Positions 1-64,000 of a DNA stretch of 64,000 bases are shown one piece after another. The notes beneath the pieces are model-generated. The model had not been told where the DNA came from. It did not search any database and was given only the letters and a program-made list of their open reading frames with translations. Positions within the stretch are counted from its first letter, which is position 1. Each line of letters begins with the position of its first letter. Source of the stretch: Bacteroidaceae bacterium (lineage in GTDB: Bacteria > Bacteroidota > Bacteroidia > Bacteroidales > Bacteroidaceae); the NCBI GenBank assembly GCA_017445925.1, contig JAFSRW010000064.1, positions 1 through 64,000 of the forward strand, given 5' to 3'. Position numbers and translations under genes: made by a program.

Positions 1-1106
1 ACCCACAGCACCCAATCGTCGATGTTGTCGGTGAGTTTTCTCGGGAAAGGCAAGGGGATGATGACGTCGGGCGGGATGCCAAGACCTTCGGTAGAGAAGT
101 CTTTCTCGAAGAAACCAGAATCAACGGTCGTGGCATAGAAAACGCCAAAGCGGCTGTTAGGCAATAGTTCCGTACGACAATTGCCCGTCAGTTCGCAACC
201 ATAAGTGTTTCCAAGGCCATACACTTTAGCGCGATTGCTGTACTTCTTGACATATTGGGCAAGGCTTTCTGCGGCGCTCGCTGTCATGATATCTACTAAA
301 ATAGCAGCCCGCTTGATACGTGCCGACGGCTGAGTGTTTAAACTGCCGTCTGTTTCCCATTGCTTCATAAACTTCTTTTTCGAAGCCTCACACTTTTCAA
401 TAAATTGACGATGCCATGTAGATGAAGGATTCTGCTCCAGAATCTCCTTCTTGTGGAGAAGATTTTTGGGGGTGTTGCGAAACCATATGCTTTCCGGCTT
501 ATAAGGGTGATCATAAAGGAGGTCGTAATAGCCTTTCCATACGTCATCGTATCCTCCGCCATTGCCGCGTACGTCGATAATGAGATTCACGCAGTCCGAT
601 GCCAGGAATTGCTCTAAGGCGTTTACCGTGCCGTCGTAGAAATCGGGATCGCACGACGGGACGCGGATGAGCCACGTAAGGGAATCCACTTTACAGGAAA
701 CAGGCCTCGGTTGATATTCATTCTCCTCGGTATCGGTCAGTAGCGTAGTGTCTTCCTTTGCCAATTTCTCCATGGCCATCTCTTGCGCAGCCATTTGGAA
801 CAACTCAGAATTCACCAGTGATATATGCTTGTCGAACTGGCTATAGAACCATAGGATATAATCCGTGGCCGTCCGTTCCAAGCTGGCCTCTCCTTTGCTT
901 AGTTTCTTGCGGAGCTGCTTCTTGAGGGCCTTGTATTCCCGCTTGTAGCCTTTCTGCATGATGGCATCGAAGGGGGCATAGTTCTGTTCCACGAAACTAG
1001 TCAGATAGTCGTAGTCCTCCAAGTCTTTCTTCAGGCTGTCGGGCGTGGCGGCAAAAGAGTATGATGCCGCTGCGGCGAGGATGAGTGATAGGATGCTTTT
1101 CTTCAT
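1..1106 (-). CDS. S41 family (tail-specific/C-terminal processing) peptidase, partial at the window edge
   Basis: The frame is open from the ATG at 1106 to the window edge, giving 368 codons without a stop, so the C-terminus is missing. Residues 1 to about 20 form a signal peptide (KKSILSLILAAAASYSFAA), so the product is exported. Around residue 174 is LIIDVRGNGGG, a typical S41 core strand. Around residue 270 is IMTASAAES, which carries the expected catalytic serine; it is followed by a YGLGNTYG turn. S41 peptidases cleave near substrate C-termini in the periplasm; the substrate cannot be told here. No PDZ domain is obvious between the N-terminal helical part and the core, which fits the short Bacteroidales S41 proteins. 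The next gene in the same direction upstream, TraB/GumN, ends 29 bp away, so the two may be cotranscribed. Confidence 0.85.
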   Translation of the reverse strand, partial: MKKSILSLILAAAASYSFAATPDSLKKDLEDYDYLTSFVEQNYAPFDAIMQKGYKREYKALKKQLRKKLSKGEASLERTATDYILWFYSQFDKHISLVNSELFQMAAQEMAMEKLAKEDTTLLTDTEENEYQPRPVSCKVDSLTWLIRVPSCDPDFYDGTVNALEQFLASDCVNLIIDVRGNGGGYDDVWKGYYDLLYDHPYKPESIWFRNTPKNLLHKKEILEQNPSSTWHRQFIEKCEASKKKFMKQWETDGSLNTQPSARIKRAAILVDIMTASAAESLAQYVKKYSNRAKVYGLGNTYGCELTGNCRTELLPNSRFGVFYATTVDSGFFEKDFSTEGLGIPPDVIIPLPFPRKLTDNIDDWVLW

Positions 1107-1135
1107 GTTTTCTTTTCTTTATTGTGACTTTGATT

Positions 1136-2110
1136 TCACTTCACTGGCTCTATGGTGTAGCCTTCGCGCCGCAGCATGGCAATCAGCGATGCCGGGCCCA
1201 TCAGGTGGCGGCAGCCGACGGCTATCATGCAGGTCTTCTCGGGGATATTCTTTTTGATGACGGGAATCCACGCTTCATTTCTGTCGTCAAAAATTTCTTT
1301 GTCATGAGAATTGTTCTTGCCTCCATAAATTTCAGGGTATTCTGCAATATGCTTTGCCACCTGACAAGTGTCGTTGCTTATATAGGCTTTGTATAATGCC
1401 TGAAGCTTTCGGCTTGTTGTGCCATTGGTGATGTCGCGTATTGCCCGATAAAGTGTGTCTGCCTGTTCCTTCATGGAGAGCGTGTCTATTCCCTTCATGT
1501 CTGTAAACATAGAAATAACATTTCCATCAATATCCTTCAATTCTTCCAAGCCTCCGGTTTCCTTACCTTGATTCACAGCCTCTTCATATAAAAGTACATC
1601 CATCGTTTTCGCCTTACGAGTCTCAAAGAATTGAGAGATGTCGATTCTGGAAAACCAATATCCGGGGGTTTTCTTCCAGTATTCCAGGTCTTTCATCTCG
1701 ATGGCCAGATATTTGTCGACTATTTTGAAATGGGCGATACTGTCGTAAAGCGTCCTGAAATCCACTCCTTCCGGCATCATATATTCAGGACCGGGGTTGT
1801 AGCAGAACTCGCCAATCTGTTTCCGAAACTTATTCATGGCAGCAGTATCAGTGTGCCCCAAATCCGTCTCGTTAAATATCATTTTCGTTTTGTCGAAAGC
1901 TTTCTTGAAGCTGGGAAAGCTGAACACTTCCTCCTTTGTGAATCTGTGCCCTTCGCCGTGGCAGGTACCGAAGAGATACGACTTCTGCTTGAGGCCGTTG
2001 CCGCTAATCTCCCACAGCCAGCCACGGTTGTTATTTGCATCGGAATTCTTTTGTGCCGTTGCGCTAATTGTTACGAGTGCAAGCAATGCGCTGAAGAGAA
2101 ACTTTTTCAT
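1136..2110 (-). CDS. TraB/GumN family protein, secreted
   Basis: This 324-residue protein starts with a signal peptide (FLFSALLALVTISATAQ). Two family signatures are visible: YLFGTCHGEGH at residues 45-55, close to the start of the mature protein, and IAVGCRHLMGP near residue 297, close to the C-terminus. TraB/GumN (Tiki-like) proteins are proposed metallohydrolases with paired Gly-x-x-His motifs; the substrate is not known for bacterial members. The ATG at 2110 is supported by the signal peptide directly after it. A TAACTTTG -7 box on the minus strand at 2153-2160 would give a leader of about 40 nt. The S41 peptidase follows 29 bp downstream. Confidence 0.85.
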   Translation of the reverse strand: MKKFLFSALLALVTISATAQKNSDANNNRGWLWEISGNGLKQKSYLFGTCHGEGHRFTKEEVFSFPSFKKAFDKTKMIFNETDLGHTDTAAMNKFRKQIGEFCYNPGPEYMMPEGVDFRTLYDSIAHFKIVDKYLAIEMKDLEYWKKTPGYWFSRIDISQFFETRKAKTMDVLLYEEAVNQGKETGGLEELKDIDGNVISMFTDMKGIDTLSMKEQADTLYRAIRDITNGTTSRKLQALYKAYISNDTCQVAKHIAEYPEIYGGKNNSHDKEIFDDRNEAWIPVIKKNIPEKTCMIAVGCRHLMGPASLIAMLRREGYTIEPVK

Positions 2111-2152
2111 TGTCTGTGTTGTTGTTTGGTGTGCAATTATCTAATTGCGCTT

Positions 2153-2160
2153 CAAAGTTA
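2153..2160 (-). promoter_or_regulatory. -7 box TAACTTTG before the TraB/GumN gene
   Basis: The minus strand reads TAACTTTG, an exact match to the Bacteroidota TAnnTTTG box, 43 bp before the start codon. I find no matching TTG at the usual 19-20 bp distance, so this is a weaker call than the other promoters. Confidence 0.4.
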
Positions 2161-2170
2161 CAAACATTTT

Positions 2171-2213
2171 CAGATAATCCCCTCTGCTTTCGGCAGAAAA
2201 AGTGAAATGAAAA
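2171..2213. repeat. Dispersed intergenic repeat, first copy (partial)
   Basis: The string ATAATCCCCTCTGCTTTCGG followed by an AAAAAGTGAAA tract occurs here and again at about 3066-3107. The second copy runs straight into the hairpin at 3099-3137; here the matching hairpin lies about 50 bp further on, at 2261-2288. Confidence 0.6.
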
Positions 2214-2260
2214 GCTTATTTCTCCCAAATTTTTGTTCCATCTAATGGTTCTGTTAGTAC

Positions 2261-2288
2261 AAAAAACGGATAGTGTTACCTATCCGCT
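2261..2288 (-). terminator. Rho-independent terminator after the PIN gene
   Basis: Read on the minus strand, CGGATAG and CTATCCG pair around a six-base loop (GTAACA) and are followed by TTTTTT. It lies 23 bp past the stop of the PIN toxin gene. The stem is related to the hairpins at 3099-3137 and 48711-48750. Confidence 0.7.
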
Positions 2289-2310
2289 ATATGCTTTTAC
2301 CTTATTATTA

Positions 2311-2721
2311 TTATTTAAGCATCGTGGCTTTGAAGTCAGCAAGTTTTAGGATTTTTGTATGGCCGTGCTGATTGAGGTCTGTAAGGTCTGCATCTCCGCT
2401 GACAATATAGTCGGCATCAATGGTATCTGCTAAAGCAAGGAGGTAGAGATCCTTTGGGTCTCGGATGGCAGAGTGAGCCACTTCTACCTTAATGTCAGAA
2501 AACTTGCAAAAAGCATGAATAATCGTCAGCATGTCCTCTAAATCTGTTTGATTAATGTACTTGCGAATTTTGTTGCGGCAGGCTACGTCGCGGATTTCCT
2601 CAATAAGACACGGGAAGACTTAGACTTCAAAACGCACATCTGTCAGCATTCGACGTACAAGTTGCGTCTGATGACCAATTAGGAAAGAAATCCACAGATT
2701 GGTATCAATGATGACCTTCAT
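2311..2721 (-). pseudogene. PIN-domain toxin with in-frame premature stop
   Basis: From the ATG at 2721 the frame reads MKVIIDTNLWISFLIG, the usual PIN start with the first acidic residue (Asp6). It then meets TAA at codon 34 (2620-2622) after RRMLTDVRFEV, and continues in the same frame through LIEEIRDVACRNKIRKYI and RDPKDLYLLALADTIDADYI to a stop at 2311. The full frame of 137 codons is the normal length for this family (COG1569-like putative toxins). The central stop is a single nonsense change, not a frameshift, so the gene is broken, is read through, or contains a sequencing error. A 73-residue remnant from the internal ATG at 2532 would lack Asp6 and is unlikely to be an active nuclease. 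The intact antitoxin gene ends 3 bp before this start. Confidence 0.8.
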
Positions 2722-2724
2722 ACT

Positions 2725-2934
2725 CTACTTGTCGTATCTTACGGCTTTCACTTCTTCCATGATTTCCTCTTCGCTGAGCGTTGGTTCGGCGGGACGACTG
2801 CTAATGAAGCGGTCCAACATCTGCTCACGGGTCTCAATCTTCCAACCAAACTTGCGAATGAGTTCGCGGAAAAGCGACCAATCTACGGCTGGAACATTTA
2901 CATAAACGCCTTGCATAGTTGCACTATTTGTCAT
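2725..2934 (-). CDS. Antitoxin partner of the PIN toxin
   Basis: This 69-residue protein precedes the PIN gene with a 3-bp gap, the usual antitoxin-toxin order. It is acidic at the C-terminus (EPTLSEEEIMEEVKAVRYDK), the part that normally blocks the toxin. The VYVNVPAVDWSLFRELIRKFGW segment is typical of small antitoxins found beside COG1569-like PIN proteins in Bacteroidales. An internal ATG (MQGVYVNVP) is an alternative start seven codons in. A good promoter (2964-2993) lies just upstream. Autoregulation by the complex is expected for the class but not seen directly. Confidence 0.7.
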   Translation of the reverse strand: MTNSATMQGVYVNVPAVDWSLFRELIRKFGWKIETREQMLDRFISSRPAEPTLSEEEIMEEVKAVRYDK

Positions 2935-2963
2935 AATAATAAAAATTGAAACATTTACGGCTG

Positions 2964-2993
2964 CAAAGTTACGATTAAGCGAGAGAAAAGCAA
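2964..2993 (-). promoter_or_regulatory. Promoter of the toxin-antitoxin operon
   Basis: On the minus strand a TTTTG (2989-2993) is followed after 19 bp by TAACTTTG (2964-2971), an exact fit to the Bacteroidota housekeeping promoter. The start codon is 30 bp downstream. Confidence 0.65.
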
Positions 2994-3098
2994 AAGAAAA
3001 GCTTGTTTTTCTTTTCTTTTCCGAGCGAAAGTAAGTTCGGCAAAGCCAAAGTTACATCTTTTTCTGGATAATCCCCTCTGCTTTCGGGGGAAAAAGTG

Positions 3099-3137
3099 AA
3101 AAGAAAAGCGGATAGTGCAGAAAATGCGCTACCCGCT
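3099..3137 (-). terminator. Terminator after the PHP gene, part of a dispersed repeat
   Basis: On the minus strand AGCGGGTAG pairs with CTATCCGCT (one G-T wobble), followed by TTTTCTTTTC. The same sequence with small changes forms the hairpin at 48711-48750, and the stem recurs at 2261-2288. Confidence 0.6.
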
Positions 3138-3144
3138 ATGGTCT

Positions 3145-3172
3145 AACTGTCACCTGTCTACTGTCTACTGTC
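3145..3172. repeat. Tandem heptamer repeat, unit TACTGTC x4
   Basis: Four 7-bp units (AACTGTC, ACCTGTC, TACTGTC, TACTGTC) end 6 bp from the stop codon of the PHP gene. Confidence 0.7.
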
Positions 3173-3178
3173 AACTAA

Positions 3179-3889
3179 CTAAATGCCGAGATAATCCAGG
3201 AATGCCTGGGGCTTATCGTTTAGGATGAGGGACTCGGGGAACTCGGTTTTAGCAAGAAGAGGCCAGATGAAGCGGTAGTCGGCAATATCGAAGGAGATAT
3301 GGGCATCACTACTGAGGATGACGGGAACTTCGTACTGCTTACACAGACGCAGGATTTCCAGATTGTTCACTTCGGCGGCTTCTTTGTTGCGAACGGGATT
3401 CAGGCTGCTGTTGTTAATCTCCAACAGAGTTTTGGATTCCTTTGATGCCAGGACGAGGGGTTCGAAAAGAAGGTCTGCCGTTCCGTCACCTGGATGACTG
3501 ATAATATGTGTCCAGGGGTTGCGGATGGCAGCCTCCACACCAGCCGTATTCTCTTCCTTAGTTCCGCCCTCCCAACAGAGTGAATGCACACCGGCAATGC
3601 GGATGTCCATCTTGCGGTAGTAGTACTCGCTCAAGTCGAGGGTTCCATGGGTGTCCAGAATATTCAACTCGCCGCCTAAGAGCAGGCGTACGCCGTACAT
3701 CTGGCGGGGGACAACATGCAGGTTGCGGAAATAAATCGGGTCGCAAGTCCCGGGAATGCCGGGCGCGTGCTCCGTGATACCCAGAATCTGCAAACCGCGG
3801 TTGGCTGCCTCGTGCGCCATCTCCTGAATGGTGCTGTAGGCGTGTCCGCTGGCTACGGTATGGGTATGTACATCAAGTAAAGGCTTCAT
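3179..3889 (-). CDS. PHP-domain phosphoesterase (YcdX/histidinol-phosphatase-like)
   Basis: The protein begins MKPLLDVHTHTVASGHAYST; Asp6-x-His8-x-His10 is the first metal motif of the PHP family. Further metal ligands are visible in GITEHAPGIPG, GGELNILD, IRIAGVHS, IISHPGD and ILSSDAHISFDIAD, the standard PHP series. At 236 residues it matches YcdX-type stand-alone phosphatases, which use three metal ions. The substrate cannot be told; histidinol phosphate is only one option, and no his genes are nearby. The ATG at 3889 is chosen because it places the DxHxH motif at the very N-terminus. The RluA-like gene ends only 12 bp upstream, so the two are probably cotranscribed. Confidence 0.85.
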   Translation of the reverse strand: MKPLLDVHTHTVASGHAYSTIQEMAHEAANRGLQILGITEHAPGIPGTCDPIYFRNLHVVPRQMYGVRLLLGGELNILDTHGTLDLSEYYYRKMDIRIAGVHSLCWEGGTKEENTAGVEAAIRNPWTHIISHPGDGTADLLFEPLVLASKESKTLLEINNSSLNPVRNKEAAEVNNLEILRLCKQYEVPVILSSDAHISFDIADYRFIWPLLAKTEFPESLILNDKPQAFLDYLGI

Positions 3890-3901
3890 ATAATTCAAAA
3901 T

Positions 3902-5551
3902 TTAGACCCCCTCTAACTCCTTCTTTATGGGGAGAACACAGGTTTGGAAAGGATCTTCTGTTAACGTAAATTCTTTGTCGTTTATTACTAACTGATAGGC
4001 CTGAAGACAAAGGTGGTCCGAGGGAGAACCATACAAGCGGTCGCCAACGATAGGATTGTTCAAACCATCGGGATGCGCACAATGCACACGCAGCTGATGG
4101 GTGCGGCCCGTCTGAGGTTGCAGCTCTACCAATGCGTGGTTACCTACATTCTCCAATACCTTATAATATGTTATCGCCGTCTTGCCGTGCTGATAATCTA
4201 CCATCTGTCGGGGGCGATCCATAATATCCGGTCTAAGCGGCAGACGTATTTCGCCTTGCTGGCCAACAGGCATTTCTCTTTCCAAAAGAGCCCGATAGGT
4301 TTTCCTGATTCTATGATAACGGAAATCCTCTTGTAACTTGTGGTACATATCATCGGTAAGGGCTATCACCATCAATCCACAGGTATCCATATCCAGACGG
4401 TGAACAATCATAGGGCCTGTAGCCTGCGGGAACATCTCCCTGACGATACGCTGCACATTAGGCAAATCATCCTTTCCAGGAACCGAAAGCATTCCGTGTG
4501 GCTTTACCACTACGGCCATCTCCTCATCCCGATAAACGGTTTCCAATGTCAGGTCTTTCTTAGACAGCAACGGGTTTTCCTCTACAAGCAAGCCCTGCAG
4601 CATGTGACCCAGGATGGGCTTGCATCTGCTGTTACAGGCGGGATAGAAATATCCTTCCTTCCTTAACTCATCGCGCGGCGAATCGCCCACCCAGAATTCA
4701 GCCATACAAAGCGGTTGCAGACCTTCCTTGTATGCTGCCTGAAGCAAACGCGGGGCACAGCACTCACCGGCACCACTGGGAGGTGTGGATGCGAAGAGCT
4801 CTGTCAGGTTCTTGCTCTCGCCCTTAGCGTTCAAGAAAGAGAATTGCCGAAACAGCCATTGCTGCAAGGCAATACTGCGGTTGTGCCGTTCCTGTTGTAA
4901 CTCCCCTATCTGCTGCTCAAGCGCACGAAAAGAAGCCTCATCTGCATCTATCCTTTGTTTCCATTCCTGCTGCAAACGTTTGAATTGTGCTTTCTGGAAC
5001 TGGCTCTGCCGAATCATCTCCGGCTCCCGGACTGCAAGTTCTTCTGCTGAGAGTTCAGAGCGTAACCTATGGCGTTCCTCCTTACTCCTCAGCATCTCCG
5101 AACGATAGTCGTCCAAATCCCTTTGCATCTGCTCACGTAGCGGGCTCTCCTTTATCCGAACCTGCAAAGAAGCTATCTTAGCATTGATAGATGATATCAC
5201 CGCTTGCTCCTGTTGGAAATGACAACCGGGCTCCATCAGATCGAATACCGGAGGGACAAAGTACTGGTGACAAGTTTTTCCGTCCAATGTTCCTGAGAAA
5301 GCGGCCAGAAAGCCCAAATGCCCTCCACCCAAAGGGGGGAGTCGGAGGGGGGCTACAATTAACACACCGAACATCTTGCCTTCCTTCAGTTCAGCAGCCC
5401 ATTGTGACTGAGTTTTCAGATAAGCCTGCACTTCCTGAGCCGCCATCATACACAAAGGATGAGGCTGATAGCAGAAAGGATATGTAAAGCGCTCGGGCAG
5501 AGCCCCCTCCCATCCTCCCCCGAGGGGGAGGGGATGAATTGCTACAGCCAT
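3902..5551 (-). CDS. RluA-family RNA pseudouridine synthase with long N-terminal extension
   Basis: The last 220 residues form the catalytic domain: VVVKPHGMLSVPGK, then MIVHRLDMDTCGLMV with the catalytic Asp in HRLDxxTSG-like context, and LQPQTGRTHQLRVHCAHP. The enzyme isomerises uridine in rRNA or tRNA; the target is not known. The N-terminal 300 residues contain ERFTYPFCYQPHPLC and a long coiled coil (about residues 115-250) rich in Glu, Gln and Arg. This is the extended architecture seen in Bacteroidales, not the E. coli type with an S4 domain. Two palindromic elements are in frame, giving HPLPLGGGWEGAL (about residues 6-17) and LRLPPLGGG (about 66-77). The start overlaps the stop of the WbqC-like gene by 10 bp. 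Confidence 0.85.
   Translation of the reverse strand: MAVAIHPLPLGGGWEGALPERFTYPFCYQPHPLCMMAAQEVQAYLKTQSQWAAELKEGKMFGVLIVAPLRLPPLGGGHLGFLAAFSGTLDGKTCHQYFVPPVFDLMEPGCHFQQEQAVISSINAKIASLQVRIKESPLREQMQRDLDDYRSEMLRSKEERHRLRSELSAEELAVREPEMIRQSQFQKAQFKRLQQEWKQRIDADEASFRALEQQIGELQQERHNRSIALQQWLFRQFSFLNAKGESKNLTELFASTPPSGAGECCAPRLLQAAYKEGLQPLCMAEFWVGDSPRDELRKEGYFYPACNSRCKPILGHMLQGLLVEENPLLSKKDLTLETVYRDEEMAVVVKPHGMLSVPGKDDLPNVQRIVREMFPQATGPMIVHRLDMDTCGLMVIALTDDMYHKLQEDFRYHRIRKTYRALLEREMPVGQQGEIRLPLRPDIMDRPRQMVDYQHGKTAITYYKVLENVGNHALVELQPQTGRTHQLRVHCAHPDGLNNPIVGDRLYGSPSDHLCLQAYQLVINDKEFTLTEDPFQTCVLPIKKELEGV
5320..5353 (-). repeat. Palindromic GC-rich element inside the RluA-family gene (copy 1)
   Basis: The plus strand reads GCCCTCCACCCAAAGGGGGG then AGTCGGAGGGGGGCT. 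On the coding strand it gives the residues around LRLPPLGGG. It has the same architecture as the copies at 35692-35722 and 38964-38993 and faces the opposite way to the copy at 5501-5534. Confidence 0.75.
5501..5534 (+). repeat. Palindromic GC-rich element at the N-terminus of the RluA-family gene (copy 2)
   Basis: It reads AGCCCCCTCCCATCCTCCCC then CGAGGGGGAGGGGA. It encodes HPLPLGGGWEGA just ahead of the conserved ERFTYPFCY segment, so it has lengthened the extreme N-terminus without breaking the frame. Confidence 0.75.
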
Positions 5552-6093
5552 AACATACCCTCCGGACCCATGTTAAAAAGTAAATCCACAATGCTTAAAT
5601 CCTGCAGGAAGCCGTGCTTGCGGGCAAAAACCTGATAATAAGGTTTCTCTACTTGGGGAAATACGGGTTGTTCGCCTGCATAAGCGGTAGTGCGGGAAAT
5701 GGGAGTGTCGATATCTATAAGGGAACAGACGAGGCGAAGCAGGTCCTCGTTGAAATCAGCCAGAAAATCCCACTTCTTCTCGTAGAAGGGCGCGAAGTCA
5801 TCGGCGTAGTACTCAAAGAAGGGACTCTGCCGGTAGCTGCTCTGCAAGGCGTTCCAATGCAGATGCCGCCAGTTCCCGTGGTCGCTGATACGGATATCGC
5901 GCATCAGGGCATGAGGCGCAGGCTTTTCTACGGGGATACTAAGCGCAAGGGCACCTTGTGGGCTGTCTATCAGGCAACGGTTGCGGAAGGTCTGCTTGCG
6001 GTAATGGTCGTTTACCTCAAGCTGCGCCTCATCGGCCCTAAAGAGTGCCGAATAATGCGATACCGGAGCCAGATAGCAACAAGGCAATATCAT
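5542..6093 (-). CDS. WbqC-like family protein
   Basis: This 183-residue protein starts MILPCCYLAPVSHYSALF, and contains HYRKQTFRNRC and LSIPVEKP followed by HWNALQSSYRQSPFFEYY. This pattern is shared by the WbqC-like family, whose founding member is in an O-antigen cluster. The biochemical role is unsettled. There is no signal peptide or membrane segment. It lies in a minus-strand run dapB-lepB-wbqC-rluA-PHP: lepB ends 50 bp upstream with a palindromic element between, and its stop codon overlaps the RluA start. In many Bacteroidales it is also found next to lepB and dapB, which supports the family call. Confidence 0.75.
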   Translation of the reverse strand: MILPCCYLAPVSHYSALFRADEAQLEVNDHYRKQTFRNRCLIDSPQGALALSIPVEKPAPHALMRDIRISDHGNWRHLHWNALQSSYRQSPFFEYYADDFAPFYEKKWDFLADFNEDLLRLVCSLIDIDTPISRTTAYAGEQPVFPQVEKPYYQVFARKHGFLQDLSIVDLLFNMGPEGMLWL

Positions 6094-6104
6094 TAGACTT
6101 TAGT

Positions 6105-6142
6105 TCCCCTCCCCATAAAGGGGGAGGGTTAGGAAGAGGGTC
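6105..6142. repeat. Palindromic GC-rich element between lepB and the WbqC-like gene
   Basis: CCCCTCCCCATAAAGGGGGA with the tail GGGTTAGGAAGAGGGTC. The inner hairpin CTCCCC-ATAAA-GGGGAG belongs to the family described at 38964-38993. It fills almost all of the 50-bp spacer. Confidence 0.75.
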
Positions 6143-6143
6143 C

Positions 6144-7604
6144 TTACTTAATATTATCCACCAAACGGAAGAGGCGGTTCCAACGGATGTGATGACCGCT
6201 GAGCCAAGTACGGTCGGCATCGGTGCTCAACCAAATGATAATGGGCTTGCCCACAATATGGTCCTCGGGCACAAACCCCCAGTACCTGCTGTCAGCCGAG
6301 CAGTGGCGGTTGTCGCCCTGCATCCAGTAGTAGTCCATCTTAAAGGTATATTCGTTGGTCTCCTCTCCATTGATAAGAATCTTACCATCCCGAACTTGCA
6401 GGTCGTTCCCCTCATACACACGGATGGGGCGCTCGTAAAGAGGCAGATTCTCCAGCGTAAGCTTAATCTTTTCGTCCTTCTTAGGAATCCAGATGGGACC
6501 GTAGTTGTCCTGTGTCCAACCCGTATGGGCATTCTGCGGATACAGCATCCCCGTTTCTTTATCCTCAACAGGTGTGATGCTATTCACGTAAACCGTCTGT
6601 TTCTCCAGAGCGGCCTTAGCTGCCTTGGTGAGGGGTATTGTGCCAAATTGGTACAAATCGTCCACATCCTCCTTGCTCAGACCTAAATCGTGGCACAAAT
6701 CCTCTGGCAGATAATTGTTCTTGAGATCTACGTGATACTTGAACTGCACATTCTCGGCATCGGGATTTACCTTTCCATCCAGATACATCACCTTGTCCTT
6801 AATCTGCAACGTCTGTCCGGGCAGACCCACACAGCGCTTCACGTAGTTCTCGCGACGGTCAACGGGGCGGACATCCACCTCGCCAAACTGACCAGGATTG
6901 GCCTTGATATATGACCTACCCATATCGTAAACCATCTGATAGTATCGGTGCTGATCCTGCGTGTTCAGACTGTCGAGGATGGGAACGGGCATCTCCACCT
7001 GCTGCTTGTAGGCATCAAAACCTACCAGGTAACACAGGGTATAATAACCGTATTGATTCTGCAGTACGGGATTGGTAACAATGGTGTCGCCTGCGGGATA
7101 GTTGAAGACCACAATATCGTTCAACTGGATGGGCTTGGGGCTGACGCGCTTGTATTCCCACTGAGGCCACTCGATGTAGCTCTTACCCAACCCAAAGGGT
7201 AAAGTATGCTGGCAGAGAGGCATGTGCAAGGGTGTCTGCGGTACGCGGGGGCCGTAGCTCATCTTGCTGACCAACAGATAGTCGCCCACCAGAAGGCTCT
7301 TCTCCAACGAGCTGGAGGGGATTACGTAGTTCTGGAAGAAATATACGTTCACGAAATAGACAGCCACCAAAGCGAATACAATGGCATCTATCCAGCCCAT
7401 TACGGTTCGTACGACAGGATTCTCGGCCTTCTTCCACCACGTCCAGGGGATGAAACGGGTGATGTAAGCATCCAGGATAAATGGAACAAGGAACAGTCCC
7501 CACCAGGCATCTACCCAGTATAGGAACCAAATGTACAAACCACTGTATATGAGGGCGCGAGCCCAATCAGCCCAACGGGGGCCCTTAGTTTCTTTCTTCT
7601 TCAT
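6144..7604 (-). CDS. lepB: Signal peptidase I (S26), long Bacteroidales form
   Basis: Signal peptidase I removes signal peptides from exported proteins at the outer face of the inner membrane. Hydrophobic stretches are at residues 15-45 and 70-90. The serine motif is [16 protein letters not shown] (residues 94-109), with Ser99 aligning with the catalytic serine. The general-base lysine lies in [12 protein letters not shown] (about residue 255). The final box is [19 protein letters not shown]. At 486 residues it is much longer than E. coli LepB, with a large insertion between the serine and lysine boxes and another before the last box, which is normal for Bacteroidales. It starts 5 bp after dapB ends and is probably translated from the same mRNA. 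Confidence 0.95.
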
Positions 7605-7609
7605 CTCGG

Positions 7610-8326
7610 TTAAAACTGGAATAAGTCTTTCATCGTTAATAATCCCTCATGGCTGGCCGTATATTCGGCTGCCAGCACAGCACCCATGGCAAAACCGCGA
7701 CGGTTGTGCGCATCGTGGGTGATGGTAATCACGTCCTCGGGCGAGTCGTATGTGATGGTATGAATACCGGGAACTTCCTTCTGACGGATATCGTCGATAC
7801 GCAGCACCTCGGGCTTCGTCTCGTGCAGTCCCCAGCGCTCCTTGCGGTCCAGATTCTCTACAATCTGCTCAGCCAACGTGATAGCTGTACCCGACGGAGC
7901 ATCCAACTTATGCACGTGATGCGTCTCCACCATGTTCACATCGTACTGGGGGAACTGATTCATTATCTTTGCCAGATATTTGTTCACGGCACCAAAGATG
8001 GCCACACCTACGCTGAAGTTGCTGGCCCAAAAGAGCGTCTTGCCCTCCGTGGTACAGGCCTTCCGAACCTCGGCCTCGTGGTCCTTCATCCAACCGGTAC
8101 TGCCGCTTACCACCTTCACGCCTGCCTTCCAAGCCTTCAGGTAATTGTCGTATGCCGTCCAGGGGGTAGTGAATTCTATCGCCACATCGGCACTTGCGAA
8201 TGCCTCGGACTGGAACTCCTCCTGGTTATCAATGTCTATTACGCTAACTATCTCATGACCTCTCGAAAGGGCTATTTCCTCAATCATTCGGCCCATCTTA
8301 CCGTAACCAATTAATGCTATTTTCAT
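7610..8326 (-). CDS. dapB: 4-hydroxy-tetrahydrodipicolinate reductase
   Basis: DapB reduces 4-hydroxy-tetrahydrodipicolinate with NAD(P)H in the diaminopimelate/lysine pathway, which feeds peptidoglycan synthesis. The N-terminus [17 protein letters not shown] is the dinucleotide-binding loop. VVSGSTGW and [16 protein letters not shown] (around residue 140, with the catalytic His-His and Lys) are the family signatures. At 238 residues it is close to the usual length. It is the first gene of the minus-strand run leading to lepB; its promoter faces away from that of the DUF2851 gene. Confidence 0.95.
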
Positions 8327-8348
8327 ACCTTTATTATATATTTCACGT

Positions 8349-8387
8349 GCAAAAGTACAGTTTTTACGTCGAAAAACACTACTTTTG
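8349..8387. promoter_or_regulatory. Divergent -7 boxes for dapB (minus) and the DUF2851 gene (plus)
   Basis: On the minus strand TACTTTTG occupies 8350-8357, 24 bp before the dapB start. On the plus strand TACTTTTG occupies 8380-8387, 34 bp before the DUF2851 start. Both match the Bacteroidota -7 box exactly; the upstream TTG parts are not clear. Confidence 0.5.
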
Positions 8388-8420
8388 TATATAAAATTAA
8401 GTTAATGCGGATTGTAACGT

Positions 8421-9638
8421 ATGGAAAAACTGCTCCACTACGTGTGGAAACATAAGATACTTCCCCTGAAATCGCTCCTTACAACAGACGGGCGCGAGAT
8501 AGAAATCCTTGATCCCGGAACGTACAACACAAACCAAGGGCCCGATTTCTTCAACGCAAAGGTAAAGATTGGCGAAACGCTTTGGGCGGGAAACATAGAA
8601 CTGCACCTGAAAGCCTCCGACTGGTTCCGGCATGGGCACGATTCCGACCCCTCGTACAACAACACCATCCTGCATATTGCACAGGTGGTTGATTGTGAGG
8701 TTACGACAGAAGACGGGAACCACCCGCCCCAGTTGCAACTGGACATTCCTGCTCATCTGTATCAGAACTATCAGGAGTTGTGCCAGACCGACGACTACCC
8801 CCGTTGCCATAAGATTATCCCTTCTATTCCCCAGATGAAGGCCCACATGTGGATGGATGCTTTGTTGGCCGAACGCATGAAAGAACGCGCCCAGAAGGTA
8901 CAGGACCGCGTAAACCGACTGAACGGCGACTGGGAGCAGGCAACCTTTGTGACGCTTTGTCGCAACTTCGGTTTCGGTCTGAATGGCGACACATTCGAGC
9001 GCTGGGCCATGATGATTCCCCTGCAGGGTATCGGCAAGCACAGGGACAACCTGTTTCAGATAGAAGCCATCTTCCTGGGGATGGCCGGACTGATAGATGA
9101 TGCGGCACAAGTGAAAGGACAGGAAATGGCAGAGCGGTGGAAACGCGAGTTCGGCTTTCTCTCGCACAAGTTCCAATTATCGGAACCCATGAAGGCATCC
9201 GACTGGAAATTCCTCCGCACTCGCCCCAAGAATTTCCCCCACGTCCGCATCCTGCAGATAGCAGAACTGTACCATAGCGGGAAGGCGCAGATGTCGGCCC
9301 TCACAGAAGCTAAAGACGTGAAGGAAATGCATCGGATTCTGGGCATTGGGGGCACATCGGCCAAAAGCCGTAACCTGCTTATCATCAATACCATCGTACC
9401 GCTGCTGTATGCTTACGGTACCCATCGGTCTGATGAGAAACTTATCCAAAAAGCAATCGTCCTGCTGGAGGAACTCCCTGCCGAGGACAACTACATCCTG
9501 CGCCAATGGAAGGCTTGCGGACTGGGCGTAGAAACCGCCGCCGACAGCCAAGCGTTGATACAACTGAAACGTGAATATTGCGACCGCAAGGATTGCCTGC
9601 GCTGTCGGTTTGCTTATGAATTCCTGAAAATGGATTAG
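8421..9638 (+). CDS. DUF2851 family protein
   Basis: This 405-residue protein begins MEKLLHYVWKHKILPLKSL and contains ILDPGTYNTNQGPDFFNAKVKIG, the highly conserved DUF2851 N-terminal block, which resembles a nuclease-like fold. Near the C-terminus is YCDRKDCLRCRFAYEF, a cysteine pair also conserved in the family. Function is unknown. No signal peptide is present, so it is cytoplasmic. The stop codon (9636-9638) lies within the first unit of a GGATTAG tandem repeat, so the final residues MD come from repeat-adjacent sequence. The thioesterase gene follows 54 bp on, then dprA, suggesting one plus-strand transcript. Confidence 0.85.
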   Translation: MEKLLHYVWKHKILPLKSLLTTDGREIEILDPGTYNTNQGPDFFNAKVKIGETLWAGNIELHLKASDWFRHGHDSDPSYNNTILHIAQVVDCEVTTEDGNHPPQLQLDIPAHLYQNYQELCQTDDYPRCHKIIPSIPQMKAHMWMDALLAERMKERAQKVQDRVNRLNGDWEQATFVTLCRNFGFGLNGDTFERWAMMIPLQGIGKHRDNLFQIEAIFLGMAGLIDDAAQVKGQEMAERWKREFGFLSHKFQLSEPMKASDWKFLRTRPKNFPHVRILQIAELYHSGKAQMSALTEAKDVKEMHRILGIGGTSAKSRNLLIINTIVPLLYAYGTHRSDEKLIQKAIVLLEELPAEDNYILRQWKACGLGVETAADSQALIQLKREYCDRKDCLRCRFAYEFLKMD

Positions 9639-9659
9639 GGATTAGGGATTAGGGATTAA
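9632..9659. repeat. Tandem heptamer repeat, unit GGATTAG x4
   Basis: Four units (three GGATTAG, one GGATTAA). The first contains the TAG stop of the DUF2851 gene. It is followed at about 9664-9685 by an 8-bp periodic stretch (GTCAACTT-like). The same GGATTAG unit recurs at 49637-49665 and, inverted, at 50041-50068. Confidence 0.8.
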
Positions 9660-9692
9660 CAAACAACTCGTCAACTTGTCAACTAAAAGAAT

Positions 9693-10100
9693 ATGAAATA
9701 CGTATATGAACTGAAGATGAAGGTACGCGACTATGAGTGCGACCTTCAGGGCATTGTCAACAATGCCAACTACCAACATTACACCGAGCATACGCGCCAC
9801 GAATTCCTGCTGCAGGCCGGCATCAGTTTTGCCGATATGCACAACCGAGGCATAGATGCTGTGGTCGCCCGTCTGACAATGGCCTTTAAGGTTCCCCTGA
9901 AAAGCGGCGACGAGTTTGTTTGCCGAATGCGCATCAAGAAAGAAGACATACGTTTTGTCTTCTATCAGGATATCTTCCGTCTGCCCGATGAGACGATGGT
10001 GTTGCGTAGCCAGATTGATACCGTCTGTGTGGTCAACGGACAACTGAGCGAATGTCCCGAACTGGAAGCTTTATTGGAACCTTACCTCGAAAAAGCATGA
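9693..10100 (+). CDS. Acyl-CoA thioesterase, 4HBT hotdog family
   Basis: The 135-residue sequence has the hotdog-fold signature DLQGIVNNANYQHYTEHTRHEFL, where a conserved acidic residue in the first loop is catalytic in 4-hydroxybenzoyl-CoA thioesterase relatives (YbgC/FadM types). The product is expected to hydrolyse acyl-CoA or acyl-carrier-protein thioesters in the cytoplasm; the acyl chain cannot be told. Its TGA stop overlaps the ATG of dprA (ATGA), so the two are translationally coupled. Confidence 0.85.
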   Translation: MKYVYELKMKVRDYECDLQGIVNNANYQHYTEHTRHEFLLQAGISFADMHNRGIDAVVARLTMAFKVPLKSGDEFVCRMRIKKEDIRFVFYQDIFRLPDETMVLRSQIDTVCVVNGQLSECPELEALLEPYLEKA

Positions 10101-11221
10101 CAGAACAGGAAACCCTTTACGCCATAGCCCTCTCGTTTGTTCCGCACATGAACCTTCTCAACAGAAAGATGCTGTTTGAGAATTTGGGCTCTGCTACAGA
10201 AATCTTTGAGCATCGCCAGAACCTTAAGGAGATTATCCCCAATGCCAGCAAAGCTACGTTGGAGGCGTTGGCTATGATGGATATCCATCTGAAAAGGGCC
10301 GAAGAAGAATTGGCCTTTGCACAGGCTGGACACATTCAATGCATCGGTTATAATGATGAAGCTTACCCAGCCCGACTGCGCGAATGTCCCGATGCTCCCC
10401 TTCTGCTCTACTACAGAGGAACTGCTTCCCTGAATTCCCAACACATCATCAGTATAGTGGGAACCAGGCAGATTACTCCTTACGGGAAAGATATCTGTCG
10501 GGAGTTCGTAAAGGAACTCAAAAGGCTATGCCCTGATGCGCTGGTGGTAAGCGGACTGGCTTATGGCGTAGATATTCATAGCCACCGTGCCGCGCTGGAG
10601 CAGGATATGGAAACGGTAGGTGTACTGGCACACGGACTCGACCAGATTTATCCCCGTATGCATCGTGATACTGCTGTCCAAATGGTTCAACACGGAGGAC
10701 TGCTTACCGAATTTCCCTCGCGAAGCAATGCCGACAAGAAGAACTTTGTGCAACGCAACCGCATAGTTGCCGGTATAGCCGATGCCACCATTGTGGTAGA
10801 AAGTGCCCAGAAAGGCGGTTCGCTCATTACTGCCGAGATAGCCGAGAGCTACGGACGCGATGTGTTTGCTTTCCCTGGTAGGATTACCGATACCTACTCC
10901 CAAGGCTGCAACAATCTGATAGGGAGCAACCGTGCGGGCCTCATCACCTGCGCCGAGGATTTTGTAAAAGCGATGGGATGGGAAACAGAAGTCCAGATAC
11001 ATCAGCAACTGAGTCAAGGACTTCAACAAGAGTTATTCCCCGATCTTACCGAAGAGGAACAACGCATCGTAAAGGCATTAACGGGAACCGATAGCAAGCA
11101 GATAAATATCCTTGCCATAGACACAGCAATCCCCATAGGCAAACTTACCAGTCTGCTTTTTAACTTAGAGATGAAAGGAGTGGTGCGCTTGCTTAGCGGA
11201 GGCTGCTACCGATTGGCATAA
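10097..11221 (+). CDS. dprA: DNA-processing protein DprA
   Basis: DprA loads RecA on incoming single-stranded DNA during natural transformation. The Rossmann-like core is visible as IVSIVGTRQITPYGKDIC, VVSGLAYGVDIHSHRAAL and GLLTEFPSR, followed by FVQRNRIVAGIADATIVVES and GSLITAEIAESYGRDVFAFPG. An N-terminal helical domain and a C-terminal winged-helix-like segment (about residues 310-374) complete the usual 370-residue layout. The ATG at 10097 overlaps the thioesterase stop and is preferred over an upstream GTG-type start. The last 16 bp overlap the convergent fucosidase gene. Confidence 0.93.
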   Translation: MTEQETLYAIALSFVPHMNLLNRKMLFENLGSATEIFEHRQNLKEIIPNASKATLEALAMMDIHLKRAEEELAFAQAGHIQCIGYNDEAYPARLRECPDAPLLLYYRGTASLNSQHIISIVGTRQITPYGKDICREFVKELKRLCPDALVVSGLAYGVDIHSHRAALEQDMETVGVLAHGLDQIYPRMHRDTAVQMVQHGGLLTEFPSRSNADKKNFVQRNRIVAGIADATIVVESAQKGGSLITAEIAESYGRDVFAFPGRITDTYSQGCNNLIGSNRAGLITCAEDFVKAMGWETEVQIHQQLSQGLQQELFPDLTEEEQRIVKALTGTDSKQINILAIDTAIPIGKLTSLLFNLEMKGVVRLLSGGCYRLA

Positions 11222-12672
11222 TAAGCCTCAATATTATTCAGGCAAATAGGGCCGCGGGATTCGTTAACGATTACCCTGATAGCTGACGCATTTATAGTCG
11301 GGAAACGCAAAATACGTTTATAACCAATGGTGGTTGTGGGTTCGCCTGCATCCACCATTTGCCATTTGTCACCTACAAGAGCCTCAACGGCAAACGCCTT
11401 TACACGCTGTCCTAATGGGATATATTCTTGCAGTAACAGGCGGTTCACCTGTGTAGGCTTGCTGAAAGTAAAGGTGACAGAACTTGTGCTCACTCCATCA
11501 GGCGTCGCCCAATAAGTATCCCATTTGCCGTCGTTCAACTTCTTAGCCGAGAACTTCTTACCTCTCTCGCTGCTGGCTGTAACCTTTGTCTTTCGCAAGA
11601 GGTCGGTCTTCAAGTCCTGCATTATTAACTGACGGAAAGCTACCGCATTGGCGCTGTCTATGGCATTTACCCTACCCTCGCGGTCAACGGGGAAATTCAG
11701 CAGGAAGGTTGCATTCCTGCCTACCGACTGATAGTAAATGTCGGCCAACTGCTCAGGGGTCTTTACCTTCGCGTCCTCTTCGGGATGGTAGAACCATCCG
11801 GGACGAATAGAAACATCGCATTCTGCTGGAACCCAAGCGTCGCCGTCAATGTGACCAGACGTAAGTTCTTTGCTCTTGTCATAGCCCGGATAGACATCGT
11901 TCTTGCGTAAAAATGCCCAGTTGGTAGTGCCAGCCACTCCCCTTTCGTTACCAACCCAACGGCAACCGGGGCCGCCGTCGCTGAAGATAATAGCCTGCGG
12001 CTGATGCTCTTCTATAATGGAATGTATCTTTGGGAAGTTATAGTAGTTGCGGCGGTCAATCTTACGTGTCTCGCGAGCCCCTCCATAATAGCCGTCACCC
12101 CCGTTGGCTCCATCCAGCCACACCTCAAAGAGAGGTCCGTAGTTTGTTACGAGATCCGTGAGCTGCTTGTGATAGTAATCCACATAAGCCTGCCTGCCGT
12201 ACTCGGCATGATTCCTGTCCCAGGGCGACAAGTAGACGCCCATCTTCAGGCCATACTTGTTGCAAGCCTTGCGCAATTCTGCCAGCACATCCACCTTGCC
12301 CTCCTTGTTCTTAGGACCGTTGTAGGAAGATTTAGTGATGTTATATTCTGTCAGCGGAGAGGGCCACATGGTAAAACCGTCGTGATGCTTGGCAACGATA
12401 ATAACGCCCTTCATGCCGGCCTGTTTGAAGGTACGCACCCATTGTTCTACATCCATACGGCTGGGGTTGAACGTCTTGGGGTCAGCGTCGCCATAGCCCC
12501 ACTCCTTGTCGGTAAAGGTGTTCAGGCCATAATGAATAAACGCATACGTCTCCATCTTTTGCCACTCCACCTGCTTGGGTTGAGGCAGAGGACCAATTGG
12601 TTCAGGAGCCGTATTCTGTGCCCCTAAGTTATGAACGAGCAGTAATGCAACTGCAAAAAAGAAAGGTCTCAT
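11206..12672 (-). CDS. Alpha-L-fucosidase, GH29, with C-terminal discoidin-like domain
   Basis: Residues 1-18 are a signal peptide (MRPFFFAVALLLVHNLGAQ). The GH29 barrel is clear: FIHYGLNTFTDKEWG, GVIIVAKHHDGFTMWPS, GVYLSPWDRN and FEVWLDGANG, with Asp187 in the expected nucleophile position. TFLLNFPVDREGRVN closes the barrel. Residues from about 360 resemble an F5/8 type C (discoidin) sugar-binding domain. GH29 enzymes release terminal alpha-L-fucose from host or plant glycans with retention. It starts 14 bp after the unknown 751-residue hydrolase ends and is last in an operon with that gene and a NagX-like acyltransferase. Confidence 0.93.
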   Translation of the reverse strand: MRPFFFAVALLLVHNLGAQNTAPEPIGPLPQPKQVEWQKMETYAFIHYGLNTFTDKEWGYGDADPKTFNPSRMDVEQWVRTFKQAGMKGVIIVAKHHDGFTMWPSPLTEYNITKSSYNGPKNKEGKVDVLAELRKACNKYGLKMGVYLSPWDRNHAEYGRQAYVDYYHKQLTDLVTNYGPLFEVWLDGANGGDGYYGGARETRKIDRRNYYNFPKIHSIIEEHQPQAIIFSDGGPGCRWVGNERGVAGTTNWAFLRKNDVYPGYDKSKELTSGHIDGDAWVPAECDVSIRPGWFYHPEEDAKVKTPEQLADIYYQSVGRNATFLLNFPVDREGRVNAIDSANAVAFRQLIMQDLKTDLLRKTKVTASSERGKKFSAKKLNDGKWDTYWATPDGVSTSSVTFTFSKPTQVNRLLLQEYIPLGQRVKAFAVEALVGDKWQMVDAGEPTTTIGYKRILRFPTINASAIRVIVNESRGPICLNNIEAYYANR

Positions 12673-12686
12673 AGTATATCTTTTTT

Positions 12687-14942
12687 TTAGTTATCTTCGA
12701 ATTGAATATTTAATTCTTTCTCAATGTGAACATTAACGCCCTCTGGAGAATTCTCGAAAGTGAGCCAGAGAAGACGACGAGAAATATCGTTGACTGGAGC
12801 TGTTTTCCTTCTCGCCATATAACCGACAGATTTTCCCTCAGCGTTTGTACAACAAATATCTGCCAAACCAAACTCTTTAGGAAGATAAAGGCAAATAATG
12901 TTGGTAGTATTCTGCGGTGACTTGCAAGTAAAACTGAAGCTGTCTTTCGTGATCTTCTCATCATATTGGCGCGAGGCGGCAGCTATTACCTGAGGCCGCT
13001 TTTTGTCTATCTTCCTTAAATCGAAAAAGAAAGCCTGATGCCCGGGCAGTATGCTGGTCTCGGAATAATAAGTGAGTTCGGGTGAGAAAAGGTCGATATA
13101 ATCGCCTTTAATCATGAAAGGCTCATTATTCACCACATTCTCATCCAATACAGCCACTAGGGTATAAGGGCCGCGCTCCAAATAGAAGGAGTTTTTCTGT
13201 TGCAACTTACCGTATGCCCGAGTGACAACATCCAAAAAAGGCTTATCCCCTCCCTTTTTAAGCACATACTCCTTGGGATCATGACGCAACACATACACCT
13301 TTCCCTTACCATATTTATATTCTCCCTCTTCAGCCTTCTCTGGAATGCCCATCAAAGAGAAAAGATGCTGCGAAGGTGCTGTATAGCACATCCCACCCTG
13401 GTTCCACCATTCTTGTACACGCTGATAAGGATCGTCATCTCGACCGGAATAAACAATGATGCCGCCATTCTTTACCCACTCCGCCAAATGCGTATGCGCC
13501 TCTTTAGAAAGTGGTTTCATATTGCTGTAAGACATCAGCAGTACCCGTACATCCTTCCACGTATCGGCATAACCTACATTCTCTATGTGTGTAATACTTA
13601 CTGGCACTCCACGTTTAAGCAAGGGTAATGCCTCGCCATAGAAGTTGGATAGCTGCGGGTCGTCGTACCCCTCAACAGGACGAGGAGAACGTTGGAACAT
13701 CAGCGAGTTAGCCATCAACACAGAGATGCCCTGCGAGCCACTCACTCGGTTCTGGGAAAGCGGCATGTGGTTCAGCGTGTTTATCATCACCTGCATCTGA
13801 GTAGAATAGAAACGCGGTATATTTGCCTTTTCATCGCTGTTGGCACTTATCCTGTAAAGTCCCTCATAGATACGGTCGGGCCAAGGCATAACCTCATAGT
13901 CGGCAATTTGGGGATAGAGCAGCTGAGCCGTAAAGGTAGCCTGATAGTTGCGCTTATAGTCCTCCCAGTCCTTGGCCCGGTCCTCTATGGGGTCAGTTAG
14001 AAAGAACATCTTTCTGCCCGTTGGGCGGGTCATTGACTCCATACAGCCATATTCCAGAAAGGCTGTCTCGAACACACGCTCCTTAGCTTCGCCGTTGAAG
14101 TAATTGGGCTCTCGCGAAGTTCCCGTCCACACCTGCGCTATATAGCCATCGCAACTCTCCAATGAGGCAAGAGAAGCCTCTGGCGACACAATCTGCCACT
14201 GAGAATAATTAAGCAACGAGTGCGTGGGCACATAACAGCGGATATTCATCCCCTTTTCACGCCCATATTGCTTGGCATAGGTGAAAGCCTCATCAAGGGC
14301 ACGATAGTAGAGATGATACTTGAGTTTGTTGGAGAGATAGGTGTTCTCTGCATTTTCGTGCTGAGGTCGCCAAGGGAAACCGTAATACTCCTGCCATTCG
14401 CGCTTGAAAGCCTCGCTGTATCCAGCTCGCGCCCAGAATTCCGGTTCCTCCAAGAAGATGGCATCAATGCCCGCATCTATCACAGGCTTTATGTGGCGTT
14501 CCTTAAAGTAGGTCAGGTAGTTCTTTGTAGGAATAATATAAGGTATAAGGCGACCGTGCCAAATGGTATCGCCTTGCCTCGTTTTCTGCCCTTCATCCAA
14601 ATGCCATTTCCCATCCCATTTGCCTGTGAAGTAATCCTGATACTCGCCCCAGGCAATACCTGTCATAAAATGAGTGGTATAACCACGATTTCTCCACGAA
14701 TCCACTCGTTCGCGGAAGGTCATACGGCGATTATCGTTGGCTCCATATACCATTACAAGGTCGGAGCGGATATCCGTGACAGGTTTCCAAGGACCAGCCG
14801 TCTGAAAGGTAGTCTTCTCCTGAGCCGATAGGGAAAGAGGGATGAAGAAGAGAAGAAAGACCCCTCCGGCTCCCAGAATCCATCCAGCTCCCCTTGTAGG
14901 GGAGAGAAACTTCTTGATGATATCAGACATGGCGGTTAGCAT
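12687..14942 (-). CDS. Putative secreted glycoside hydrolase-like protein (TIM barrel plus GATase-like domain), unassigned
   Basis: I do not recognise a named family. The 751 residues start with a signal peptide (LLFFIPLSLSAQ) whose N-terminal region is lengthened by a palindromic element (SPTRGAGWILGAGG). Residues about 60-400 look like a TIM barrel: FKERHIKPVIDAGIDAIFLE, then EPEFWARAGYSEAFKREWQEYYG, whose acidic pair and helix resemble the acid/base region of GH42-like enzymes. Residues about 420-560 contain VRVLLMSYSNMKPLSKEAHTH and WVKNGGIIVYSG, typical of the class-I glutamine amidotransferase-like domain that follows the barrel in GH42. The C-terminus is beta-rich. It sits between the NagX-like and fucosidase genes, so a role in glycan breakdown is likely. 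A second ATG at 14930 is a possible start. Confidence 0.6.
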   Translation of the reverse strand: MLTAMSDIIKKFLSPTRGAGWILGAGGVFLLFFIPLSLSAQEKTTFQTAGPWKPVTDIRSDLVMVYGANDNRRMTFRERVDSWRNRGYTTHFMTGIAWGEYQDYFTGKWDGKWHLDEGQKTRQGDTIWHGRLIPYIIPTKNYLTYFKERHIKPVIDAGIDAIFLEEPEFWARAGYSEAFKREWQEYYGFPWRPQHENAENTYLSNKLKYHLYYRALDEAFTYAKQYGREKGMNIRCYVPTHSLLNYSQWQIVSPEASLASLESCDGYIAQVWTGTSREPNYFNGEAKERVFETAFLEYGCMESMTRPTGRKMFFLTDPIEDRAKDWEDYKRNYQATFTAQLLYPQIADYEVMPWPDRIYEGLYRISANSDEKANIPRFYSTQMQVMINTLNHMPLSQNRVSGSQGISVLMANSLMFQRSPRPVEGYDDPQLSNFYGEALPLLKRGVPVSITHIENVGYADTWKDVRVLLMSYSNMKPLSKEAHTHLAEWVKNGGIIVYSGRDDDPYQRVQEWWNQGGMCYTAPSQHLFSLMGIPEKAEEGEYKYGKGKVYVLRHDPKEYVLKKGGDKPFLDVVTRAYGKLQQKNSFYLERGPYTLVAVLDENVVNNEPFMIKGDYIDLFSPELTYYSETSILPGHQAFFFDLRKIDKKRPQVIAAASRQYDEKITKDSFSFTCKSPQNTTNIICLYLPKEFGLADICCTNAEGKSVGYMARRKTAPVNDISRRLLWLTFENSPEGVNVHIEKELNIQFEDN
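14860..14906. repeat. Palindromic GC-rich element in the signal-peptide region of the 751-residue hydrolase
   Basis: GACCCCTCCGGCTCCCAG, a short spacer, then CCAGCTCCCCTTGTAGGGGA. The hairpin CTCCCC-TTGTA-GGGGAG matches the family core. In the minus-strand gene it encodes LSPTRGAGWILGAGG between the basic residues KK and the hydrophobic core of the signal peptide. Confidence 0.7.
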
Positions 14943-14951
14943 AAATGCTAC

Positions 14952-15005
14952 ACTTTAAACTTTAATAACTGACTATCAACTCTAAACTCTAAACTCTAAA
15001 CTAAA
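14952..15005. repeat. Tandem heptamer repeats, units ACTTTAA x2 and AACTCTA x4
   Basis: ACTTTAA twice at 14952-14965, then AACTCTA three times and AACTAAA once at 14978-15005. They fill the spacer between the acyltransferase and the hydrolase genes. Confidence 0.75.
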
Positions 15006-15006
15006 T

Positions 15007-15036
15007 CCCCTCCCCCAGGGGGAGCGGGGAGGGAGC
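15007..15036. repeat. Palindromic GC-rich element after the NagX-like gene
   Basis: CCCCTCCCCCAGGGGGAGCG followed by GGGAGGGAGC, ending 2 bp from the acyltransferase stop codon. It is an intergenic copy of the in-gene family. Confidence 0.75.
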
Positions 15037-15037
15037 T

Positions 15038-16156
15038 TTACACCTTCAGGAATATCTTCTGACGGTACATGAAGTACATGAAGAGCCAGAGTACCAGCAT
15101 GTAGCCGAGGGTTTCGGCCAAAGCGTAGTATTGCTCGGGCAGGAGGCTGAATACACCATCGAAGAGGCGATGGTTCAACTTAGAGAAATCTATGAACCTG
15201 GGCGCCATATAGATAAGGATGGAGTTCATACCTATCACCTTGAAGTAGAGGTCCCATTTCTTCCAACCGCGTACATCTATAATATAATAGAAGAGGGCAA
15301 ACATAATCAGCGAATATCCTGCTACTGCCAGCACGAAGGAACTGCTCCACAAAGCCTTGTTGATAGGATAGAATGTGTTCCAGGCAGCACCCAAGATGGC
15401 ACAAACCACACCAGCCCCAAAGAGTACAAGGGTAGTCTTGACGGTTGGCTTATTGCGCTGCACAAACACGCCTGTCAGCATTCCTAACATAGCGGTACAA
15501 ATAGCCGGAAGGGTGGAAAGAAGTCCTTCGGGGTCGTAATCGGGCTTGTAGCAATGGGGGCCTAACAAGGTGCGGTCGATGTAGCAAGCAATATTACCCT
15601 CGCGCGTCAGGGGATCGATAGAGGGGTCAACATCTGGTGCATGTACAAAGGCAGAAACCAGCCAGTAGCCTATCAGAATAATAGGAATTACAGCAACCTT
15701 GGGCCACAATTTCTTTCCCGTTGCCGTAAAGATGAAGGCGGCAAACATCCAAGCCAGACCGATGCGTCCCAATACGCTGGGCCAACGAAGGGTCTCAAAT
15801 TCGAACTTCAGGAAACCGCTAACCACCAAGCCCAAGAACACAAGGGTGAGGCCACGACGCAGAATCTTCAGGTAGATACTGGTCATAGACTTTCCCTTTT
15901 CCTTCTGTTTCTGTAGCGAGAAGGGGAAGGAGATACCCGCTATAAAGAGGAACAGAGGGAAGATGGTATCGTGATGAACCAGACCATCCCAAGGCACATG
16001 CTCCATTTGTTTGGCTATGGCCTGCCATGCAGTAGAATCAGGGAAAAAGGCAGCAATGACGGTAAGCAGCGTAGCGCCGCCGGTAATGAAAAACATGTCG
16101 AATCCACGGAGGGCATCCAACGATTCAAGTCGGTTGTTTGTGAGTTTTGTTTGCAT
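15038..16156 (-). CDS. DUF5009/NagX-like membrane acyltransferase (HGSNAT family)
   Basis: The protein starts RLESLDALRGFDMFFITGG, the conserved first helix of the heparan-alpha-glucosaminide N-acetyltransferase/YeiB-like group. LVHHDTIFPLFLFIAGISFPFS follows and carries the conserved His near the membrane face. About ten hydrophobic segments span the 372 residues, ending at WLFMYFMYRQKIFLKV. Members move an acetyl group across the membrane onto amino sugars; NagX-type proteins are linked to N-acetylglucosamine use. Its position upstream of a hydrolase and a fucosidase supports a role in processing host-type glycans. The promoter region overlaps that of the divergent transporter gene. Confidence 0.8.
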   Translation of the reverse strand: MQTKLTNNRLESLDALRGFDMFFITGGATLLTVIAAFFPDSTAWQAIAKQMEHVPWDGLVHHDTIFPLFLFIAGISFPFSLQKQKEKGKSMTSIYLKILRRGLTLVFLGLVVSGFLKFEFETLRWPSVLGRIGLAWMFAAFIFTATGKKLWPKVAVIPIILIGYWLVSAFVHAPDVDPSIDPLTREGNIACYIDRTLLGPHCYKPDYDPEGLLSTLPAICTAMLGMLTGVFVQRNKPTVKTTLVLFGAGVVCAILGAAWNTFYPINKALWSSSFVLAVAGYSLIMFALFYYIIDVRGWKKWDLYFKVIGMNSILIYMAPRFIDFSKLNHRLFDGVFSLLPEQYYALAETLGYMLVLWLFMYFMYRQKIFLKV

Positions 16157-16210
16157 TGTATTAGTGTATTTTGTTTTATGCCGAGACGTAGTATGTTCGC
16201 GATTTTAATC

Positions 16211-16248
16211 GCAAAGATAGTATATTCCAAGAAAAAATAGTATCTTTG
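16211..16248. promoter_or_regulatory. Symmetric divergent -7 boxes between NagX-like and transporter genes
   Basis: GCAAAGATAGTAT at 16211-16223 and ATAGTATCTTTGC at 16237-16249 are near-perfect inverted copies. Each contains TATCTTTG, the Bacteroidota -7 box, pointing outward to its own gene. The two promoters therefore overlap. No TTG lies at 19-20 bp, so a regulator may be needed. Confidence 0.5.
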
Positions 16249-16268
16249 CCTCCAAAAATGATAAAAAG

Positions 16269-17240
16269 ATGCTATTTTTTATACGTTTAAGTCAATGGCT
16301 GGCCGCTAACGCCTCCCTGTTTATCATCGCTATTGCGGTGCTGACCTTCTTTGTTCCAGATTTGTTTGCTTGGGTGAGAGGAACCACGCAAACCGTTATC
16401 CTGGGTATTATCATGCTTACGATGGGACTTACGCTCACCACCAATGATTTCCGTATTCTTGCCCGTCGCCCTCATGATATCCTGATTGGTGCCTGTGCCC
16501 AGTTCTTCATTATGCCTTGTGTGGCCTACGTGCTGGTTAAGGTATTCCATTTAGAGCCCGCTCTGGCGCTGGGCATCCTGTTGGTGGGTTGCTGCCCAGG
16601 TGGCGTCAGCAGCAACATCATGTCGTATCTCTGTCATGGTGATGTGGCTTTCTCCGTAGGAATGACTTGCGCTTCCACCCTATTGGCTCCCGTAATGACA
16701 CCTTTGCTGATGGAGCTCACCGCTGGCCAGATTATTGAGATAGACGCCATAGGCATGTTCCTGAATATCCTTATCGTGACCATCATTCCCGTCGGAATAG
16801 GATGCTTCCTTAATTACAACTATTCCCAGAGCAAGCATTTCCCCACCATACAGAGTCTGATGCCCGGATTGAGTGTTATCAGCTTAGCTTGCATCGTGGG
16901 TGGTGTTATCTCTACGGTTCACGACAGTCTGATTGCCCGCGGCCTATGGCTTTTCCTGTGGACCTTCGCCGTTGTGTTCTGCCACAATACCCTGGGTTAT
17001 GTGCTGGGCTATATGGCAGGAAAGGTTTCTGGCTTCAACAAAGCCAAGAAGCGTACCATCAGCATCGAGGTAGGTATGCAGAATGCCGGTCTTGCCACCG
17101 TCTTGGCCGGTAACTTCTTTGCTGCCCAACCGCTGGCCGTTCTGCCCTGCGCCATCTCTTGCGCCTGGCACAGCATCAGCGGCACCATTCTGGCAGGCAT
17201 CTTCCTAAGGTTCGACAAGAAAACAGAAAACAAAGAATAA
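16269..17240 (+). CDS. Bile acid:sodium symporter (BASS) family transporter
   Basis: Nine to ten hydrophobic segments fill the 323 residues. IMLTMGLTLTTNDFRILARRP is the family's first conserved loop. LVGCCPGGVSSNIMSYLCHGDVAFSVGMTCAS is the discontinuous helix that binds sodium and substrate in BASS proteins. IEVGMQNAGLATVLA is the matching second inverted-repeat motif. Bacterial members carry bile acids, pantothenate or other organic anions with sodium; the substrate is not shown here. The DUF3237 gene begins 5 bp after the stop, so the two form an operon. Confidence 0.9.
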   Translation: MLFFIRLSQWLAANASLFIIAIAVLTFFVPDLFAWVRGTTQTVILGIIMLTMGLTLTTNDFRILARRPHDILIGACAQFFIMPCVAYVLVKVFHLEPALALGILLVGCCPGGVSSNIMSYLCHGDVAFSVGMTCASTLLAPVMTPLLMELTAGQIIEIDAIGMFLNILIVTIIPVGIGCFLNYNYSQSKHFPTIQSLMPGLSVISLACIVGGVISTVHDSLIARGLWLFLWTFAVVFCHNTLGYVLGYMAGKVSGFNKAKKRTISIEVGMQNAGLATVLAGNFFAAQPLAVLPCAISCAWHSISGTILAGIFLRFDKKTENKE

Positions 17241-17245
17241 CACCC

Positions 17246-17743
17246 ATGAGAACGCTCTTTATCACCCTCCTTCTTGCGCTTTGTGCCCTCAGCAGTAACG
17301 CACAAAGCAAGGCTCCTGAACTTGAGTTTGCCCTACAGCTGAAGGTCACCATTGGCGAAGCATACGGCATAGATAATACCCAACACGGCCGACGCACCAT
17401 CATTCCTATCACAGGCGGAACCTTCGAGGGTCCCGGACTGAAAGGAACCATCCTGAACGGAGGAGCCGATTACCAACTGAACACAGAAACCCGCACGGAA
17501 CTGGAGGCCATCTACTGCATCCGTACCGATGATGGCATCAATATTCATGTCCGCAACAAGGGTATAATTAATAATGGTAAAGACGAAGAAGGCAATCCCA
17601 CCTTCTATTTCCGAGCAGCACCAACCTTTGAGGCACCAGCAGACAGCAAGTATGCATGGCTCAACAATGCCTTGTTTGTCTGCACGCCAGAGTGGAGGCA
17701 GGACTTCAAGGGCATCATCCTAAACGTGTGGATGGTGAAATAG
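17246..17743 (+). CDS. DUF3237 family protein, secreted
   Basis: The ATG at 17246 is followed at once by a signal peptide (TLFITLLLALCALSSNAQS), which favours it over an upstream in-frame start inside the transporter gene. The mature part has the DUF3237 pattern: RRTIIPITGGTFEGPGLKGTILNGGADYQ, then AIYCIRTDDGINIHVRNKG and a C-terminal WLNNALFVC. DUF3237 proteins form a small beta-barrel and have no settled activity. Cotranscription with the BASS transporter hints at a periplasmic role with the same solute. It ends 1 bp before the stop of the convergent next gene. Confidence 0.85.
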   Translation: MRTLFITLLLALCALSSNAQSKAPELEFALQLKVTIGEAYGIDNTQHGRRTIIPITGGTFEGPGLKGTILNGGADYQLNTETRTELEAIYCIRTDDGINIHVRNKGIINNGKDEEGNPTFYFRAAPTFEAPADSKYAWLNNALFVCTPEWRQDFKGIILNVWMVK

Positions 17744-17744
17744 C

Positions 17745-18230
17745 TTACACCTTCTCGTATATCTCCAGCAAGCTCTTGATGCTTTCATCAGGAGCCGTTT
17801 CAAGCCTCTTCTTTACCCACGAGATAAAATCCCTCTCGCAGGTAAACTGGATATTCTGGAAACGTGCGCTACTTTTGTTGTAACGTTTCTCTATGTCCAG
17901 TACATTATCATCCTTCACGCCCTGCTCCAACTTCCTTAGTGTATCATCAGGGAGCAGAATGATATTGGTATTATCCAGGTACTCCTTGTTGGCATATCCG
18001 CCCAGATTTCCTATTATCTGATAAAAGACACCCATGTTCTTCCCTGGGATGGTGGGCACATACATCTCCTTTTGGCAGATGGGATTTTCCTCGCCATAAA
18101 CCACAGGAGCCGAAATGCGAATGCCCGTTGCCTCAAAGAACCCTGCCAAGCTGTCCGCAGCCTGCTGATTCTGCACGTCCAAGGCATAATCGTTGAATAA
18201 ATCCAGTTGTTGACTACTCATATTTCTCAT
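17745..18230 (-). CDS. Uncharacterised cytoplasmic protein, possible BRCT-like C-terminal part
   Basis: I do not recognise a named family. The 161 residues have no signal peptide or membrane segment. The C-terminal half (YQIIGNLGGYANKEYLDNTN, IILLPDDTLRKLEQG, then QFTCERDFISWVKKRLE) has the order of a BRCT fold: a glycine-containing turn, a strand ending in a D/N-rich loop, a helix with a Leu-Glu pattern, and a final Trp helix. That reading is inference from pattern alone. The first residues MRNMSSQQLDLF offer a second ATG at 18221. A TATCTTTG -7 box on the minus strand lies at 18256-18263. Confidence 0.6.
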   Translation of the reverse strand: MRNMSSQQLDLFNDYALDVQNQQAADSLAGFFEATGIRISAPVVYGEENPICQKEMYVPTIPGKNMGVFYQIIGNLGGYANKEYLDNTNIILLPDDTLRKLEQGVKDDNVLDIEKRYNKSSARFQNIQFTCERDFISWVKKRLETAPDESIKSLLEIYEKV

Positions 18231-18255
18231 AAGCCGATATAACCGCTTTCATCTG

Positions 18256-18263
18256 CAAAGATA
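18256..18263 (-). promoter_or_regulatory. -7 box TATCTTTG for the 161-residue protein
   Basis: Exact TAnnTTTG match on the minus strand, 26 bp before the start codon; no clear TTG at the expected distance. Confidence 0.4.
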
Positions 18264-18302
18264 CAAAAAAAGAAACATATCATTGTGAAATAACGATAAA
18301 AA

Positions 18303-20258
18303 TTAAATCAACACCCTTAGCTGGAGGGAAATGTCATTCTTCCAGGAGCTGAAGATGGTTTGGAGGGCAGAGCCTATCTCTGAGCGGTCGAAATACTTGC
18401 AGAGGGCATATTTACCTTCCAGCATCCAATGCTTGTTACGGCTGGTCCATCTGGCGGTACAGACACCATGAATACCTTTGCCAAAGTATGAGCCTGATGA
18501 AATGCTGCTGTACAAAGCAGGCTCGTACAGATAGATGCGACTATTGTAATCGTCGGTACAGAAATATCCTGCCATTACCGCAAAACGGAGCATGGGTTTC
18601 TGTAGGGTACAGTAGGCTGTCTCCAGAATGCTCCATCCGTTGTTACCCAGCACGGAATGATACCAACCTGTGGTCTGGAGTTTCCACCTTTCGGATGGCG
18701 CAATAGTCCATTGTAGTTTAGTCCGATGATGAGGTTCCATTACATCAGCCTGTTCTTTCCGCTTTAGCTGATAACGTACCTGCAGGGTATGTGTCTTGTT
18801 CAACTGATGCGTCACCTCCACCATCATCTCCTGTCCTGTGCTGGCACGTGTCATTCGGTAACGGGGCCACGGGTTGTGAAAGAAGTCGGCATAGCAGATA
18901 ATCTGCCATCGGTCCCAAGGCTGGGCTTTCAGATGCAGAAGCACGCCGCTCTCGTTCTGTGCCGTAGAATTCTCTGCAAAGGCTCCGCTCAGGAAAGAGT
19001 AATACTTATAGCCATAGAAACGTTGAACGGCAGAAATAGTATAGCGTTTGCTCAGAATCCATTGCACACGATTCAGGGTACCAATGCCGCCTTTCTCCGT
19101 GCTGTAGGCCGTCTCTCCAGCAAAGGTAAAGCGGTAACGACTGTATCCGTAGTATAGGCTTGTCGCTCCAAAGTTCTGACCCTCTGGATAGTAGCGCCGA
19201 TACAACGCATTGCCTGGGTTCATTACCTTATTGAAGTGCATAAAGTAGCCCGTAGCACCCACGTGGAAGCCCTTGTTTTGCCAAGAAATACCGCCTCCTA
19301 CCATAGTTGCCATTGCGCTATTCTTGTTCTTTAGTTCTGATGCTGTACGATGGTAACCTGATGTCTGGAGCGTCTGGATCTCATCGGCAGCATTTAGCGT
19401 GGCATCTTTCTGTCGGAACGAACCAAAGGCTGTCATCTCCCACCCTTTCCAAGGGATTAGTGTGATAGCAGCACCACGAAGGAAGTTTATCTCGTCGGTA
19501 CTGGTAAGGGGCTTAATACCCGTCTGCACTTTAGACACGGGTGCCGATTTACTGAACCACGACGAGCCGCCTAACGCCACTCCTTCACCCAATCCTATGC
19601 GGTAGTCTCCAATAATAGCGTTCTTTATGATGCCCACTTCTTTCAGCAGAGCAAAGCCGCTGTAAGAATCATAGAACCGTTCGCCCGCATCCTTCTCCAC
19701 ATGAAAACCTGCTCGGAAGTGCTTATTGTTGCCCAACTCATACTTTATGCGATGGTAAAGCGAGTTGCCGGCATAGCCGTTCTCCACCCAATGCTCTTTT
19801 CTATGATAGAGGGGAATGTCCACTCGCGTGGAGAAATCGTTCTTGAGGTGGCTGAACAAATTGTCTTTCTTCTTCTCCCCTTCCCCCGCATACACAAACA
19901 GATGCAACCATCGGTACGTTTGTTCATCGATGAGCGGCAGCATCCGCAGTTCGCCCAACGTCTGCATCTGCCCATGAAGATAAATGTAAGCGTGAATGGA
20001 CTCTATCTGCTGTTCGCTAAGGAACGGAAGCTGCTGCAATTCCTGAATGGTGGCAGTGTTTATATTAATGGGATGTTCGTGCAAATCCTTCAGTTCCTCC
20101 AAATAGGAAAGGATATGCTCTTCGGTTTCTGATTCCTGGCTGGAGGTGATTTCCTCCACAAAATCATCCCAAACAAATTTATTCTGCGCTTCCAATGGAA
20201 TGGTGCAGAAGAATATGATGAGTAATAAGGAGCACCCTGTGGTGATGATTCTTTTCAT
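18303..20258 (-). CDS. Helix-hairpin-helix domain protein with predicted outer-membrane beta-barrel
   Basis: The 651-residue protein has a signal peptide (LLLIIFFCTIPLEAQ). At residues 60-120 two ComEA-like helix-hairpin-helix repeats are visible: HPININTATIQELQQLPFLSE and QMQTLGELRMLPLIDEQTYRWL. From about residue 145 the sequence becomes alternating aromatic/polar strands (TRVDIPLYHRKEH, YHRIKYELGNNKHFRAGFHVE and so on) to a final LQLRVLI, which looks like a porin-like barrel with an outer-membrane insertion signal. Such fusions are common in Bacteroidales, but their role is unknown; DNA uptake is only a guess from the ComEA-like part. A good promoter lies at 20299-20329. Confidence 0.75.
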   Translation of the reverse strand: MKRIITTGCSLLLIIFFCTIPLEAQNKFVWDDFVEEITSSQESETEEHILSYLEELKDLHEHPININTATIQELQQLPFLSEQQIESIHAYIYLHGQMQTLGELRMLPLIDEQTYRWLHLFVYAGEGEKKKDNLFSHLKNDFSTRVDIPLYHRKEHWVENGYAGNSLYHRIKYELGNNKHFRAGFHVEKDAGERFYDSYSGFALLKEVGIIKNAIIGDYRIGLGEGVALGGSSWFSKSAPVSKVQTGIKPLTSTDEINFLRGAAITLIPWKGWEMTAFGSFRQKDATLNAADEIQTLQTSGYHRTASELKNKNSAMATMVGGGISWQNKGFHVGATGYFMHFNKVMNPGNALYRRYYPEGQNFGATSLYYGYSRYRFTFAGETAYSTEKGGIGTLNRVQWILSKRYTISAVQRFYGYKYYSFLSGAFAENSTAQNESGVLLHLKAQPWDRWQIICYADFFHNPWPRYRMTRASTGQEMMVEVTHQLNKTHTLQVRYQLKRKEQADVMEPHHRTKLQWTIAPSERWKLQTTGWYHSVLGNNGWSILETAYCTLQKPMLRFAVMAGYFCTDDYNSRIYLYEPALYSSISSGSYFGKGIHGVCTARWTSRNKHWMLEGKYALCKYFDRSEIGSALQTIFSSWKNDISLQLRVLI

Positions 20259-20298
20259 TTTTATTTATCTTTATACCTTAACTTTTAATTTGCGACAT

Positions 20299-20329
20299 CA
20301 AAAATAATGAGGATTGTAAAATTGAGCAA
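20299..20329 (-). promoter_or_regulatory. Promoter of the helix-hairpin-helix protein gene
   Basis: On the minus strand TTG (20327-20329), 20 bp, then TATTTTTG (20299-20306). It is an exact fit to the Bacteroidota consensus, with a leader of roughly 35 nt. Confidence 0.65.
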
Positions 20330-20347
20330 GAATATTGGACAGAAAAG

Positions 20348-20377
20348 TTGGATATATCAGAAAAATCCGTATTTTTG
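20348..20377 (+). promoter_or_regulatory. Promoter of the Fe-S protein/aldo-keto reductase operon
   Basis: TTG at 20348-20350, a 19-bp gap, then TATTTTTG at 20370-20377, with the start codon at 20424. It is back to back with the promoter at 20299-20329. Confidence 0.65.
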
Positions 20378-20423
20378 CAGCGATACTTTAACCATTGTAT
20401 AAACAAATTAACAACTTTCTGTT

Positions 20424-21992
20424 ATGCTTAGAAAAGTTAGAATCACGCTGGCCCTCATCTTCTGGGTGCTGATAACGTGGCTGCTGGTAGACTTTACCGG
20501 AACGGCTCATGTGTACCTGGGATGGATGGCTAAGGTTCAGTTCTTGCCCGCTTTGGTGGCAATGAACATTGGAGCGCTACTGTTTATTGTTGCTCTGACG
20601 CTCCTGTTTGGCCGTATCTACTGCTCTATTATATGCCCGCTGGGTGTGATGCAGGATGTTATCGCTTGGTTTCGCAAGAAGAAAAACAAGTACAGCTACA
20701 GTGAGGAGAAAGGCATTCTTCGCTACAGCATCTTGGCCATTACGGGTTTTCTGTTGACAACCAATCTTGCTTGGGTGGTAGGACTGATTGCCCCCTACAG
20801 TACTTATGGCAGGATTGTGGGGACTGTTTTCTCGCCGCTTTATAAACTGGCGAATAATGCTTTGGCTGCCTTAGCCGAACATTATGACAGCTATGCCTTC
20901 TACGAGGTGGACGTATGGCTAAAGAGCATTCCTGCCCTTATTGCTGCCGTTGCTGCGTGGATAATAATAGGTGTGCTGGCTTGGCGAGGTGGTCGTACGT
21001 GGTGTAATACCATCTGCCCTGTGGGTTCATTCTTGGGCATCATAGCAAAATACTCACGCCTGAAGATAGTTATCGACCCCAATGTGTGCAACGGTTGTCG
21101 TAAATGCGAACGTAACTGCAAGTCGGCTTGCATCAATGCCAAGACGCACAAGGTGGATTACAGTCGTTGTGTTACCTGTGGTGACTGCATAGAAATGTGC
21201 AATCAGAAGGCTATAAAATTCAGACCCTCCCCCAACCCCTCCCTCTATGGAGGGGAGACCTATAAGGTCGATAACAAAGAGTCCCTCCCCATAGAGGGGG
21301 AGGATAGGAAGGGGTCTGGTCGTCGTGCCGTTCTGACAGGTGTGGCTTTGTTGGTTGGAACAGCCTTGGTGAAGGCACAGGATAAGACTACGGATGGAGG
21401 ATTAGAAGAGATTGAGGATAAGAAGAAGCCCAACAGAGATAAGTTGATTACTCCTCCAGGGTCTGTATCTATCAGGAATCTATCGGAGCATTGTACCTCT
21501 TGCCAGTTGTGTATCAACAGTTGCCCCAACGATGTGCTGCGTCCCAGCAACAGTCTGGACCGCTTTATGCAGCCCGAGGTAAGCTTTGAGCGAGGTTACT
21601 GCCGACCCGAATGTACCCGTTGTTCTGATGTTTGTCCTACTGGCGCCATCAAGCCTATAACCGTAGAACAGCGTACAGCCACTCAAGTAGGTCATGCAGT
21701 TTGGGTGAAAGAGAATTGCGTTCCTGTTGCCGATGGTATTCCTTGCGGCAACTGTGCCCGCCATTGTCCTGCTCAGGCCATTCAGATGGTTCCTTTGCAG
21801 GCTGGAGTTCATCAGGATGGTTGGCGTTGGTTAGATGCCGACAATCAGGAGATTCCACGTGAGAGAGTTCTGCTTATCCCTGTGGTGAACGAGGAGAAGT
21901 GTATTGGTTGTGGTGCCTGTGAGAACCTTTGTCCATCACGTCCCTTCAGCGCTATATACGTAGAAGGACATGAAGTGCATCGTGAAATTTGA
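20424..21992 (+). CDS. NapH/NapG-like polyferredoxin membrane protein
   Basis: The first 220 residues form a NapH-like membrane part with YCSIICPLGVMQD and WCNTICPVGSFLG after transmembrane helices. Two 4Fe-4S motifs follow: CNGCRKCERNCKS and CVTCGDCIEMCNQ. After an insertion comes GRRAVLTGVALLVGTALVKA, like a twin-arginine or membrane anchor segment. Further clusters follow: CTSCQLCINSCPN, CTRCSDVCPT, CGNCARHCPA and CIGCGACENLCPS. It thus looks like NapH fused to NapG and should pass electrons from quinol toward a periplasmic acceptor. Two inverted palindromic elements lie in frame at about residues 266-298. The aldo/keto reductase begins 20 bp after the stop. Confidence 0.85.
   Translation: MLRKVRITLALIFWVLITWLLVDFTGTAHVYLGWMAKVQFLPALVAMNIGALLFIVALTLLFGRIYCSIICPLGVMQDVIAWFRKKKNKYSYSEEKGILRYSILAITGFLLTTNLAWVVGLIAPYSTYGRIVGTVFSPLYKLANNALAALAEHYDSYAFYEVDVWLKSIPALIAAVAAWIIIGVLAWRGGRTWCNTICPVGSFLGIIAKYSRLKIVIDPNVCNGCRKCERNCKSACINAKTHKVDYSRCVTCGDCIEMCNQKAIKFRPSPNPSLYGGETYKVDNKESLPIEGEDRKGSGRRAVLTGVALLVGTALVKAQDKTTDGGLEEIEDKKKPNRDKLITPPGSVSIRNLSEHCTSCQLCINSCPNDVLRPSNSLDRFMQPEVSFERGYCRPECTRCSDVCPTGAIKPITVEQRTATQVGHAVWVKENCVPVADGIPCGNCARHCPAQAIQMVPLQAGVHQDGWRWLDADNQEIPRERVLLIPVVNEEKCIGCGACENLCPSRPFSAIYVEGHEVHREI
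21223..21317. repeat. Inverted pair of palindromic elements inside the Fe-S protein gene
   Basis: Element one (21223-21259) starts GACCCTCCCCCAACCCCTCC and holds a CCCTCTATGGAGGGG hairpin. Element two (21281-21317) is its near reverse complement and ends GGATAGGAAGGGGTC. The 21-bp spacer and both arms are in frame, giving RPSPNPSLYGGE and SLPIEGEDRKGSG between the second ferredoxin motif and the RR segment. Confidence 0.8.
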
Positions 21993-22012
21993 TTCAATTA
22001 TAATTGAAAATT

Positions 22013-23425
22013 ATGAAACAATATAATAGACGAGACTTTCTGAAGGTTACGGGTACTGTAGCAGCAACTACGGCTTTGGCAAGTTGTGGAACTGGAGGCT
22101 CAAATACCAATGGAAAGGTTGATTATATGGGTCATCACACAGGTGAAGTGCCCAAGGATAAAATGACCTATAGGGTTAATCCTAAAACCAATGAGGAAGT
22201 AAGTATTTTGGGTTACGGATGGATGCGTTTGCCGACCACAAAGAATGGTAGTGCACGTACTCAAGAAAATGCTAACGGCGACGAAATAGACCAGGAGCAG
22301 GTAAACCGCTTGTGTAAATATGCACTGGATCATGGAGTAAACTACTTTGATACTTCGCCAGCCTATTGCAGAGGCAAAAGTGAAGAATCTTTGGGTATAG
22401 CCTTAGAGAAAAGCGGATACCGCAGAGACCAGTATTTCATTGCTACCAAACTTTCTAATTTCAATCCGCAGCAATATAGCCTAGAGTCCGGAAAGGAGAT
22501 ATTTGAGAACAGCCTGAAAAACTTGAAGACTGATTACATAGACTATCTCTTGCTGCACTCCATTGGTGGTGGAGGAATGCAGAATCTGCACCAGCGTTTC
22601 TTGGATAACGGTCTGCTGGATTGGTTGATGGAACAACGCGAAGCAGGAAGAATCAAGAACCTGGGCTTCTCGTTCCACGGTGATGTAGCAGTATATGATT
22701 GGATGCTGGACCATCACGATGAATACGAATGGGACTTTGTGCAGATTCAGGCCAACTATTGCGATTGGCACAACGATAAGGATAAGGGTCGTTCTGGCGA
22801 ATACCTGTATAATAGGTTGGCCGAACTGGAGATTCCTGCCGTTATTATGGAGCCTCTGTTGGGTGGTCGTCTGAGCAAAGTGCCTGATCATGTGGTAGCT
22901 CACTTGAAGCAGCGCGATCCCAAGAGCAGCGTAGCCAGTTGGGCTTTCCGCTACATAGGCAGTAAGCCTAATGTACTGACCGTTCTAAGTGGAATGACTT
23001 ACATGGAGCACTTGGAGGATAACATTCGCACTTATTCGCCTTTGAAGCCACTCTCAGAAGAAGAGCAGCAATGGCTGGAAGGTGAAACAGCAACGCTCAT
23101 CAATAGCTATCCTACCATTGATTGCAACGATTGCAAGTACTGTATGCCTTGCCCCTATGGATTGGATATTCCTGCCATTTTTGTACATTATAATAAATGT
23201 GTGAACATGGGTAATGTGCCTGAGAGTATGCAAGCCGAAAACTATCAGAAGGCTCGTCGTGCTTTCCTTGTAGGATACGACAGAAGTGTACCTAAACTTC
23301 GTCAGGCTAATCATTGCATTCAATGTCGTGCTTGCATTCCGCATTGTCCACAACAGTTGGATATTCCCAGACTATTAACAAGAGTTGATGAGTTTGTGGA
23401 AAAGCTAAAGCAGAATAAACTTTAG
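22013..23425 (+). CDS. Aldo/keto reductase with Tat signal and C-terminal 4Fe-4S domain
   Basis: The N-terminus NRRDFLKVTGTVAATTALASCG is a twin-arginine signal that ends in a lipobox-like ASC, so the protein is probably exported folded with cofactor. The barrel follows: SILGYGWMRLP, NYFDTSPAYCRGKSEESLG with the catalytic Asp and Tyr, YIDYLLLHSIGG and LGFSFHG. The C-terminus has CNDCKYCMPCPYGLDIP and CIQCRACIPHCPQQLDIP. Enzymes of this kind are likely oxidoreductases fed by ferredoxin-type clusters. The ATG at 22013 is preferred over an in-frame TTG at 22004. It follows the polyferredoxin gene closely, suggesting that protein is its electron partner. Confidence 0.85.
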   Translation: MKQYNRRDFLKVTGTVAATTALASCGTGGSNTNGKVDYMGHHTGEVPKDKMTYRVNPKTNEEVSILGYGWMRLPTTKNGSARTQENANGDEIDQEQVNRLCKYALDHGVNYFDTSPAYCRGKSEESLGIALEKSGYRRDQYFIATKLSNFNPQQYSLESGKEIFENSLKNLKTDYIDYLLLHSIGGGGMQNLHQRFLDNGLLDWLMEQREAGRIKNLGFSFHGDVAVYDWMLDHHDEYEWDFVQIQANYCDWHNDKDKGRSGEYLYNRLAELEIPAVIMEPLLGGRLSKVPDHVVAHLKQRDPKSSVASWAFRYIGSKPNVLTVLSGMTYMEHLEDNIRTYSPLKPLSEEEQQWLEGETATLINSYPTIDCNDCKYCMPCPYGLDIPAIFVHYNKCVNMGNVPESMQAENYQKARRAFLVGYDRSVPKLRQANHCIQCRACIPHCPQQLDIPRLLTRVDEFVEKLKQNKL

Positions 23426-23441
23426 AGACTTTATAGTTCAT

Positions 23442-23562
23442 AGTTTAGAGTTTAGAGCCAGTTGTAAAGTTTATAGTTTTAAAGTTATTCCACCATGGTG
23501 AAACTTTATACTTATACTTATTATAATTTCTCTAAACTCTAAACACTACACTCTAAACTAAA
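23442..23562. repeat. Tandem heptamer repeats between two convergent genes
   Basis: AGTTTAG occurs twice at 23442-23455. AACTCTA, AACACTA, CACTCTA and AACTAAA follow at 23535-23562, ending 1 bp before the antiporter stop codon. The two arrays are roughly inverted to each other. Confidence 0.7.
23481..23506. terminator. Possible bidirectional terminator hairpin between convergent genes
   Basis: AAGTT-ATTC-CACCATGGTG-AA-AACTT has matching outer and inner arms with a small bulge. It is flanked by A- and T-rich tracts and lies midway between two converging stop codons. Confidence 0.35.
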
Positions 23563-25815
23563 TCAGATTCCCATCTTAAGCATTGTTAGGTCGGCTTCCT
23601 CGCCTACTACCCAAATGCGTTCGCCAGCTTGGAATTTACGTTGGGCTTGCGTAACTTGCAGATTACCCTTATCATCCTCTATGCCCACAACCATACAATT
23701 ATATTTTCTGCGGAAGTCTATATCCATCAGCGTTTTTCCACAAAGCGGACTCATATTACTAATGCCCACCTGAATGATAGAAAGTGTGTTGCGTAAAGCA
23801 TTACTTTCTTCAGTAAGGTAAACATCATGCATAATTTTTGTTTGGAAAGCACGCAAACCTTCTGGGTCGGAAACAATCTCTATGATATCACCTGGATAAA
23901 TCTTACTGTTGCCACCTGGAATGTTTATACGTTGTAACCCTCGAGTAATAGCTGCAATATGAATGTGCTCCGTTCTTCCAAAATTCAATTGCATGAGCGT
24001 CTTTCCTCCCCACTTGGTATTTCCAGGAACAGTAAAGCTGGCAATCTGTAAATCCTTACCTTTCAGTTTACGACCATACGAAGGAAGTTTTGAGTTATCT
24101 TCCCTACTTTGCAGATTTTTACGGAAGGTGCGTTCTATACGAATGCTTATCAACTTTACCCTACGGCTATAAATAATACCTACCGTAAGTAAGACGCTTA
24201 ATATCAAATGCCATAACCACCAGAGCGGCGATAAAAAGTTAAGGATATGATAAACAACCGCACAACCCAAGCAGAACTTAAAGCCTAATATAATCCTTAA
24301 AATAAATCTATGGAACTTATTAAACTTATGTAGATACTTTGCCTCCTCTGAATGATTTTTCTTTATTACGATGGGTCGTACAAAGGGGGAAACTAATAGC
24401 AAAGTTAATATACCACAAACTATGTTTCCGTACCAATGACCACATATCTGACGAGCCAAGGGAAGAATACTTGCAAAACTGGCTCCAATTACTGCTGTAC
24501 ATAGTGTTAGATAAACAATAGTCTGAATAAGTACAGCACGCAGAAACGATTTCCAGGCATTACCCAAATTATACCTCTTTATAATTTGTGAACGTCTATG
24601 CTTAAGTGCTGCAAACCTTTTATCCGAAATATTCTTGGGAACATACTTCTCTATAAATTTATAAAATTTATCTGAAAACTTTATAATATAAGGTGTAAAG
24701 AAGGTTGTAATAATACTTACAGCTACAACTACCGGATAAATGAATTTACTAGTTACTCCTAATGATTCACCAAGGGATGCAATAATGAAGGCAAATTCTC
24801 CTATCTGAACCAAAGAAAAACCGCACTTTATGGAATCTTTCAGGTCGTTACCAGAGACAAGGAAACTTAAACTTCCTAATATCATCTGCCCCAATATAAC
24901 TGCAAAGGTAATAGCTACAATAGGTACCCAATATTCTATAATTATGTTAGGATCTACTAACATACCCACACTCACAAAGAATATTGCTCCAAAGAAATCC
25001 TTTAGTGAGCTGATAGACTTGGATATACGTTCAGAATCGGTAGTTTCGGCCATTATACTTCCCATCATAAAGGCTCCGAAAGCTGCACTATATCCAACGC
25101 TTGCTGCTATTACTACCATTAGGAAACAAAGTCCAACACTTACAATAAGTAAAGTTTCTGTATTGATGTACTTTTTGTATCTGCGAAGAATAAGAGGTAT
25201 AATAAATACACCAACCAAGAACCAAAGCAACAGGAAGAACCCAAGTTTCAATAAACTATTCAGAAGTTCTACTCCCTCAAACTTTCTACTTACTGCCAAA
25301 GCACTCAGTATTACCATCAATAAAATACCCAATATATCTTCCAATATCAGGACAGATAGTACCTTGGAAGCAAAGTTTTGTAACCTGAGGCCTAAATCAT
25401 CAAAAGCCTTATAAATAATAGTGGTAGAACTCATGGCCAACATACCTCCTAAGAAGAGTCGGTCCATATCGCTCCAACCAAACAACCAACCTACTTCACT
25501 ACCTACGCTTATCATACAGATCATAACCAGCAAGGCAGCAATAATAGGCTGTACACCCATTTTAATGATACGCTTAAAAGAAAACTCCAAACCCAATGTA
25601 AACATTAGGAATATAACACCTATCTGGCTCCAATCACTTATACTTGTACTATCCATTATAGATGGAGTATAAGTCATATTTGGACCAGCCAAAAAACCTG
25701 CAACAATATAACCCAATACCAGCGGTTGTCTTAATTTCTTGAAGATAATGGTTACGGCTCCAGCTACTATCAGAATGTAGGCAAGGTCTATTATAAGGTG
25801 AGGAAGTTCTTCCAT
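23563..25815 (-). CDS. CPA2-type cation:proton antiporter with two RCK_C (TrkA-C) domains
   Basis: Residues 1-390 are a KefB/KefC-like transport domain with about twelve hydrophobic segments; QPLVLGYIVAGFLAGPN, AMSSTTIIYKAFDDLG and GYSAAFGAFMMGSIMAET are conserved stretches. Another membrane part (about residues 430-580) precedes the cytoplasmic tail. The tail has two RCK_C domains: LMQLNFGRTEHIHIAAITRG with YPGDIIEIVSDPEGLRAF, and LCGKTLMDIDFRRKYNCMVVGI with FQAGERIWVVGEEADLTML. The tail probably gates transport by ligand binding. No complete nucleotide-binding RCK_N is visible. The ion carried (K+ or Na+) cannot be told. nadA is 31 bp upstream in the same direction. Confidence 0.88.
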   Translation of the reverse strand: MEELPHLIIDLAYILIVAGAVTIIFKKLRQPLVLGYIVAGFLAGPNMTYTPSIMDSTSISDWSQIGVIFLMFTLGLEFSFKRIIKMGVQPIIAALLVMICMISVGSEVGWLFGWSDMDRLFLGGMLAMSSTTIIYKAFDDLGLRLQNFASKVLSVLILEDILGILLMVILSALAVSRKFEGVELLNSLLKLGFFLLLWFLVGVFIIPLILRRYKKYINTETLLIVSVGLCFLMVVIAASVGYSAAFGAFMMGSIMAETTDSERISKSISSLKDFFGAIFFVSVGMLVDPNIIIEYWVPIVAITFAVILGQMILGSLSFLVSGNDLKDSIKCGFSLVQIGEFAFIIASLGESLGVTSKFIYPVVVAVSIITTFFTPYIIKFSDKFYKFIEKYVPKNISDKRFAALKHRRSQIIKRYNLGNAWKSFLRAVLIQTIVYLTLCTAVIGASFASILPLARQICGHWYGNIVCGILTLLLVSPFVRPIVIKKNHSEEAKYLHKFNKFHRFILRIILGFKFCLGCAVVYHILNFLSPLWWLWHLILSVLLTVGIIYSRRVKLISIRIERTFRKNLQSREDNSKLPSYGRKLKGKDLQIASFTVPGNTKWGGKTLMQLNFGRTEHIHIAAITRGLQRINIPGGNSKIYPGDIIEIVSDPEGLRAFQTKIMHDVYLTEESNALRNTLSIIQVGISNMSPLCGKTLMDIDFRRKYNCMVVGIEDDKGNLQVTQAQRKFQAGERIWVVGEEADLTMLKMGI

Positions 25816-25821
25816 TAATTA

Positions 25822-25849
25822 ATAATTATCAATTCATAATTCATAATTA
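25822..25849. repeat. Tandem heptamer repeat, unit ATAATTM x4
   Basis: ATAATTA, TCAATTC, ATAATTC and ATAATTA fill the 31-bp spacer between nadA and the antiporter gene. Confidence 0.7.
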
Positions 25850-26842
25850 AAGAGATAATTTTTCACTAATCTCCAACATTTTATTGATAGGCTTTACCGC
25901 TTTCTCTGCTATATCTGAAGGAACCTCTACCTGAGGCCATTCATATTTCAAGCAGTTATATAGCTTCTTCATTGTAATGAGTTTCATAAAGTTACACTCG
26001 TTACAAGCACAGGTACTATCTTCTGGAGGAGCGGGAATGAAGGTTTTCTCAGGACAAGCCTTCTGCATCTCGTGCAAAATACCACTTTCTGTAGCTACAA
26101 TAAATTCTGTTGCTTCATCGTTGATACTAAACTTCAATAATGCTGCTGTACTGCCTACTTTATCTGCAACCTTTACTACAGCACCTTTACATTCAGGATG
26201 AACCAATACCTTTGCTTTAGGATGCTCAGCCTTTAACTCAAGGATTTTCTCCAAGGAGAATTTTTCGTGAACATGGCAGGCACCATTCCACAACAACATA
26301 TCCCTACCCGTAATACTATTGATGTAATTACCCAGGTTCTGATCGGGACCAAATATTATCTTCTCATCCTTAGGGAAACTTTCCACTATCTGCTTGGCAT
26401 TACTACTGGTAACCACCACATCAGTCAAAGCCTTTGTAGCAGCTGTTGTATTAACATAACTTACTACCGTATGATCTGGATGAGCCTTAACAAAATCTTC
26501 AAATTCCTTAGCCGGACAACTTTCAGCCAACGAGCAGGTAGCATTCAAGTCGGGTACCAAAACCACTTTGTTAGGACAAAGTATCTTATTGGTTTCTCCC
26601 ATAAAATGAACACCACACATAACTATAATATCTGCATCAGTTTTAGCTGCCTTCTGAGCAAGAGCCAGACTGTCTCCTATAAAGTCGGCTATATCCTGTA
26701 TTTCACCTTCTGTGTAATAGTGCGCCATTATAACGGCATTCTTCTCTTTACACATACGTCGTATTTCGGCCTTTATATCTATTCCTTCAGGAATTGGTTC
26801 ATCTACGTAGCCTAACTCTTTCCATTTATTATCAACAATCAT
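25847..26842 (-). CDS. nadA: Quinolinate synthase
   Basis: NadA condenses iminoaspartate with dihydroxyacetone phosphate to quinolinate in NAD synthesis, using a [4Fe-4S] cluster. Characteristic blocks are NAVIMAHYYTEGEIQDIADFIGDSL, MCGVHFMGETNKILCPNK, SCPAKEFEDF, FGPDQNLGNYI, WNGACHVHEKF and CACNECNFMKL. The three spaced cysteines that hold the cluster are present. At 331 residues it is full length. nadB and nadC are not in this window. It reads away from the AT-rich spacer that is a candidate replication origin, and the antiporter gene follows 31 bp downstream. Confidence 0.95.
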   Translation of the reverse strand: MIVDNKWKELGYVDEPIPEGIDIKAEIRRMCKEKNAVIMAHYYTEGEIQDIADFIGDSLALAQKAAKTDADIIVMCGVHFMGETNKILCPNKVVLVPDLNATCSLAESCPAKEFEDFVKAHPDHTVVSYVNTTAATKALTDVVVTSSNAKQIVESFPKDEKIIFGPDQNLGNYINSITGRDMLLWNGACHVHEKFSLEKILELKAEHPKAKVLVHPECKGAVVKVADKVGSTAALLKFSINDEATEFIVATESGILHEMQKACPEKTFIPAPPEDSTCACNECNFMKLITMKKLYNCLKYEWPQVEVPSDIAEKAVKPINKMLEISEKLSL

Positions 26843-27295
26843 TATTTATAATTTTATATTTTTTATTTTAAATATAAATAGTAATGATGATGATGGGCTG
26901 TTAATTTTGTTGATAATTTAGGGTAACTTTATGCATATTTATACATTTATAGTTATTAACCTACTTATCAACAGGGTTTTCAACACCTTATCATTATTTT
27001 ACTATTCTATTTAACTATCTATTATATTTACTTTTACAAATATTGGTATAGTTTTTTTATATAAAGTTTTCAACAGTTGTTTATAAATTGCAAATATAAA
27101 AAATTTATATCATATATAGGCTTAATAACTCAATAAAATTGTGTTGAAAGTCTTATAATATCTCCTATACCTTTTGTTAATAACCATTTTAGGTTGGGTT
27201 TTACATATATTTTTGTTAATAATTGTGGATATTTCCAATAGTTATTATAAGAGTTATCAACATATTTTGGTAATTTTGTGGAAAACTTTTTGGGG
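26843..27295. other. AT-rich spacer, candidate chromosomal replication origin (oriC)
   Basis: These 453 bp hold no credible gene and are strongly AT-rich. TTATCAACA, one base from the DnaA box TTATCCACA, occurs exactly three times: 26908-26916 (minus), 26965-26973 (plus) and 27254-27262 (plus). Single-mismatch boxes ATATCCACA (27224-27232, minus) and TTTTCCACA (27277-27285, minus) lie beside the last of these. Weaker TTTTCAACA and TTATTAACA strings are scattered between. Flanking genes diverge. This fits an origin, but local sequence alone cannot prove it. Confidence 0.5.
27271..27278 (+). promoter_or_regulatory. -7 box TAATTTTG for the TrmH-family gene
   Basis: Exact -7 box match, 17 bp before the ATG. 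It overlaps the candidate DnaA box at 27277-27285, so DnaA could repress it. Confidence 0.4.
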
Positions 27296-27844
27296 ATGCG
27301 AAAACTGAAGGTTACAGAAATGGGGCGTAAGAGTGTTGAGGAATTTAAGGATTCACACAAGATGCCTTTGGTGGTTGTACTAGACCACGTGCGTAGTTTA
27401 TATAATGTAGGAAGTGTGTTCCGTACCAGTGATGCTTTCTTGGTACAAGGTATTTGTTTGTGTGGAATTACTGCCCAACCTCCTCATCCTGAAATACATA
27501 AGACGGCTCTTGGAGCTGAAGATAGCGTAGAATGGAAATACTTTGAGCGTACACAGGATGCCATTCTCTGGTTAAAAGAGAAAGGTTATACAGTTTTGGC
27601 TATAGAACAATGCGAGGGAAGTACAATGCTACAAAACTTCGTTCCCGATAAGGGAAAAAAATATGCTGTGGTGTTAGGAAACGAGGTTAAAGGTGTACAA
27701 CAGGAGGTGGTAGATATGTGCGACGGATGTATTGAGATTCCTCAGTTTGGAACCAAGCACAGTATGAATGTAAGTGTAACGGCTGGAATAATTATATGGT
27801 CTATAGCTGACCATTTTCTACTAAGAGAACCACACGCTCAATAA
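27296..27844 (+). CDS. SpoU/TrmH-family RNA 2'-O-methyltransferase
   Basis: The three SPOUT motifs are plain: HVRSLYNVGSVFRTSDAF (motif 1), YAVVLGNEVKGVQQEV (motif 2) and IPQFGTKHSMNVSVTAGI (motif 3), which form the trefoil knot that binds S-adenosylmethionine. At 182 residues it resembles a minimal TrmH-type enzyme without an N-terminal L30e-like domain. The target may be tRNA Gm18 or an rRNA site; the sequence does not decide. The ATG at 27296 fits the MRKLKVTEMGRKSVEEFK start seen in relatives better than a GTG at 27278. Its last 44 bp overlap the convergent DUF4294 gene. Confidence 0.88.
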   Translation: MRKLKVTEMGRKSVEEFKDSHKMPLVVVLDHVRSLYNVGSVFRTSDAFLVQGICLCGITAQPPHPEIHKTALGAEDSVEWKYFERTQDAILWLKEKGYTVLAIEQCEGSTMLQNFVPDKGKKYAVVLGNEVKGVQQEVVDMCDGCIEIPQFGTKHSMNVSVTAGIIIWSIADHFLLREPHAQ

Positions 27845-28445
27845 GTTTATCATCGGCTTCCGGTTCATATTCTTTCTTAAGCGAAGCACGGAATAGAGAA
27901 GCAAATATCTGTGCTCCTGCGGCTTTAGTAGGTCCAAAGAAAGCTTTTACTATCTCATACGAACTTTGATTACATTCTCTATCCACCAGTTTTATTAATA
28001 ACTTTCCTTGGCTGTAGGTAAGTCGTTTCATTTCTGGTTTATATTGGCGCCATATATCCTTCTCTATATTAGCAAGATGCTTTTGTTTAGCCTTCTTGTC
28101 GGGCAGCATTTCCAGCACCTCGTAAGTTTCGTTGATAATTCCGTTTACACGTTGGGCAATGGGCAAAACTTTCTTTACATTATATACCAGTTTATTGAAC
28201 TCACGGCGTTGCTTTTCGTTTTTGAACTTTAGTGGAGCATAAACCCATAGTCCTGGATCCCACGTATAGCACCAGATGGTATCACCGTTTTCTATTTCAG
28301 GTTTCTTATATCGGTAACGTTGGATTTTTAGCTTATAGCCTCGAATTTCCTGCTGAAGTTCGAGTTCGCCAAAATCCTCTCCTTGTGCTCGTGCGGCGTT
28401 AGAAAATAGGAGGCAAATGCTTACTATGATAAAAAACCTACTCAT
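27801..28445 (-). CDS. DUF4294 family protein, secreted
   Basis: The ATG at 28445 is followed by a signal peptide (RFFIIVSICLLFSNAARAQG). The mature 190 residues carry YRKPEI-like NGDTIWCYTWDPGLWVYAP, a stretch of conserved aromatic residues, then a long amphipathic helical region ending in IDRECNQSSYEIVKAFFGP-like sequence, which matches DUF4294. The function is unknown. The 3' end overlaps the TrmH-family gene by 44 bp in convergent orientation. A TAATTTTG box (minus, 28454-28461) lies only 9 bp before the start, implying a very short leader. Confidence 0.75.
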   Translation of the reverse strand: MSRFFIIVSICLLFSNAARAQGEDFGELELQQEIRGYKLKIQRYRYKKPEIENGDTIWCYTWDPGLWVYAPLKFKNEKQRREFNKLVYNVKKVLPIAQRVNGIINETYEVLEMLPDKKAKQKHLANIEKDIWRQYKPEMKRLTYSQGKLLIKLVDRECNQSSYEIVKAFFGPTKAAGAQIFASLFRASLKKEYEPEADDKLIERVVLLVENGQL

Positions 28446-28453
28446 TTCGGATG

Positions 28454-28512
28454 CAAAATTACTAATAAAAAATATTCCCTTGCAGAAATTAAAATAAAAT
28501 AACGTATCTTTG
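28454..28512. promoter_or_regulatory. Divergent -7 boxes for the DUF4294 and radical SAM genes, both very close to the start codons
   Basis: Minus strand TAATTTTG at 28454-28461 is 9 bp from the DUF4294 ATG. Plus strand TATCTTTG at 28505-28512 is 8 bp from the radical SAM ATG, with TTG at 28480-28482 (22-bp gap). Both would give leaders of only a few bases. Confidence 0.5.
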
Positions 28513-28520
28513 TATTCGTT

Positions 28521-29297
28521 ATGAGTACAATTATATATCCTTCGCCCATTTTTGGGCCTGTTCATAGCAGAAGATTAGGTATTTCCTTGGGAATTAACTT
28601 ATTGCCTGAGGGTGGAAAGCTATGTAGTTTTGATTGTGTGTATTGCGAGTGCGGGCTGAACCGCGACCATCGTACGCATAATCCCCTACCCTCTGCCGAT
28701 AAAGTGGAAGAGTGCCTGAAGCGTAAACTTCTGGAACTAAAGCAGGAAGGTATAACTCCCGATGTTTTCACCTTTGCAGGCAATGGAGAGCCTACGTTAA
28801 ACCCTCATTTCCCAGAGGTGGTGGATAGGGTTATTAAGATACGTGATGCGTATTGTCCTAATGCCAAGATAAGCATCCTCAGCAATGCTACTCAGATTCA
28901 TAGGCCTGAGATTAGGGAGGCGTTGATGAAGTTCGATAATAACATTCAGAAGTTGGATACCGTCTCACGCGCATATATAAATAAGGTAGATCAGCCACAA
29001 GGTCATTACGATGTGGAGGAGCAGATTCAGCATCTTGCCAGTTTCAACGGCCATGTAATTATTCAGACGATGTTTATGGATGGTGAGTTGGATGGCGAGA
29101 GTGTCTGCAATACTACCCCAGCCTACGTGGAGCCTTATATTGAGGCGCTTAAGCGCATCTGTCCCAGCAAGGTGATGATATATACCATAGATCGCGAGAC
29201 ACCTGTCAAAGGCCTATTGAAAGCTAAGCCCGAGGTTTTGGATGCTATTGCTGAGCAGATAAGACAGGCAGGATTTGAGTGTAGTGTAAGCTATTAA
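28521..29297 (+). CDS. Radical SAM protein
   Basis: CSFDCVYCECG (around residue 37) is the CxxxCxxC motif that binds the SAM-cleaving [4Fe-4S] cluster. FTFAGNGEPTLNP is the glycine-rich SAM-contact motif seen in the COG0731-like/wyosine-synthesis-type subgroup. The opening YPSPIFGPVHSRRLGISLGIN is also typical of this subgroup. The 258-residue length leaves little room for an extra cluster domain. The substrate is unknown. The glycosidase-like gene starts 10 bp after the stop, but this may only reflect packing. Confidence 0.85.
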   Translation: MSTIIYPSPIFGPVHSRRLGISLGINLLPEGGKLCSFDCVYCECGLNRDHRTHNPLPSADKVEECLKRKLLELKQEGITPDVFTFAGNGEPTLNPHFPEVVDRVIKIRDAYCPNAKISILSNATQIHRPEIREALMKFDNNIQKLDTVSRAYINKVDQPQGHYDVEEQIQHLASFNGHVIIQTMFMDGELDGESVCNTTPAYVEPYIEALKRICPSKVMIYTIDRETPVKGLLKAKPEVLDAIAEQIRQAGFECSVSY

Positions 29298-29307
29298 ATA
29301 TAAGATT

Positions 29308-31338
29308 ATGAAGCACATTATTTTATTACTAAGCATTTTGGCCGCTTTTAGTTTGCAGGCTAAGGAAAACAGGTGGACAGTTAAAGGACCACATTCCGTT
29401 CAGTGGGAAACCTCTAAGGGCGAATTGCCTTATACCGACCACATAGAGATGTCGGGCCTTCGCGCCTCGGTGGTCTATTATTGGGGTGTAACAGCCCAGA
29501 AGCAGTTCCAGATGGACCGCCATTTGGTGTTCCCTATGCTCCGAACCATTCCCAATAATACGCACGCCAGTTGGATGCCTCGCTGCGATGTGGATTTCCT
29601 GAAGGGAATAACGGCTAACAACCGATATATGTCTCAGGAGGAAGTAAAGACGGTTACCATAGATGGTATTCTGAATGTTTTCAGCACTATAAAAGGTGAT
29701 GGAAACGAATTTGAACTTACCCGCCAGTATTTCCCCAGCACCCAAAAAGCTGGTGTATGCGAGAAATATACCATCAAGAACGTCGGTAAGAAGAAGGAGA
29801 CAGTTCGTGTGCCTTCTGTTTACTTTATACGTACCACCAATCAGGAGGATGGTACGCGGGGAAAATACGCATTGGTTGCCCACACAGAATTTGTAGAAGA
29901 TTATAAGAAAACGTTGGAAACAGGCGAAAGTACTTCCTTCTATTGCTATATAGAGGCTTTTGCTTTGTCGGATGAAGAGAAACGCCCCATTACGGAAGGT
30001 CAAGCCGAACTGGAATGGCGACAGATATTTGTGGATAGAGTTGCCAATAGGAATTTATCATTTGAATGCCCTGACGAGACCATCCAAACCCTCTTCCAGA
30101 TGAGTAAGATTCGTGCCAGCGAAAGTATTTTCTATACTCAGAACGGACTGATGCACGCTCCTGGAGGCGAAAGCTATTATGCGGCTATGTGGTGCAACGA
30201 CCAGGCTGAATACGTGAATCCTTTCTTCCCCTTCCTTGGTTACGATAAGGGTAACGAGAGTGCTATGACCACTTGGCGCTGCTACCTGAAACACATTAAT
30301 CCGGAATACAAATTCGTGCCTTGGAGCATTATCTGTGGAGGCGATGATGTGTTTGGTCCCTTCGACCGAGGCGATGCTGCTATGTTGGCTTATGGTGCCA
30401 GCCGTTATTGCCTGGAACGTGGCGATAAGGAGATTGCTCAGGAGGTTTGGCCCTTGATAGAATGGTGCCTGGAATACTGCCATCGTAAGCTCAACCAGCA
30501 CGGCGTAGTTGCCAGCGATGCCGACGAGTTGGAGGGCCGTCTGCCCGCAGGTGATGCCAACCTCTGTACCAGCAGTCTATACTACGATGCCCTTATTAGC
30601 GGAGCTTACCTCCTTGAGGAGTTAATAGGTTCAAAGGTTCAAGGGTTCAAGAGTTCTGCTAATGCTGCTACCTACTGTAAGCAGGCTGTCACCCTACGCC
30701 AGAACATCGATAAATTCTTCCATGCAAAGGTGGAGGGTTACGATACCTATCGTTATTACGAGGGCAACGATGTGCTGCGCTCTTGGATTTGTATTCCCCT
30801 CACGATGGGTATTTACGACCGTGCCGAAGGAACCCTCCAGGCTATGTTTTCGCCTCAGCTGTGGACCGAGAACGGAATGCTCTCGCAGAGTGGCGACAAG
30901 ATTTTCTGGGACCGCTCTACCCTTTACGGTTTCCGTGGTGCCTTTGCTGCAGGCTATGCCGATAAGGCTTTGGAATACCTGAAGAAGTTCTCTGCAATTC
31001 GTCTGCTGGGCGAGCACGTTCCTTACGTGGTGGAGGCTTGGCCCGAAGGTGGTCTGCGCCATCTTGCAGCCGAGAGTGGCCTGTATTGCCGTATCATTAC
31101 TGAGGGCTTGCTTGGTTTCCGACCCACAGGTTTCCGTAGCTTCACGCTCACCCCTCAGATGCCCTCAGAGTGGAACGAGTACAGCCTTTGCAACATCTAT
31201 GCCTGCACCGATACCCCCATCAATATTTTGGTGGAGCGCACCACAAACGGCAAGCTGTCAGTTAAGATACAGAAGCAACTCAGCACCATCAAAACCTACA
31301 CCATTAAGCCAGGAGAAACGGTCAAGGTGAAATGTTAA
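29308..31338 (+). CDS. Secreted six-hairpin (alpha/alpha barrel) glycosidase-like protein
   Basis: A signal peptide (HIILLLSILAAFSLQAKE) leads a beta-sandwich region (residues about 25-250) and then an alpha/alpha barrel: LFQMSKIRASESIFYTQNG, HAPGGESYYAAMWCNDQAEYV, SRYCLERGDKEIAQEVWPLI and DADELEGRLPAGDANLCTSS, with DADELEGR a likely acidic catalytic loop. A small C-terminal beta domain follows. The layout is that of six-hairpin glycosidases (GH78, GH63 and similar), but I cannot assign a family number. A run of three 8-bp repeats at 30628-30656 adds GSKVQGFKSS in frame at about residue 441. A strong terminator follows. Confidence 0.7.
   Translation: MKHIILLLSILAAFSLQAKENRWTVKGPHSVQWETSKGELPYTDHIEMSGLRASVVYYWGVTAQKQFQMDRHLVFPMLRTIPNNTHASWMPRCDVDFLKGITANNRYMSQEEVKTVTIDGILNVFSTIKGDGNEFELTRQYFPSTQKAGVCEKYTIKNVGKKKETVRVPSVYFIRTTNQEDGTRGKYALVAHTEFVEDYKKTLETGESTSFYCYIEAFALSDEEKRPITEGQAELEWRQIFVDRVANRNLSFECPDETIQTLFQMSKIRASESIFYTQNGLMHAPGGESYYAAMWCNDQAEYVNPFFPFLGYDKGNESAMTTWRCYLKHINPEYKFVPWSIICGGDDVFGPFDRGDAAMLAYGASRYCLERGDKEIAQEVWPLIEWCLEYCHRKLNQHGVVASDADELEGRLPAGDANLCTSSLYYDALISGAYLLEELIGSKVQGFKSSANAATYCKQAVTLRQNIDKFFHAKVEGYDTYRYYEGNDVLRSWICIPLTMGIYDRAEGTLQAMFSPQLWTENGMLSQSGDKIFWDRSTLYGFRGAFAAGYADKALEYLKKFSAIRLLGEHVPYVVEAWPEGGLRHLAAESGLYCRIITEGLLGFRPTGFRSFTLTPQMPSEWNEYSLCNIYACTDTPINILVERTTNGKLSVKIQKQLSTIKTYTIKPGETVKVKC
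30628..30656. repeat. Tandem octamer repeat GGTTCAAR inside the glycosidase-like gene
   Basis: Three 8-bp units (GGTTCAAA, GGTTCAAG, GGTTCAAG) and a partial fourth. Three units are 24 bp, so the frame is kept. They encode GSKVQGFKSS between two helices of the barrel. Confidence 0.75.
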
Positions 31339-31368
31339 AATGTTAAAGAGCCATACTCCCCTAAACAA

Positions 31369-31406
31369 GCAGCCCATGGAAATCTCCCCGGGCTGCTGTT
31401 TTTTTC
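31369..31406 (+). terminator. Rho-independent terminator after the glycosidase-like gene
   Basis: GCAGCCC and GGGCTGC pair across a 14-base loop, then GTTTTTTTC. The same CAGCCC...GGGCTG design recurs at 37124-37152. Confidence 0.8.
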
Positions 31407-31435
31407 TTTGTTTTTGTTTTCGGTTTTTGTCTTCG

Positions 31436-32938
31436 TTATTTCACCACCTTTCTGATTGTTCCGTCACTCATGGTTACTATCTTCATGCCTTGTGCGGTGG
31501 CCGTTGTGCGCCTACCGTCCAGCGTGTAGTATGCCGTAGGTTTGGCATTATCCTTGGTCTTCACGAAGAGGCGGGTAACCTCATCGTTCGTCTTATTGTA
31601 AACCACATCTACCACGTCGAATACTTCATTCACGATGTTCATCATACCCCTTGCCACCTCGGGGAAGTTTTCTTCAGAAAGGAACTCCTGAAGGGTGTAC
31701 GCACTATTATCGCGGGCAAACACGATGGCTGGCTGCAGTTCCCACTCCTCATAAAATTCGTTGAATTCGGGCAATAGCTGCAGCTTGGCAGCGGGGGTGT
31801 TACTGCCGTCGTAATAAACGTACATGTTAATCATCTCGTTGGCTTGCGCCAGAATTTGCTGCAGGGTTTCCTCGTCGGCTTCCTCTATATACGACATTGC
31901 TTCTAAGAGCGCCCCTAAGTCCTCAATGCCGCCCTTCACCTGAATCTGACCCATGAAGTCCATATCAATATACAGCGACTCGAAACCAAGGTCGAGGGGT
32001 TGGCCTGCAAACAGGTCACTCAGGTCCATAGGCATCATAGTGCCAGGTGCGTTCAACTTGAACCCAAGCAATTGCTGGTTGTTATTCTTGATGGAGATGT
32101 CCATATTGAATCCCGTACCGGGCATGTAGCCCGTGTTGTTCGTGCTAACCTGGTAGTAACCCTCGTCGCCTCGCGTAAGACCACCCTTGTAGAACTTCGT
32201 GTCGATGCTTGTAACCAAACCATCGTCCAAGGTCTCTCCTACCGAGTTTAGGTTCACCTTTACGTCCATAGTCATTAACGGTTTGCCGCCAAAGGTAACT
32301 TCGATAGTTTTCTTTTCAGGCACCTCTACGCCTATCATCTTTGTCTCATCGATATAGGGCATTAGTACCTGGTCAATCAAGCTCATTGCCGAGTTCAGTT
32401 CCTCTATACCTTTATTAACCTTGGCAAAAAATTCGTTCTCCTCCTCTTCTTCGTAGTCACCCCAGTCATCCCAATCATCATCTTCATCATAGTATTCATC
32501 ATCCTCTATGAGCATATTCGTTACCTTAACCCCTCCGCTCATTACCATCCTCAGCACACATGGTACGCCCTCTGGTGAGGTGTACGAAAGTTGCAGGTCG
32601 TTAGCATCGGAAGCCTTCACCCACTTTCCATTATTTACTACGAAGTGCCCGGTAAGAGCCTTTGTGGTGATGAGCAGACGGTTATTGTATTTGGGCGTCT
32701 TCAGCACGCGTTCCAGTATCTCAGCCGTCATTTCGGTCATATCAAACTGTGTCATTTGAGTTACCAGCCCAGCGGCATTTAGGAAGCAATTGTGGTCCCA
32801 TTCGCCAATCATGTTCATCATAACATCGCTAATCTTGTCGCGATCGGGGCTTTGTGTAGCCTGAGCGCTCACTCTCAGCGCAGAAATCAGCGTTATTAAC
32901 AGAATCAGGACAGAAGTAAAAGTTCTTTTCATAAGCAT
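31436..32938 (-). CDS. Uncharacterised secreted protein with very acidic segment
   Basis: I do not recognise the family. The protein (500 residues) has a signal peptide (TSVLILLITLISALRVSAQ). At about residues 143-165 is a run of Asp, Glu and Tyr (DDEYYDEDDDWDDWGDYEEE) that is probably disordered or binds metal. The rest alternates strands and helices. The C-terminus (AYYTLDGRRTTATAQGMKIV then a lysine end) resembles the tail common on secreted Prevotella proteins (YxLxGR...GxxI...K), which may be a sorting or anchoring signal; this is inference. A second ATG at 32932 is an equally likely start. A -7 box lies at 32983-32990. Confidence 0.7.
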   Translation of the reverse strand: MLMKRTFTSVLILLITLISALRVSAQATQSPDRDKISDVMMNMIGEWDHNCFLNAAGLVTQMTQFDMTEMTAEILERVLKTPKYNNRLLITTKALTGHFVVNNGKWVKASDANDLQLSYTSPEGVPCVLRMVMSGGVKVTNMLIEDDEYYDEDDDWDDWGDYEEEEENEFFAKVNKGIEELNSAMSLIDQVLMPYIDETKMIGVEVPEKKTIEVTFGGKPLMTMDVKVNLNSVGETLDDGLVTSIDTKFYKGGLTRGDEGYYQVSTNNTGYMPGTGFNMDISIKNNNQQLLGFKLNAPGTMMPMDLSDLFAGQPLDLGFESLYIDMDFMGQIQVKGGIEDLGALLEAMSYIEEADEETLQQILAQANEMINMYVYYDGSNTPAAKLQLLPEFNEFYEEWELQPAIVFARDNSAYTLQEFLSEENFPEVARGMMNIVNEVFDVVDVVYNKTNDEVTRLFVKTKDNAKPTAYYTLDGRRTTATAQGMKIVTMSDGTIRKVVK

Positions 32939-33308
32939 AGTTTTTATAATCGTTTGTAATCGGATATGTTACTATTTGGCTACAAATATAGGTATTTATT
33001 CCCAATTACAAGCATTTTCCTGCAAAAAACAACCTCCTTCCACCTCTACTGAACGCCACATCGGCCCCCCCTACCCGCTTAATTCCCGACCCATACAAGA
33101 AAACCGTGAAAGGAAATATCATTACATCGATAAATTCCTTAACTACCCATTTTTTACTGCCTAGTTAGAGAAAATTTACTGCCACACGAGGAAATTTTTG
33201 CGCCCCTTAATAGTAGCAATTGTTAGTATTAATAGTGCCGAAAGAGGCTATTTTGCGGAGACGCATTGCATTTGGAAAATATTTGACAATACGCAGAACT
33301 TGGGAAAC

Positions 33309-33499
33309 GGGAACGTCCCAGCGTCCCGCGTCCCAACGTCCCATTAAGCACCTTCTTAGTGTGCAAGGGTAGGGTAAGAGGGTATAAATATAATATAATT
33401 ATTTAATAACACTAAACATAATCCTCCCTCATCCCGTGTTCTACATCCCCGAAGCACCTTAATGGGACGTGGGACGTGGGACGCTGGGACGTGGGACGG
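33309..33499. repeat. Inverted repeat of about 45 bp made of TGGGACG heptamers, AT-rich centre
   Basis: The right arm (33451-33499) is GAAGCACCTTAATGGGACG followed by TGGGACG heptamers (one extended to 8 bp). The left arm (33309-33354) is its near reverse complement, ending CCCATTAAGCACCTTC. The middle 96 bp include an AT-only tract (about 33384-33408). A T-run (33500-33506) follows the right arm. It may be a small mobile element or a very large hairpin. Confidence 0.7.
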
Positions 33500-33568
33500 T
33501 TTTTTTGTGCCTTTTTTCGCATAATGAGAAGAAATTATCGTTTTTCAATAAATTTTTTGTGATTTTTC

Positions 33569-33599
33569 TTGGTGGTTTCAAAATAACATCATACTTTTG
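33569..33599 (+). promoter_or_regulatory. Promoter of the DUF2975 operon
   Basis: TTG at 33569-33571, 20 bp, then TACTTTTG at 33592-33599; the first gene starts 45 bp later. Confidence 0.65.
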
Positions 33600-33643
33600 C
33601 ATATCGAAAAACGATAAATTACTAACCAAAAACAATAAAAGGT

Positions 33644-34162
33644 ATGAAAAAGAGACTGAATTTTTTGTCTATCATGATGCTTGTGCTGATAGTGATAGAG
33701 TTTGTAAGGCTTAGTTGGGAGATGAAGGGAGCTATTCGTTACTTCCGGGCTACTATCGAAACATGTTTTTCCGGTGGTTCCACTGATTGGGTGCTCTTCT
33801 GCTTTATGGTAATAGCTTTTGCCTTAGTTATATTAATATGGTATCTGACGTTATTCAAAGGATTAATGGCGTTCGTCAGATTTATGTTGAACGTCAATAA
33901 GGATAAGATTTTTGTAAAGGAGAACATACCGCTACTCCGCAAAACGGGCAATGGCATTTTCTGGTATAATATGTTTATGCTATCAGCAGTTCTTATAAAT
34001 TATATTACTTGCGTTCAAATGCATTTACCCCCAACTGATCATACCGGCTGTATATTCCGTAGTGTAATTTATCCCATTATCCTAAGCATTTTCTGCTGGA
34101 TTATAGCCGAGGTCTTCGAAATCGGCATCAAGCTGAAGGAAGAACAGGATTTAACCGTTTAA
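33644..34162 (+). CDS. DUF2975 family membrane protein (first of three paralogues)
   Basis: The 172 residues contain four hydrophobic segments, at about 8-25, 48-70, 103-122 and 140-160. The middle has LFKGLMAFVRFMLNVNKDKIFVKENIPLLRKTG, the cytoplasmic loop typical of DUF2975, and the C-terminus ends EIGIKLKEEQDLTV. That tail is nearly identical in the next two genes. DUF2975 proteins are usually next to small XRE regulators, as here (35766-35972), and may signal to them; this is inference. A good promoter lies upstream. The next gene begins 18 bp after the stop. Confidence 0.8.
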   Translation: MKKRLNFLSIMMLVLIVIEFVRLSWEMKGAIRYFRATIETCFSGGSTDWVLFCFMVIAFALVILIWYLTLFKGLMAFVRFMLNVNKDKIFVKENIPLLRKTGNGIFWYNMFMLSAVLINYITCVQMHLPPTDHTGCIFRSVIYPIILSIFCWIIAEVFEIGIKLKEEQDLTV

Positions 34163-34180
34163 AAGAAAGGAGAAAAGGTT

Positions 34181-34906
34181 ATGAAAAAGAAATTAAAGAT
34201 TTACACCGCTCTGCTGGTTGTAGTACTGATTGTATTTGGTGTGCCTTTTTATGTTCATTATGATGAGGCAATAATAAGCGATGCTAAACTGGAACTCGTG
34301 GAAAATGAGAATGATACGGTGAGCAAAGGAGTAAGAACTGAGTATTGGCAGAATATGGGATACGGCGCTGAATTAAAGAAAGGAGAAGGTGGTGGCAAAG
34401 AGAAAATGGTAGGTATCGACGTTTTGGTTAAGCCTAAAGGTCCGGCACAGAGGACACTACTCTCTACCTCCGAAAACCAGACCTATAAGATAGAAATGCA
34501 AAAAGTTCGACTGGTGGCCCCCATTTCCAAGTCGCCATTAGGCAAATACGCAGGAATCTTAGGTGCCTCATTGGCTGTTGCAGCATTTATCGTATGGATA
34601 TGGGTATTTATCCTGGCTTTTAAACTTATCATTAAAATCCGCAAGGGTGAAGTCTTTGTAACACAAGTCTCGCGTTATCTGGAGATAACTGGTTTTCTGC
34701 TTACTAGCCTTTATCTGTACAATTGGATAACATCATACGCCATCACGCAGTATTACATCAATACCATAGAACTGGGTGACTATTATATCATATACAGAAA
34801 CGAGTGCAACGTTATGTACCTCATTACAGGTCTGGCCCTGATGATTATCTCGCAAATCATACTGATGGGTAAGGATTTGAAGGAGGAACAGGATTTGACC
34901 ATCTGA
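34181..34906 (+). CDS. DUF2975 family membrane protein (second paralogue, with extracytoplasmic domain)
   Basis: The protein has 241 residues: one N-terminal membrane segment (IYTALLVVVLIVFGVPFYV), an extracytoplasmic region of about 100 residues, then three membrane segments and the tail LKEEQDLTI. The loop KLIIKIRKGEVFVTQVSRYLEITG aligns with that of the first paralogue. The extra domain may sense a ligand outside the membrane. Unusually for this genome a Shine-Dalgarno-like AAAGGAGAAAAGG lies just ahead of the ATG, perhaps supporting translation within the operon. A palindromic element follows the stop. Confidence 0.78.
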   Translation: MKKKLKIYTALLVVVLIVFGVPFYVHYDEAIISDAKLELVENENDTVSKGVRTEYWQNMGYGAELKKGEGGGKEKMVGIDVLVKPKGPAQRTLLSTSENQTYKIEMQKVRLVAPISKSPLGKYAGILGASLAVAAFIVWIWVFILAFKLIIKIRKGEVFVTQVSRYLEITGFLLTSLYLYNWITSYAITQYYINTIELGDYYIIYRNECNVMYLITGLALMIISQIILMGKDLKEEQDLTI

Positions 34907-34913
34907 AAAAAAG

Positions 34914-34952
34914 CCTCACCCCTAACCCCTCTCCCGTGGGCGAGGGGAACTT
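34914..34952. repeat. Palindromic GC-rich element, subtype with CTCCCGTGGGCGAGGGGAAC
   Basis: CCTCACCCCTAACCCCT followed by CTCCCGTGGGCGAGGGGAAC and TTAA. It is almost identical to 35975-36016 and clearly related to the in-gene copy at 38674-38714. Confidence 0.8.
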
Positions 34953-34981
34953 AATATATAAACAATAATAATTATCGCGTT

Positions 34982-35692
34982 ATGAAAAATAAATTGAAGA
35001 TTTACAGCATTTTGTTAGCTGTTGCTTTTCTGGCAGAATTACTTGATATAAATTCCTTGTTGGAACATAAGACTGTTATTTACGAAGATACGGGAAAAGA
35101 AGAGAAAGCACTGACTATTGGGCCTTTACCCAAGGAATGCACAGCAAGAACCATAAAAGCAGTGGATGGCATGTTGGCCTTGATGAAACCATATCGCCCA
35201 TTTGAAGTTAATGTAAAATCATGCCGTTTTGGACGGGAGAAGTATTTGGGGTATAATGCGGGCGAGAAATCTTGCGTTATGCATATTAAAAAAGCAGAGG
35301 TTATGATTCCTACTGAGCGTGAATATGTGCCAACCCTTTATTATATTCAAATAATTAATATTATATTACTAGGGGTATTTGCTCTCTTTATTATTGTCAT
35401 AGGTTGGAATTTGATTGTTTCTGTTTACAAAGGAGAAGTCTTTGTGGCCAATGTCGCCCGTCAGGTGGAATTAGTTGGCGGTTTGATTTGTGGTATGAGT
35501 TTGGTAAACATTACATATGGCTATATATCATCAATTATACTAAAAAAACTGATAGATTTGTCATACCTTAATATCAGTTGGGATTATGGCAATAATGGTA
35601 TTTATCTTATTCTCGGCCTTACGCTAATGGTTTTTTCTCAGATTATCCTAAGGGGCAAGGAGTTGCAGGAGGAACAGGAACTGACCATTTAG
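34982..35692 (+). CDS. DUF2975 family membrane protein (third paralogue)
   Basis: The 236-residue protein has the same plan as the second paralogue: an N-terminal hydrophobic segment (IYSILLAVAFLAELL), an extracytoplasmic region to about residue 115, three membrane segments and the tail LQEEQELTI. The shared loop reads NLIVSVYKGEVFVANVARQVELVG. The N-terminal sequences MKKKLKIYTALL (second gene) and MKNKLKIYSILL (this one) show a recent duplication. The extracytoplasmic domains have diverged far more than the membrane parts, as expected if each senses something different. A palindromic element begins at its stop codon. Confidence 0.78.
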   Translation: MKNKLKIYSILLAVAFLAELLDINSLLEHKTVIYEDTGKEEKALTIGPLPKECTARTIKAVDGMLALMKPYRPFEVNVKSCRFGREKYLGYNAGEKSCVMHIKKAEVMIPTEREYVPTLYYIQIINIILLGVFALFIIVIGWNLIVSVYKGEVFVANVARQVELVGGLICGMSLVNITYGYISSIILKKLIDLSYLNISWDYGNNGIYLILGLTLMVFSQIILRGKELQEEQELTI

Positions 35693-35722
35693 GCCCCCTC
35701 CCCGCTCCCCCTTGGGGGAGTG
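35692..35722. repeat. Palindromic GC-rich element after the third DUF2975 gene
   Basis: GGCCCCCTCCCCGCTCCCCC then TTGGGGGAGTG. It matches the pair at 38964-38993 and 39048-39080 and starts on the last base of the TAG stop codon. Confidence 0.8.
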
Positions 35723-35726
35723 TATA

Positions 35727-35757
35727 AAATGGTAAATGGTAAATCTTTAAATGGTGA
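35727..35757. repeat. Tandem repeat, unit AAATGGT x4 (one unit longer)
   Basis: AAATGGT, AAATGGT, AAATCTTT, AAATGGT, lying between the palindromic element and the regulator gene start. Confidence 0.65.
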
Positions 35758-35765
35758 ATGACGTT

Positions 35766-35972
35766 ATGAGTATAGTAGTTAATGTAGATGTGATGATGGC
35801 CAAAAGGAAAATGTCGTCACAGGAACTGGCGGAGAAGATTGGCATTACGGCCGCTAATCTCTCCATACTGAAAACGGGAAAGGCCAAGGCAATCCGCTTC
35901 TCCACACTGGAGGCTATCTGCCAAGCCTTAGATTGTCAACCCGGTGATATATTGGAGTACAGGGAGGAGTAA
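35766..35972 (+). CDS. Small XRE/Cro-CI helix-turn-helix regulator (YozG-like)
   Basis: The 68 residues MSIVVNVDVMMAKRKMSSQE onward form one helix-turn-helix domain; KIGITAANLSILKTGKAKAI is the recognition part and CQALDCQPGDILEY the closing helix. This subtype is regularly the partner of DUF2975 membrane proteins. The ATG at 35766 is chosen because relatives start at this point; an ATG at 35751 lies inside the tandem repeat. It probably regulates its own operon, with the membrane proteins setting its activity. A palindromic element follows the stop. Confidence 0.85.
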   Translation: MSIVVNVDVMMAKRKMSSQELAEKIGITAANLSILKTGKAKAIRFSTLEAICQALDCQPGDILEYREE

Positions 35973-35974
35973 CC

Positions 35975-36016
35975 GGCCTCTCCCCAAACCCCTCTCCCGT
36001 GGGCGAGGGGAACTTA
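35975..36016. repeat. Palindromic GC-rich element between the XRE regulator and TlpA-like genes
   Basis: GGCCTCTCCCCAAACCCCT, CTCCCGTGGGCGAGGGGAAC, then TTAAAC. It matches the element at 34914-34952 over most of its length, including the AACTTAA tail. Confidence 0.8.
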
Positions 36017-36047
36017 AACAATAACAATAACAAAAACTGAAATAGAA

Positions 36048-37097
36048 ATGAAAAGAGTATTTATTTTTGCGATGCTTGCTTGCTGCGCTATAGCAGGATG
36101 GGCACAAGAGAACAACTACACCATTAAGGCTGACATTACGGGTATGGTTGAACAGATGGCAAAGCATAACGTCGTCATCGACACCTTCTATCTGGCCGAA
36201 TACGCCACTAAAAAGCCGATTACGGAGAGGTTTGCCCTGAAAGATAATAAAATTGAACTTAGCGGAAAGGTGGAAAAGCCCCAGCTGGCTGCGCTGATGT
36301 TGGAGATGAGGATTACTGGTGGGGTTCGCACCAATCACATTCCTTTTATTCTGGAAAGTGGCAATATCACGATTAAGATGGAAGACGAATCAATTGAAGT
36401 TGAAGGTACTGCCCTGAACGATTCTCTGTTTAGTGCTACCCGAGAGTATAGAAAAGCCATGCAGGAAGGTGATATAGACAAGGCTGGTACATTCATCAAG
36501 AACTACATCTTACGACACCGAAGCGACCTGACTGCCGTACTGATGCTGACGGCGATGAGGCATCAATCGGAGAAAGACGCTAAGGAAGTGCTTGGGATTA
36601 TTGGACAATGCGACGAGGCCGTTCAGCAGCACCCAATCATCGTTCAGCTTGCTGAAAGAATTAACACTCTGCTTAATCGTCCTAAAGAGGGTGATATGTT
36701 CAAGGACTTTTCTGTAGAGTACGATGGCAAGACCACTCGCCTGAGTGACTATGTAGGCAAGGGAAAGTATGTGCTGGTTGACTTCTGGGCTTCGTGGTGC
36801 GGCCCCTGCCGAGCAGAGATTCCCAACCTTATCAAGGCCTATGAACAGTACAAGGACAAGGGCTTTATGGTTCTGGGTGTAGCTGTAAACGATAAACCCG
36901 AAGATACGCTGAGGGCCATCGAGAAAGATGGGATTACTTATCCGCAGATTCTCAATTCGGAAGGCATCGCTGCGTCAACTTACGGATTCAACGCTATTCC
37001 CTACATCGTACTCTTTGGTCCCGATGGTACCATCCTTTCCTGCGAGCTCCGAGGTGATGCTATCAAAGCTAAGTTAGCAGAAATCTTCGGAGAATAA
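36048..37097 (+). CDS. TlpA-like thioredoxin with N-terminal DUF4369-type domain
   Basis: A signal peptide (FIFAMLACCAIAGWAQ) precedes a DUF4369-like beta domain (residues about 20-120) with VVIDTFYLAEYATKKP and IPFILESGNITIKME. A helical linker leads to the thioredoxin domain (about 215-349) with the redox motif VLVDFWASWCGPCRAEIPNL and a cis-Pro in NAIPYIVLFG. In Bacteroidota such proteins act in the periplasm in disulfide reduction, often linked to haem or metal stress. A terminator hairpin follows. The convergent BlaR1-like gene also carries a DUF4369-like region. Confidence 0.88.
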   Translation: MKRVFIFAMLACCAIAGWAQENNYTIKADITGMVEQMAKHNVVIDTFYLAEYATKKPITERFALKDNKIELSGKVEKPQLAALMLEMRITGGVRTNHIPFILESGNITIKMEDESIEVEGTALNDSLFSATREYRKAMQEGDIDKAGTFIKNYILRHRSDLTAVLMLTAMRHQSEKDAKEVLGIIGQCDEAVQQHPIIVQLAERINTLLNRPKEGDMFKDFSVEYDGKTTRLSDYVGKGKYVLVDFWASWCGPCRAEIPNLIKAYEQYKDKGFMVLGVAVNDKPEDTLRAIEKDGITYPQILNSEGIAASTYGFNAIPYIVLFGPDGTILSCELRGDAIKAKLAEIFGE

Positions 37098-37123
37098 TTG
37101 AACTAAAAACAAAAACAAAAAAA

Positions 37124-37152
37124 ACAGCCCAGGGAGATTTCCTTTGGGCTGT
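37124..37152. terminator. Bidirectional terminator between the TlpA-like and BlaR1-like genes
   Basis: ACAGCCC and GGGCTGT pair across a 15-base loop, with an A-tract before (about 37106-37124) and a T-rich stretch after, so it could stop transcription from both sides. Confidence 0.75.
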
Positions 37153-37169
37153 TTGTTTACGTATTGGGC

Positions 37170-38960
37170 TTACTCCTTGTGTATAACCGAGTAGTTGATT
37201 TTCAGCAGGTTGTTCTTACGGCAAGCTTCCTTGACCACATGTTCCATGTTGGGTAATTCCTTTTCGGAGTGGATGTTGATGATTGTCGGCTCGTATTTAT
37301 ATTTGCTGAGCATCTGCATCAGTTCTTTAGGATTAACGAGTTTATACCCATGCTCGCCTTTATTGCGAATAAATAGTTTTTCATCGTCAGTAATATGAAT
37401 GTGAACCTCGTTTTTCCATTCTTCTTCCATATCTCTAACTTGTGATCGCCTATAATTGATGTAGTTTTTGAAGCGACCTTCCTGAATGCCATCGGCAATG
37501 GATAAATCCCATGCGGCTTTCCCATCTGCAATTCCTGCCACCAGCCACATATACTGGTACATGATGCAGCCTTCCTCGTTCTTATGCTTGCGGTTATAGT
37601 CGGCTATTGCAGCATAATAAGCCTTATCGCCTGCGCCTTGCAGGTCTATCGCTTTCTGCCTTTCCTTCAAATAGAACTCCTTGAATGCTGCCCAGTCGCG
37701 ATAGAATTTACTGCCGCTGACGTCGAAATCGTCGAATCTTGTACCATAGAGATTCATATTGCAGGTCTCGCCAGGCACGAAGAATATTTCCTGAAACTGG
37801 TCTCCTAATGTGCCGTCTTTAAGGACAGCTTTCAGCATTCCGGAATAGGCTTGATCTAACTCTCTGCTAAACTCGAACTTTCCGTCCTTTACATATATAG
37901 TATCTATTGGGTCGGGATGAACGTTGTCGCTATAATCCCATATATAGACAAGATAGTGGTCAACATTCAGATTTTCTGACACCGTTCCCTTCAGCGTGAA
38001 GGTGGTTGGGGTAGATTTGACGGTCTGCTCGATGAACTCGCTGGCTGTCTGGAACTCTGAGGTGGCAAAGGCGCTGAGGGCCAGTGCAATCATGGGCAGA
38101 AGGTACAGCACTCGGCTGCGTCTGCTCCGATGGGGATTTGTCTTAAGCATCATACTGATTCTTTTTTTGGTTAGACTGTGATTAAAATTGTTTGCAAAAG
38201 TATAGGTGCTGGCGCCAACAGCCTTCTTTATTATCAATTCGGAATAGGAATGGGCGGAGATGCCCTCGCGCAGGACATAGTCGTCGGCCTCGTACTCGTG
38301 CACATCGCGCAGATAGATGCCCAGCAGGTAGGCGAAGGGATTCCACCATTGGATGGCCTCTACAAGGGTAAGCAGGATAATATCCGAGGAGTGACGGTAG
38401 AGGATGTGAGCCTTCTCGTGCAGGATAATCTCACGACCACTTTCTGTAAAATCTTTTTCGCTGATTACTATACTACGCAGCCAACAGAACGGAGCCACAT
38501 TCTCGGCGTGACAATAGATGCGTATGCCGTCTGTGTCGTCCTTCGTCCAGATGCTGCCCCTGCGTATGATACGCCCCATAGAAAGCACTTCGCGCAGACG
38601 AATGCCCAATACAGTTAATGCCCCAATAGCATACAGAATACTTACCAGATAGAACCAAGGAAAAGGTTTCTTTAAGTTCCCCTCGCCATCGAGAGCGGGA
38701 TAAGGGGCGAGGTTCTGTCCCTCAACAGGAACGCCCAGTTCCAAGAGCCCTTTCTCTAAAGTCTGTACGGCTGGCACATTGTCCATAGAGATGTAAGAGA
38801 AATTACACAACGGCAACACAAGGCTCAACACAAGAATGGCCAACAGGGTTAACCGATTGAAACGGAACATCTTTTCCCTGAAAATCAGGAATATACCAGG
38901 CACAAACAGCAATGTTAGCAGTATGGCCGACTTTATAGCGTAGATTAATATAGCAGACAT
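37170..38960 (-). CDS. BlaR1/MecR1-like M56 peptidase fused to DUF4369-like and ExbD-like domains
   Basis: The first 300 residues are a membrane M56 peptidase: four hydrophobic segments, the zinc motif HEKAH (in EIILHEKAHILYRHSSDII) and the downstream EYEADDYVL. The middle (about 310-420) resembles a DUF4369 domain (FTLKGTVSENLNVDHYLVYI, FFVPGETCNMNLYG). The last 75 residues (VHIHITDDEKLFIRNKGEHG, then PTIINIHSEKELPNMEHVV) look like the periplasmic part of ExbD/TolR. A palindromic element is in frame at about residues 82-95 (NLAPYPALDGEGNL). With the adjacent BlaI-type repressor it should form a proteolytic signalling pair; the inducer is unknown and no beta-lactamase is nearby. Confidence 0.82.
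   Translation of the reverse strand: MSAILIYAIKSAILLTLLFVPGIFLIFREKMFRFNRLTLLAILVLSLVLPLCNFSYISMDNVPAVQTLEKGLLELGVPVEGQNLAPYPALDGEGNLKKPFPWFYLVSILYAIGALTVLGIRLREVLSMGRIIRRGSIWTKDDTDGIRIYCHAENVAPFCWLRSIVISEKDFTESGREIILHEKAHILYRHSSDIILLTLVEAIQWWNPFAYLLGIYLRDVHEYEADDYVLREGISAHSYSELIIKKAVGASTYTFANNFNHSLTKKRISMMLKTNPHRSRRSRVLYLLPMIALALSAFATSEFQTASEFIEQTVKSTPTTFTLKGTVSENLNVDHYLVYIWDYSDNVHPDPIDTIYVKDGKFEFSRELDQAYSGMLKAVLKDGTLGDQFQEIFFVPGETCNMNLYGTRFDDFDVSGSKFYRDWAAFKEFYLKERQKAIDLQGAGDKAYYAAIADYNRKHKNEEGCIMYQYMWLVAGIADGKAAWDLSIADGIQEGRFKNYINYRRSQVRDMEEEWKNEVHIHITDDEKLFIRNKGEHGYKLVNPKELMQMLSKYKYEPTIINIHSEKELPNMEHVVKEACRKNNLLKINYSVIHKE
38674..38714. repeat. Palindromic element inside the BlaR1-like gene, related to 34914-34952
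   Basis: AAGTTCCCCTCGCCATCGAG, then AGCGGGATAAGGGGCGAGGTTC. Its reverse complement aligns with 34914-34952 and 35975-36016, including the GGCGAGGGGAACTT end. It encodes NLAPYPALDGEGNL just after the second membrane segment. Confidence 0.75.
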
Positions 38961-38963
38961 AAA

Positions 38964-38993
38964 AGCCCCCTCCTGCTCCCCCTTGGGGGAGTG
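38964..38993 (+). repeat. Palindromic GC-rich element between blaI-like and blaR1-like genes (left half of inverted pair)
   Basis: AGCCCCCTCCTGCTCCCCCT then TGGGGGAGTGA. It is the near reverse complement of 39048-39080. It lies 4 bp upstream of the BlaR1-like start codon and probably sits in the mRNA leader. Confidence 0.85.
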
Positions 38994-39000
38994 ATTATTG

Positions 39001-39035
39001 AGTTTAGAGTTTAGAGTCAGTATCTGAGTTTAGAG
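39001..39035. repeat. Tandem heptamer repeat, unit AGTTTAG
   Basis: AGTTTAG twice, then diverged units, between the two inverted palindromic elements. The last codons and stop of the BlaI-like gene (DSDTDSKL region) are read from it. Confidence 0.65.
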
Positions 39036-39465
39036 TTAAGTGTTCGTTCACTCCCCCAAAGGGGGAGCAGGAGGGGGCTTCCATTTCGTGCAAGAAGGCA
39101 ACAAGTTCCTCCTCCGATATTTCTTCTTCACGGATGAAGTAGCTGAGCATAGAGCGGAGGCTGCCTCCAAAGAAGGTTTTCTTGACATCGTGCATAGCCT
39201 TGCGGACATATTCGGCGCGACCAATCTTGGCAACGAAATGGTGGGTCTTCCCTTCCCCATCCTTCTTGAAGTGGTCCACAAAGCCTTTCTCGTAAAGCAT
39301 TCGCATCTCATTGGCCAATGTAGTGTAGGCTGGTTGAGGCTCAGGCAGGTGGTCGTATATCTCACGTGCTGAGACGGAGTGGTTGATGTCCCAGATGATG
39401 GACATAATATCGTACTCGGTTTTGCTGAGAATCGCCTCTCTTCTGTTCGTTGTTTTCATTTGCAT
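39004..39465 (-). CDS. BlaI/MecI/CopY-family transcriptional repressor
   Basis: The winged helix is in residues about 8-80: LSKTEYDIMSIIWDINHSVS, AREIYDHLPEPQPAYTTLAN and EMRMLYEKGFVDHFKKDGEG. The rest forms the dimerisation helices, ending EISEEELVAFLHEME. BlaI repressors bind promoters of their own operon and are cleaved when the M56 sensor is triggered. After FLHEME, the tail APSCSPFGGVNEHLTLNSDT comes from an inserted palindromic element plus a heptamer repeat, so the natural C-terminus has been replaced or lengthened. The start may be 39465 (MQMKTT) or 39459 (MKTT). A TACTTTTG box lies at 39483-39490. Confidence 0.85.
   Translation of the reverse strand: MQMKTTNRREAILSKTEYDIMSIIWDINHSVSAREIYDHLPEPQPAYTTLANEMRMLYEKGFVDHFKKDGEGKTHHFVAKIGRAEYVRKAMHDVKKTFFGGSLRSMLSYFIREEEISEEELVAFLHEMEAPSCSPFGGVNEHLTLNSDTDSKL
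39048..39080 (-). repeat. Palindromic GC-rich element in the 3' coding end of the blaI-like gene (right half of inverted pair)
   Basis: TCACTCCCCCAAAGGGGGAG then CAGGAGGGGGCTT. It pairs with 38964-38993 over about 30 bp with a 54-bp loop that holds the stop codon of the gene. It encodes APSCSPFGGV. Confidence 0.85.
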
Positions 39466-39482
39466 TTCGTTTGTTTCTGCTG

Positions 39483-39490
39483 CAAAAGTA
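39483..39490 (-). promoter_or_regulatory. -7 box TACTTTTG before the blaI-like gene
   Basis: Exact -7 box on the minus strand, 18-24 bp before the candidate start codons. The BlaI operator would be expected to overlap this point, but I do not see a clear TACA/TGTA dyad. Confidence 0.45.
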
Positions 39491-39590
39491 GAGGGGAATG
39501 GGAAGCAAATAGCAAAATAATCTCCAAAAAATGCAGGAACCTCCCAGATTTTAACCTTTATTAATAGAAATAGCGCGGGTGGCATCGTCC

Positions 39591-39626
39591 TTAACTTCTT
39601 TAACTTCCTTAACTTCTTTAACTTCT
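39591..39626. repeat. Tandem nonamer repeat, unit TTAACTTCT x4
   Basis: Four 9-bp units (one TTAACTTCC) in the spacer upstream of rpoN. Confidence 0.75.
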
Positions 39627-39650
39627 TTCAAAAAAAGTACCCATACAAAG

Positions 39651-39680
39651 TTGTTGGCTCACTTTTTCTTTGTACTTTTG
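39651..39680 (+). promoter_or_regulatory. Promoter of rpoN
   Basis: TTG at 39651-39653, 19 bp, then TACTTTTG at 39673-39680. The ATG at 39689 lies only 8 bp past the box, so the leader is at most a few bases. Confidence 0.6.
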
Positions 39681-39688
39681 CATTAGAT

Positions 39689-41173
39689 ATGACAAAAGAC
39701 AACAAACAGACGCAGAATCAGGTACAGGTACAGACCGAGCAACAGGTACAGGTACAGACGCTTTCGCCCCAGCAAGTAATGTTGGTGCGACTGACCGAAA
39801 TGCCCCTTGAAGCCCTTCAGCAACGCATTGAGAATGAGTGCCTGGAGAACCCTTGGCTGGAGAAAGCCCCCTCCGACCCCTCCCAAGGAGGGGAGTACGC
39901 AGATGATGCCCCCTCTCCTTTGGAGAGGGATGGGGAGAGGCTGGCAGATACTTACGACTATCGCTCGGAAGATGATATTCCTGATTATATGCTGCGTCCC
40001 TCATACACCAAGAATACGCCTGAGAATGTGGAGTACGGCGATACGCTATCGTTCTACGACCAATTGAAGGCGCAGATGTCGGACTTCGACCTGACGGAGC
40101 GCCAGCAGATGTTGCTGGAATACATGATAGGCGAATTGGACGGCAACGGCCTGTTGGGAAAGCCTCTGATTCAGATAGTAGATGAAGCAGAAATTTATCA
40201 AGGCATAGAGACTTCGGAAAAGGAAATGCTGGGCGTGCTGGCCATTCTGCAGCAGTTTGAACCAGCAGGCATCGGAGCCCGCTCGTTGCAGGAATGTCTT
40301 ATCCTACAGATAAAGCGCGACGAGAATAATCCTGCGCAACGCCTGATGTTGCAAGTGATGGAGAAGTATTACGACGACTTCCTGCACAAACGTTGGGAAC
40401 GCATTCAGCAGAAACTGAAACTCTCGAATATTCAGGTGGAGGAGTTGAAGCGCGAGATAAAACGACTGAACCCAAGGCCCGGCTCCTCGATGGGCGAAAG
40501 AAGTGTGGTGATAGGCCACCAGATAACGCCCGACTTTATCGTTGATACCGACGAGGACGGACACATCAGTATGCAACTGAACGTGGGCAATACTCCTGCC
40601 TTGATAATAAGCCCTGATGCCACAGAGAAGCTGGAGGCGTACGAGAAGCAGAAAGACCAGCAGTTGAGTAAGGCTATGCAAGAGGACATCCGTTTTACTC
40701 GCGAGTACGTAGAGCGCGGACAGCTCTTTATAGAAGCGTTGGCGCAACGAAGGGAAAGCATGATACGCACCATGAACGCTATCATAAAGTTGCAGCGCCC
40801 CTTCTTTCTGGAAGGCGACGATACATTGCTCAAGCCCATGAAGCTGGAGGATGTGGCTCCTCTGGCCGGCTACGACATCAGTACGGTAAGTCGTGTGTGC
40901 AACAGCAAATACGTGCAGACGCCTTTCGGCATTTACTCCCTGAAGCACTTCTTTACCCATAAGGCAGCGCAGAAGGATGATGCTGATGCAGCAACCTCGA
41001 AACAAGTGATGGCAGCCATCCAAGACCTGATAGATGCAGAAGACAAGCAGCATCCGCTAAGCGACGAGAAGTTGGCCGTTCTGCTGAAACAGAAGGGATA
41101 TGATGTAGCTCGCCGCACAATAGCCAAATATCGCGAGGCAATGAAGATTCCCATTGCAAGAATGAGGAAATAA
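39689..41173 (+). CDS. rpoN: RNA polymerase sigma-54 factor
   Basis: Sigma-54 directs RNA polymerase to -24/-12 promoters and needs AAA+ activators. Region I is the Gln-rich start (QTQNQVQVQTEQQVQVQTLS, then QQVMLVRLTEMPLEALQQRI). The core-binding region contains LEYMIGELDGNGLL and LQQFEPAGIGARSLQECLI. The HTH part has LEDVAPLAGYDISTVSRVCN and SLKHFFT. The RpoN box is ARRTIAKYRE near the C-terminus. Between regions I and II two inverted palindromic elements encode PSDPSQGGEYADDAPSPLER (about residues 58-84), inside the linker that tolerates length change. The stop overlaps the beginning of a heptamer array. Confidence 0.95.
   Translation: MTKDNKQTQNQVQVQTEQQVQVQTLSPQQVMLVRLTEMPLEALQQRIENECLENPWLEKAPSDPSQGGEYADDAPSPLERDGERLADTYDYRSEDDIPDYMLRPSYTKNTPENVEYGDTLSFYDQLKAQMSDFDLTERQQMLLEYMIGELDGNGLLGKPLIQIVDEAEIYQGIETSEKEMLGVLAILQQFEPAGIGARSLQECLILQIKRDENNPAQRLMLQVMEKYYDDFLHKRWERIQQKLKLSNIQVEELKREIKRLNPRPGSSMGERSVVIGHQITPDFIVDTDEDGHISMQLNVGNTPALIISPDATEKLEAYEKQKDQQLSKAMQEDIRFTREYVERGQLFIEALAQRRESMIRTMNAIIKLQRPFFLEGDDTLLKPMKLEDVAPLAGYDISTVSRVCNSKYVQTPFGIYSLKHFFTHKAAQKDDADAATSKQVMAAIQDLIDAEDKQHPLSDEKLAVLLKQKGYDVARRTIAKYREAMKIPIARMRK
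39864..39942. repeat. Inverted pair of palindromic elements inside rpoN
   Basis: Element one (39864-39897) is AAAGCCCCCTCCGACCCCTC with hairpin CTCCCAAGGAGGGGAG-like sequence. Element two (39907-39942) is TGCCCCCTCTCCTTTGGAGA then GGGATGGGGAGAGGCTGG. The second is roughly the reverse complement of the first, and the frame is open through both. Confidence 0.8.
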
Positions 41174-41200
41174 TGTTCAATGCTCAATGTTCAATGTTCA
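41173..41200. repeat. Tandem heptamer repeat, unit ATGTTCA x4, abutting a start codon
   Basis: ATGTTCA, ATGCTCA, ATGTTCA, ATGTTCA. It begins on the last base of the rpoN stop and the next ATG in register (41201) is the start codon of the following gene. A longer copy with the same unit order is at 41849-41883. Confidence 0.85.
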
Positions 41201-41812
41201 ATGAGAAAACATATTGTTTTAGCCAGCATATTCAGTAGTCTGTTCCGACCCATGTACTACCCTACCGTCGGAACCATCATACTGCTCACCTTTACGTACA
41301 TGAGCCTGTTTCCTTGGCCCTACCGTTTGCTGGTGCTGGGCATTGTGTACTTCTTTACCGTCTTTCTGCCCGTAGGTATTACCTTTGTTTACAGAAAGAT
41401 GTTGGGCTGGCGACTGCATGAGTTGCGCGAGAGACACAAGCGTATTGTACCCTACACCATACACTTTGTGTGCTACGTGTGCTGTATGTATGTGCTGAAC
41501 GGATTGCATCTGCCCCATTTCCTGATGGCCATATTGATTGTTTCGCTGATGGTTCAGACGTGTTGCATCATAGTGAATATGTTCTGGAAGGTGAGTATGC
41601 ACGCAGCAGGCTCAGGTGCCGTTATAGGCGGTCTGGTGGCTTACTCGGCCCTCTTCGGGTTTAACCCCATCTGGTGGCTTTGCGGAGCCATTCTGCTATC
41701 GGGCTGCGTAATGACCAGTCGTATGGTGCTGCTTCAGCACAGCCTCGCACAAGTGTTGGTGGGCACATTGATAGGTGTAGTATGTGGATTTTTCGGTATA
41801 ATATTTTTATAA
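41201..41812 (+). CDS. PAP2-like membrane protein
   Basis: Six hydrophobic segments span 203 residues. WKVSMHAAGSGAVIGGLVAY resembles the PSGH-type second motif of PAP2 phosphatases. TSRMVLLQHSLAQVLVGTLIG resembles the third motif SRxxxxxHxxxD, but the usual Asp is Gln here. The first motif (KxxxxxxRP) is only weakly seen in ERHKRIVPY. It may be a phosphatase variant with altered chemistry or a non-catalytic relative. The ATG at 41201 follows four ATGTTCA repeats exactly in step; an upstream in-frame ATG at 41180 lies in the repeat itself. Confidence 0.7.
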   Translation: MRKHIVLASIFSSLFRPMYYPTVGTIILLTFTYMSLFPWPYRLLVLGIVYFFTVFLPVGITFVYRKMLGWRLHELRERHKRIVPYTIHFVCYVCCMYVLNGLHLPHFLMAILIVSLMVQTCCIIVNMFWKVSMHAAGSGAVIGGLVAYSALFGFNPIWWLCGAILLSGCVMTSRMVLLQHSLAQVLVGTLIGVVCGFFGIIFL

Positions 41813-41883
41813 GTGAAGAGTGAAGAATGAAGAGTGAAGAATAAAATAATGTTCAATGCTCAATGTTCAATGTTCAATGTTCA
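41812..41883. repeat. Two tandem heptamer repeats, AGTGAAG x5 then ATGTTCA x5
   Basis: AGTGAAG-type units at 41812-41846 start at the stop of the PAP2-like gene. ATGTTCA units at 41849-41883 repeat the order seen at 41173-41200, so direct copies flank the PAP2-like gene. purE starts 11 bp later. Confidence 0.85.
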
Positions 41884-41893
41884 ATGATATAAG

Positions 41894-42400
41894 ATGAAAG
41901 CAGTTGTAAGTATTATTATGGGCAGTACAAGCGATCTGCCCGTTATGGAGAAAGCCGCTAAGTTTCTGGACGAGATGGAGATTCCCTTCGAGATGAATGC
42001 CCTCTCTGCCCATCGTACTCCCCAAGAGGTGGAAGAGTTTGCCAAGAATGCCGAAGAGCGTGGCATAAAGGTGATTATTGCAGGTGCCGGAATGGCTGCC
42101 GCTCTGCCTGGTGTGATTGCTGCCAGCACTACCCTACCCGTTATCGGTGTTCCCATCAAAGGAATGTTGGACGGACTGGACGCCATGCTGAGCATCATTC
42201 AGATGCCTCCTGGCATTCCCGTAGCTACTGTAGGCGTAAACGGCGCTCAGAATGCGGGTATCCTGGCTGCTGAGATGTTGGCCTTGAGCGACGAGGTGTT
42301 GTCCATCAAGATGAAGGCTTACAAGGAAGACCTGAAGCAGAAGATAGTAAAGGCCAATCAGGATCTGGCTATGGTGAAATATAATTTCAAGGTAAACTAA
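41894..42400 (+). CDS. purE: N5-carboxyaminoimidazole ribonucleotide mutase
   Basis: PurE class I moves the carboxyl group of N5-CAIR to give CAIR in purine synthesis. The signatures are clear: SIIMGSTSDLPVMEKAAKFLDE, ALSAHRTPQEV with the catalytic His, IAGAGMAAALPGVIAASTTL, GVPIKGMLDGLDAMLSIIQM and GVNGAQNAGILAAEML. At 168 residues it is full length. ispG begins 1 bp after the stop, so the pair is translationally linked even though the pathways differ. Confidence 0.97.
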   Translation: MKAVVSIIMGSTSDLPVMEKAAKFLDEMEIPFEMNALSAHRTPQEVEEFAKNAEERGIKVIIAGAGMAAALPGVIAASTTLPVIGVPIKGMLDGLDAMLSIIQMPPGIPVATVGVNGAQNAGILAAEMLALSDEVLSIKMKAYKEDLKQKIVKANQDLAMVKYNFKVN

Positions 42401-42401
42401 G

Positions 42402-43580
42402 ATGAGACGTCCCACACACGAAGTAAAGATAGGTAAACTCCGTATAGGCGGCCAGAATAAGGTGGCTGTGCAGAGTATGACTACCTGCAGCACAATGGAT
42501 ACAGAAGGTTGTGTGGAACAATGCATCCGTATCATAGATGCTGGAGCCGACTTGGTCAGGCTCACTACGCAAGGTACTCGCGAGGCTGAGAACCTGCGCA
42601 ACATAAAGGCGGGCCTTATAGCTCGCGGCTATGGCGATACGCCCCTCTGTGCCGATGTTCACTTTAATCCCAATGTGGCTGATGTGGCTGCGACCATAGT
42701 GGAGAAGGTGCGTATCAACCCAGGCAACTACGTAGATCCAGCCCGTCAGTTCAAGCATCTGGAATATACCGATGAGGAGTACCAGCAGGAGTTGAAGCGC
42801 TTGGACGACCGTTTCTGCGGCTTCCTCAGTATCTGCAAGGAACACGGCACAGCCATCCGCATAGGCGTGAATCACGGCTCGTTGTCCGACCGAATTATGA
42901 GTCGTTACGGCGATACCCCAGCCGGCATTGTGGAAAGTTGTATGGAATTTCTTCGCATCTGTGAGCGCGAACATTTCCCCAACGTGGTGGTAAGCATCAA
43001 GGCCAGCAATACGGTCATCATGGTGCAGAGTGTCCGTCTGCTCTGTAAGCAGATGGAGAAGGAAGGAATGGATTATCCTCTCCACCTGGGCGTAACGGAG
43101 GCTGGAGAAGGTGAGGACGGTCGTCTGAAGAGTGCTGTGGGCATAGGCTCGTTGCTGATTGACGGCATTGGTGACACCATCCGCGTAAGCCTCAGCGAGG
43201 AGCCCGAATATGAGATTCCTGTAGCTCAGAGCATCCTGCAAGCGGCTCGTGTGCAGATGTGCAAGACGGAGTTCATCAGCTGTCCTGGTTGTGGCCGCAC
43301 GCTCTACGACCTTCAGGACACCATTCGCCGCATCAAGGCTGCCGTAGGAGAGAAAGCTAAGGTGGATGCTCGATATAAGACGCTGAAGATTGGTATCATG
43401 GGCTGCATTGTAAATGGCCCAGGCGAGATGGCCGATGCCGATTACGGCTATGTAGGTGCCGCCAGAGGCAAAGTATCGCTCTACAAGAATAAGGAATGCG
43501 TAGAGAAGAACGTGCCAGAAGCCGAAGCTGTAGAGCGCCTCATAGCATTTATAGATAAGGACCTGGGGGAGAAAAGTTAA
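42402..43580 (+). CDS. ispG: (E)-4-hydroxy-3-methylbut-2-enyl-diphosphate synthase, compact form
   Basis: IspG makes HMBPP in the MEP isoprenoid pathway using a [4Fe-4S] cluster. The barrel has RPTHEVKIGKLRIGGQNKVAVQ-like start, LVRLTTQGTREAENLRNIKA, ADVHFNPNVADVAA, KVRINPGNYVDP and GVTEAGEGEDGRLKSAVGIG. The C-terminal cluster domain has FISCPGCGRTLYDLQDTI and KIGIMGCIVNGPGEMADADYGYVG with the three cysteines. The sequence closely follows the long Bacteroidales enzyme (about 600 residues), but the large middle domain between EEPEYEIPVA and the cluster domain is missing, leaving only SILQAARVQMCKTE. The total of 392 residues is therefore close to the E. coli layout. Confidence 0.93.
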   Translation: MRRPTHEVKIGKLRIGGQNKVAVQSMTTCSTMDTEGCVEQCIRIIDAGADLVRLTTQGTREAENLRNIKAGLIARGYGDTPLCADVHFNPNVADVAATIVEKVRINPGNYVDPARQFKHLEYTDEEYQQELKRLDDRFCGFLSICKEHGTAIRIGVNHGSLSDRIMSRYGDTPAGIVESCMEFLRICEREHFPNVVVSIKASNTVIMVQSVRLLCKQMEKEGMDYPLHLGVTEAGEGEDGRLKSAVGIGSLLIDGIGDTIRVSLSEEPEYEIPVAQSILQAARVQMCKTEFISCPGCGRTLYDLQDTIRRIKAAVGEKAKVDARYKTLKIGIMGCIVNGPGEMADADYGYVGAARGKVSLYKNKECVEKNVPEAEAVERLIAFIDKDLGEKS

Positions 43581-43581
43581 T

Positions 43582-43652
43582 TATCGAGATATCGAAATGA
43601 CGAAATTCCGAAATATCGAAGAAAATTTTCAACTTTCAATTCTCAATTTTCA
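43582..43652. repeat. Two tandem repeats before rmuC: TATCGAAA-type octamers x5 and ATTTTCA-type heptamers x4
   Basis: Octamers TATCGAGA, TATCGAAA, TGACGAAA, TTCCGAAA, TATCGAAG at 43582-43621, then heptamers ATTTTCA, ACTTTCA, ATTCTCA, ATTTTCA at 43625-43652. They fill the spacer between ispG and rmuC. Confidence 0.8.
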
Positions 43653-43661
43653 ACTTAAGGA

Positions 43662-44954
43662 ATGGAACTTCTATATCTATTTATCGGACTTGTGTTGGGA
43701 GGCGTTGCCGTTTGGATGGTGATGCGCTCTAAGATGGGCGCTGTGCAGCAGTTGCTGGACATCACGAAGCAGCAGCAGCAAGAGCAAAAGCAACAGCACG
43801 AGGCGTTACAGGAGGAACAGAAGAAAGCTCGTCTGGAGGAACGTCAGCAGCAGGACGAGCAGATGCGTCAGCAATTGACCCTTATCCGCGAGCAGATGAA
43901 TTCGGCCTCAGAGAAGATTCTAAAGGAGAGAGCCGAACAACTGTCGGCTGTCAACAAGGAACAGCTCTCAGGCATCCTTACGCCCCTTCAGACGCACATT
44001 CAGCAGATGCGTGAGGCTGTGGAGCGCTCCGACCGCGAGCACAATTCCACCATGCAACGCCTGGATGCCACCATAAAGACCAGCATTGAGCAAAGCCGTC
44101 AGGTAGGCGAACGTGCCGATAAGTTGGCACAGGCCCTTACAGGAGAGAACAAGACTCAGGGCAACTTTGGCGAGCTGCGCCTAAAGCAACTCCTGGAAGG
44201 CATGGGCCTTCAGGAGGGCGAACAGTTTACTCTTCAGGAGACTATTCGTGACAAAGACGGCTATGTGGTTTACGAGGAGGAGGGACATCGCCTTATCCCC
44301 GATGCCATTCTGCACTTCCCTGACAAGCGCGATGTGATAATCGACTCCAAGATGTCCTTTACCGCCTTCGAGGATTACCATAATGCTGAGACCGAGGCAC
44401 AGCGTCAGGATGCCCTCAAGCGCCACCTTACCAGTATGCGCAATCACGTAAACGAGTTGTCCAGGAAGAATTACTCGAAGTATATTGCCGAGGGGCACGC
44501 CAAGTTGGATTTCGTCTTGATGTACGTCTTCTCGGAGTCGGCCCTTCAGCTGGCACTCACGAACGATGCTACCCTTTGGAAAGATGCCTATGACCGGGGT
44601 GTTATCATCACAGGCAGTCAGAACCTTTACACCATGTTGCGTGTCTTGGAGATGACTTGGAAGCAAGTCCGTCAGGTGGAGAACCAGCAGAAGATTATGG
44701 AGTGTGCCAATATGATTGTGGATCGTGTGCAGTTGTTTGCCGAACGATTCGAAAGCGTCAAGCAGCAGTTGCAGAAGACGCAGGACAGCTTTGATAAATT
44801 GGAATCCATAACGGCAGAAACGGGTCAGAGCATCCTCACTCCCGCTTCCCGATTGTTGAAGATGGGAGCCAGTCAAAATCCCAAACGCAAAAAGCAATTA
44901 CAGCAAGAACAGGCTCTGGAGAATGCCGAAGAAAACGAGGCTGTGTCAGAATAA
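43662..44954 (+). CDS. rmuC: DNA recombination protein RmuC
   Basis: A single N-terminal membrane segment (LLYLFIGLVLGGVAVWMVM) is followed by a long Gln/Glu-rich coiled coil (about residues 27-170). The RmuC nuclease-like domain comes next: NKTQGNFGELRLKQLLEGMG, RLIPDAILHFPDKRDVIIDS with the acidic-Lys PD-(D/E)xK-like pattern, VLMYVFSESALQLAL and LYTMLRVLEMTWKQVRQVEN. RmuC limits inversions between short inverted repeats in E. coli, which is notable in a genome so full of inverted repeats. The last codons (EAVSE and stop) lie within the left end of a MITE-like unit. Confidence 0.9.
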   Translation: MELLYLFIGLVLGGVAVWMVMRSKMGAVQQLLDITKQQQQEQKQQHEALQEEQKKARLEERQQQDEQMRQQLTLIREQMNSASEKILKERAEQLSAVNKEQLSGILTPLQTHIQQMREAVERSDREHNSTMQRLDATIKTSIEQSRQVGERADKLAQALTGENKTQGNFGELRLKQLLEGMGLQEGEQFTLQETIRDKDGYVVYEEEGHRLIPDAILHFPDKRDVIIDSKMSFTAFEDYHNAETEAQRQDALKRHLTSMRNHVNELSRKNYSKYIAEGHAKLDFVLMYVFSESALQLALTNDATLWKDAYDRGVIITGSQNLYTMLRVLEMTWKQVRQVENQQKIMECANMIVDRVQLFAERFESVKQQLQKTQDSFDKLESITAETGQSILTPASRLLKMGASQNPKRKKQLQQEQALENAEENEAVSE

Positions 44955-45080
44955 AGATATACCTTGGGAAAATATAGTCCGTAAGGGACGGACGCCGAGT
45001 CCGTACGGGACGGACAAAAAGTCCGCACGTGTCGGACAAAATCTTTCCGTGTAATCTCTTTATTCTGACACAGCTTCGTT
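44934..45080. mobile_element. MITE-like unit with 24-bp terminal inverted repeats and three 17-bp palindromes
   Basis: The ends 44934-44957 and 45057-45080 are inverted copies with 23 of 24 bases matching. Between them are three palindromes with GTCCG/CGGAC arms at 44977-44993, 44999-45015 and 45021-45037, exactly 22 bp apart. The left end carries the last six codons and stop of rmuC. There is no internal gene, so any movement would need a transposase from elsewhere. Confidence 0.65.
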
Positions 45081-45102
45081 TGTATGATGTGAATGTGCCG
45101 TC

Positions 45103-46440
45103 TTAAAAGTGTTTCAGCGGCATAAGCAGTAGAACGGGGTTCGCCTTGATATCCAGCTTTTTCACGAACGTTTGCGTCTTGCTGTCGAATTCGGCACCCT
45201 CGGGATGGGCGAGATAGTACTTCAGCTCTGCCGGTCTTTCGATGGAGATGAGTGTGCCATCCGTTGTCAGGGTCTGTGCTCCGCTTAAGCAAAGACCTTG
45301 CAGCGTCCAGACTTTTGGAACGCAAACCCAGCGACTGTTACCCGTTTTGCGGTCATAGACGAGAATTGAATGCAGCGTTTCGCACTCCCATGCGAATTTC
45401 CCCTCTGTTTCTTCCTGAATCTTGATATTGTAGTTCTTTACGTAGCGGCATAGTAGGAAGTCGGGCGAGACGAGTAGCGGGAGGTTGTAATCGATATTGG
45501 GAATAAAGCGGTTCTCGGTGGCCAGCACACGCTGGGATTTTGTGATGGTAGAGTCGTTATTGAAAGGCAGCGAACCTATGCCTACGCTGTCACTGCTTAC
45601 TAGATAGCGGGCGATGACTCCCTCGGGGTTTACTTGCCAGATGGTATCGGAATATGCTTTGGCATAGAAGAGCTCGTCGCCGGAGTTAGCCAGGCAGGCT
45701 TCATAATCGTTGGTGTAAACCTTGTTGGGGCGGGTAAGGATAAAACCATGTGGCATACCTTCAGGGTCACGCACCGTGAGTTGCGGTGCAAAGTCAAATG
45801 CCGGTCTTAGGTTGCTTATCAGATGGTTCTGCGTAAAGCCCATCGTATTTCCATAACCAAAGAAGACAATTTCGTGGCGTAGCAAGTTCCCCTCGTAGTC
45901 ATAGGACAGAAGGTCGCCATCGCTTTCGTGTTCTCCCCTATACATCAGGCAAACCTCCTTGGCCTGCCTGTTCACAGCCATAGTTATAATGATTTTATCC
46001 TTGTCCACTTCAGATGGTTTCAGCTGAGCCACCAGACTGCCGTCCTTACGGAAGATAAAGCCTGCCCTCTCCTTGATTTCAGCGCTGAAGGCTTCCTCAC
46101 TCTTCGTTTCGGCACCAAGGATGAAAAACAGGTCGCCGTCGGTGTCTATTTTTTGTATCCAGCCGATGTGGAAGCCGGGTGTAGGAGCTAAGGGCAGCAG
46201 GGTTACTTCGCCAACTACTGACGGAATAGTCTCTCCTTGGGAAATAATGTGATCTGGACAGATATTACGGAGAGTACTGTCGACACGCGCAGGAAGCATG
46301 GGGATTTTTTCCAGGTTTTCCACAGGCAACCAGGCCATATCGTCATACTCCGTAATGGCTACATTGTTTGTAGATGTTGTTTGGCAGCTGGCAAGAAGCA
46401 GCACGATGACCAACAAGGGAAAGATTCGTTTCATTTGCAT
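45103..46440 (-). CDS. Six-bladed beta-propeller lipoprotein
   Basis: The start MQMKRIFPLLVIVLLLASCQ is a lipoprotein signal with lipobox LASC, so the protein is probably anchored in a membrane facing the periplasm or outside. The body has repeated strand units such as GWIQKIDTDGDLFFILG, GFIFRKDGSLVAQL, LLSYDYEGNLLRHEI, DTIWQVNPEGVIARYLV and ILVYDRKTGNSRWVCV, consistent with a beta-propeller of the Bacteroidales 6-bladed family. The role is unknown. It is divergent from a TPR-TM-HTH protein 186 bp away, which may regulate it. A start at 46434 (MKRIF) is also possible. Confidence 0.8.
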   Translation of the reverse strand: MQMKRIFPLLVIVLLLASCQTTSTNNVAITEYDDMAWLPVENLEKIPMLPARVDSTLRNICPDHIISQGETIPSVVGEVTLLPLAPTPGFHIGWIQKIDTDGDLFFILGAETKSEEAFSAEIKERAGFIFRKDGSLVAQLKPSEVDKDKIIITMAVNRQAKEVCLMYRGEHESDGDLLSYDYEGNLLRHEIVFFGYGNTMGFTQNHLISNLRPAFDFAPQLTVRDPEGMPHGFILTRPNKVYTNDYEACLANSGDELFYAKAYSDTIWQVNPEGVIARYLVSSDSVGIGSLPFNNDSTITKSQRVLATENRFIPNIDYNLPLLVSPDFLLCRYVKNYNIKIQEETEGKFAWECETLHSILVYDRKTGNSRWVCVPKVWTLQGLCLSGAQTLTTDGTLISIERPAELKYYLAHPEGAEFDSKTQTFVKKLDIKANPVLLLMPLKHF

Positions 46441-46614
46441 TTCGTTTTTTGTTTGTTTTACATTTTTTGAATTTTATTCGCTGCAACGTTTTTTCTGCTG
46501 CAAAGTAACGCTGAAACGCCAATTCCTGCAAAAAAAGGCAGTAAACAAAAGTAAACAAACCGCATTTTTACTGGTGTTTACTCCCAAAAGGGCTGAAATC
46601 TCAGGAAAAAGCCT

Positions 46615-46622
46615 TATCTTTG
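46615..46622 (+). promoter_or_regulatory. -7 box TATCTTTG directly before the GTG start of the TPR-HTH gene
   Basis: Exact -7 box; the GTG start codon is only 4 bp past it, so transcription would begin at or next to the start codon (leaderless). No TTG at 19-20 bp. Confidence 0.45.
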
Positions 46623-46626
46623 TGTC

Positions 46627-47853
46627 GTGAAACAGACATTCATCATATTATTCCTTTCGGGTTTGCTGCTAACCTCCTGCCGCAAACAGGTAGAGACGCC
46701 GCTGCAGATTCTGTACGCAGAGAACGCCGTAGAGAGCAGTTCCGACGCCCAGTTTGCCCTTTATCTGCTCAGCGAGGTGGAGGATACCATCCGCCATTAC
46801 CCCCAATCCGTTCAGATGCAATACCGACTAGCGCAGGCAATGGCTCAGAACGCCAAGGGAGAAGCTGTGGATTCATTGCTGCCTCCGCTCACCAAATGGT
46901 TCGATGCTAAGGGCCCAGCCAAGGAAGCCGCCCGTGTGCATCACCTGTCGGCTCTTTCGCTATTGCAGGAAAGCCGCATGGAAGAGGCTCGCAAGGAACT
47001 TTCCCAAGCCCTGAAAGCCGACCCTTCCTATAAGCCCAGCCTGTTCCTGACCGCCTATCTCTGCCTTTATAGCGGAGCGTATGCCGAGGCGCTGGAATAT
47101 TTCATGCGCATAGAAAAGGACGATCAGTCCTCTTATTTCGTCCTGCAGGGAGCCTATGCCTTGCGCAGAAGCTTGAATGCCAATAGCAGCGATTTTGCCC
47201 AAGCTCTGAAGGGCGAAGAACTGGAGAATGTCCGCCAGATGCTTACCGATATGGACTTCTGCCTACGCTATTTCCAGGAGCATCCCGACGCAGACCAATC
47301 CGATATCATCCATCGCTGTGCCGCAGCCCGCGACTCTCTGCTGCGTTTGCGGTATCATTCGCAGGATAATCTTTCTGAGCCCGCCATCGTAAACAATGAT
47401 GCCAAGGAAGAGCATTCCTCCCCTATACCTTATTTTATATTGGGGGTGTTGGTGATGATGTTGATTGCTGCCCTCGTGGTAATCTTCCGCCGCCGCAATA
47501 AGCCAATGGCTGAGCCGCAACCCATCTTCAATGAGATTATCAGCCGCATGGAACAACTGGCCGATGGCGGACAGCAACCCTCGGCCGAGGAATGGGAACA
47601 GCTTCACGCCTTTGTGCGCGACCGCTACCCTCTCCTACTCCGCAAGTTGGAGAAGCAGAACCTCTCGCGCAGCGAAATGCAGATGTGCCTTCTCTCTGCC
47701 GTAGATATGCGGCAGAAGCAAGTAGCAACGTTGCTGAACATCAGTCCCCAGAACCTCCGCAACCAGCGCCTCCGCCTCCTTTGCCGCATCAAGGGCCAGC
47801 CCTGCGAAAGCGTTTCGGACTTCACAGACTGGCTCCGAGAGTTCCAAGGCTAA
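46627..47853 (+). CDS. TPR lipoprotein/membrane protein with C-terminal HTH domain (putative transmembrane regulator)
   Basis: The GTG start gives KQTFIILFLSGLLLTSCRK, a lipoprotein-like or signal-anchor N-terminus with LTSC. Residues about 25-240 are helical TPR-like repeats (ARVHHLSALSLLQESRMEEA, KADPSYKPSLFLTAYLCLYS). A second membrane helix (PYFILGVLVMMLIAALVVIF, about residues 270-289) is followed by a cytoplasmic HTH (LSRSEMQMCLLSAVDMRQKQ, VATLLNISPQNLRNQRLRLL). This plan, periplasmic TPR joined to an internal DNA-binding domain, suggests one-component signalling across the membrane. The divergent beta-propeller lipoprotein gene is the nearest candidate target. Confidence 0.75.
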   Translation: MKQTFIILFLSGLLLTSCRKQVETPLQILYAENAVESSSDAQFALYLLSEVEDTIRHYPQSVQMQYRLAQAMAQNAKGEAVDSLLPPLTKWFDAKGPAKEAARVHHLSALSLLQESRMEEARKELSQALKADPSYKPSLFLTAYLCLYSGAYAEALEYFMRIEKDDQSSYFVLQGAYALRRSLNANSSDFAQALKGEELENVRQMLTDMDFCLRYFQEHPDADQSDIIHRCAAARDSLLRLRYHSQDNLSEPAIVNNDAKEEHSSPIPYFILGVLVMMLIAALVVIFRRRNKPMAEPQPIFNEIISRMEQLADGGQQPSAEEWEQLHAFVRDRYPLLLRKLEKQNLSRSEMQMCLLSAVDMRQKQVATLLNISPQNLRNQRLRLLCRIKGQPCESVSDFTDWLREFQG

Positions 47854-47883
47854 ACCGTTTTATTCTAAGGATGTCAAATAAAA

Positions 47884-47911
47884 AGCCCCGCGGGAGGAGT
47901 CCTGAGGGGCT
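47884..47911 (-). terminator. Terminator after the 232-residue secreted protein gene
   Basis: On the minus strand AGCCCC and GGGGCT pair around a 16-base loop, followed by TTTTTATTT. It lies 18 bp past the stop at 47929 and could also slow transcription from the plus-strand gene. Confidence 0.7.
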
Positions 47912-47928
47912 GTGATATTGTCAGATTT

Positions 47929-48627
47929 TTATTCTTGTTCTTCTGGGGTGTTCTTACTCTGCTTAATCTTCTTGAAGAGGCCTGCTTTTTTAAGGATGGG
48001 ATAGATGTGCTCGGGTTTCAGACGCTTTGCGGGGTCGTGTTCTGAAATATATTCGCCGTATAAATCGGAAGTTACACCAAGAAGTTTTTTCATTTCATCA
48101 TCGTTAATCATTGTTACGTTGTTCTTGGGGCCACGATTGTATGTTTCGGTGTTGATGAGATAGCATGCTTGATTCATCGCTTGTGTGCCGCCAGCAATAC
48201 CACCCCCAATGGCGCCAAAAGCAACACCGGCCATTATTTGCTGTTCTTGTATGTTTTTACCTACTTTTGTAGAGATAAAAAACAAGGTATCCTTTCCCAT
48301 CGTCATAGCTTGAGCATAGCCCATTCCAAAGAGGCCCTTTTGGTATGCCAAGTTTCGGCAATTAACAAACAACTTTTTTCCCTGTTTCACGGCAAAGGCA
48401 TCTTTTTTGAGCATCTTGTCGGTAGCTTTGTCACCTGTTGTAATTGAAAAATCGCTGCCTCCCCATAGGAACTTGTGACCTTTTGTGTGCGTTTTGCAAT
48501 ATACGGTATCCAGCATCTCCCATTTATCTTCCTTGAAATCCTCATAGGTTCTACAGTAACGACATTGAGCACTGGCGTTGTAAGCTACAAAAAGAAGTAA
48601 TATACAATTAACAAGTTTTTTCTTCAT
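47929..48627 (-). CDS. Uncharacterised secreted protein with glycine-zipper segment
   Basis: I do not recognise a named family. The signal peptide is KKLVNCILLLFVAYNASAQ. The mature protein begins CRYCRTYEDFKEDKWEMLDT and includes FLWGGSDFSITTGDKATDKM. A small hydrophobic glycine-rich stretch (AGVAFGAIGGGIAGG, about residues 132-146) resembles a glycine zipper that could pack against or enter a membrane. The C-terminus is basic then acidic and mostly helical (HIYPILKKAGLFKKIKQSKN). A TAACTTTG box (minus, 48658-48665) lies about 31 bp upstream, and a strong terminator follows. Confidence 0.7.
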   Translation of the reverse strand: MKKKLVNCILLLFVAYNASAQCRYCRTYEDFKEDKWEMLDTVYCKTHTKGHKFLWGGSDFSITTGDKATDKMLKKDAFAVKQGKKLFVNCRNLAYQKGLFGMGYAQAMTMGKDTLFFISTKVGKNIQEQQIMAGVAFGAIGGGIAGGTQAMNQACYLINTETYNRGPKNNVTMINDDEMKKLLGVTSDLYGEYISEHDPAKRLKPEHIYPILKKAGLFKKIKQSKNTPEEQE

Positions 48628-48657
48628 AAGAATTCTCTTTTATGCGTTTTCGGCCAA

Positions 48658-48665
48658 CAAAGTTA
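48658..48665 (-). promoter_or_regulatory. -7 box TAACTTTG for the 232-residue secreted protein
   Basis: Exact -7 box on the minus strand, about 31 bp ahead of the start codon. Confidence 0.45.
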
Positions 48666-48710
48666 TAAATATTTTTTTTACCACCCTTTCCTTTTTACGG
48701 AAAGATTTAA

Positions 48711-48750
48711 AAGAAAAGCGGATAATGCTGAATTTTCAACACTACCCGCT
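48711..48750 (-). terminator. Terminator after lgt, third copy of the AGCGGGTAG hairpin
   Basis: On the minus strand AGCGGGTA pairs with TATCCGCT and is followed by TTTTCTTTTAAA. The sequence AAAAGAAAAGCGGATA on the plus strand is shared with 3101-3115. Confidence 0.6.
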
Positions 48751-48780
48751 AATATCTTTTATCTTTTTTATTTGTTGAAG

Positions 48781-49635
48781 TTATTTCTCTGCCAGTTTCT
48801 TGCACCACTTACCTCCCATCATGCAGTAGAGGCCAAGAAGGACGAAGGGAACGCTGAGCAACTGGCCCATATTGAAGAGCATGCCGTCCTCGAAAGCTTC
48901 CTGATTTTCCTTGGTATATTCAATGAAGATGCGGCTGGTGAAGATAAGGAAGAGGCACAGACCGAAATAGAAGCCTGAACCTACCTGAGGGAAACGGTTG
49001 TCTGCTGAGGGCTGCATGGATTTTCTGTAAATCCACCAGCCAATGAAGAAGAAACAGGCGTAACAGATTGCCTCGTACAGCTGTCCCGGATGACGGGGAA
49101 CCATATCCACGCGCTCGAAGATGAAGGCCCAGGGTACATCTGTAGGACGACCGATAATCTCGGAATTCATCAAGTTACCCATACGAATAGCACAAGCACA
49201 GATGGGCGTTACGATGGCTACATTATCCAGGACGCGCATGATGTTGAGCTTCATATTACGGGCATAGAGCCAAAGGGCCAGCATCAGACCTAATGTGCCT
49301 CCGTGACTGGCTAATCCCTCGTAGCCGGTAAACTTCCAACTGCCATCAGGAAGATGACGGATGGGCAGCACCATTTCTATGGGATGAGAAAGGAAATACC
49401 CGGGCTCGTAGAAGAGACAATGCCCCAGTCGGGCTCCTACCAGAATACCCAGGAAGCAATACATGAACATAGGCTCGAACTGCCTTTCGGAAATCTTCTG
49501 CTGCCTGTACAGGTGATGCATGAGCAAATAAACGCCCAACAGACCAACACACCAGCAGAGCGAGTACCAGCGGATAGCGAAGAAGCCTAAATCCAAGGCT
49601 ACTACATCAGGGTTCCAGTTTATGAATAATATCAT
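48781..49635 (-). CDS. lgt: Phosphatidylglycerol--prolipoprotein diacylglyceryl transferase
   Basis: Lgt attaches diacylglycerol to the lipobox cysteine of prolipoproteins in the inner membrane. The family blocks are [58 protein letters not shown] and [20 protein letters not shown], where the Arg and Asn in RMGNxxN are essential in E. coli Lgt, then [14 protein letters not shown] and [15 protein letters not shown]. About seven hydrophobic segments fit the known topology. A GGATTAG array lies immediately upstream of the ATG (2-bp gap), so this array is in the promoter or leader. Confidence 0.95.
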
Positions 49636-49636
49636 A

Positions 49637-49665
49637 GGATTAGGGATTAGGGATTAGGGGATTAG
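49637..49665. repeat. Tandem heptamer repeat, unit GGATTAG x4, spanning a stop codon
   Basis: GGATTAG three times and GGGATTAG once. It encodes the last residues PLIPNP and the stop of the four-helix-bundle gene and ends 2 bp from the lgt start. Confidence 0.85.
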
Positions 49666-50038
49666 TGTTGTAATCGCCATTGGATAGAATGGAGCGATGT
49701 AGGACAGATAGTTGTTTTTTCACGGATATAATTTGTTCCTCCATAATATTTAACTGTTCGTGGGTTATGTATGTTTCATCACAAGCCAATTCTAATTCAC
49801 ACATTACTTCATTGAGTGATCCAAAAGCTATTTGTATAAAATGGGCTTTTTCTTTAGACGAAAATCTTCCGAAGCCTTCTGCTATGTTAATAGGGACAGA
49901 CATTACAGATCTACGTAACTGATCGCATAGAGCAAATCGTTCTTCAACAGGAAATCTCTTTATAAGTTGACAAACCTGATGAGATAACGATTTCGCGTTT
50001 TTATAAACCTCAAGTTTTCTATAATAAAACTCCTCCAT
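49640..50038 (-). CDS. Four-helix-bundle protein (23S rRNA intervening-sequence/S23 type)
   Basis: The sequence [45 protein letters not shown] and [20 protein letters not shown] is the S23/IVP four-helix-bundle family. Members occur in 23S rRNA intervening sequences and, very often, between housekeeping genes in Bacteroidota; the cellular role is unknown, although relatives (Avd) act in diversity-generating retroelements. The C-terminal NTNPLIPNP is encoded by a GGATTAG array, so the natural end has been altered. A CTAATCY array of the same unit, inverted, lies just before the ATG, so matching repeats bracket the gene between ychF and lgt. Confidence 0.88.
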
Positions 50039-50040
50039 CT

Positions 50041-50068
50041 CTAATCTCTAATCCCTAATCTCTAATCC
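50041..50068. repeat. Tandem heptamer repeat, unit CTAATCY x4 (inverted GGATTAG)
   Basis: CTAATCT, CTAATCC, CTAATCT, CTAATCC, between the ychF stop and the four-helix-bundle start. It is the reverse complement of the array at 49637-49665. Confidence 0.85.
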
Positions 50069-50070
50069 GC

Positions 50071-51168
50071 TTACACATTAAATCTGAAGTGCATGATGTC
50101 GCCGTCCTGAACGACGTATTCCTTGCCTTCTACACCCATCTTGCCTGCTTCGCGGACAGCAGCCTCGGAACCGTACTTGATGTAGTCCTCGTACTTGATA
50201 ACCTCGGCGCGGATGAAGCCTTTCTCGAAGTCGGTATGGATAACGCCGGCACATTGGGGAGCCTTCCAACCCTTGCGGAAAGTCCAGGCTTTCACCTCCA
50301 TCTCTCCGGCTGTGATGAATGTCTGCAGGGTGAGCAGGTGGTAGATAGCCTTTATAAGACGATTACAGCCGCTCTCAGAGAGTCCCATGTCCTCGAGGAA
50401 CATCTGCTTCTCCTCGTAGGATTCCAGTTCTGCAATGTCGGCTTCTGTCTGGGCGCTGATAATCAGCATCTCGGCATCCTCGCCCTCGATGGCTTTCTTC
50501 ACGGCTTCTGTATAAGCGTTTCCTGTGGATGCGCTGGCGTCATCTACGTTACAAACGTACAGAACGGGTTTGGTGGTCAGCAGGAACAGACTCTTGGCAG
50601 CAGCATTCTCATCTTCCGTCTCGAAGGAAACGGTACGCGCACTCTTGCCTTGCTCCAAAGCATCGCGGTAGGCTTCCAATACTTGCAATTCTATCTTTGC
50701 CTGCTTGTCGCCCCCTACCCTAGCGGCTTTCTCGACTTTCTTGATGCGGGACTCAACGGTCTCCAAATCCTTCAACTGCAACTCGGTATCGATAATCTCC
50801 TTGTCGCGAACGGGATTAACGGAGCCGTCAACATGTACGATGTTGCCGTTATCGAAGCAACGCAGCACGTGAATGATAGCATCGCACTCGCGAATATTGG
50901 CAAGGAACTGATTGCCCAAGCCTTCGCCCTTGCTGGCACCCTTTACAAGTCCTGCAATATCTACTATATCGCAAACAGCGGGGACGATACGGCCTGGATG
51001 AACCAACTCGGCCAGTTTGGTGAGTCTCTCATCCGGCACACTTACCTGCCCCATCTGAGCGTCGATGGTACAAAAAGGGAAATTAGCAGCCTGAGCCTTA
51101 GCACTACTCAGGCAATTGAAAAGTGTTGACTTGCCCACGTTGGGCAGACCTACTATACCTGCTTTCAT
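50071..51168 (-). CDS. ychF: Redox-regulated ATPase YchF (Obg family)
   Basis: The P-loop GIVGLPNVGKSTLFNCLSSA is at the N-terminus, followed by NFPFCTIDAQMGQVSVPDERL and VDIVDIAGLVKGASKGEGLG. A coiled coil (about residues 130-200) and the C-terminal TGS domain (TFITAGEMEVKAWTFRKGWK, then GVIHTDFEKGFIRAEVI) complete the usual 365 residues. YchF binds ATP in preference to GTP and associates with ribosomes. The NKxD-type specificity motif of GTPases is replaced by YVCNVDD, as expected for this branch. A perfect promoter lies at 51194-51224. Confidence 0.97.
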   Translation of the reverse strand: MKAGIVGLPNVGKSTLFNCLSSAKAQAANFPFCTIDAQMGQVSVPDERLTKLAELVHPGRIVPAVCDIVDIAGLVKGASKGEGLGNQFLANIRECDAIIHVLRCFDNGNIVHVDGSVNPVRDKEIIDTELQLKDLETVESRIKKVEKAARVGGDKQAKIELQVLEAYRDALEQGKSARTVSFETEDENAAAKSLFLLTTKPVLYVCNVDDASASTGNAYTEAVKKAIEGEDAEMLIISAQTEADIAELESYEEKQMFLEDMGLSESGCNRLIKAIYHLLTLQTFITAGEMEVKAWTFRKGWKAPQCAGVIHTDFEKGFIRAEVIKYEDYIKYGSEAAVREAGKMGVEGKEYVVQDGDIMHFRFNV

Positions 51169-51193
51169 TTTATTCTGAATCTTAAATTGGGTG

Positions 51194-51224
51194 CAAAATT
51201 ACCGCTTTAATTTTACAATACCAA
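51194..51224 (-). promoter_or_regulatory. Promoter of ychF
   Basis: On the minus strand TTG (51222-51224), 20 bp, TAATTTTG (51194-51201); the start codon is 26 bp downstream. Confidence 0.65.
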
Positions 51225-51257
51225 ATTTTGTAAGTTATCTTAACTTATGCGAGGGGC

Positions 51258-54053
51258 TTAGTGAGCCTCCAGCCAGTTACTCCCCCACCCTGTATCGGCT
51301 ATGAGGGGAATGCGCATCTGCACAGCATTCTGCATTTCTTCTACCACAATCTTCTGCAGGCGATCTTTCTCTTCGGGCAGGACGGTAAAGCAGAGTTCGT
51401 CGTGAACCTGCAGAATCATCTTGGAGCGGATGCCTTCAGCTTTCATGCGTTGGTACACACGAATCATGGCTATCTTGATGATGTCTGCTGCGCTTCCCTG
51501 AATGGGTGAGTTGATAGCGTTACGCTCAGCATTCCCTCGTACATTAGCATTATTGGAATTAATATCGGGCAGATAGCAGCGTCTCTTAAAGATGGTTTCG
51601 GTATAACCTTTCTCGCGAGCCATCTCGATGCTCTTCTCCATGTAGTTTTTTACGCCCGGATAAGTCACGAAATAACCGTCAATCAATTCCTTGGCTTCTG
51701 TTCTGGAAACATCCAAACGCTCTGCCAGACCGAAGGCAGAGATGCCGTAGATAATGCCGAAGTTGGCAGTCTTGGCCTTCCGGCGCTCATCGGAGCTAAC
51801 TTCTTCAAGATTTTTGTGGAAAATCTTGGCAGCCGTAGCCGCATGAATATCCTGACCGGCATTAAAGGCTTCAATCAGATTCTCGTCTCCGCTCAGATGC
51901 GCCATAATACGCAATTCTATCTGGCTATAGTCGGCACAGAAGAACTCCTGCCCTGCCTCAGGGATAAAGGCCTTGCGGACTTCCTTCCCTTGCTCGTCCC
52001 TCACAGGAATATTCTGCAGGTTGGGGTTCGAAGAGGAGAGTCGGCCCGTTGTGGTAACAGTCTGGTTGAACGATGTGTGAATGTGCCCCGTTTCAGGATT
52101 GATAAGTTGGGGAAGCGCATCGATGTAAGTACTGAGGAGTTTCTTTAACCCTCTGTATTCCAGAATCTTGCCGACAATAGGACTCTTGCTCTTCAGACTT
52201 ACCAGAATCTCCTCGGTAGTCGCATATTGGCCAGTCTTGGTCTTCTTGGGTTTGTTGGTAATCTTCATTTGGTCGAAGAGCACCTCGCCCACTTGTTTGG
52301 GACTTGCAATATTAAAATGTACGCCAGCCAACTGGTAGATTTCTTCCTCGATGCGTTGCATCTCTTGAGAATACAGGATGGAAGTCTCGCGTAGCCCTTC
52401 GGTATCTATGCATACGCCGTTCCTTTCCATATAGGCAAGTACGGGCATCAGGGGCATTTCTATCTGTTGGAAGAGTTCCATCAGCCCTTCTTTCTCCAAC
52501 TGTGGAGCGAATAAGTTCTTCAGCCTTAACGTGATATCGGTATCCTCGCAGGCATAAACGAAAACCTCCTCCGGCTTTAGTTCGGCCATAGATTTCTGGT
52601 TTTTACCTGTTCCTATAAGTTCATCGATATGGATGGTCTGATAATGCAGATAGGCTTCTGCCAGATAGTCCATCCCATGACGCATTTCAGGGTGGAGCAG
52701 GTAGTGTGCAATCATGGTGTCGAACATCAGGCCACAAAGCTCTATGCCGTGATTCTGGAGAACCTGCAGGTCGTATTTCAGATTCTGGCCAACCTTTAGT
52801 GTATCGGGATTCTCGTAAATAGGCCTGAGGGCTTCTATTGCTTCTGGATTCTGATACACGGGAACATACCAGCCTTGACCTTCTTTAATACTGAAACTAA
52901 CGCCCACCAAGCGTGCCTTGATAGGATCTGTTCCTGTGGTTTCTGTATCAAGGCAGATTTCCCTTTCTCCTTGCAAGACGGCTATCAGATTCTTTATCTT
53001 CTCTGGCGTGTCAACAAGTTGATAATCAGCTGTTTCCTGATTGTAACGGAGCATACTGTTGCCGATTGTGTTATTGTCGGAAAACAGCGTTGCTTCTTCT
53101 TCATTGCTATCTCCGAATCCGCTGAAGAGGTCACCCTGAATGGCATTTCCCTTCTTCTCTGGCTTTGAAACGGGCGTTGGAGTAGGGGATGTTATCTTCT
53201 TGCGCATGAGGGTACGGAACTCCAGTTCCTCGAAAATCTTCTGCAAGGCTTCCTGGTTGGGTTCCTCCATCTTAAGCATCTCCATATCTAACTGAATGGG
53301 AACATCTGTCTTAATGGTGGCCAGCCATTTGCTGGTCTTTATCTGCTCCACATTATTCTCTACCTTTTCCTTTAGGGCACCCTTCAACTTGTCGGTATTC
53401 TGCAAGAGGGATTCAATACTGCCAAACTCCTGTATCAACTTAACTGCTGTCTTTTCGCCCACGCCTGGACAACCGGGAATATTATCGACAGCATCTCCCA
53501 TAAGTCCCAGTATATCAATTACTTGGGTAGGGTGGGAGAGACCCCATTTCTGGTTCACTTCAGCAGGACCGAGAATCTCTTCTGCGTTCTTACCGACGGC
53601 AGGACGATACATCTTAACGTTGTCGGTTACCAGTTGTCCGTAGTCCTTATCGGGCGTCATCATAAAGGTTTCTATTCCCTGCTTATCGGCCTGATGAGCC
53701 AACGTTCCGATTACATCATCGGCCTCAAATCCAGGCTCTTCCAGAATGGGTATATTATAAGCCTGAAGCAACCTTTTTATAATAGGTACTGCAAAACGAA
53801 TGGCCTCTGGGGTCTCCTCTCGTTGTGCTTTATATTCAGGGTAGGCTTCATGTCGGAATGTTCCTCCTGAAGGATCAAAAGCCACACCAAGATGGGTGGG
53901 TTGTTCCTTCTGAATAACTTCCTCCAAGGTATTTACAAAGCCCAGGATGGCCGATGTGTTTTCTCCCTTGGAGTTAATTCTTGGGTTCTTTAAAAAGGCA
54001 TAATAAGCCCTATAGATGAGGGCATAAGCGTCTAAAAGATAGAGTTTAGGCAT
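51258..54053 (-). CDS. polA: DNA polymerase I
   Basis: All three domains are present in 931 residues. The 5' nuclease has LYLLDAYALIYRAYYAF, FEADDVIGTLAHQADKQG and PGCPGVGEKTAVKLIQEFG. The 3'-5' exonuclease looks intact, with EICLDTETTGTDPIKARLVG and FVYACEDTDITLRLK. The polymerase has TTTGRLSSSNPNLQNIPVRD, FCADYSQIELRIMAHLSGD, RRKAKTANFGIIYGISAFGL and LQVHDELCF. The enzyme removes RNA primers and fills gaps in lagging-strand synthesis and repair. The start at 54053 is 89 bp from the divergent polyprenyl synthase gene. Confidence 0.97.
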   Translation of the reverse strand: MPKLYLLDAYALIYRAYYAFLKNPRINSKGENTSAILGFVNTLEEVIQKEQPTHLGVAFDPSGGTFRHEAYPEYKAQREETPEAIRFAVPIIKRLLQAYNIPILEEPGFEADDVIGTLAHQADKQGIETFMMTPDKDYGQLVTDNVKMYRPAVGKNAEEILGPAEVNQKWGLSHPTQVIDILGLMGDAVDNIPGCPGVGEKTAVKLIQEFGSIESLLQNTDKLKGALKEKVENNVEQIKTSKWLATIKTDVPIQLDMEMLKMEEPNQEALQKIFEELEFRTLMRKKITSPTPTPVSKPEKKGNAIQGDLFSGFGDSNEEEATLFSDNNTIGNSMLRYNQETADYQLVDTPEKIKNLIAVLQGEREICLDTETTGTDPIKARLVGVSFSIKEGQGWYVPVYQNPEAIEALRPIYENPDTLKVGQNLKYDLQVLQNHGIELCGLMFDTMIAHYLLHPEMRHGMDYLAEAYLHYQTIHIDELIGTGKNQKSMAELKPEEVFVYACEDTDITLRLKNLFAPQLEKEGLMELFQQIEMPLMPVLAYMERNGVCIDTEGLRETSILYSQEMQRIEEEIYQLAGVHFNIASPKQVGEVLFDQMKITNKPKKTKTGQYATTEEILVSLKSKSPIVGKILEYRGLKKLLSTYIDALPQLINPETGHIHTSFNQTVTTTGRLSSSNPNLQNIPVRDEQGKEVRKAFIPEAGQEFFCADYSQIELRIMAHLSGDENLIEAFNAGQDIHAATAAKIFHKNLEEVSSDERRKAKTANFGIIYGISAFGLAERLDVSRTEAKELIDGYFVTYPGVKNYMEKSIEMAREKGYTETIFKRRCYLPDINSNNANVRGNAERNAINSPIQGSAADIIKIAMIRVYQRMKAEGIRSKMILQVHDELCFTVLPEEKDRLQKIVVEEMQNAVQMRIPLIADTGWGSNWLEAH

Positions 54054-54115
54054 ACATTATTGAATTTTATTGGGTAAAATTATGCAAAAAAAGTGAAATG
54101 GTCATCATTTTTATG

Positions 54116-54123
54116 TATTTTTG
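54116..54123 (+). promoter_or_regulatory. -7 box TATTTTTG for the polyprenyl synthase gene
   Basis: Exact -7 box 19 bp before the ATG; a GTG rather than TTG sits at the expected upstream position (54093-54095). Confidence 0.45.
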
Positions 54124-54142
54124 CATTTCAAAAGTGTATTAA

Positions 54143-55117
54143 ATGAATCCATTGGAGGAATTACAAAAACCTATTGCTGACGTTTTAGAGGAATACAAAC
54201 AGCAATTCGAAGAAACGCTTCGTTCTGACAACCCGTTGCTTCAGCAGGCTGTAAATCACCTGTTGCAGAAGAAGGGTAAGTTGGTCAGACCGACTTTGGT
54301 TTTCCTTTCTGCGAAACTTTCCGGAACAGTAAACCAACGTGTTTATGATGTTGCTTTGGCTTTAGAGTTGTTGCATACGGCAAGCTTGGTACACGACGAT
54401 GTTGTGGACGAGAGCGAAAGGCGTAGGGGACAGGCTTCTGTGAATGCCTTGATGACAAATCAGATAGCTGTTCTCGTTGGTGATTTCCTTCTCAGCAGGG
54501 CCCTTCATCATGCAGCTCTTACCGGTGATACCAAGGTGGTTGATGTAATTGCCAATCTTGGTCAGACATTGGCCGACGGTGAACTCCTGCAACTTGCGAA
54601 TCTTGATGAAGAGAAGTTAGACGAGGCTTCTTACTATATGGTTGTCCGTAAGAAAACGTCCAGCCTTTTTGCTGTTGCAGCTCAGTTAGGTGTGCTGGTT
54701 TCGGGTGGTTCGGAAGAAGAGGCAGAACGCATGAGAAGGTTCGGTCATCTGGTGGGAACTTGTTTCCAGCTGAAGGACGATATCTTTGATTACGACACGA
54801 ATACAGATGTGGGAAAGCCTGCAGGTAACGACATGAAAGAGGGCAAACTAACCCTCCCCGTCATACATGTTGTTAACAAGACAAAGAGTGAAGAGATGCT
54901 TTCTAAAGCGCTAAAAGTTAGACGCGGAGAAGCTACCCAGCTGGAGATTGACGAACTGGTTAGCTTTACTATAGAAAATGGTGGAATAGAATATGCCTAT
55001 TGGGCTATGAACGAGTTTCGCATGATGGCAGATGGGTTAATAGACGAAAGCAGGGATCCTGCTATCGTAGAATCCCTGCATTCGCTTGTTAGCTTTGTTG
55101 CTAACCGAGATTTTTAG
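54143..55117 (+). CDS. Polyprenyl diphosphate synthase (trans-isoprenyl, IspB/octaprenyl type)
   Basis: The two aspartate-rich motifs are HDDVVDESERRRG (first, around residue 86) and QLKDDIFDYDT (second, around residue 212). KGKLVRPTLVFLSAKLSG near the N-terminus binds isopentenyl diphosphate. The 324-residue length and small residues before the first motif suggest a long-chain product for menaquinone side chains, which the fumarate reductase at the right end would need. The chain length cannot be fixed from sequence. The stop overlaps the convergent OmpA-family gene by 4 bp. Confidence 0.92.
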   Translation: MNPLEELQKPIADVLEEYKQQFEETLRSDNPLLQQAVNHLLQKKGKLVRPTLVFLSAKLSGTVNQRVYDVALALELLHTASLVHDDVVDESERRRGQASVNALMTNQIAVLVGDFLLSRALHHAALTGDTKVVDVIANLGQTLADGELLQLANLDEEKLDEASYYMVVRKKTSSLFAVAAQLGVLVSGGSEEEAERMRRFGHLVGTCFQLKDDIFDYDTNTDVGKPAGNDMKEGKLTLPVIHVVNKTKSEEMLSKALKVRRGEATQLEIDELVSFTIENGGIEYAYWAMNEFRMMADGLIDESRDPAIVESLHSLVSFVANRDF

Positions 55118-55938
55118 TTGCTTTCCAACATCTTGAATAGTTTATCCAACTTCGGAGCCATAATAATCTCCGTACGACGGTTTTTTGACTTTCCTTCTGC
55201 ACTTTCGTTATCTGCAACCGGCTTGTATTCGCCTCTTCCGCATGGCTGAATCTGCAAAGGATTTACGCCATAGGTTTCTGTAAGAATTCTTACAACACTA
55301 GTAGCGCGTATCACACTTAAATCCCAGTTGTCTTGGTAAACCGCAGTTTTGATGGGCACATTGTCGGTATGTCCTTCAATCATTACTTCTATCTCTGTCT
55401 GCTTATTCAGTACTTCGGCCAGTTTACCTAAAGCCTCCTGCCCTTGTTTGTTAACAACAGCCTTTCCTGATTCAAAGAGCAACTTGTCACTCATGGCAAC
55501 ATATACCTTTCCGCCTTCTTCTCTTACTGTCAGTTCGTCACTACTAAAACCTTTCAGAGCATCTTTAACGCTATTCAGCAGATTCTTAACTTTCTGGTTC
55601 TGTTCGTTAATGATATTCTGAAGTTCCACAATTGTTTTTTCGCGGTCGGAGAGTGAAGCGCTCAGCTTCTTATTTTCGTTCTGGTTACTTGCCAGCAGAG
55701 ATTGGTAGTTTCTGATGCTTCCTTTAAGTAGGGTAGTGTCCTTTAGCAGATTGTTGCATCTTTTGTCGAGTGCAGCATAACTGTCTCTGCTTTGTCCGAG
55801 CAAATCTGCCAGACTGTCTCTGCTATAGAGGGCAGCCCACCTTCCGGCTTCGGCAATTTCGTACTTCTTCTTGCTTACCACACATGATGATAAGAGAATA
55901 CACCCTAAAACGAGGGGTAAAATAACTTTTTTTCTCAT
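55114..55938 (-). CDS. OmpA-family peptidoglycan-binding lipoprotein
   Basis: The signal LPLVLGCILLSSCVVSKKKYE has lipobox LSSC, so the protein is lipid-anchored, probably to the outer membrane. Residues about 30-125 form a coiled coil (SASLSDREKTIVELQNIINE). The OmpA domain has LLFESGKAVVNKQGQEALGK, IEVMIEGHTDNVPIKTAVYQ, WDLSVIRATSVVRIL and NRRTEIIMAPKLD, with the Asp and Arg that bind diaminopimelate. It should link the outer membrane to peptidoglycan, as in the YiaD/Pal group. Confidence 0.9.
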   Translation of the reverse strand: MRKKVILPLVLGCILLSSCVVSKKKYEIAEAGRWAALYSRDSLADLLGQSRDSYAALDKRCNNLLKDTTLLKGSIRNYQSLLASNQNENKKLSASLSDREKTIVELQNIINEQNQKVKNLLNSVKDALKGFSSDELTVREEGGKVYVAMSDKLLFESGKAVVNKQGQEALGKLAEVLNKQTEIEVMIEGHTDNVPIKTAVYQDNWDLSVIRATSVVRILTETYGVNPLQIQPCGRGEYKPVADNESAEGKSKNRRTEIIMAPKLDKLFKMLESN

Positions 55939-56092
55939 TTCTTTCTAGATTGAATAGTTTCTTATACAAGAATTATTATGTTTAACTTTTTGAATAACAA
56001 TGAAATAGACCGGTTTTTGGCGTTCTGAGAATCCTTTATTGCTTGACTTGCCGACATCGGTACATGAATTTTACATTGTCAACAGGTTAAAA

Positions 56093-56980
56093 TCAGAAGA
56101 ATTTTACTTCTTCGCCAACAACTTCGCTTAAGAGTAGGTTTGCCAGTCTGCTGGTTCCCAAACGGAAGTATTGGTTGGTGAGCCATTTTTCTCCCAGTAC
56201 CTCTTTTACTATTGTGTAATAAACAAGGGCATCATGAACGGTGTTCAGACCTCCGGCAGGTTTGAAGCCAATCTGGATTCCGGTCTTATCATAATATTCT
56301 TTGATGGCTTGGCACATAACGTAAGCAGCTTCAGGTGTTGCTGCAGGTTTCTCTTTTCCTGTGCTTGTCTTTATGTAATCGGCTCCTGCATACATAGCCA
56401 GAATACTTGCTTTTTTGATGTTTTCCGCGCTTCCCAGCAAGCCAGTTTCCAGAATCACCTTCATCTTCTTTTCGCCACAAACCGCTTTTAGTTCGCCGAT
56501 TTCATCGCAGACAGTTTCGTAATCTCCGCTCAAGAACTTACCTACACTCATCACGATATCAATCTCTGTGGCACCATCTTTAACGGCTAATGCTGTCTCA
56601 ATCGTCTTAACCTCGATGCAAGCCTGAGAAGAGGGGAACGAGCCGCTTACGCAGGCCACTTCTACACCTTCCACTTCTAGGCTCTGGCTTACAATATTTG
56701 CAAAACAGGGATATACACAGATGGTTGCCACGTGAGGTAGGTCGGGATAGGCATTATCAAAGTCGTTCACACGTTCTGTAAACTTAAGTACGCTTTCTTC
56801 GCTATCAGTCGTCTTTAGAGTGGTTAGCTCAACACTTCCCATCAAGAATTTCTTTACTTCCAAGGTGTCATTTTCAGGTACCTTTTCTTCGATGATTTGG
56901 GCAACTTTCTTTGCTATCTCCTCATCTTTTAATGCCGTATTATATTTGGCAAGAGTTTCTTCGTACTTGTTCTGTTCCAT
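56093..56980 (-). CDS. deoC: Deoxyribose-phosphate aldolase
   Basis: DeoC splits 2-deoxyribose 5-phosphate into acetaldehyde and glyceraldehyde 3-phosphate. The barrel shows ATEIDIVMSVGKFLSGDYET, MKVILETGLLG, GADYIKTSTGKEKPAATPEA with the Schiff-base Lys in the IKTSTG motif, and IGFKPAGGLNTVHDALVYY. At 295 residues it is longer than E. coli DeoC at the N-terminus, as in other Bacteroidales. The MazG-like gene ends 13 bp upstream, which places nucleotide salvage and nucleotide clean-up in one run. Confidence 0.95.
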   Translation of the reverse strand: MEQNKYEETLAKYNTALKDEEIAKKVAQIIEEKVPENDTLEVKKFLMGSVELTTLKTTDSEESVLKFTERVNDFDNAYPDLPHVATICVYPCFANIVSQSLEVEGVEVACVSGSFPSSQACIEVKTIETALAVKDGATEIDIVMSVGKFLSGDYETVCDEIGELKAVCGEKKMKVILETGLLGSAENIKKASILAMYAGADYIKTSTGKEKPAATPEAAYVMCQAIKEYYDKTGIQIGFKPAGGLNTVHDALVYYTIVKEVLGEKWLTNQYFRLGTSRLANLLLSEVVGEEVKFF

Positions 56981-56993
56981 ATTTTAATTTCGT

Positions 56994-57320
56994 TTACTGA
57001 TTCAACTTTGGGTTATTAATATGCCTTTCCTTGTCGCGCAGGGTTTTCTTTTCAAAGCTTTTCTGAAGCGCGTCTGTCAGATCTACTCCTGTCTGATTGG
57101 CCAGGCAGATCAGTACCCATAGGATATCGGCCATTTCCTCGCTTGGGTCTTGTTTTTCTCCTTCTTTAAAGGACTGTTCTCCATATTTTCTGGCCATGAT
57201 TCTGGCCAATTCACCAACTTCTTCGGTTAGAACAGCCATGTTGGTCAGTTCGTTAAAGTAACGAACGCCATAGGTCTTAATCCACAGATCTACTTTATCT
57301 TGCGCTTCACGTATTGTCAT
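56994..57320 (-). CDS. MazG-like nucleotide pyrophosphohydrolase
   Basis: This 108-residue all-helical protein has the motif LTEEVGELARIMARKYGEQ then EEMADILWVLICLANQTGVD, the ExxE...ExxD magnesium-binding pattern of single-domain MazG/dUTPase-like enzymes. It should hydrolyse (d)NTPs to monophosphate and pyrophosphate; the base preference is unknown. It lies between dtd (20 bp upstream) and deoC (13 bp downstream). Confidence 0.9.
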   Translation of the reverse strand: MTIREAQDKVDLWIKTYGVRYFNELTNMAVLTEEVGELARIMARKYGEQSFKEGEKQDPSEEMADILWVLICLANQTGVDLTDALQKSFEKKTLRDKERHINNPKLNQ

Positions 57321-57340
57321 ATTTCTCTATTCTCTAATTC

Positions 57341-57793
57341 CTATTCCTTATTTTTAGTATCCATGCAGATGGTTACAGGCCCATCATTAATTAACTCTAC
57401 TTGCATTTCTGCTCCGAATTCACCAGTTCCAATCGGTTTGCCAAGCGCCTTAGATAGCTCTTCCACAAAGGTATTATATAAAGGTATAGCAACTTCGTGT
57501 CCAGCAGCTTTAATCCAACTGGGACGATTACCTTTTTTGTAACTTGCCATCAGGGTGAACTGACTAACAACAATAATATCGCCCCCAATATCCGTAATGC
57601 TCTTGTTCATAACGCCTGCTTCGTCATCAAAGATGCGCAAGCCTATGATTTTGTGTGTCAACCACTCTATATCTTCCTGATTATCAGCACTTTCTATTCC
57701 TAAAAGGATTAAGAATCCATCTCCAATTTCAGACCTCTTGTTGCCTTCAATTGTTACGCTGGCATGTGTTACTCTTTGTATGACTGCTCTCAT
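57341..57793 (-). CDS. dtd: D-aminoacyl-tRNA deacylase
   Basis: Dtd removes D-amino acids wrongly attached to tRNA. MRAVIQRVTHASVTIEG is the classic start. Conserved SQFTLMASYKKGNRPSW (with the Ser-Gln-Phe motif) and KPIGTGEFGAEMQVELINDG (containing the cis Gly-Pro-type region and the TG(E/R)FGA motif) are present. At 150 residues it is full length. A TAAATTTG -7 box (minus, 57813-57820) 20 bp upstream suggests a separate promoter for dtd-MazG-deoC. Confidence 0.96.
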   Translation of the reverse strand: MRAVIQRVTHASVTIEGNKRSEIGDGFLILLGIESADNQEDIEWLTHKIIGLRIFDDEAGVMNKSITDIGGDIIVVSQFTLMASYKKGNRPSWIKAAGHEVAIPLYNTFVEELSKALGKPIGTGEFGAEMQVELINDGPVTICMDTKNKE

Positions 57794-57812
57794 TTCTATG
57801 GTCTTCTGATTG

Positions 57813-57820
57813 CAAATTTA
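57813..57820 (-). promoter_or_regulatory. -7 box TAAATTTG before dtd
   Basis: Exact -7 box match on the minus strand, with a leader of about 15 nt. Confidence 0.45.
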
Positions 57821-57878
57821 CTATATATTATCCAATACCTATCAGGTTTTGAAATATTTTAATTGTTTTCAACGTTCT

Positions 57879-59705
57879 TTAATTGTTATGAAAATGGCTG
57901 TATACGATTTCAGCTTTTGCTTTTCCAATCAACTCGCTCAGTTTTTCTTCTTCTGTTTCCTTTATTCGTTTCACGCTATGTAGCTTCTTAAGTAGTGTCT
58001 CCTTTGTCTTGGGACCAATGCCTTTAATCTCGTCTAACTCGCTGGAAATCTGATGTTTACTACGTTTGTCTCGATGGAAAGTTATTGCATATCGGTGAAC
58101 TTCTTCTTGTAACTGGGTTAACAGGTGGAATAGGGTGCTGTCTGTCTTTAATCCTATCACTTGTTGGGGGAATCCGTAGAGCAGTTCATTGGTTCTGTGC
58201 TTGTCGTCCTTGGCCAATCCTGCAATTGGTATTTGCAGTCCCAGTTCATCCTCCACGACCTTTCTTACTACTTCCATTTGTCCTTTTCCTCCGTCAGTAA
58301 TGATGAGGTCGGGTAGGGTAGAACCTTCTTCTATTGCCCTTTTGTAACGACGCCTTACCACCTCTTGCATGCTACCATAGTCGTCAGGCCCTTGTACTTC
58401 TTTAATAATGTATTTGCGATAATCCTGTTTGCTTGGCTTACATTTCTTGAATACAACACAACCGGCTACTGCATCTGTACCACTTATGTTTGAGTTGTCA
58501 AAACATTCTATCTGCATGGGTAGAGTAGGGAGACGAAGCGCATCCTGCAATTCCTTCATCAGCCTGGTTGATTTTTGCTCAGGATTCAGCTTATCTGACT
58601 GACTTATTCTATCCTTTTTGTACTGTAGCACATTCTGCCTGCTCAGTTCTAATAGCACCTTTTTATCGCCCTTCTGTGGAACAGTTAACTTAAAGTTTTG
58701 CGTGAATTGTTCCACGGGGAACGGTACTATAACTTCCTTACTTTCACTACCATATCGTTGCCTCATTTCAATTATTCCCATAACCAACAAATCCTCATCA
58801 CTCTCTTGCATTCGTTTCTCATATTCAAAGGTAAAGGCTTTGTTGATGCTGCCATTTGTTACATGCAGGAAGTTGATGTAAGCAACTTTCTGGTCGCTTT
58901 CTATATTGAAGACATCTATGTTGTGGAGTGTGTTGCTAACTACCTCACTTCTGCTCCTGTAGTTCTCCAGAAGCAGATATTTTTTCTTGATAACCTCAGC
59001 CTCCTCAAATCGCAATTCGCTGGCTAATTGTTTCATTTGTGCCATCATTTTGCGCTGTAAATCGGCTGTATTTCCTTTCAGAATTTCCTTAGCTTCTGCT
59101 ATATGTTGTAGGTATTCTTCTACACTTTGTTTTCCTGTACAGGGAGCCTTGCAATTCTTTATATGGTATTCCAGGCATTCTTTATGTTTCCCTTTTTCGA
59201 TGCTTTCTGGTGTAATGATTTCATGGCATCTTCTTAATGGATATAAGTTCTTAATCAATTCTAAAAGAGCATACATCGTAGGTACATGACTGTATGGGCC
59301 AAAATATGTGCCAAACTTCTTGTTAATCTTTCTGGTTTGGAAGATACGAGGCAGAAATTCATTCGTTACAACGATGCTGGGATAGGTTTTCCCGTCTTTC
59401 AGTAGTATGTTGTACCTTGGATTCCACTCTTTTATTAGGTTGTTTTCCAGTAAAAGAGCGTCTTCCTCTGTGTTGACAACCGTATATTTGATGTCTCTTA
59501 TCTTACTGACAAGGATAGCCGTTTTCCTGTTTTCGTGTTCTTTGCTAAAATAAGAATAGACTCTTCGTTTCAGATTTTTAGCTTTTCCAACGTATATAAT
59601 TGTTCCTTTGTCATCAAAATACTGATAACAACCAGGCTTTTCAGGTAAACTGCTTACAATGACCTTTAGCTTATTTAATCGAGCCTCATTTTCTTCCCTT
59701 GTCAT
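57879..59705 (-). CDS. uvrC: Excinuclease ABC subunit C
   Basis: UvrC makes both incisions in nucleotide excision repair. The N-terminal GIY-YIG domain has KPGCYQYFDDKGTIIYVGKA and RVYSYF. The UvrB-binding UVR region is LQRKMMAQMKQLASELRFEEAE. The RNase H-like domain follows, with IECFDNSNISGTDAVAGCVV and LIITDGGKGQMEVV, carrying the acidic residues for 5' incision. The C-terminal helix-hairpin-helix pair is LDEIKGIGPKTKETLLKKLH. At 608 residues all parts are complete. Confidence 0.97.
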   Translation of the reverse strand: MTREENEARLNKLKVIVSSLPEKPGCYQYFDDKGTIIYVGKAKNLKRRVYSYFSKEHENRKTAILVSKIRDIKYTVVNTEEDALLLENNLIKEWNPRYNILLKDGKTYPSIVVTNEFLPRIFQTRKINKKFGTYFGPYSHVPTMYALLELIKNLYPLRRCHEIITPESIEKGKHKECLEYHIKNCKAPCTGKQSVEEYLQHIAEAKEILKGNTADLQRKMMAQMKQLASELRFEEAEVIKKKYLLLENYRSRSEVVSNTLHNIDVFNIESDQKVAYINFLHVTNGSINKAFTFEYEKRMQESDEDLLVMGIIEMRQRYGSESKEVIVPFPVEQFTQNFKLTVPQKGDKKVLLELSRQNVLQYKKDRISQSDKLNPEQKSTRLMKELQDALRLPTLPMQIECFDNSNISGTDAVAGCVVFKKCKPSKQDYRKYIIKEVQGPDDYGSMQEVVRRRYKRAIEEGSTLPDLIITDGGKGQMEVVRKVVEDELGLQIPIAGLAKDDKHRTNELLYGFPQQVIGLKTDSTLFHLLTQLQEEVHRYAITFHRDKRSKHQISSELDEIKGIGPKTKETLLKKLHSVKRIKETEEEKLSELIGKAKAEIVYSHFHNN

Positions 59706-59726
59706 ATTGCCTTTTATAATGAAGCA

Positions 59727-60254
59727 TTATACGACCATCAGTGTTGTAAGATCCATATCCTTAAATAAATCTCTGCCATGTAATCCCTCATCGGTAATTT
59801 CTATGATGAAATTGATGTAAACCTTCTTGGGGTGGAATTGATTCACTAAGTTACATACAGCCTTTGCCGTTCCACCGGTTGCTAGCAAGTCATCATGTAT
59901 CAATACCACGTCATCAGGCTCAATTGCGTCTATATGCATTTCTACGACATCAATGCCATATTCTTTACTGAATGTCTCTTTGATAACAGTTGCAGGTAGC
60001 TTGCCTGGCTTTCTTGCCAATACAACGCCACAGCCCAATTTGCCCGCTAATGCACCCGCCATTACAAAACCTCGACTTTCAACTCCAACAATTTTGGTGA
60101 TTCCCTTGTCTTTGTAAAGCTCGTACATCTCGTTGAGCATAATCTGCATACATTCTGCATTTTTAAACAGCGTTGTTACGTCTCTGAAATTAATTCCTTT
60201 CTTAGGAAAATCAGGAATTGATCTTAAATTCTCTAATAAAATTGGGTTATTCAT
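59727..60254 (-). CDS. apt: Adenine phosphoribosyltransferase
   Basis: Apt makes AMP from adenine and PRPP. IPDFPKKGINFRDVTTLFKN is the typical N-terminus, IVGVESRGFVMAGALAGKLG the hood loop, and VVLIHDDLLATGGTAKAVCN the PRPP-binding motif. The 175-residue length is standard. uvrC follows 21 bp downstream. The spacer to mnmG contains a near-consensus parS site. Confidence 0.97.
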   Translation of the reverse strand: MNNPILLENLRSIPDFPKKGINFRDVTTLFKNAECMQIMLNEMYELYKDKGITKIVGVESRGFVMAGALAGKLGCGVVLARKPGKLPATVIKETFSKEYGIDVVEMHIDAIEPDDVVLIHDDLLATGGTAKAVCNLVNQFHPKKVYINFIIEITDEGLHGRDLFKDMDLTTLMVV

Positions 60255-60306
60255 GTCTTTGTTTTATTTTTGTTTTCTTCTGATTTTCAGTAAGTTGGCA
60301 TTAGTC

Positions 60307-60322
60307 TGTTTCACGTGAAACT
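60307..60322. promoter_or_regulatory. parS-like centromere site (ParB binding)
   Basis: TGTTTCACGTGAAACT matches the bacterial parS consensus TGTTNCACGTGAAACA at all but the last base and is a near-perfect palindrome. It lies in the apt-mnmG spacer. In chromosomes with ParABS, parS sites are clustered near oriC. The parA and parB genes are not in this window. Confidence 0.8.
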
Positions 60323-60345
60323 TGCATTCATGTTAAAGTGTTTGT

Positions 60346-62217
60346 TTACCTTTTCATGAGTACCAGCAGCACGTTTATGTCGCTTGGGCTGACTCCTGGA
60401 ATGCGACTTGCTTGAGCCATAGTTTCTGGATCTATACGCGTTAGCTTTTGCCTGGCTTCTGTTGAAAGGGATTGTAGCGAATTGTAGTCAAATTTACCTT
60501 TTATTTTTATGTTCTCAAGGCGTATCATCTTATCGGCCAACTCCCTTTCCCTTTCTATGTAGCCACTGTATTTCATTCTGATTTCTGCAGCTTCTGTTAT
60601 TTCTTCTTTTCTTTCGGGAATAGCTTCCAACTTTGTTCTTAAAGCAGGAATGAAATCAGATAAGTTTTCCAACGTAAGTCCCGGTCGTGATATTAAATCT
60701 ACCAGTTTGCATCCGCGCTGTAGTTCCGCACTTCCTAAGGTTTTTAGTCCCTCGTTTATAAGTGCAGCTTTTACGCTAAAAGATTTACAGAAGTTTTCAA
60801 TTTCTTCTATTGCATTCTTTTTCTTTAGCCAATGATTATATTGCTCAGAAGTTGCCAATCCCATGTTATAACTCTTTTCTGTTAGTCTGGCATCAGCATC
60901 ATCTTGTCTGAGTAAGATTCTATATTCCGCTCTACTGGTGAACATGCGATAAGGTTCATCTACGCCTTTTGTTACCAAATCGTCTATCAGAACACCTATA
61001 TAAGATTCATCCCTTTTCATGGTAAAAGGTTCAGATTCACCGCATTTTCTTGCAGCATTTATGCCAGCAACAAGACCTTGTCCTGCAGCCTCTTCATATC
61101 CGGTGGTTCCGTTGACCTGTCCCGCCATAAATAATCCGTCTATGACTTTACTCTCCAAAGAGTGCTTCAACTGTGTCGGATCAAAGTAATTGTATTCGAT
61201 AGCATAGCCTGGTCGGTATACTTCCAAGTCTCTGAATGCTGGAATCATCTTTAGCGCTTCTAACTGCGCTTCTATAGGTAGGCTGCTGCTGAAACCGTTC
61301 AGATAATACTCGTTTGTATTGGTTCCTTCTGGTTCCAAGAATAGCAGATGTTCTTCTTTATCCGCAAATGTTACCAATTTTGTTTCGATGCTTGGACAAT
61401 AACGTGGTCCAATACTCTGAATCTGACCGTTATAAAGAGGGGAATCTGCCAAAGATGCTTTCAGCCTGTCGTGGACTTGTTTATTTGTATAAGTAATCCA
61501 GCAAGGCAGTTGGGGAAGGTTTCTTGGCTCGCCCATAAAGGAGAACTTGTGAAAGTCCGATTCACCAGGCTGTTCCGTCATTTCATCAAAGTGAACAGAT
61601 GTTCCGTTTATTCGCACCGGGGTTCCTGTTTTCATTCTTCCTGCCGTTATACCATGCCTGGTGATACTTTCTGTAAGATGAAGGCTGGGGGGCTCTGCAC
61701 ATCTTCCTCCAGGCAGTTTGGTTCTGCCTATATGCATCAGGCCATCCAGAAATGTTCCGGTTGTTATCACCACGCATCTTGCTTTGAAGGTAACATCCAA
61801 ATAAGTAATTACACCTGTTACCTTCTTGTTCTCTACCAGAATCTCTTTCACTTGGTCTTGCCAAATGCTTAGGTTGGGAGTGTTCTCAAGAATCTCACGC
61901 CAAGCCCAGATGAATTTTCCTCTGTCGCATTGGGCACGAGGGCTCCACATAGCTGGTCCTTTGCTTCTGTTCAGCATACGGAACTGAATAGCTGTACGGT
62001 CAGTAACTTCTCCCATGTGTCCACCCAGCGCATCTATCTCCCTGACAATCTGTCCCTTAGCAATGCCACCAACAGCAGGATTGCAACTCATTTGTGCAAT
62101 CTTGTTCATATCCATTGTTATAAGACAGGTCTTCGCACCTAGTTTTGCGCTGGCAGCTGCTGCTTCACAACCAGCATGTCCGGCACCAACCACCACCACA
62201 TCAAAATTCATTTCCAT
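60346..62217 (-). CDS. mnmG: tRNA uridine-5-carboxymethylaminomethyl modification enzyme MnmG (GidA)
   Basis: MnmG works with MnmE to modify the wobble uridine of several tRNAs, using FAD and a folate. The FAD motif VVVVGAGHAGCEAAAASAKLG opens the protein; NPAVGGIAKGQIVREIDALGG, MLNRSKGPAMWSPRAQCDR and TTGTFLDGLMHIG follow. GQVNGTTGYEEAAGQGLVAG is the second FAD contact, and MFTSRAEYRILLRQDDADAR and SGYIERE the C-terminal family blocks. The 623-residue length is standard. In many bacteria gidA lies near the replication origin. MnmE is not in this window. Confidence 0.97.
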   Translation of the reverse strand: MEMNFDVVVVGAGHAGCEAAAASAKLGAKTCLITMDMNKIAQMSCNPAVGGIAKGQIVREIDALGGHMGEVTDRTAIQFRMLNRSKGPAMWSPRAQCDRGKFIWAWREILENTPNLSIWQDQVKEILVENKKVTGVITYLDVTFKARCVVITTGTFLDGLMHIGRTKLPGGRCAEPPSLHLTESITRHGITAGRMKTGTPVRINGTSVHFDEMTEQPGESDFHKFSFMGEPRNLPQLPCWITYTNKQVHDRLKASLADSPLYNGQIQSIGPRYCPSIETKLVTFADKEEHLLFLEPEGTNTNEYYLNGFSSSLPIEAQLEALKMIPAFRDLEVYRPGYAIEYNYFDPTQLKHSLESKVIDGLFMAGQVNGTTGYEEAAGQGLVAGINAARKCGESEPFTMKRDESYIGVLIDDLVTKGVDEPYRMFTSRAEYRILLRQDDADARLTEKSYNMGLATSEQYNHWLKKKNAIEEIENFCKSFSVKAALINEGLKTLGSAELQRGCKLVDLISRPGLTLENLSDFIPALRTKLEAIPERKEEITEAAEIRMKYSGYIERERELADKMIRLENIKIKGKFDYNSLQSLSTEARQKLTRIDPETMAQASRIPGVSPSDINVLLVLMKR

Positions 62218-62280
62218 ATATCTTCGACACTCAATTTAGCTGCAAAATTAATGTTTTCTGTTAACATTTGCGCCAAAATC

Positions 62281-62311
62281 TTGTTCAAATCACTTTTTTA
62301 ATGTATTTTTG
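62281..62311 (+). promoter_or_regulatory. Promoter of the fumarate reductase operon
   Basis: TTG at 62281-62283, 20 bp, then TATTTTTG at 62304-62311. This is an exact consensus match, with a leader of about 70 nt before the first gene, long enough to hold a regulatory structure. Confidence 0.7.
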
Positions 62312-62387
62312 CGCGGAATAATGTACTTAAAATAAGGTATACGACAGAAAAATTAACAAAACATTCAATAATTTAATTCAATCATTT

Positions 62388-63095
62388 ATGTGGTTAATCA
62401 ATTCATCAATCGGTAGGAAAGTGGTGATGTCAGTAACAGGCATTGCGCTTATCCTGTTCTTGACCTTTCATGCGTCAATGAACGTAGTAGCCCTCATTAG
62501 TGCTAAGGGTTACAATATGATTTGTGAGTTCCTGGGTGCCAACTGGTATGCTGTTGTTGCAACTATCGGTTTGGCTGGCTTGGTAGCTCTTCATTTCATT
62601 TATGCTATTTGGCTGACACTGCAGAACAACAAGGCTCGCGGTAACAGCAAGTATGCTATCACCAACAAGCCCGAGAAGGTAGAGTGGGCAAGCCAGAACA
62701 TGTTGGTTCTTGGTATCATCGTTGTTCTGGGTATGGGTCTTCACCTGTACAATTTCTGGTACAACATGATGTATGCCGAGTTGGCTGGTGTTGAAAACCC
62801 AATTGCTGCTACAGACGGCGTTGGTTACATCATCCAGACATTCTCTTGTCCCTGCTATGCTGTTACTTATCTGGTTTGGCTGGTAGCTTTGTGGTTCCAT
62901 CTGACTCATGGTTTCTGGAGTGCTCTTCAGACATTGGGCTGGAGCGGTAAGATTTGGTTCAATCGTTGGCGTGTTATCAGCTGCATCTACACGACCATAG
63001 TTGTTCTTATGTTTGTTGCTGTGGTGGTTGCCTTTGCCTGTGGTTATGTGCCCTGCGACTACAATGGTGTTGCGCCCAGTTGTGGTGCTTGCTAA
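62388..63095 (+). CDS. frdC: Fumarate reductase/succinate dehydrogenase cytochrome b subunit
   Basis: The diheme membrane subunit of a type B complex. Five membrane helices are visible: SVTGIALILFLTFHASMNVV, WYAVVATIGLAGLVALHFIY, MLVLGIIVVLGMGLHLYNFW, CYAVTYLVWLVALWFHLTHG and TTIVVLMFVAVVVAFACG. Histidines within or beside four of them (FHASMN, LHFIYA, GLHLYN, FHLTHG) are placed to hold two haems. At 235 residues it matches the Bacteroides FrdC form, which reduces fumarate with menaquinol in anaerobic energy metabolism. The flavoprotein gene starts 30 bp later. Confidence 0.95.
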   Translation: MWLINSSIGRKVVMSVTGIALILFLTFHASMNVVALISAKGYNMICEFLGANWYAVVATIGLAGLVALHFIYAIWLTLQNNKARGNSKYAITNKPEKVEWASQNMLVLGIIVVLGMGLHLYNFWYNMMYAELAGVENPIAATDGVGYIIQTFSCPCYAVTYLVWLVALWFHLTHGFWSALQTLGWSGKIWFNRWRVISCIYTTIVVLMFVAVVVAFACGYVPCDYNGVAPSCGAC

Positions 63096-63125
63096 TTATG
63101 AATAACGAATTAAGCATTTAAGATT

Positions 63126-64000
63126 ATGGCAAAGAAAATAGATTCAAGAATTCCTGAAGGCCCAATAGCAGAAAAGTGGACCAACTATAAGGCTCACCAG
63201 CGTCTCGTTAACCCCAAGAACAAGCTGAAGCTCGATGTTATCGTCGTAGGTACCGGTCTGGCTGGTGCCAGCGCAGCAGCTTCTCTTGCCGAGATGGGCT
63301 TCAACGTATATAACTTCTGTATTCAGGACTCTCCCCGTCGTGCTCACTCTATTGCTGCACAGGGAGGTATCAATGCTGCTAAGAACTATCAGAACGACGG
63401 CGACTCTGTTTACCGTCTGTTCTACGATACAGTAAAGGGTGGCGACTATCGTGCCCGTGAGGCTAATGTATATCGTCTGGCCGAGGTAAGTAACAACATT
63501 ATTGACCAGTGTGTGGCTCAGGGTGTTCCCTTCGCTCGCGAATATGGTGGTATGCTGGCCAACCGTTCATTCGGTGGTGCACAGGTAAGCCGTACTTTCT
63601 ATGCTAAGGGTCAGACCGGTCAGCAGCTTTTGCTGGGAGCTTACTCCAGTCTTTCTAAGGAAGTACAGAGAGGTAAGGTAAAGCTCTTCACTCGTTACGA
63701 GATGGAAGATGTTGTTGTTATCGACGGTCGTGCTCGTGGTATTATTGCCAAGAACCTGGTAACAGGTAAGTTAGAGCGCTTCAGCGCCAATGCCGTTGTT
63801 ATCGCAACCGGTGGTTACGGAAACGCTTACTTCCTCAGCACCAACGCTATGGGTTGTAACTGTACAGCTGCTATCCAGTGCTACCGCAAGGGCGCTATGA
63901 TGGCTAACCCCTCATACGTACAGATTCACCCCACTTGTATTCCCGTTCATGGCGACAAGCAGTCTAAGCTGACCCTTATGTCGGAATCTCTGCGTAACGA
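63126..64000 (+). CDS. frdA: Fumarate reductase/succinate dehydrogenase flavoprotein subunit, partial
   Basis: The ATG at 63126 opens a frame that runs off the window end (291 codons seen of an expected 650 or so). [21 protein letters not shown] is the FAD-binding fold, and [20 protein letters not shown] contains the His that carries covalent [23 protein letters not shown] and [20 protein letters not shown] are family blocks. It takes electrons from the iron-sulfur subunit, expected next outside the window, and reduces fumarate in the cytoplasm. The order frdC-frdA is the usual Bacteroidales order. Confidence 0.96.

Follow-up and report, generated by a model that had tools for sequence, protein, structure and literature searches.

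Short hairpin repeats, probably of intrastrand-triplex-motif design, occur in frame in unrelated genes of a Bacteroidaceae genus

A family of short repeats in the window

The window, the 64-kb stretch of DNA analysed here, carries among others the genes for an RluA-type pseudouridine synthase, an Fe-S protein, an M56 (BlaR1-like) protein, BlaI and RpoN, and within and between its genes lie copies of a short hairpin repeat. The pattern CTCCCCC-N0-20-GGGGGAG occurs five times in the window, compared with a mean of 0.01 in shuffled sequences. We searched with two covariance models, R1 for type A copies and R2 for types B and C, both run without filters; the two were made from separate sets because alignments of mixed type misplaced the tail. 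Together R1 and R2 identified 15 distinct places with E<0.1 (the E-values are rough), all of them at 5.3-39.9 kb. Since the R2 training set consists solely of five window copies and that of R1 includes one, these copies score by construction. A model-independent hairpin-plus-tail finder marked 8 of the 15 places; in five block-shuffled windows it marked nothing. Nine of the places are inside open frames of six genes; the remaining six (6103, 15007, 34913, 35694, 35976 and 38965) fall between genes or at their ends. The first-pass annotation, which had described about fifteen palindromic copies in this interval and at least nine in the frames of six unrelated genes, is borne out on both counts, with four of the nine in-frame copies (14880, 38676 and both in rpoN) being weak by the models. 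The places are as follows, together with an uncertain sixteenth.

3905..3939, plus strand: degenerate, uncertain copy in the part of the RluA-type gene that encodes the C-terminus (R2 15.9 bits, E=0.23; 16th place)
5320..5352, minus: type A, in the RluA-type pseudouridine synthase gene (3902-5551, minus), linker peptide APLRLPPLGGG (R1 32.6 bits; orthologue alignment)
5500..5534, plus: type A/B, in the RluA-type gene close to the N-terminus, peptide HPLPLGGGWEGA (R2 28.7 bits, R1 21 bits)
6103..6142, minus: type B, between Peptidase_S26 and WbqC genes (R2 45.8 bits, training copy)
14880..14907, plus: weak copy near the start of frame 12687-14942 (minus) (R1 17.6 bits, E=0.038; missed by the hairpin finder)
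15007..15035, minus: type A, right after the stop of a DUF5009 gene (15038-16156, minus) (R1 27.9 bits)
21223..21260, plus: type B, left member of the inverted pair that lies within the Fe-S protein gene (20424-21992, plus), peptide RPSPNPSLYGGET (R2 44.7 bits, training copy)
21279..21316, minus: type B, right half of the Fe-S protein gene pair, peptide ESLPIEGEDRKGS (R2 42.2 bits, training copy)
34913..34950, plus: type C, 3' of a DUF2975 gene (34181-34906, plus) (R2 49.2 bits, training copy)
35694..35723, plus: type A, abutting the stop codon of frame 34982-35692 (R1 41.3 bits)
35976..36013, plus: type C, upstream of a thioredoxin-like gene (36048-37097, plus) (R2 50.2 bits, training copy)
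38676..38715, minus: weak, type C-like, in the M56 (BlaR1-like) gene (37170-38960, minus) (R2 22 bits, E=0.016; missed by the hairpin finder)
38965..38994, plus: type A, left member of an inverted pair, immediately 5' of the start of the M56 gene (R1 45 bits)
39048..39078, minus: type A, right half of the 38965 pair, in the stretch of the BlaI gene (39004-39585, minus) that encodes the C-terminus (R1 53.8 bits, training copy)
39864..39898, plus: left member of the inverted pair that occupies the linker of rpoN (39689-41173, plus) (R1 17.6 and R2 17.9 bits, E 0.04; hairpin finder)
39908..39941, minus: right half of the rpoN pair (R2 18.8 bits, E=0.065; hairpin finder)

Rfam gave no match in the 64-kb window at the gathering threshold, and a tRNA scan found none.

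Copies throughout the genome

Across the whole genome, that of a gut-type Bacteroidales (83.7% complete), the strict pattern has 22 copies and the reversed pattern none, and the R1 and R2 searches, once merged, yield 106 copies; scoring with R2 covered 150 of its 757 first-look candidates, so that its 124 matches are possibly too few. With a crude frame caller, which takes stop-to-stop frames of 150 aa or more and starts with the longest, 59 of the 106 are internal to long frames and 16 lie close to a frame end; 9 overlap an end (a class called irrespective of whether the frame is broken) and 22 are intergenic. The excess of internal over end-overlapping copies (59 versus 9; binomial p about 1e-19) is indicative only, given the frame caller. 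The BlaI copy, which is inside the BlaI frame, was counted by that caller as intergenic. Hosts genome-wide include GltB, QueA, RNase R, FtsH, RpoN and RluA. Over half of the copies detected in this genome are situated in long open frames that they leave unbroken, and so add proline-/glycine-rich loops to ordinary proteins. The earlier view of a repeat family tolerated in frame, with behaviour like that of the Rickettsia elements, is supported.

Anatomy and reading frames

Each element comprises a C-rich tail, 2-4 nt and a hairpin whose C-rich arm tends to mirror the tail; viewed on the opposite strand, it is a hairpin followed by a mirror-image purine tail. Among the 97 of 106 copies that could be scored, the mirror alignment of tail and arm was better than the direct one in 30, worse in 2 and tied in 65. 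At least six of seven positions match in mirror orientation in 88 of the 97 and in direct orientation in 70, both exceeding shuffled tails; the mirror tail is a tendency of the whole set and is not decisive copy by copy. The gain in folding over shuffled sequences is modest for single copies (z -0.7 to -2.0), with values of -1.6, -2.9 and -11.5 for pairs.

Type A has almost no stop codons in any frame, type B is open in three of six frames and type C in four of six. A single one of the six frames of type C (SLTPNPSP-GEGN or close) is used in 19 of 30 frame-spanning copies. The element had been proposed to be selected for frame-neutral insertion; because the type A cores matching the strict pattern in this genome vary in length (24, 25, 26 and 31 nt), the in-frame copies are better read as survivors in the host.

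Host proteins and their relatives

In most relatives the inserts are missing, or other element-like sequence takes their place in the same linkers (RluA, RpoN, Fe-S, UxaA, QueA), and no distant orthologue with the same residues at the same site was found; the one exception, within the genus, is the copy at 5500..5534 (5502), which one other species (L113) has in common with this genome. Insertion of exactly 3n bases, the outcome to look for in orthologue alignments, is cleanly seen at two sites only, BlaI and one in QueA. BlaI is 11 aa longer than its relatives in the alignment, its insert peptide APSCSPFGGVN being missing from all four; in QueA, the insert site holds 34 residues, compared with two in 17 of 28 other frames, a net gain of 32 for an insert of about 30. 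Eight sites were scored, and at seven of them the protein gains fewer residues, net, than the insert encodes (+1, +7, -4, +8, +0.5, +15 and +20, against insert lengths of about 11, 11, 25, 31, 11, 32 and 31); the RluA copy at 5320..5352 accounts for +7 aa net, relative to the median of 8 frames that include its own locus. For RpoN and RNase R, length alone shows no sign of insertion. These relatives, about 78% identical at most over long stretches, are too distant to define exact junctions. By eye, no target-site duplication was seen in the inspected flanks, for which there were no close empty sites for comparison.

Pairs and distribution

Inverted neighbours within 150 bp are head-to-head in all 14 cases in this genome and in all 18 among the places listed for 13 relatives, which makes one fixed arrangement in 32 of 32. 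The outer ends of pairs are inverted, often as AAG-CC...GG-CTT, single copies being without inverted ends. In GltB, the spacer of the pair holds a native helix, ELDRKLYIIRKRIEN; this pair therefore did not arrive as a unit.

Across 49 genomes of the genus, copy number ranges from 0 to 50; strict type A copies occur in 33 of these genomes and total 286. Loops vary by species, CTCAAG being common in G016 and G003 and CTTTG in G027. As copy number and loop subtype differ among species, we infer repeated copying to new sites. The strict grammar is also present in several phyla, where 88 strict copies (in the 80 loci listed, out of 117) often fall in long frames and divide into 28 internal, 19 at frame ends, 3 overlapping an end, 18 intergenic and 20 near contig ends; long frames in high-GC genomes are often spurious, and we draw no conclusion from these frame counts.

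Relation to known repeats

The first-pass annotation knew of no named family that matched, a statement that does not stand: the copies follow the design of the intrastrand triplex motif (TM; TMECO in E. coli, earlier PIT), as presented by Holder et al. 2015 (PMC4666352). In the main text of that paper, TM is a hairpin with a third, mirror-image purine block, CCCTCNCCC-N3-6-GGGNGAGGG-N3-GGGNGAGGG, found in many, scattered genomes, with no transposase association reported and no known function, and always intergenic in E. coli MG1655; the term 'Bacteroid' is absent from it. The repeats described here share with TM, as described there, the hairpin and mirror purine block (type C being close to the TM design), the scattered genomes, the lack of transposase association and the close inverted pairs. 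The second-loop types of pair members differ in 5 of 5 E. coli pairs and, by eye, in 13 of our 14. On the other side, 59 of 106 copies here are internal to frames and 22 intergenic, whereas the MG1655 copies are described as always intergenic; G tails point outward here but inward in those E. coli pairs, four in number, that could be inspected; and the exact TMECO consensus is rare, with one match in this genome when the loops are loosened to N2-6 and N3-4. We consider it probable that the elements are small (31-40 bp) non-autonomous repeats of intrastrand-triplex-motif design; the claim is kinship of design with TM, not identity with TMECO, and the triplex is a prediction from sequence.

The Rickettsia palindromic elements (RPE) are likewise short palindromic repeats in frame in many unrelated genes, but are described as about 150 bp long and in ten families (PMC10969869), compared with 31-40 bp and a triplex-type design here, a comparison by description only. 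RPE-4 and RPE-6 are treated as REPs in a source (PMC3733652) that also records intragenic REP copies. According to the same source, REPs and REPINs are, as here, 20-40 bp hairpin repeats with inverted dimers and some intragenic copies, whereas our repeats have no GTAG/CGTC tag and no RAYT association was found. Among the entries listed by open-access literature searches, none describes such repeats in Bacteroidota. What is new is the mostly intragenic, in-frame life and the fixed head-to-head pairs, once around native coding DNA (GltB), together with the failure to find any link to a Y1/RAYT transposase.

Alternative origins

A Y1 (HUH) REP-associated tyrosine transposase (RAYT) could mobilise the repeats in trans, which would make them REP/REPIN-type elements. 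They are REP-like in size, in their hairpin-plus-tail anatomy, in forming inverted pairs and in being present in many copies, and intragenic REPs are on record in the source cited above, but PF01797 has no match in this genome (at 83.7% completeness, absence is not final) and a strong match (E<1e-15) in only 5 of the 49 genomes of the genus, 12 further genomes with weak matches (E 4e-7 to 1e-3) being left out of the count. The five hold 14, 0, 28, 0 and 8 copies, compared with a mean of 5.4 in the other 44 (p=0.51); flanks of up to 1.5 kb at nine Y1 loci, the five strong ones included, contain no element-like match, and the aligned copies inspected show no GTAG or CGTC tag. We regard this origin as quite improbable. 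The head-to-head pair might instead be a miniature transposon (MITE) with terminal inverted repeats, served by an insertion-sequence transposase and leaving single copies as relics. The inverted outer ends speak for this, as does a 45-bp spacing between cores that recurs in 6 of 19 neighbours from four genomes. Single copies are nevertheless common in this genome, spacers vary in length and sequence, the GltB pair encloses a native helix, and no target duplication was seen by eye. Only one plus-minus neighbour pair in this genome is 150-2000 bp apart, so that no autonomous partner is evident, and no autonomous element flanked by copies was found there. A MITE origin therefore seems unlikely.

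It is scarcely credible that these are ordinary low-complexity Pro/Gly linkers in which C- and G-rich codons converged in the absence of any mobile element. The sites are indeed hypervariable linkers, several hardly longer than those of relatives, and near the RluA N-terminus the native residues HPLP resemble the insert; however, near-identical DNA of 31-39 bp recurs in unrelated genes in both orientations, the same sequence is found in intergenic DNA, which contradicts this reading, and 22 strict matches stand against none for the reversed pattern. Nor do intrinsic terminators or mRNA stabilisers at gene ends offer more than a very improbable account: several copies do sit at stop codons (15007, 34913, 35694), and one of three terminator-like sites at 34-40 kb overlaps an element (38970-38989), but most copies are inside frames, and those three sites compare with 5.9 in shuffled sequences.

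How the repeats may spread

In the reading that we prefer, of spreading repeats tolerated in frame and RPE-like in behaviour, the repeats would multiply within genomes of the genus, singly or as head-to-head pairs, and a frame-preserving insertion would be read through as a Pro/Gly/Ser/Glu-rich loop. Selection would then presumably retain the copies that we observe in linkers, surface loops and termini and in stop-free frames. Copying would most likely act on a folded single strand, a predicted hairpin or triplex exposed at replication forks. It is quite possible that the copying activity is supplied in trans, the RAYT and MITE origins included, though searches of this genome and the genus for Y1 found no enzyme that moves the repeats. 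Template switching during replication or repair is a possible, somewhat less favoured route. A stronger version is rather doubtful: transposase-free selfish DNA whose predicted triplex-forming hairpins copy themselves by template switching at replication forks, always generating head-to-head partners. Its further proposals are equally tentative, namely that partners may be generated even around native coding DNA, that the repeats might be a genus-wide source of loops in essential proteins, and that some inserts could replace as well as lengthen linkers.

The genus presents the TM design in a mostly intragenic form in dozens of related species with differing copy numbers; repeat spread and the creation of protein segments by selfish DNA therefore become testable. 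For annotation, peptides encoded by the inserts, SLTPNPSPVGEGN among them, should be taken for repeats and not for domains.

Three related types of hairpin repeat

The window is the opening 64 kb of a 135-kb contig, from an assembly of 3.3 Mb (100 contigs, 83.7% complete; the source genome, G000). The host is a Bacteroidales lineage that probably lives in the gut or rumen. Its G/C-rich hairpin repeats fall into three related types, written here with the C-rich tail first:

Type A: AAGCCCCCTCC-nn(n)-CTCCCCC-TT(T)-GGGGGAGTG
Type B, roughly: GACCCTCTCC-nnn-CCTCCCCC-TCTAT-GGGGAGG
Type C: AGCCTCACCCCTAACCCCTCTCCCGTGGGCGAGGGGAAC, 39 bp

One or other of two covariance models (R1 for type A, and R2, built from five window copies, for types B and C) matches at 15 places in the window with E<0.1, the copies that went into building the models matching by construction. 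The source genome contains 22 instances of the strict type A pattern and none of its reverse, and R2 gives at least 124 matches at E<=1 among the 150 of 757 candidates that were scored. Within the genus, 33 of the 49 genomes carry strict type A copies (0-50 per genome, 286 in total), as do two of 32 genomes of the order outside the genus. Loop subtypes vary between species, which points to amplification within lineages.

Read along the G-rich strand, a copy consists of a hairpin, a short spacer and a purine tail. An intrastrand purine triplex needs a tail that is the mirror image of the arm. Among 97 scored copies of a set of 106, the tail fits the arm better as a mirror image than as a direct repeat in 30, worse in two and equally well in 65. 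The copies resemble in overall design the intrastrand triplex motif of E. coli (TM/PIT) described by Holder et al. 2015 (PMC4666352), but differ from it in exact consensus, in location and in the polarity of pairs, which is opposite; in strain MG1655 the motif is reported to be always intergenic and without a tie to mobile elements. The same grammar also occurs in Proteobacteria, Chloroflexi, Nitrospirae and other Bacteroidota (at least 117 stretches, 80 of them examined), and a pattern close to the E. coli motif turned up in 20 of the 395 genomes sampled from the phylum, few of which have it in many copies.

Copies within genes

The 106 copies comprise 85 R2 matches (E<0.05) and those 21 of the 22 strict type A copies that are not already among the R2 matches. 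Their positions were judged with a crude caller of stop-to-stop frames (150 aa or longer), which overlooks, for example, the BlaI frame: 59 copies are internal to frames, 22 are intergenic, nine lie across a frame end, eight lie within 25 codons of a stop and eight lie at an ambiguous 5′ end. Such frames make up 86% of the DNA examined, so genes are avoided somewhat. Hosts identified by Pfam include RNase R, a sigma-54 activator, an OEP efflux protein, a MutS2-like protein, an ArsP permease, MFS and SSF transporters, an LptC-like protein, glutamate synthase, QueA and altronate/galactarate dehydratase, together with FtsH, a Band 7 protein and a Na+/H+ antiporter, in all three of which the copy is near the stop; the window adds RluA, an Fe-S protein, BlaI and RpoN. 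Earlier work provides precedents for repeats inside genes (REPs; PMC3733652) and for in-frame repeats (Rickettsia palindromic elements; PMC10969869).

Type C accounts for 30 of the 75 frame-spanning copies (59 internal, eight near a stop, eight at an ambiguous 5′ end), and 19 of these 30 are read in one same frame of six, as SLTPNPSP(V/E)GEGN or close to it. The consensus contains stops in two of six frames for type C and in three of six for type B. Purging of harmful frames would account for the frame bias, and an insertion preference would not be needed.

Four element matches lie within about 0.5 kb on contig C41 of the source genome (45394-45918). Three of them apparently share a single frame, which has matches to kelch and sodium:solute symporter families; the fourth is at 45883 (E=0.19). 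In the window, two adjacent genes (34181-35692), the first matching DUF2975, each have an element after the stop codon; they share a 95-bp stretch that is 72% identical (34808-34902 and 35594-35688), suggesting that they are paralogues.

Comparison with orthologues

The multi-copy repeats occupy readable frames at sites that are empty or otherwise filled in relatives. The first-pass annotation had read them as elements selected for frame-neutral insertion, to be looked for as insertions of exactly 3n bases against orthologues. This holds in BlaI, where APSCSPFGGVN forms 11 additional residues in an alignment with four relatives, of which two are close, and in QueA, where a 34-residue stretch with an inverted pair stands where the median is two residues (29 aligned frames, own locus included); 17 of the 28 other frames have the two-residue linker, one relative (G020) has a different pair at the same spot and another (G005) a fragment. 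As simple addition it does not hold generally: net length gain falls short of the insert length at seven of the eight sites scored (medians include the own locus), and therefore host linker was also lost or replaced. For RpoN and RNase R, linker length barely exceeds the relatives' median or lies below it. The same linker of altronate dehydratase holds element-like sequence in the source genome and two relatives (G016 and G019), and most other relatives are without it. In RluA an N-terminal copy is common to the source genome and G013, and pairs occur in G005 and G020, either in the same linker or in a different one. A simple hairpin finder marked 14 of 123 frames other than the own loci (six ortholog sets, counted by hand, the Fe-S set including second loci of a few genomes), a count that overlooks the RluA pairs of G005 and G020 and in which some marks may be chance.

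Inverted pairs share one polarity

Of 16 neighbours within 150 bp in the source genome, 14 are head-to-head, two are direct and none is tail-to-tail; among the copies listed for 13 relatives, source genome excluded, head-to-head pairs account for 18 of 19 neighbours, the remaining one being direct. Inverted neighbours, across the source genome and the relatives listed, thus take a single arrangement in 32 of 32 cases. By eye, the short tail-hairpin spacer is unlike between the two members in 13 of 14 own pairs, as it is in the five E. coli pairs reported by Holder et al. (PMC4666352). In the glutamate synthase GltB (C25:19816-19981), two head-to-head elements surround a native conserved segment, ELDRKLYIIRKRIEN, and have no spacer of their own. 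The segment aligns with a solved structure (7mfm), with the elements beside it in poorly aligned stretches. Because this pair encloses native sequence, it cannot have come as one mobile unit.

The window pair at 38965-39078 has a spacer filled with TTTAGAG units, and one relative (G010, C87:6063-6252) has a run of five type B copies, head-to-tail at a spacing of about 38 bp.

Possible mechanism

The best clue to mechanism is that pairs keep a constant polarity even where they enclose native DNA. We infer that the repeats move, that frame-breaking or buried insertions are purged and that the folded single strand has a role. Copying might proceed via some trans-acting activity or via template switching, which we rate about equally. 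A Y1 enzyme of the REP-associated tyrosine transposase (RAYT) kind is not supported as the mover by genome and genus searches; weak Y1 matches were found in 12 genomes of the genus besides the five with strong ones.

Other repeats nearby

The window also contains the following repeats, the heptamer units being AACTCTA, GGATTAG, AATGTTC and ATCTCTA:

9632-9658, heptamer tandem array
14978-15002, heptamer tandem array, adjoining the palindromic copy at 15007
39588-39628, run of TTAACTTCTT-type units upstream of blaI, period 9/18
41172-41203, heptamer tandem array
41848-41886, heptamer tandem array
50037-50067, heptamer tandem array

About 40 bp of the run upstream of blaI matches many places in the source genome and its relatives, in most cases with 85-97% identity, and is, judged by these matches, a second dispersed repeat.
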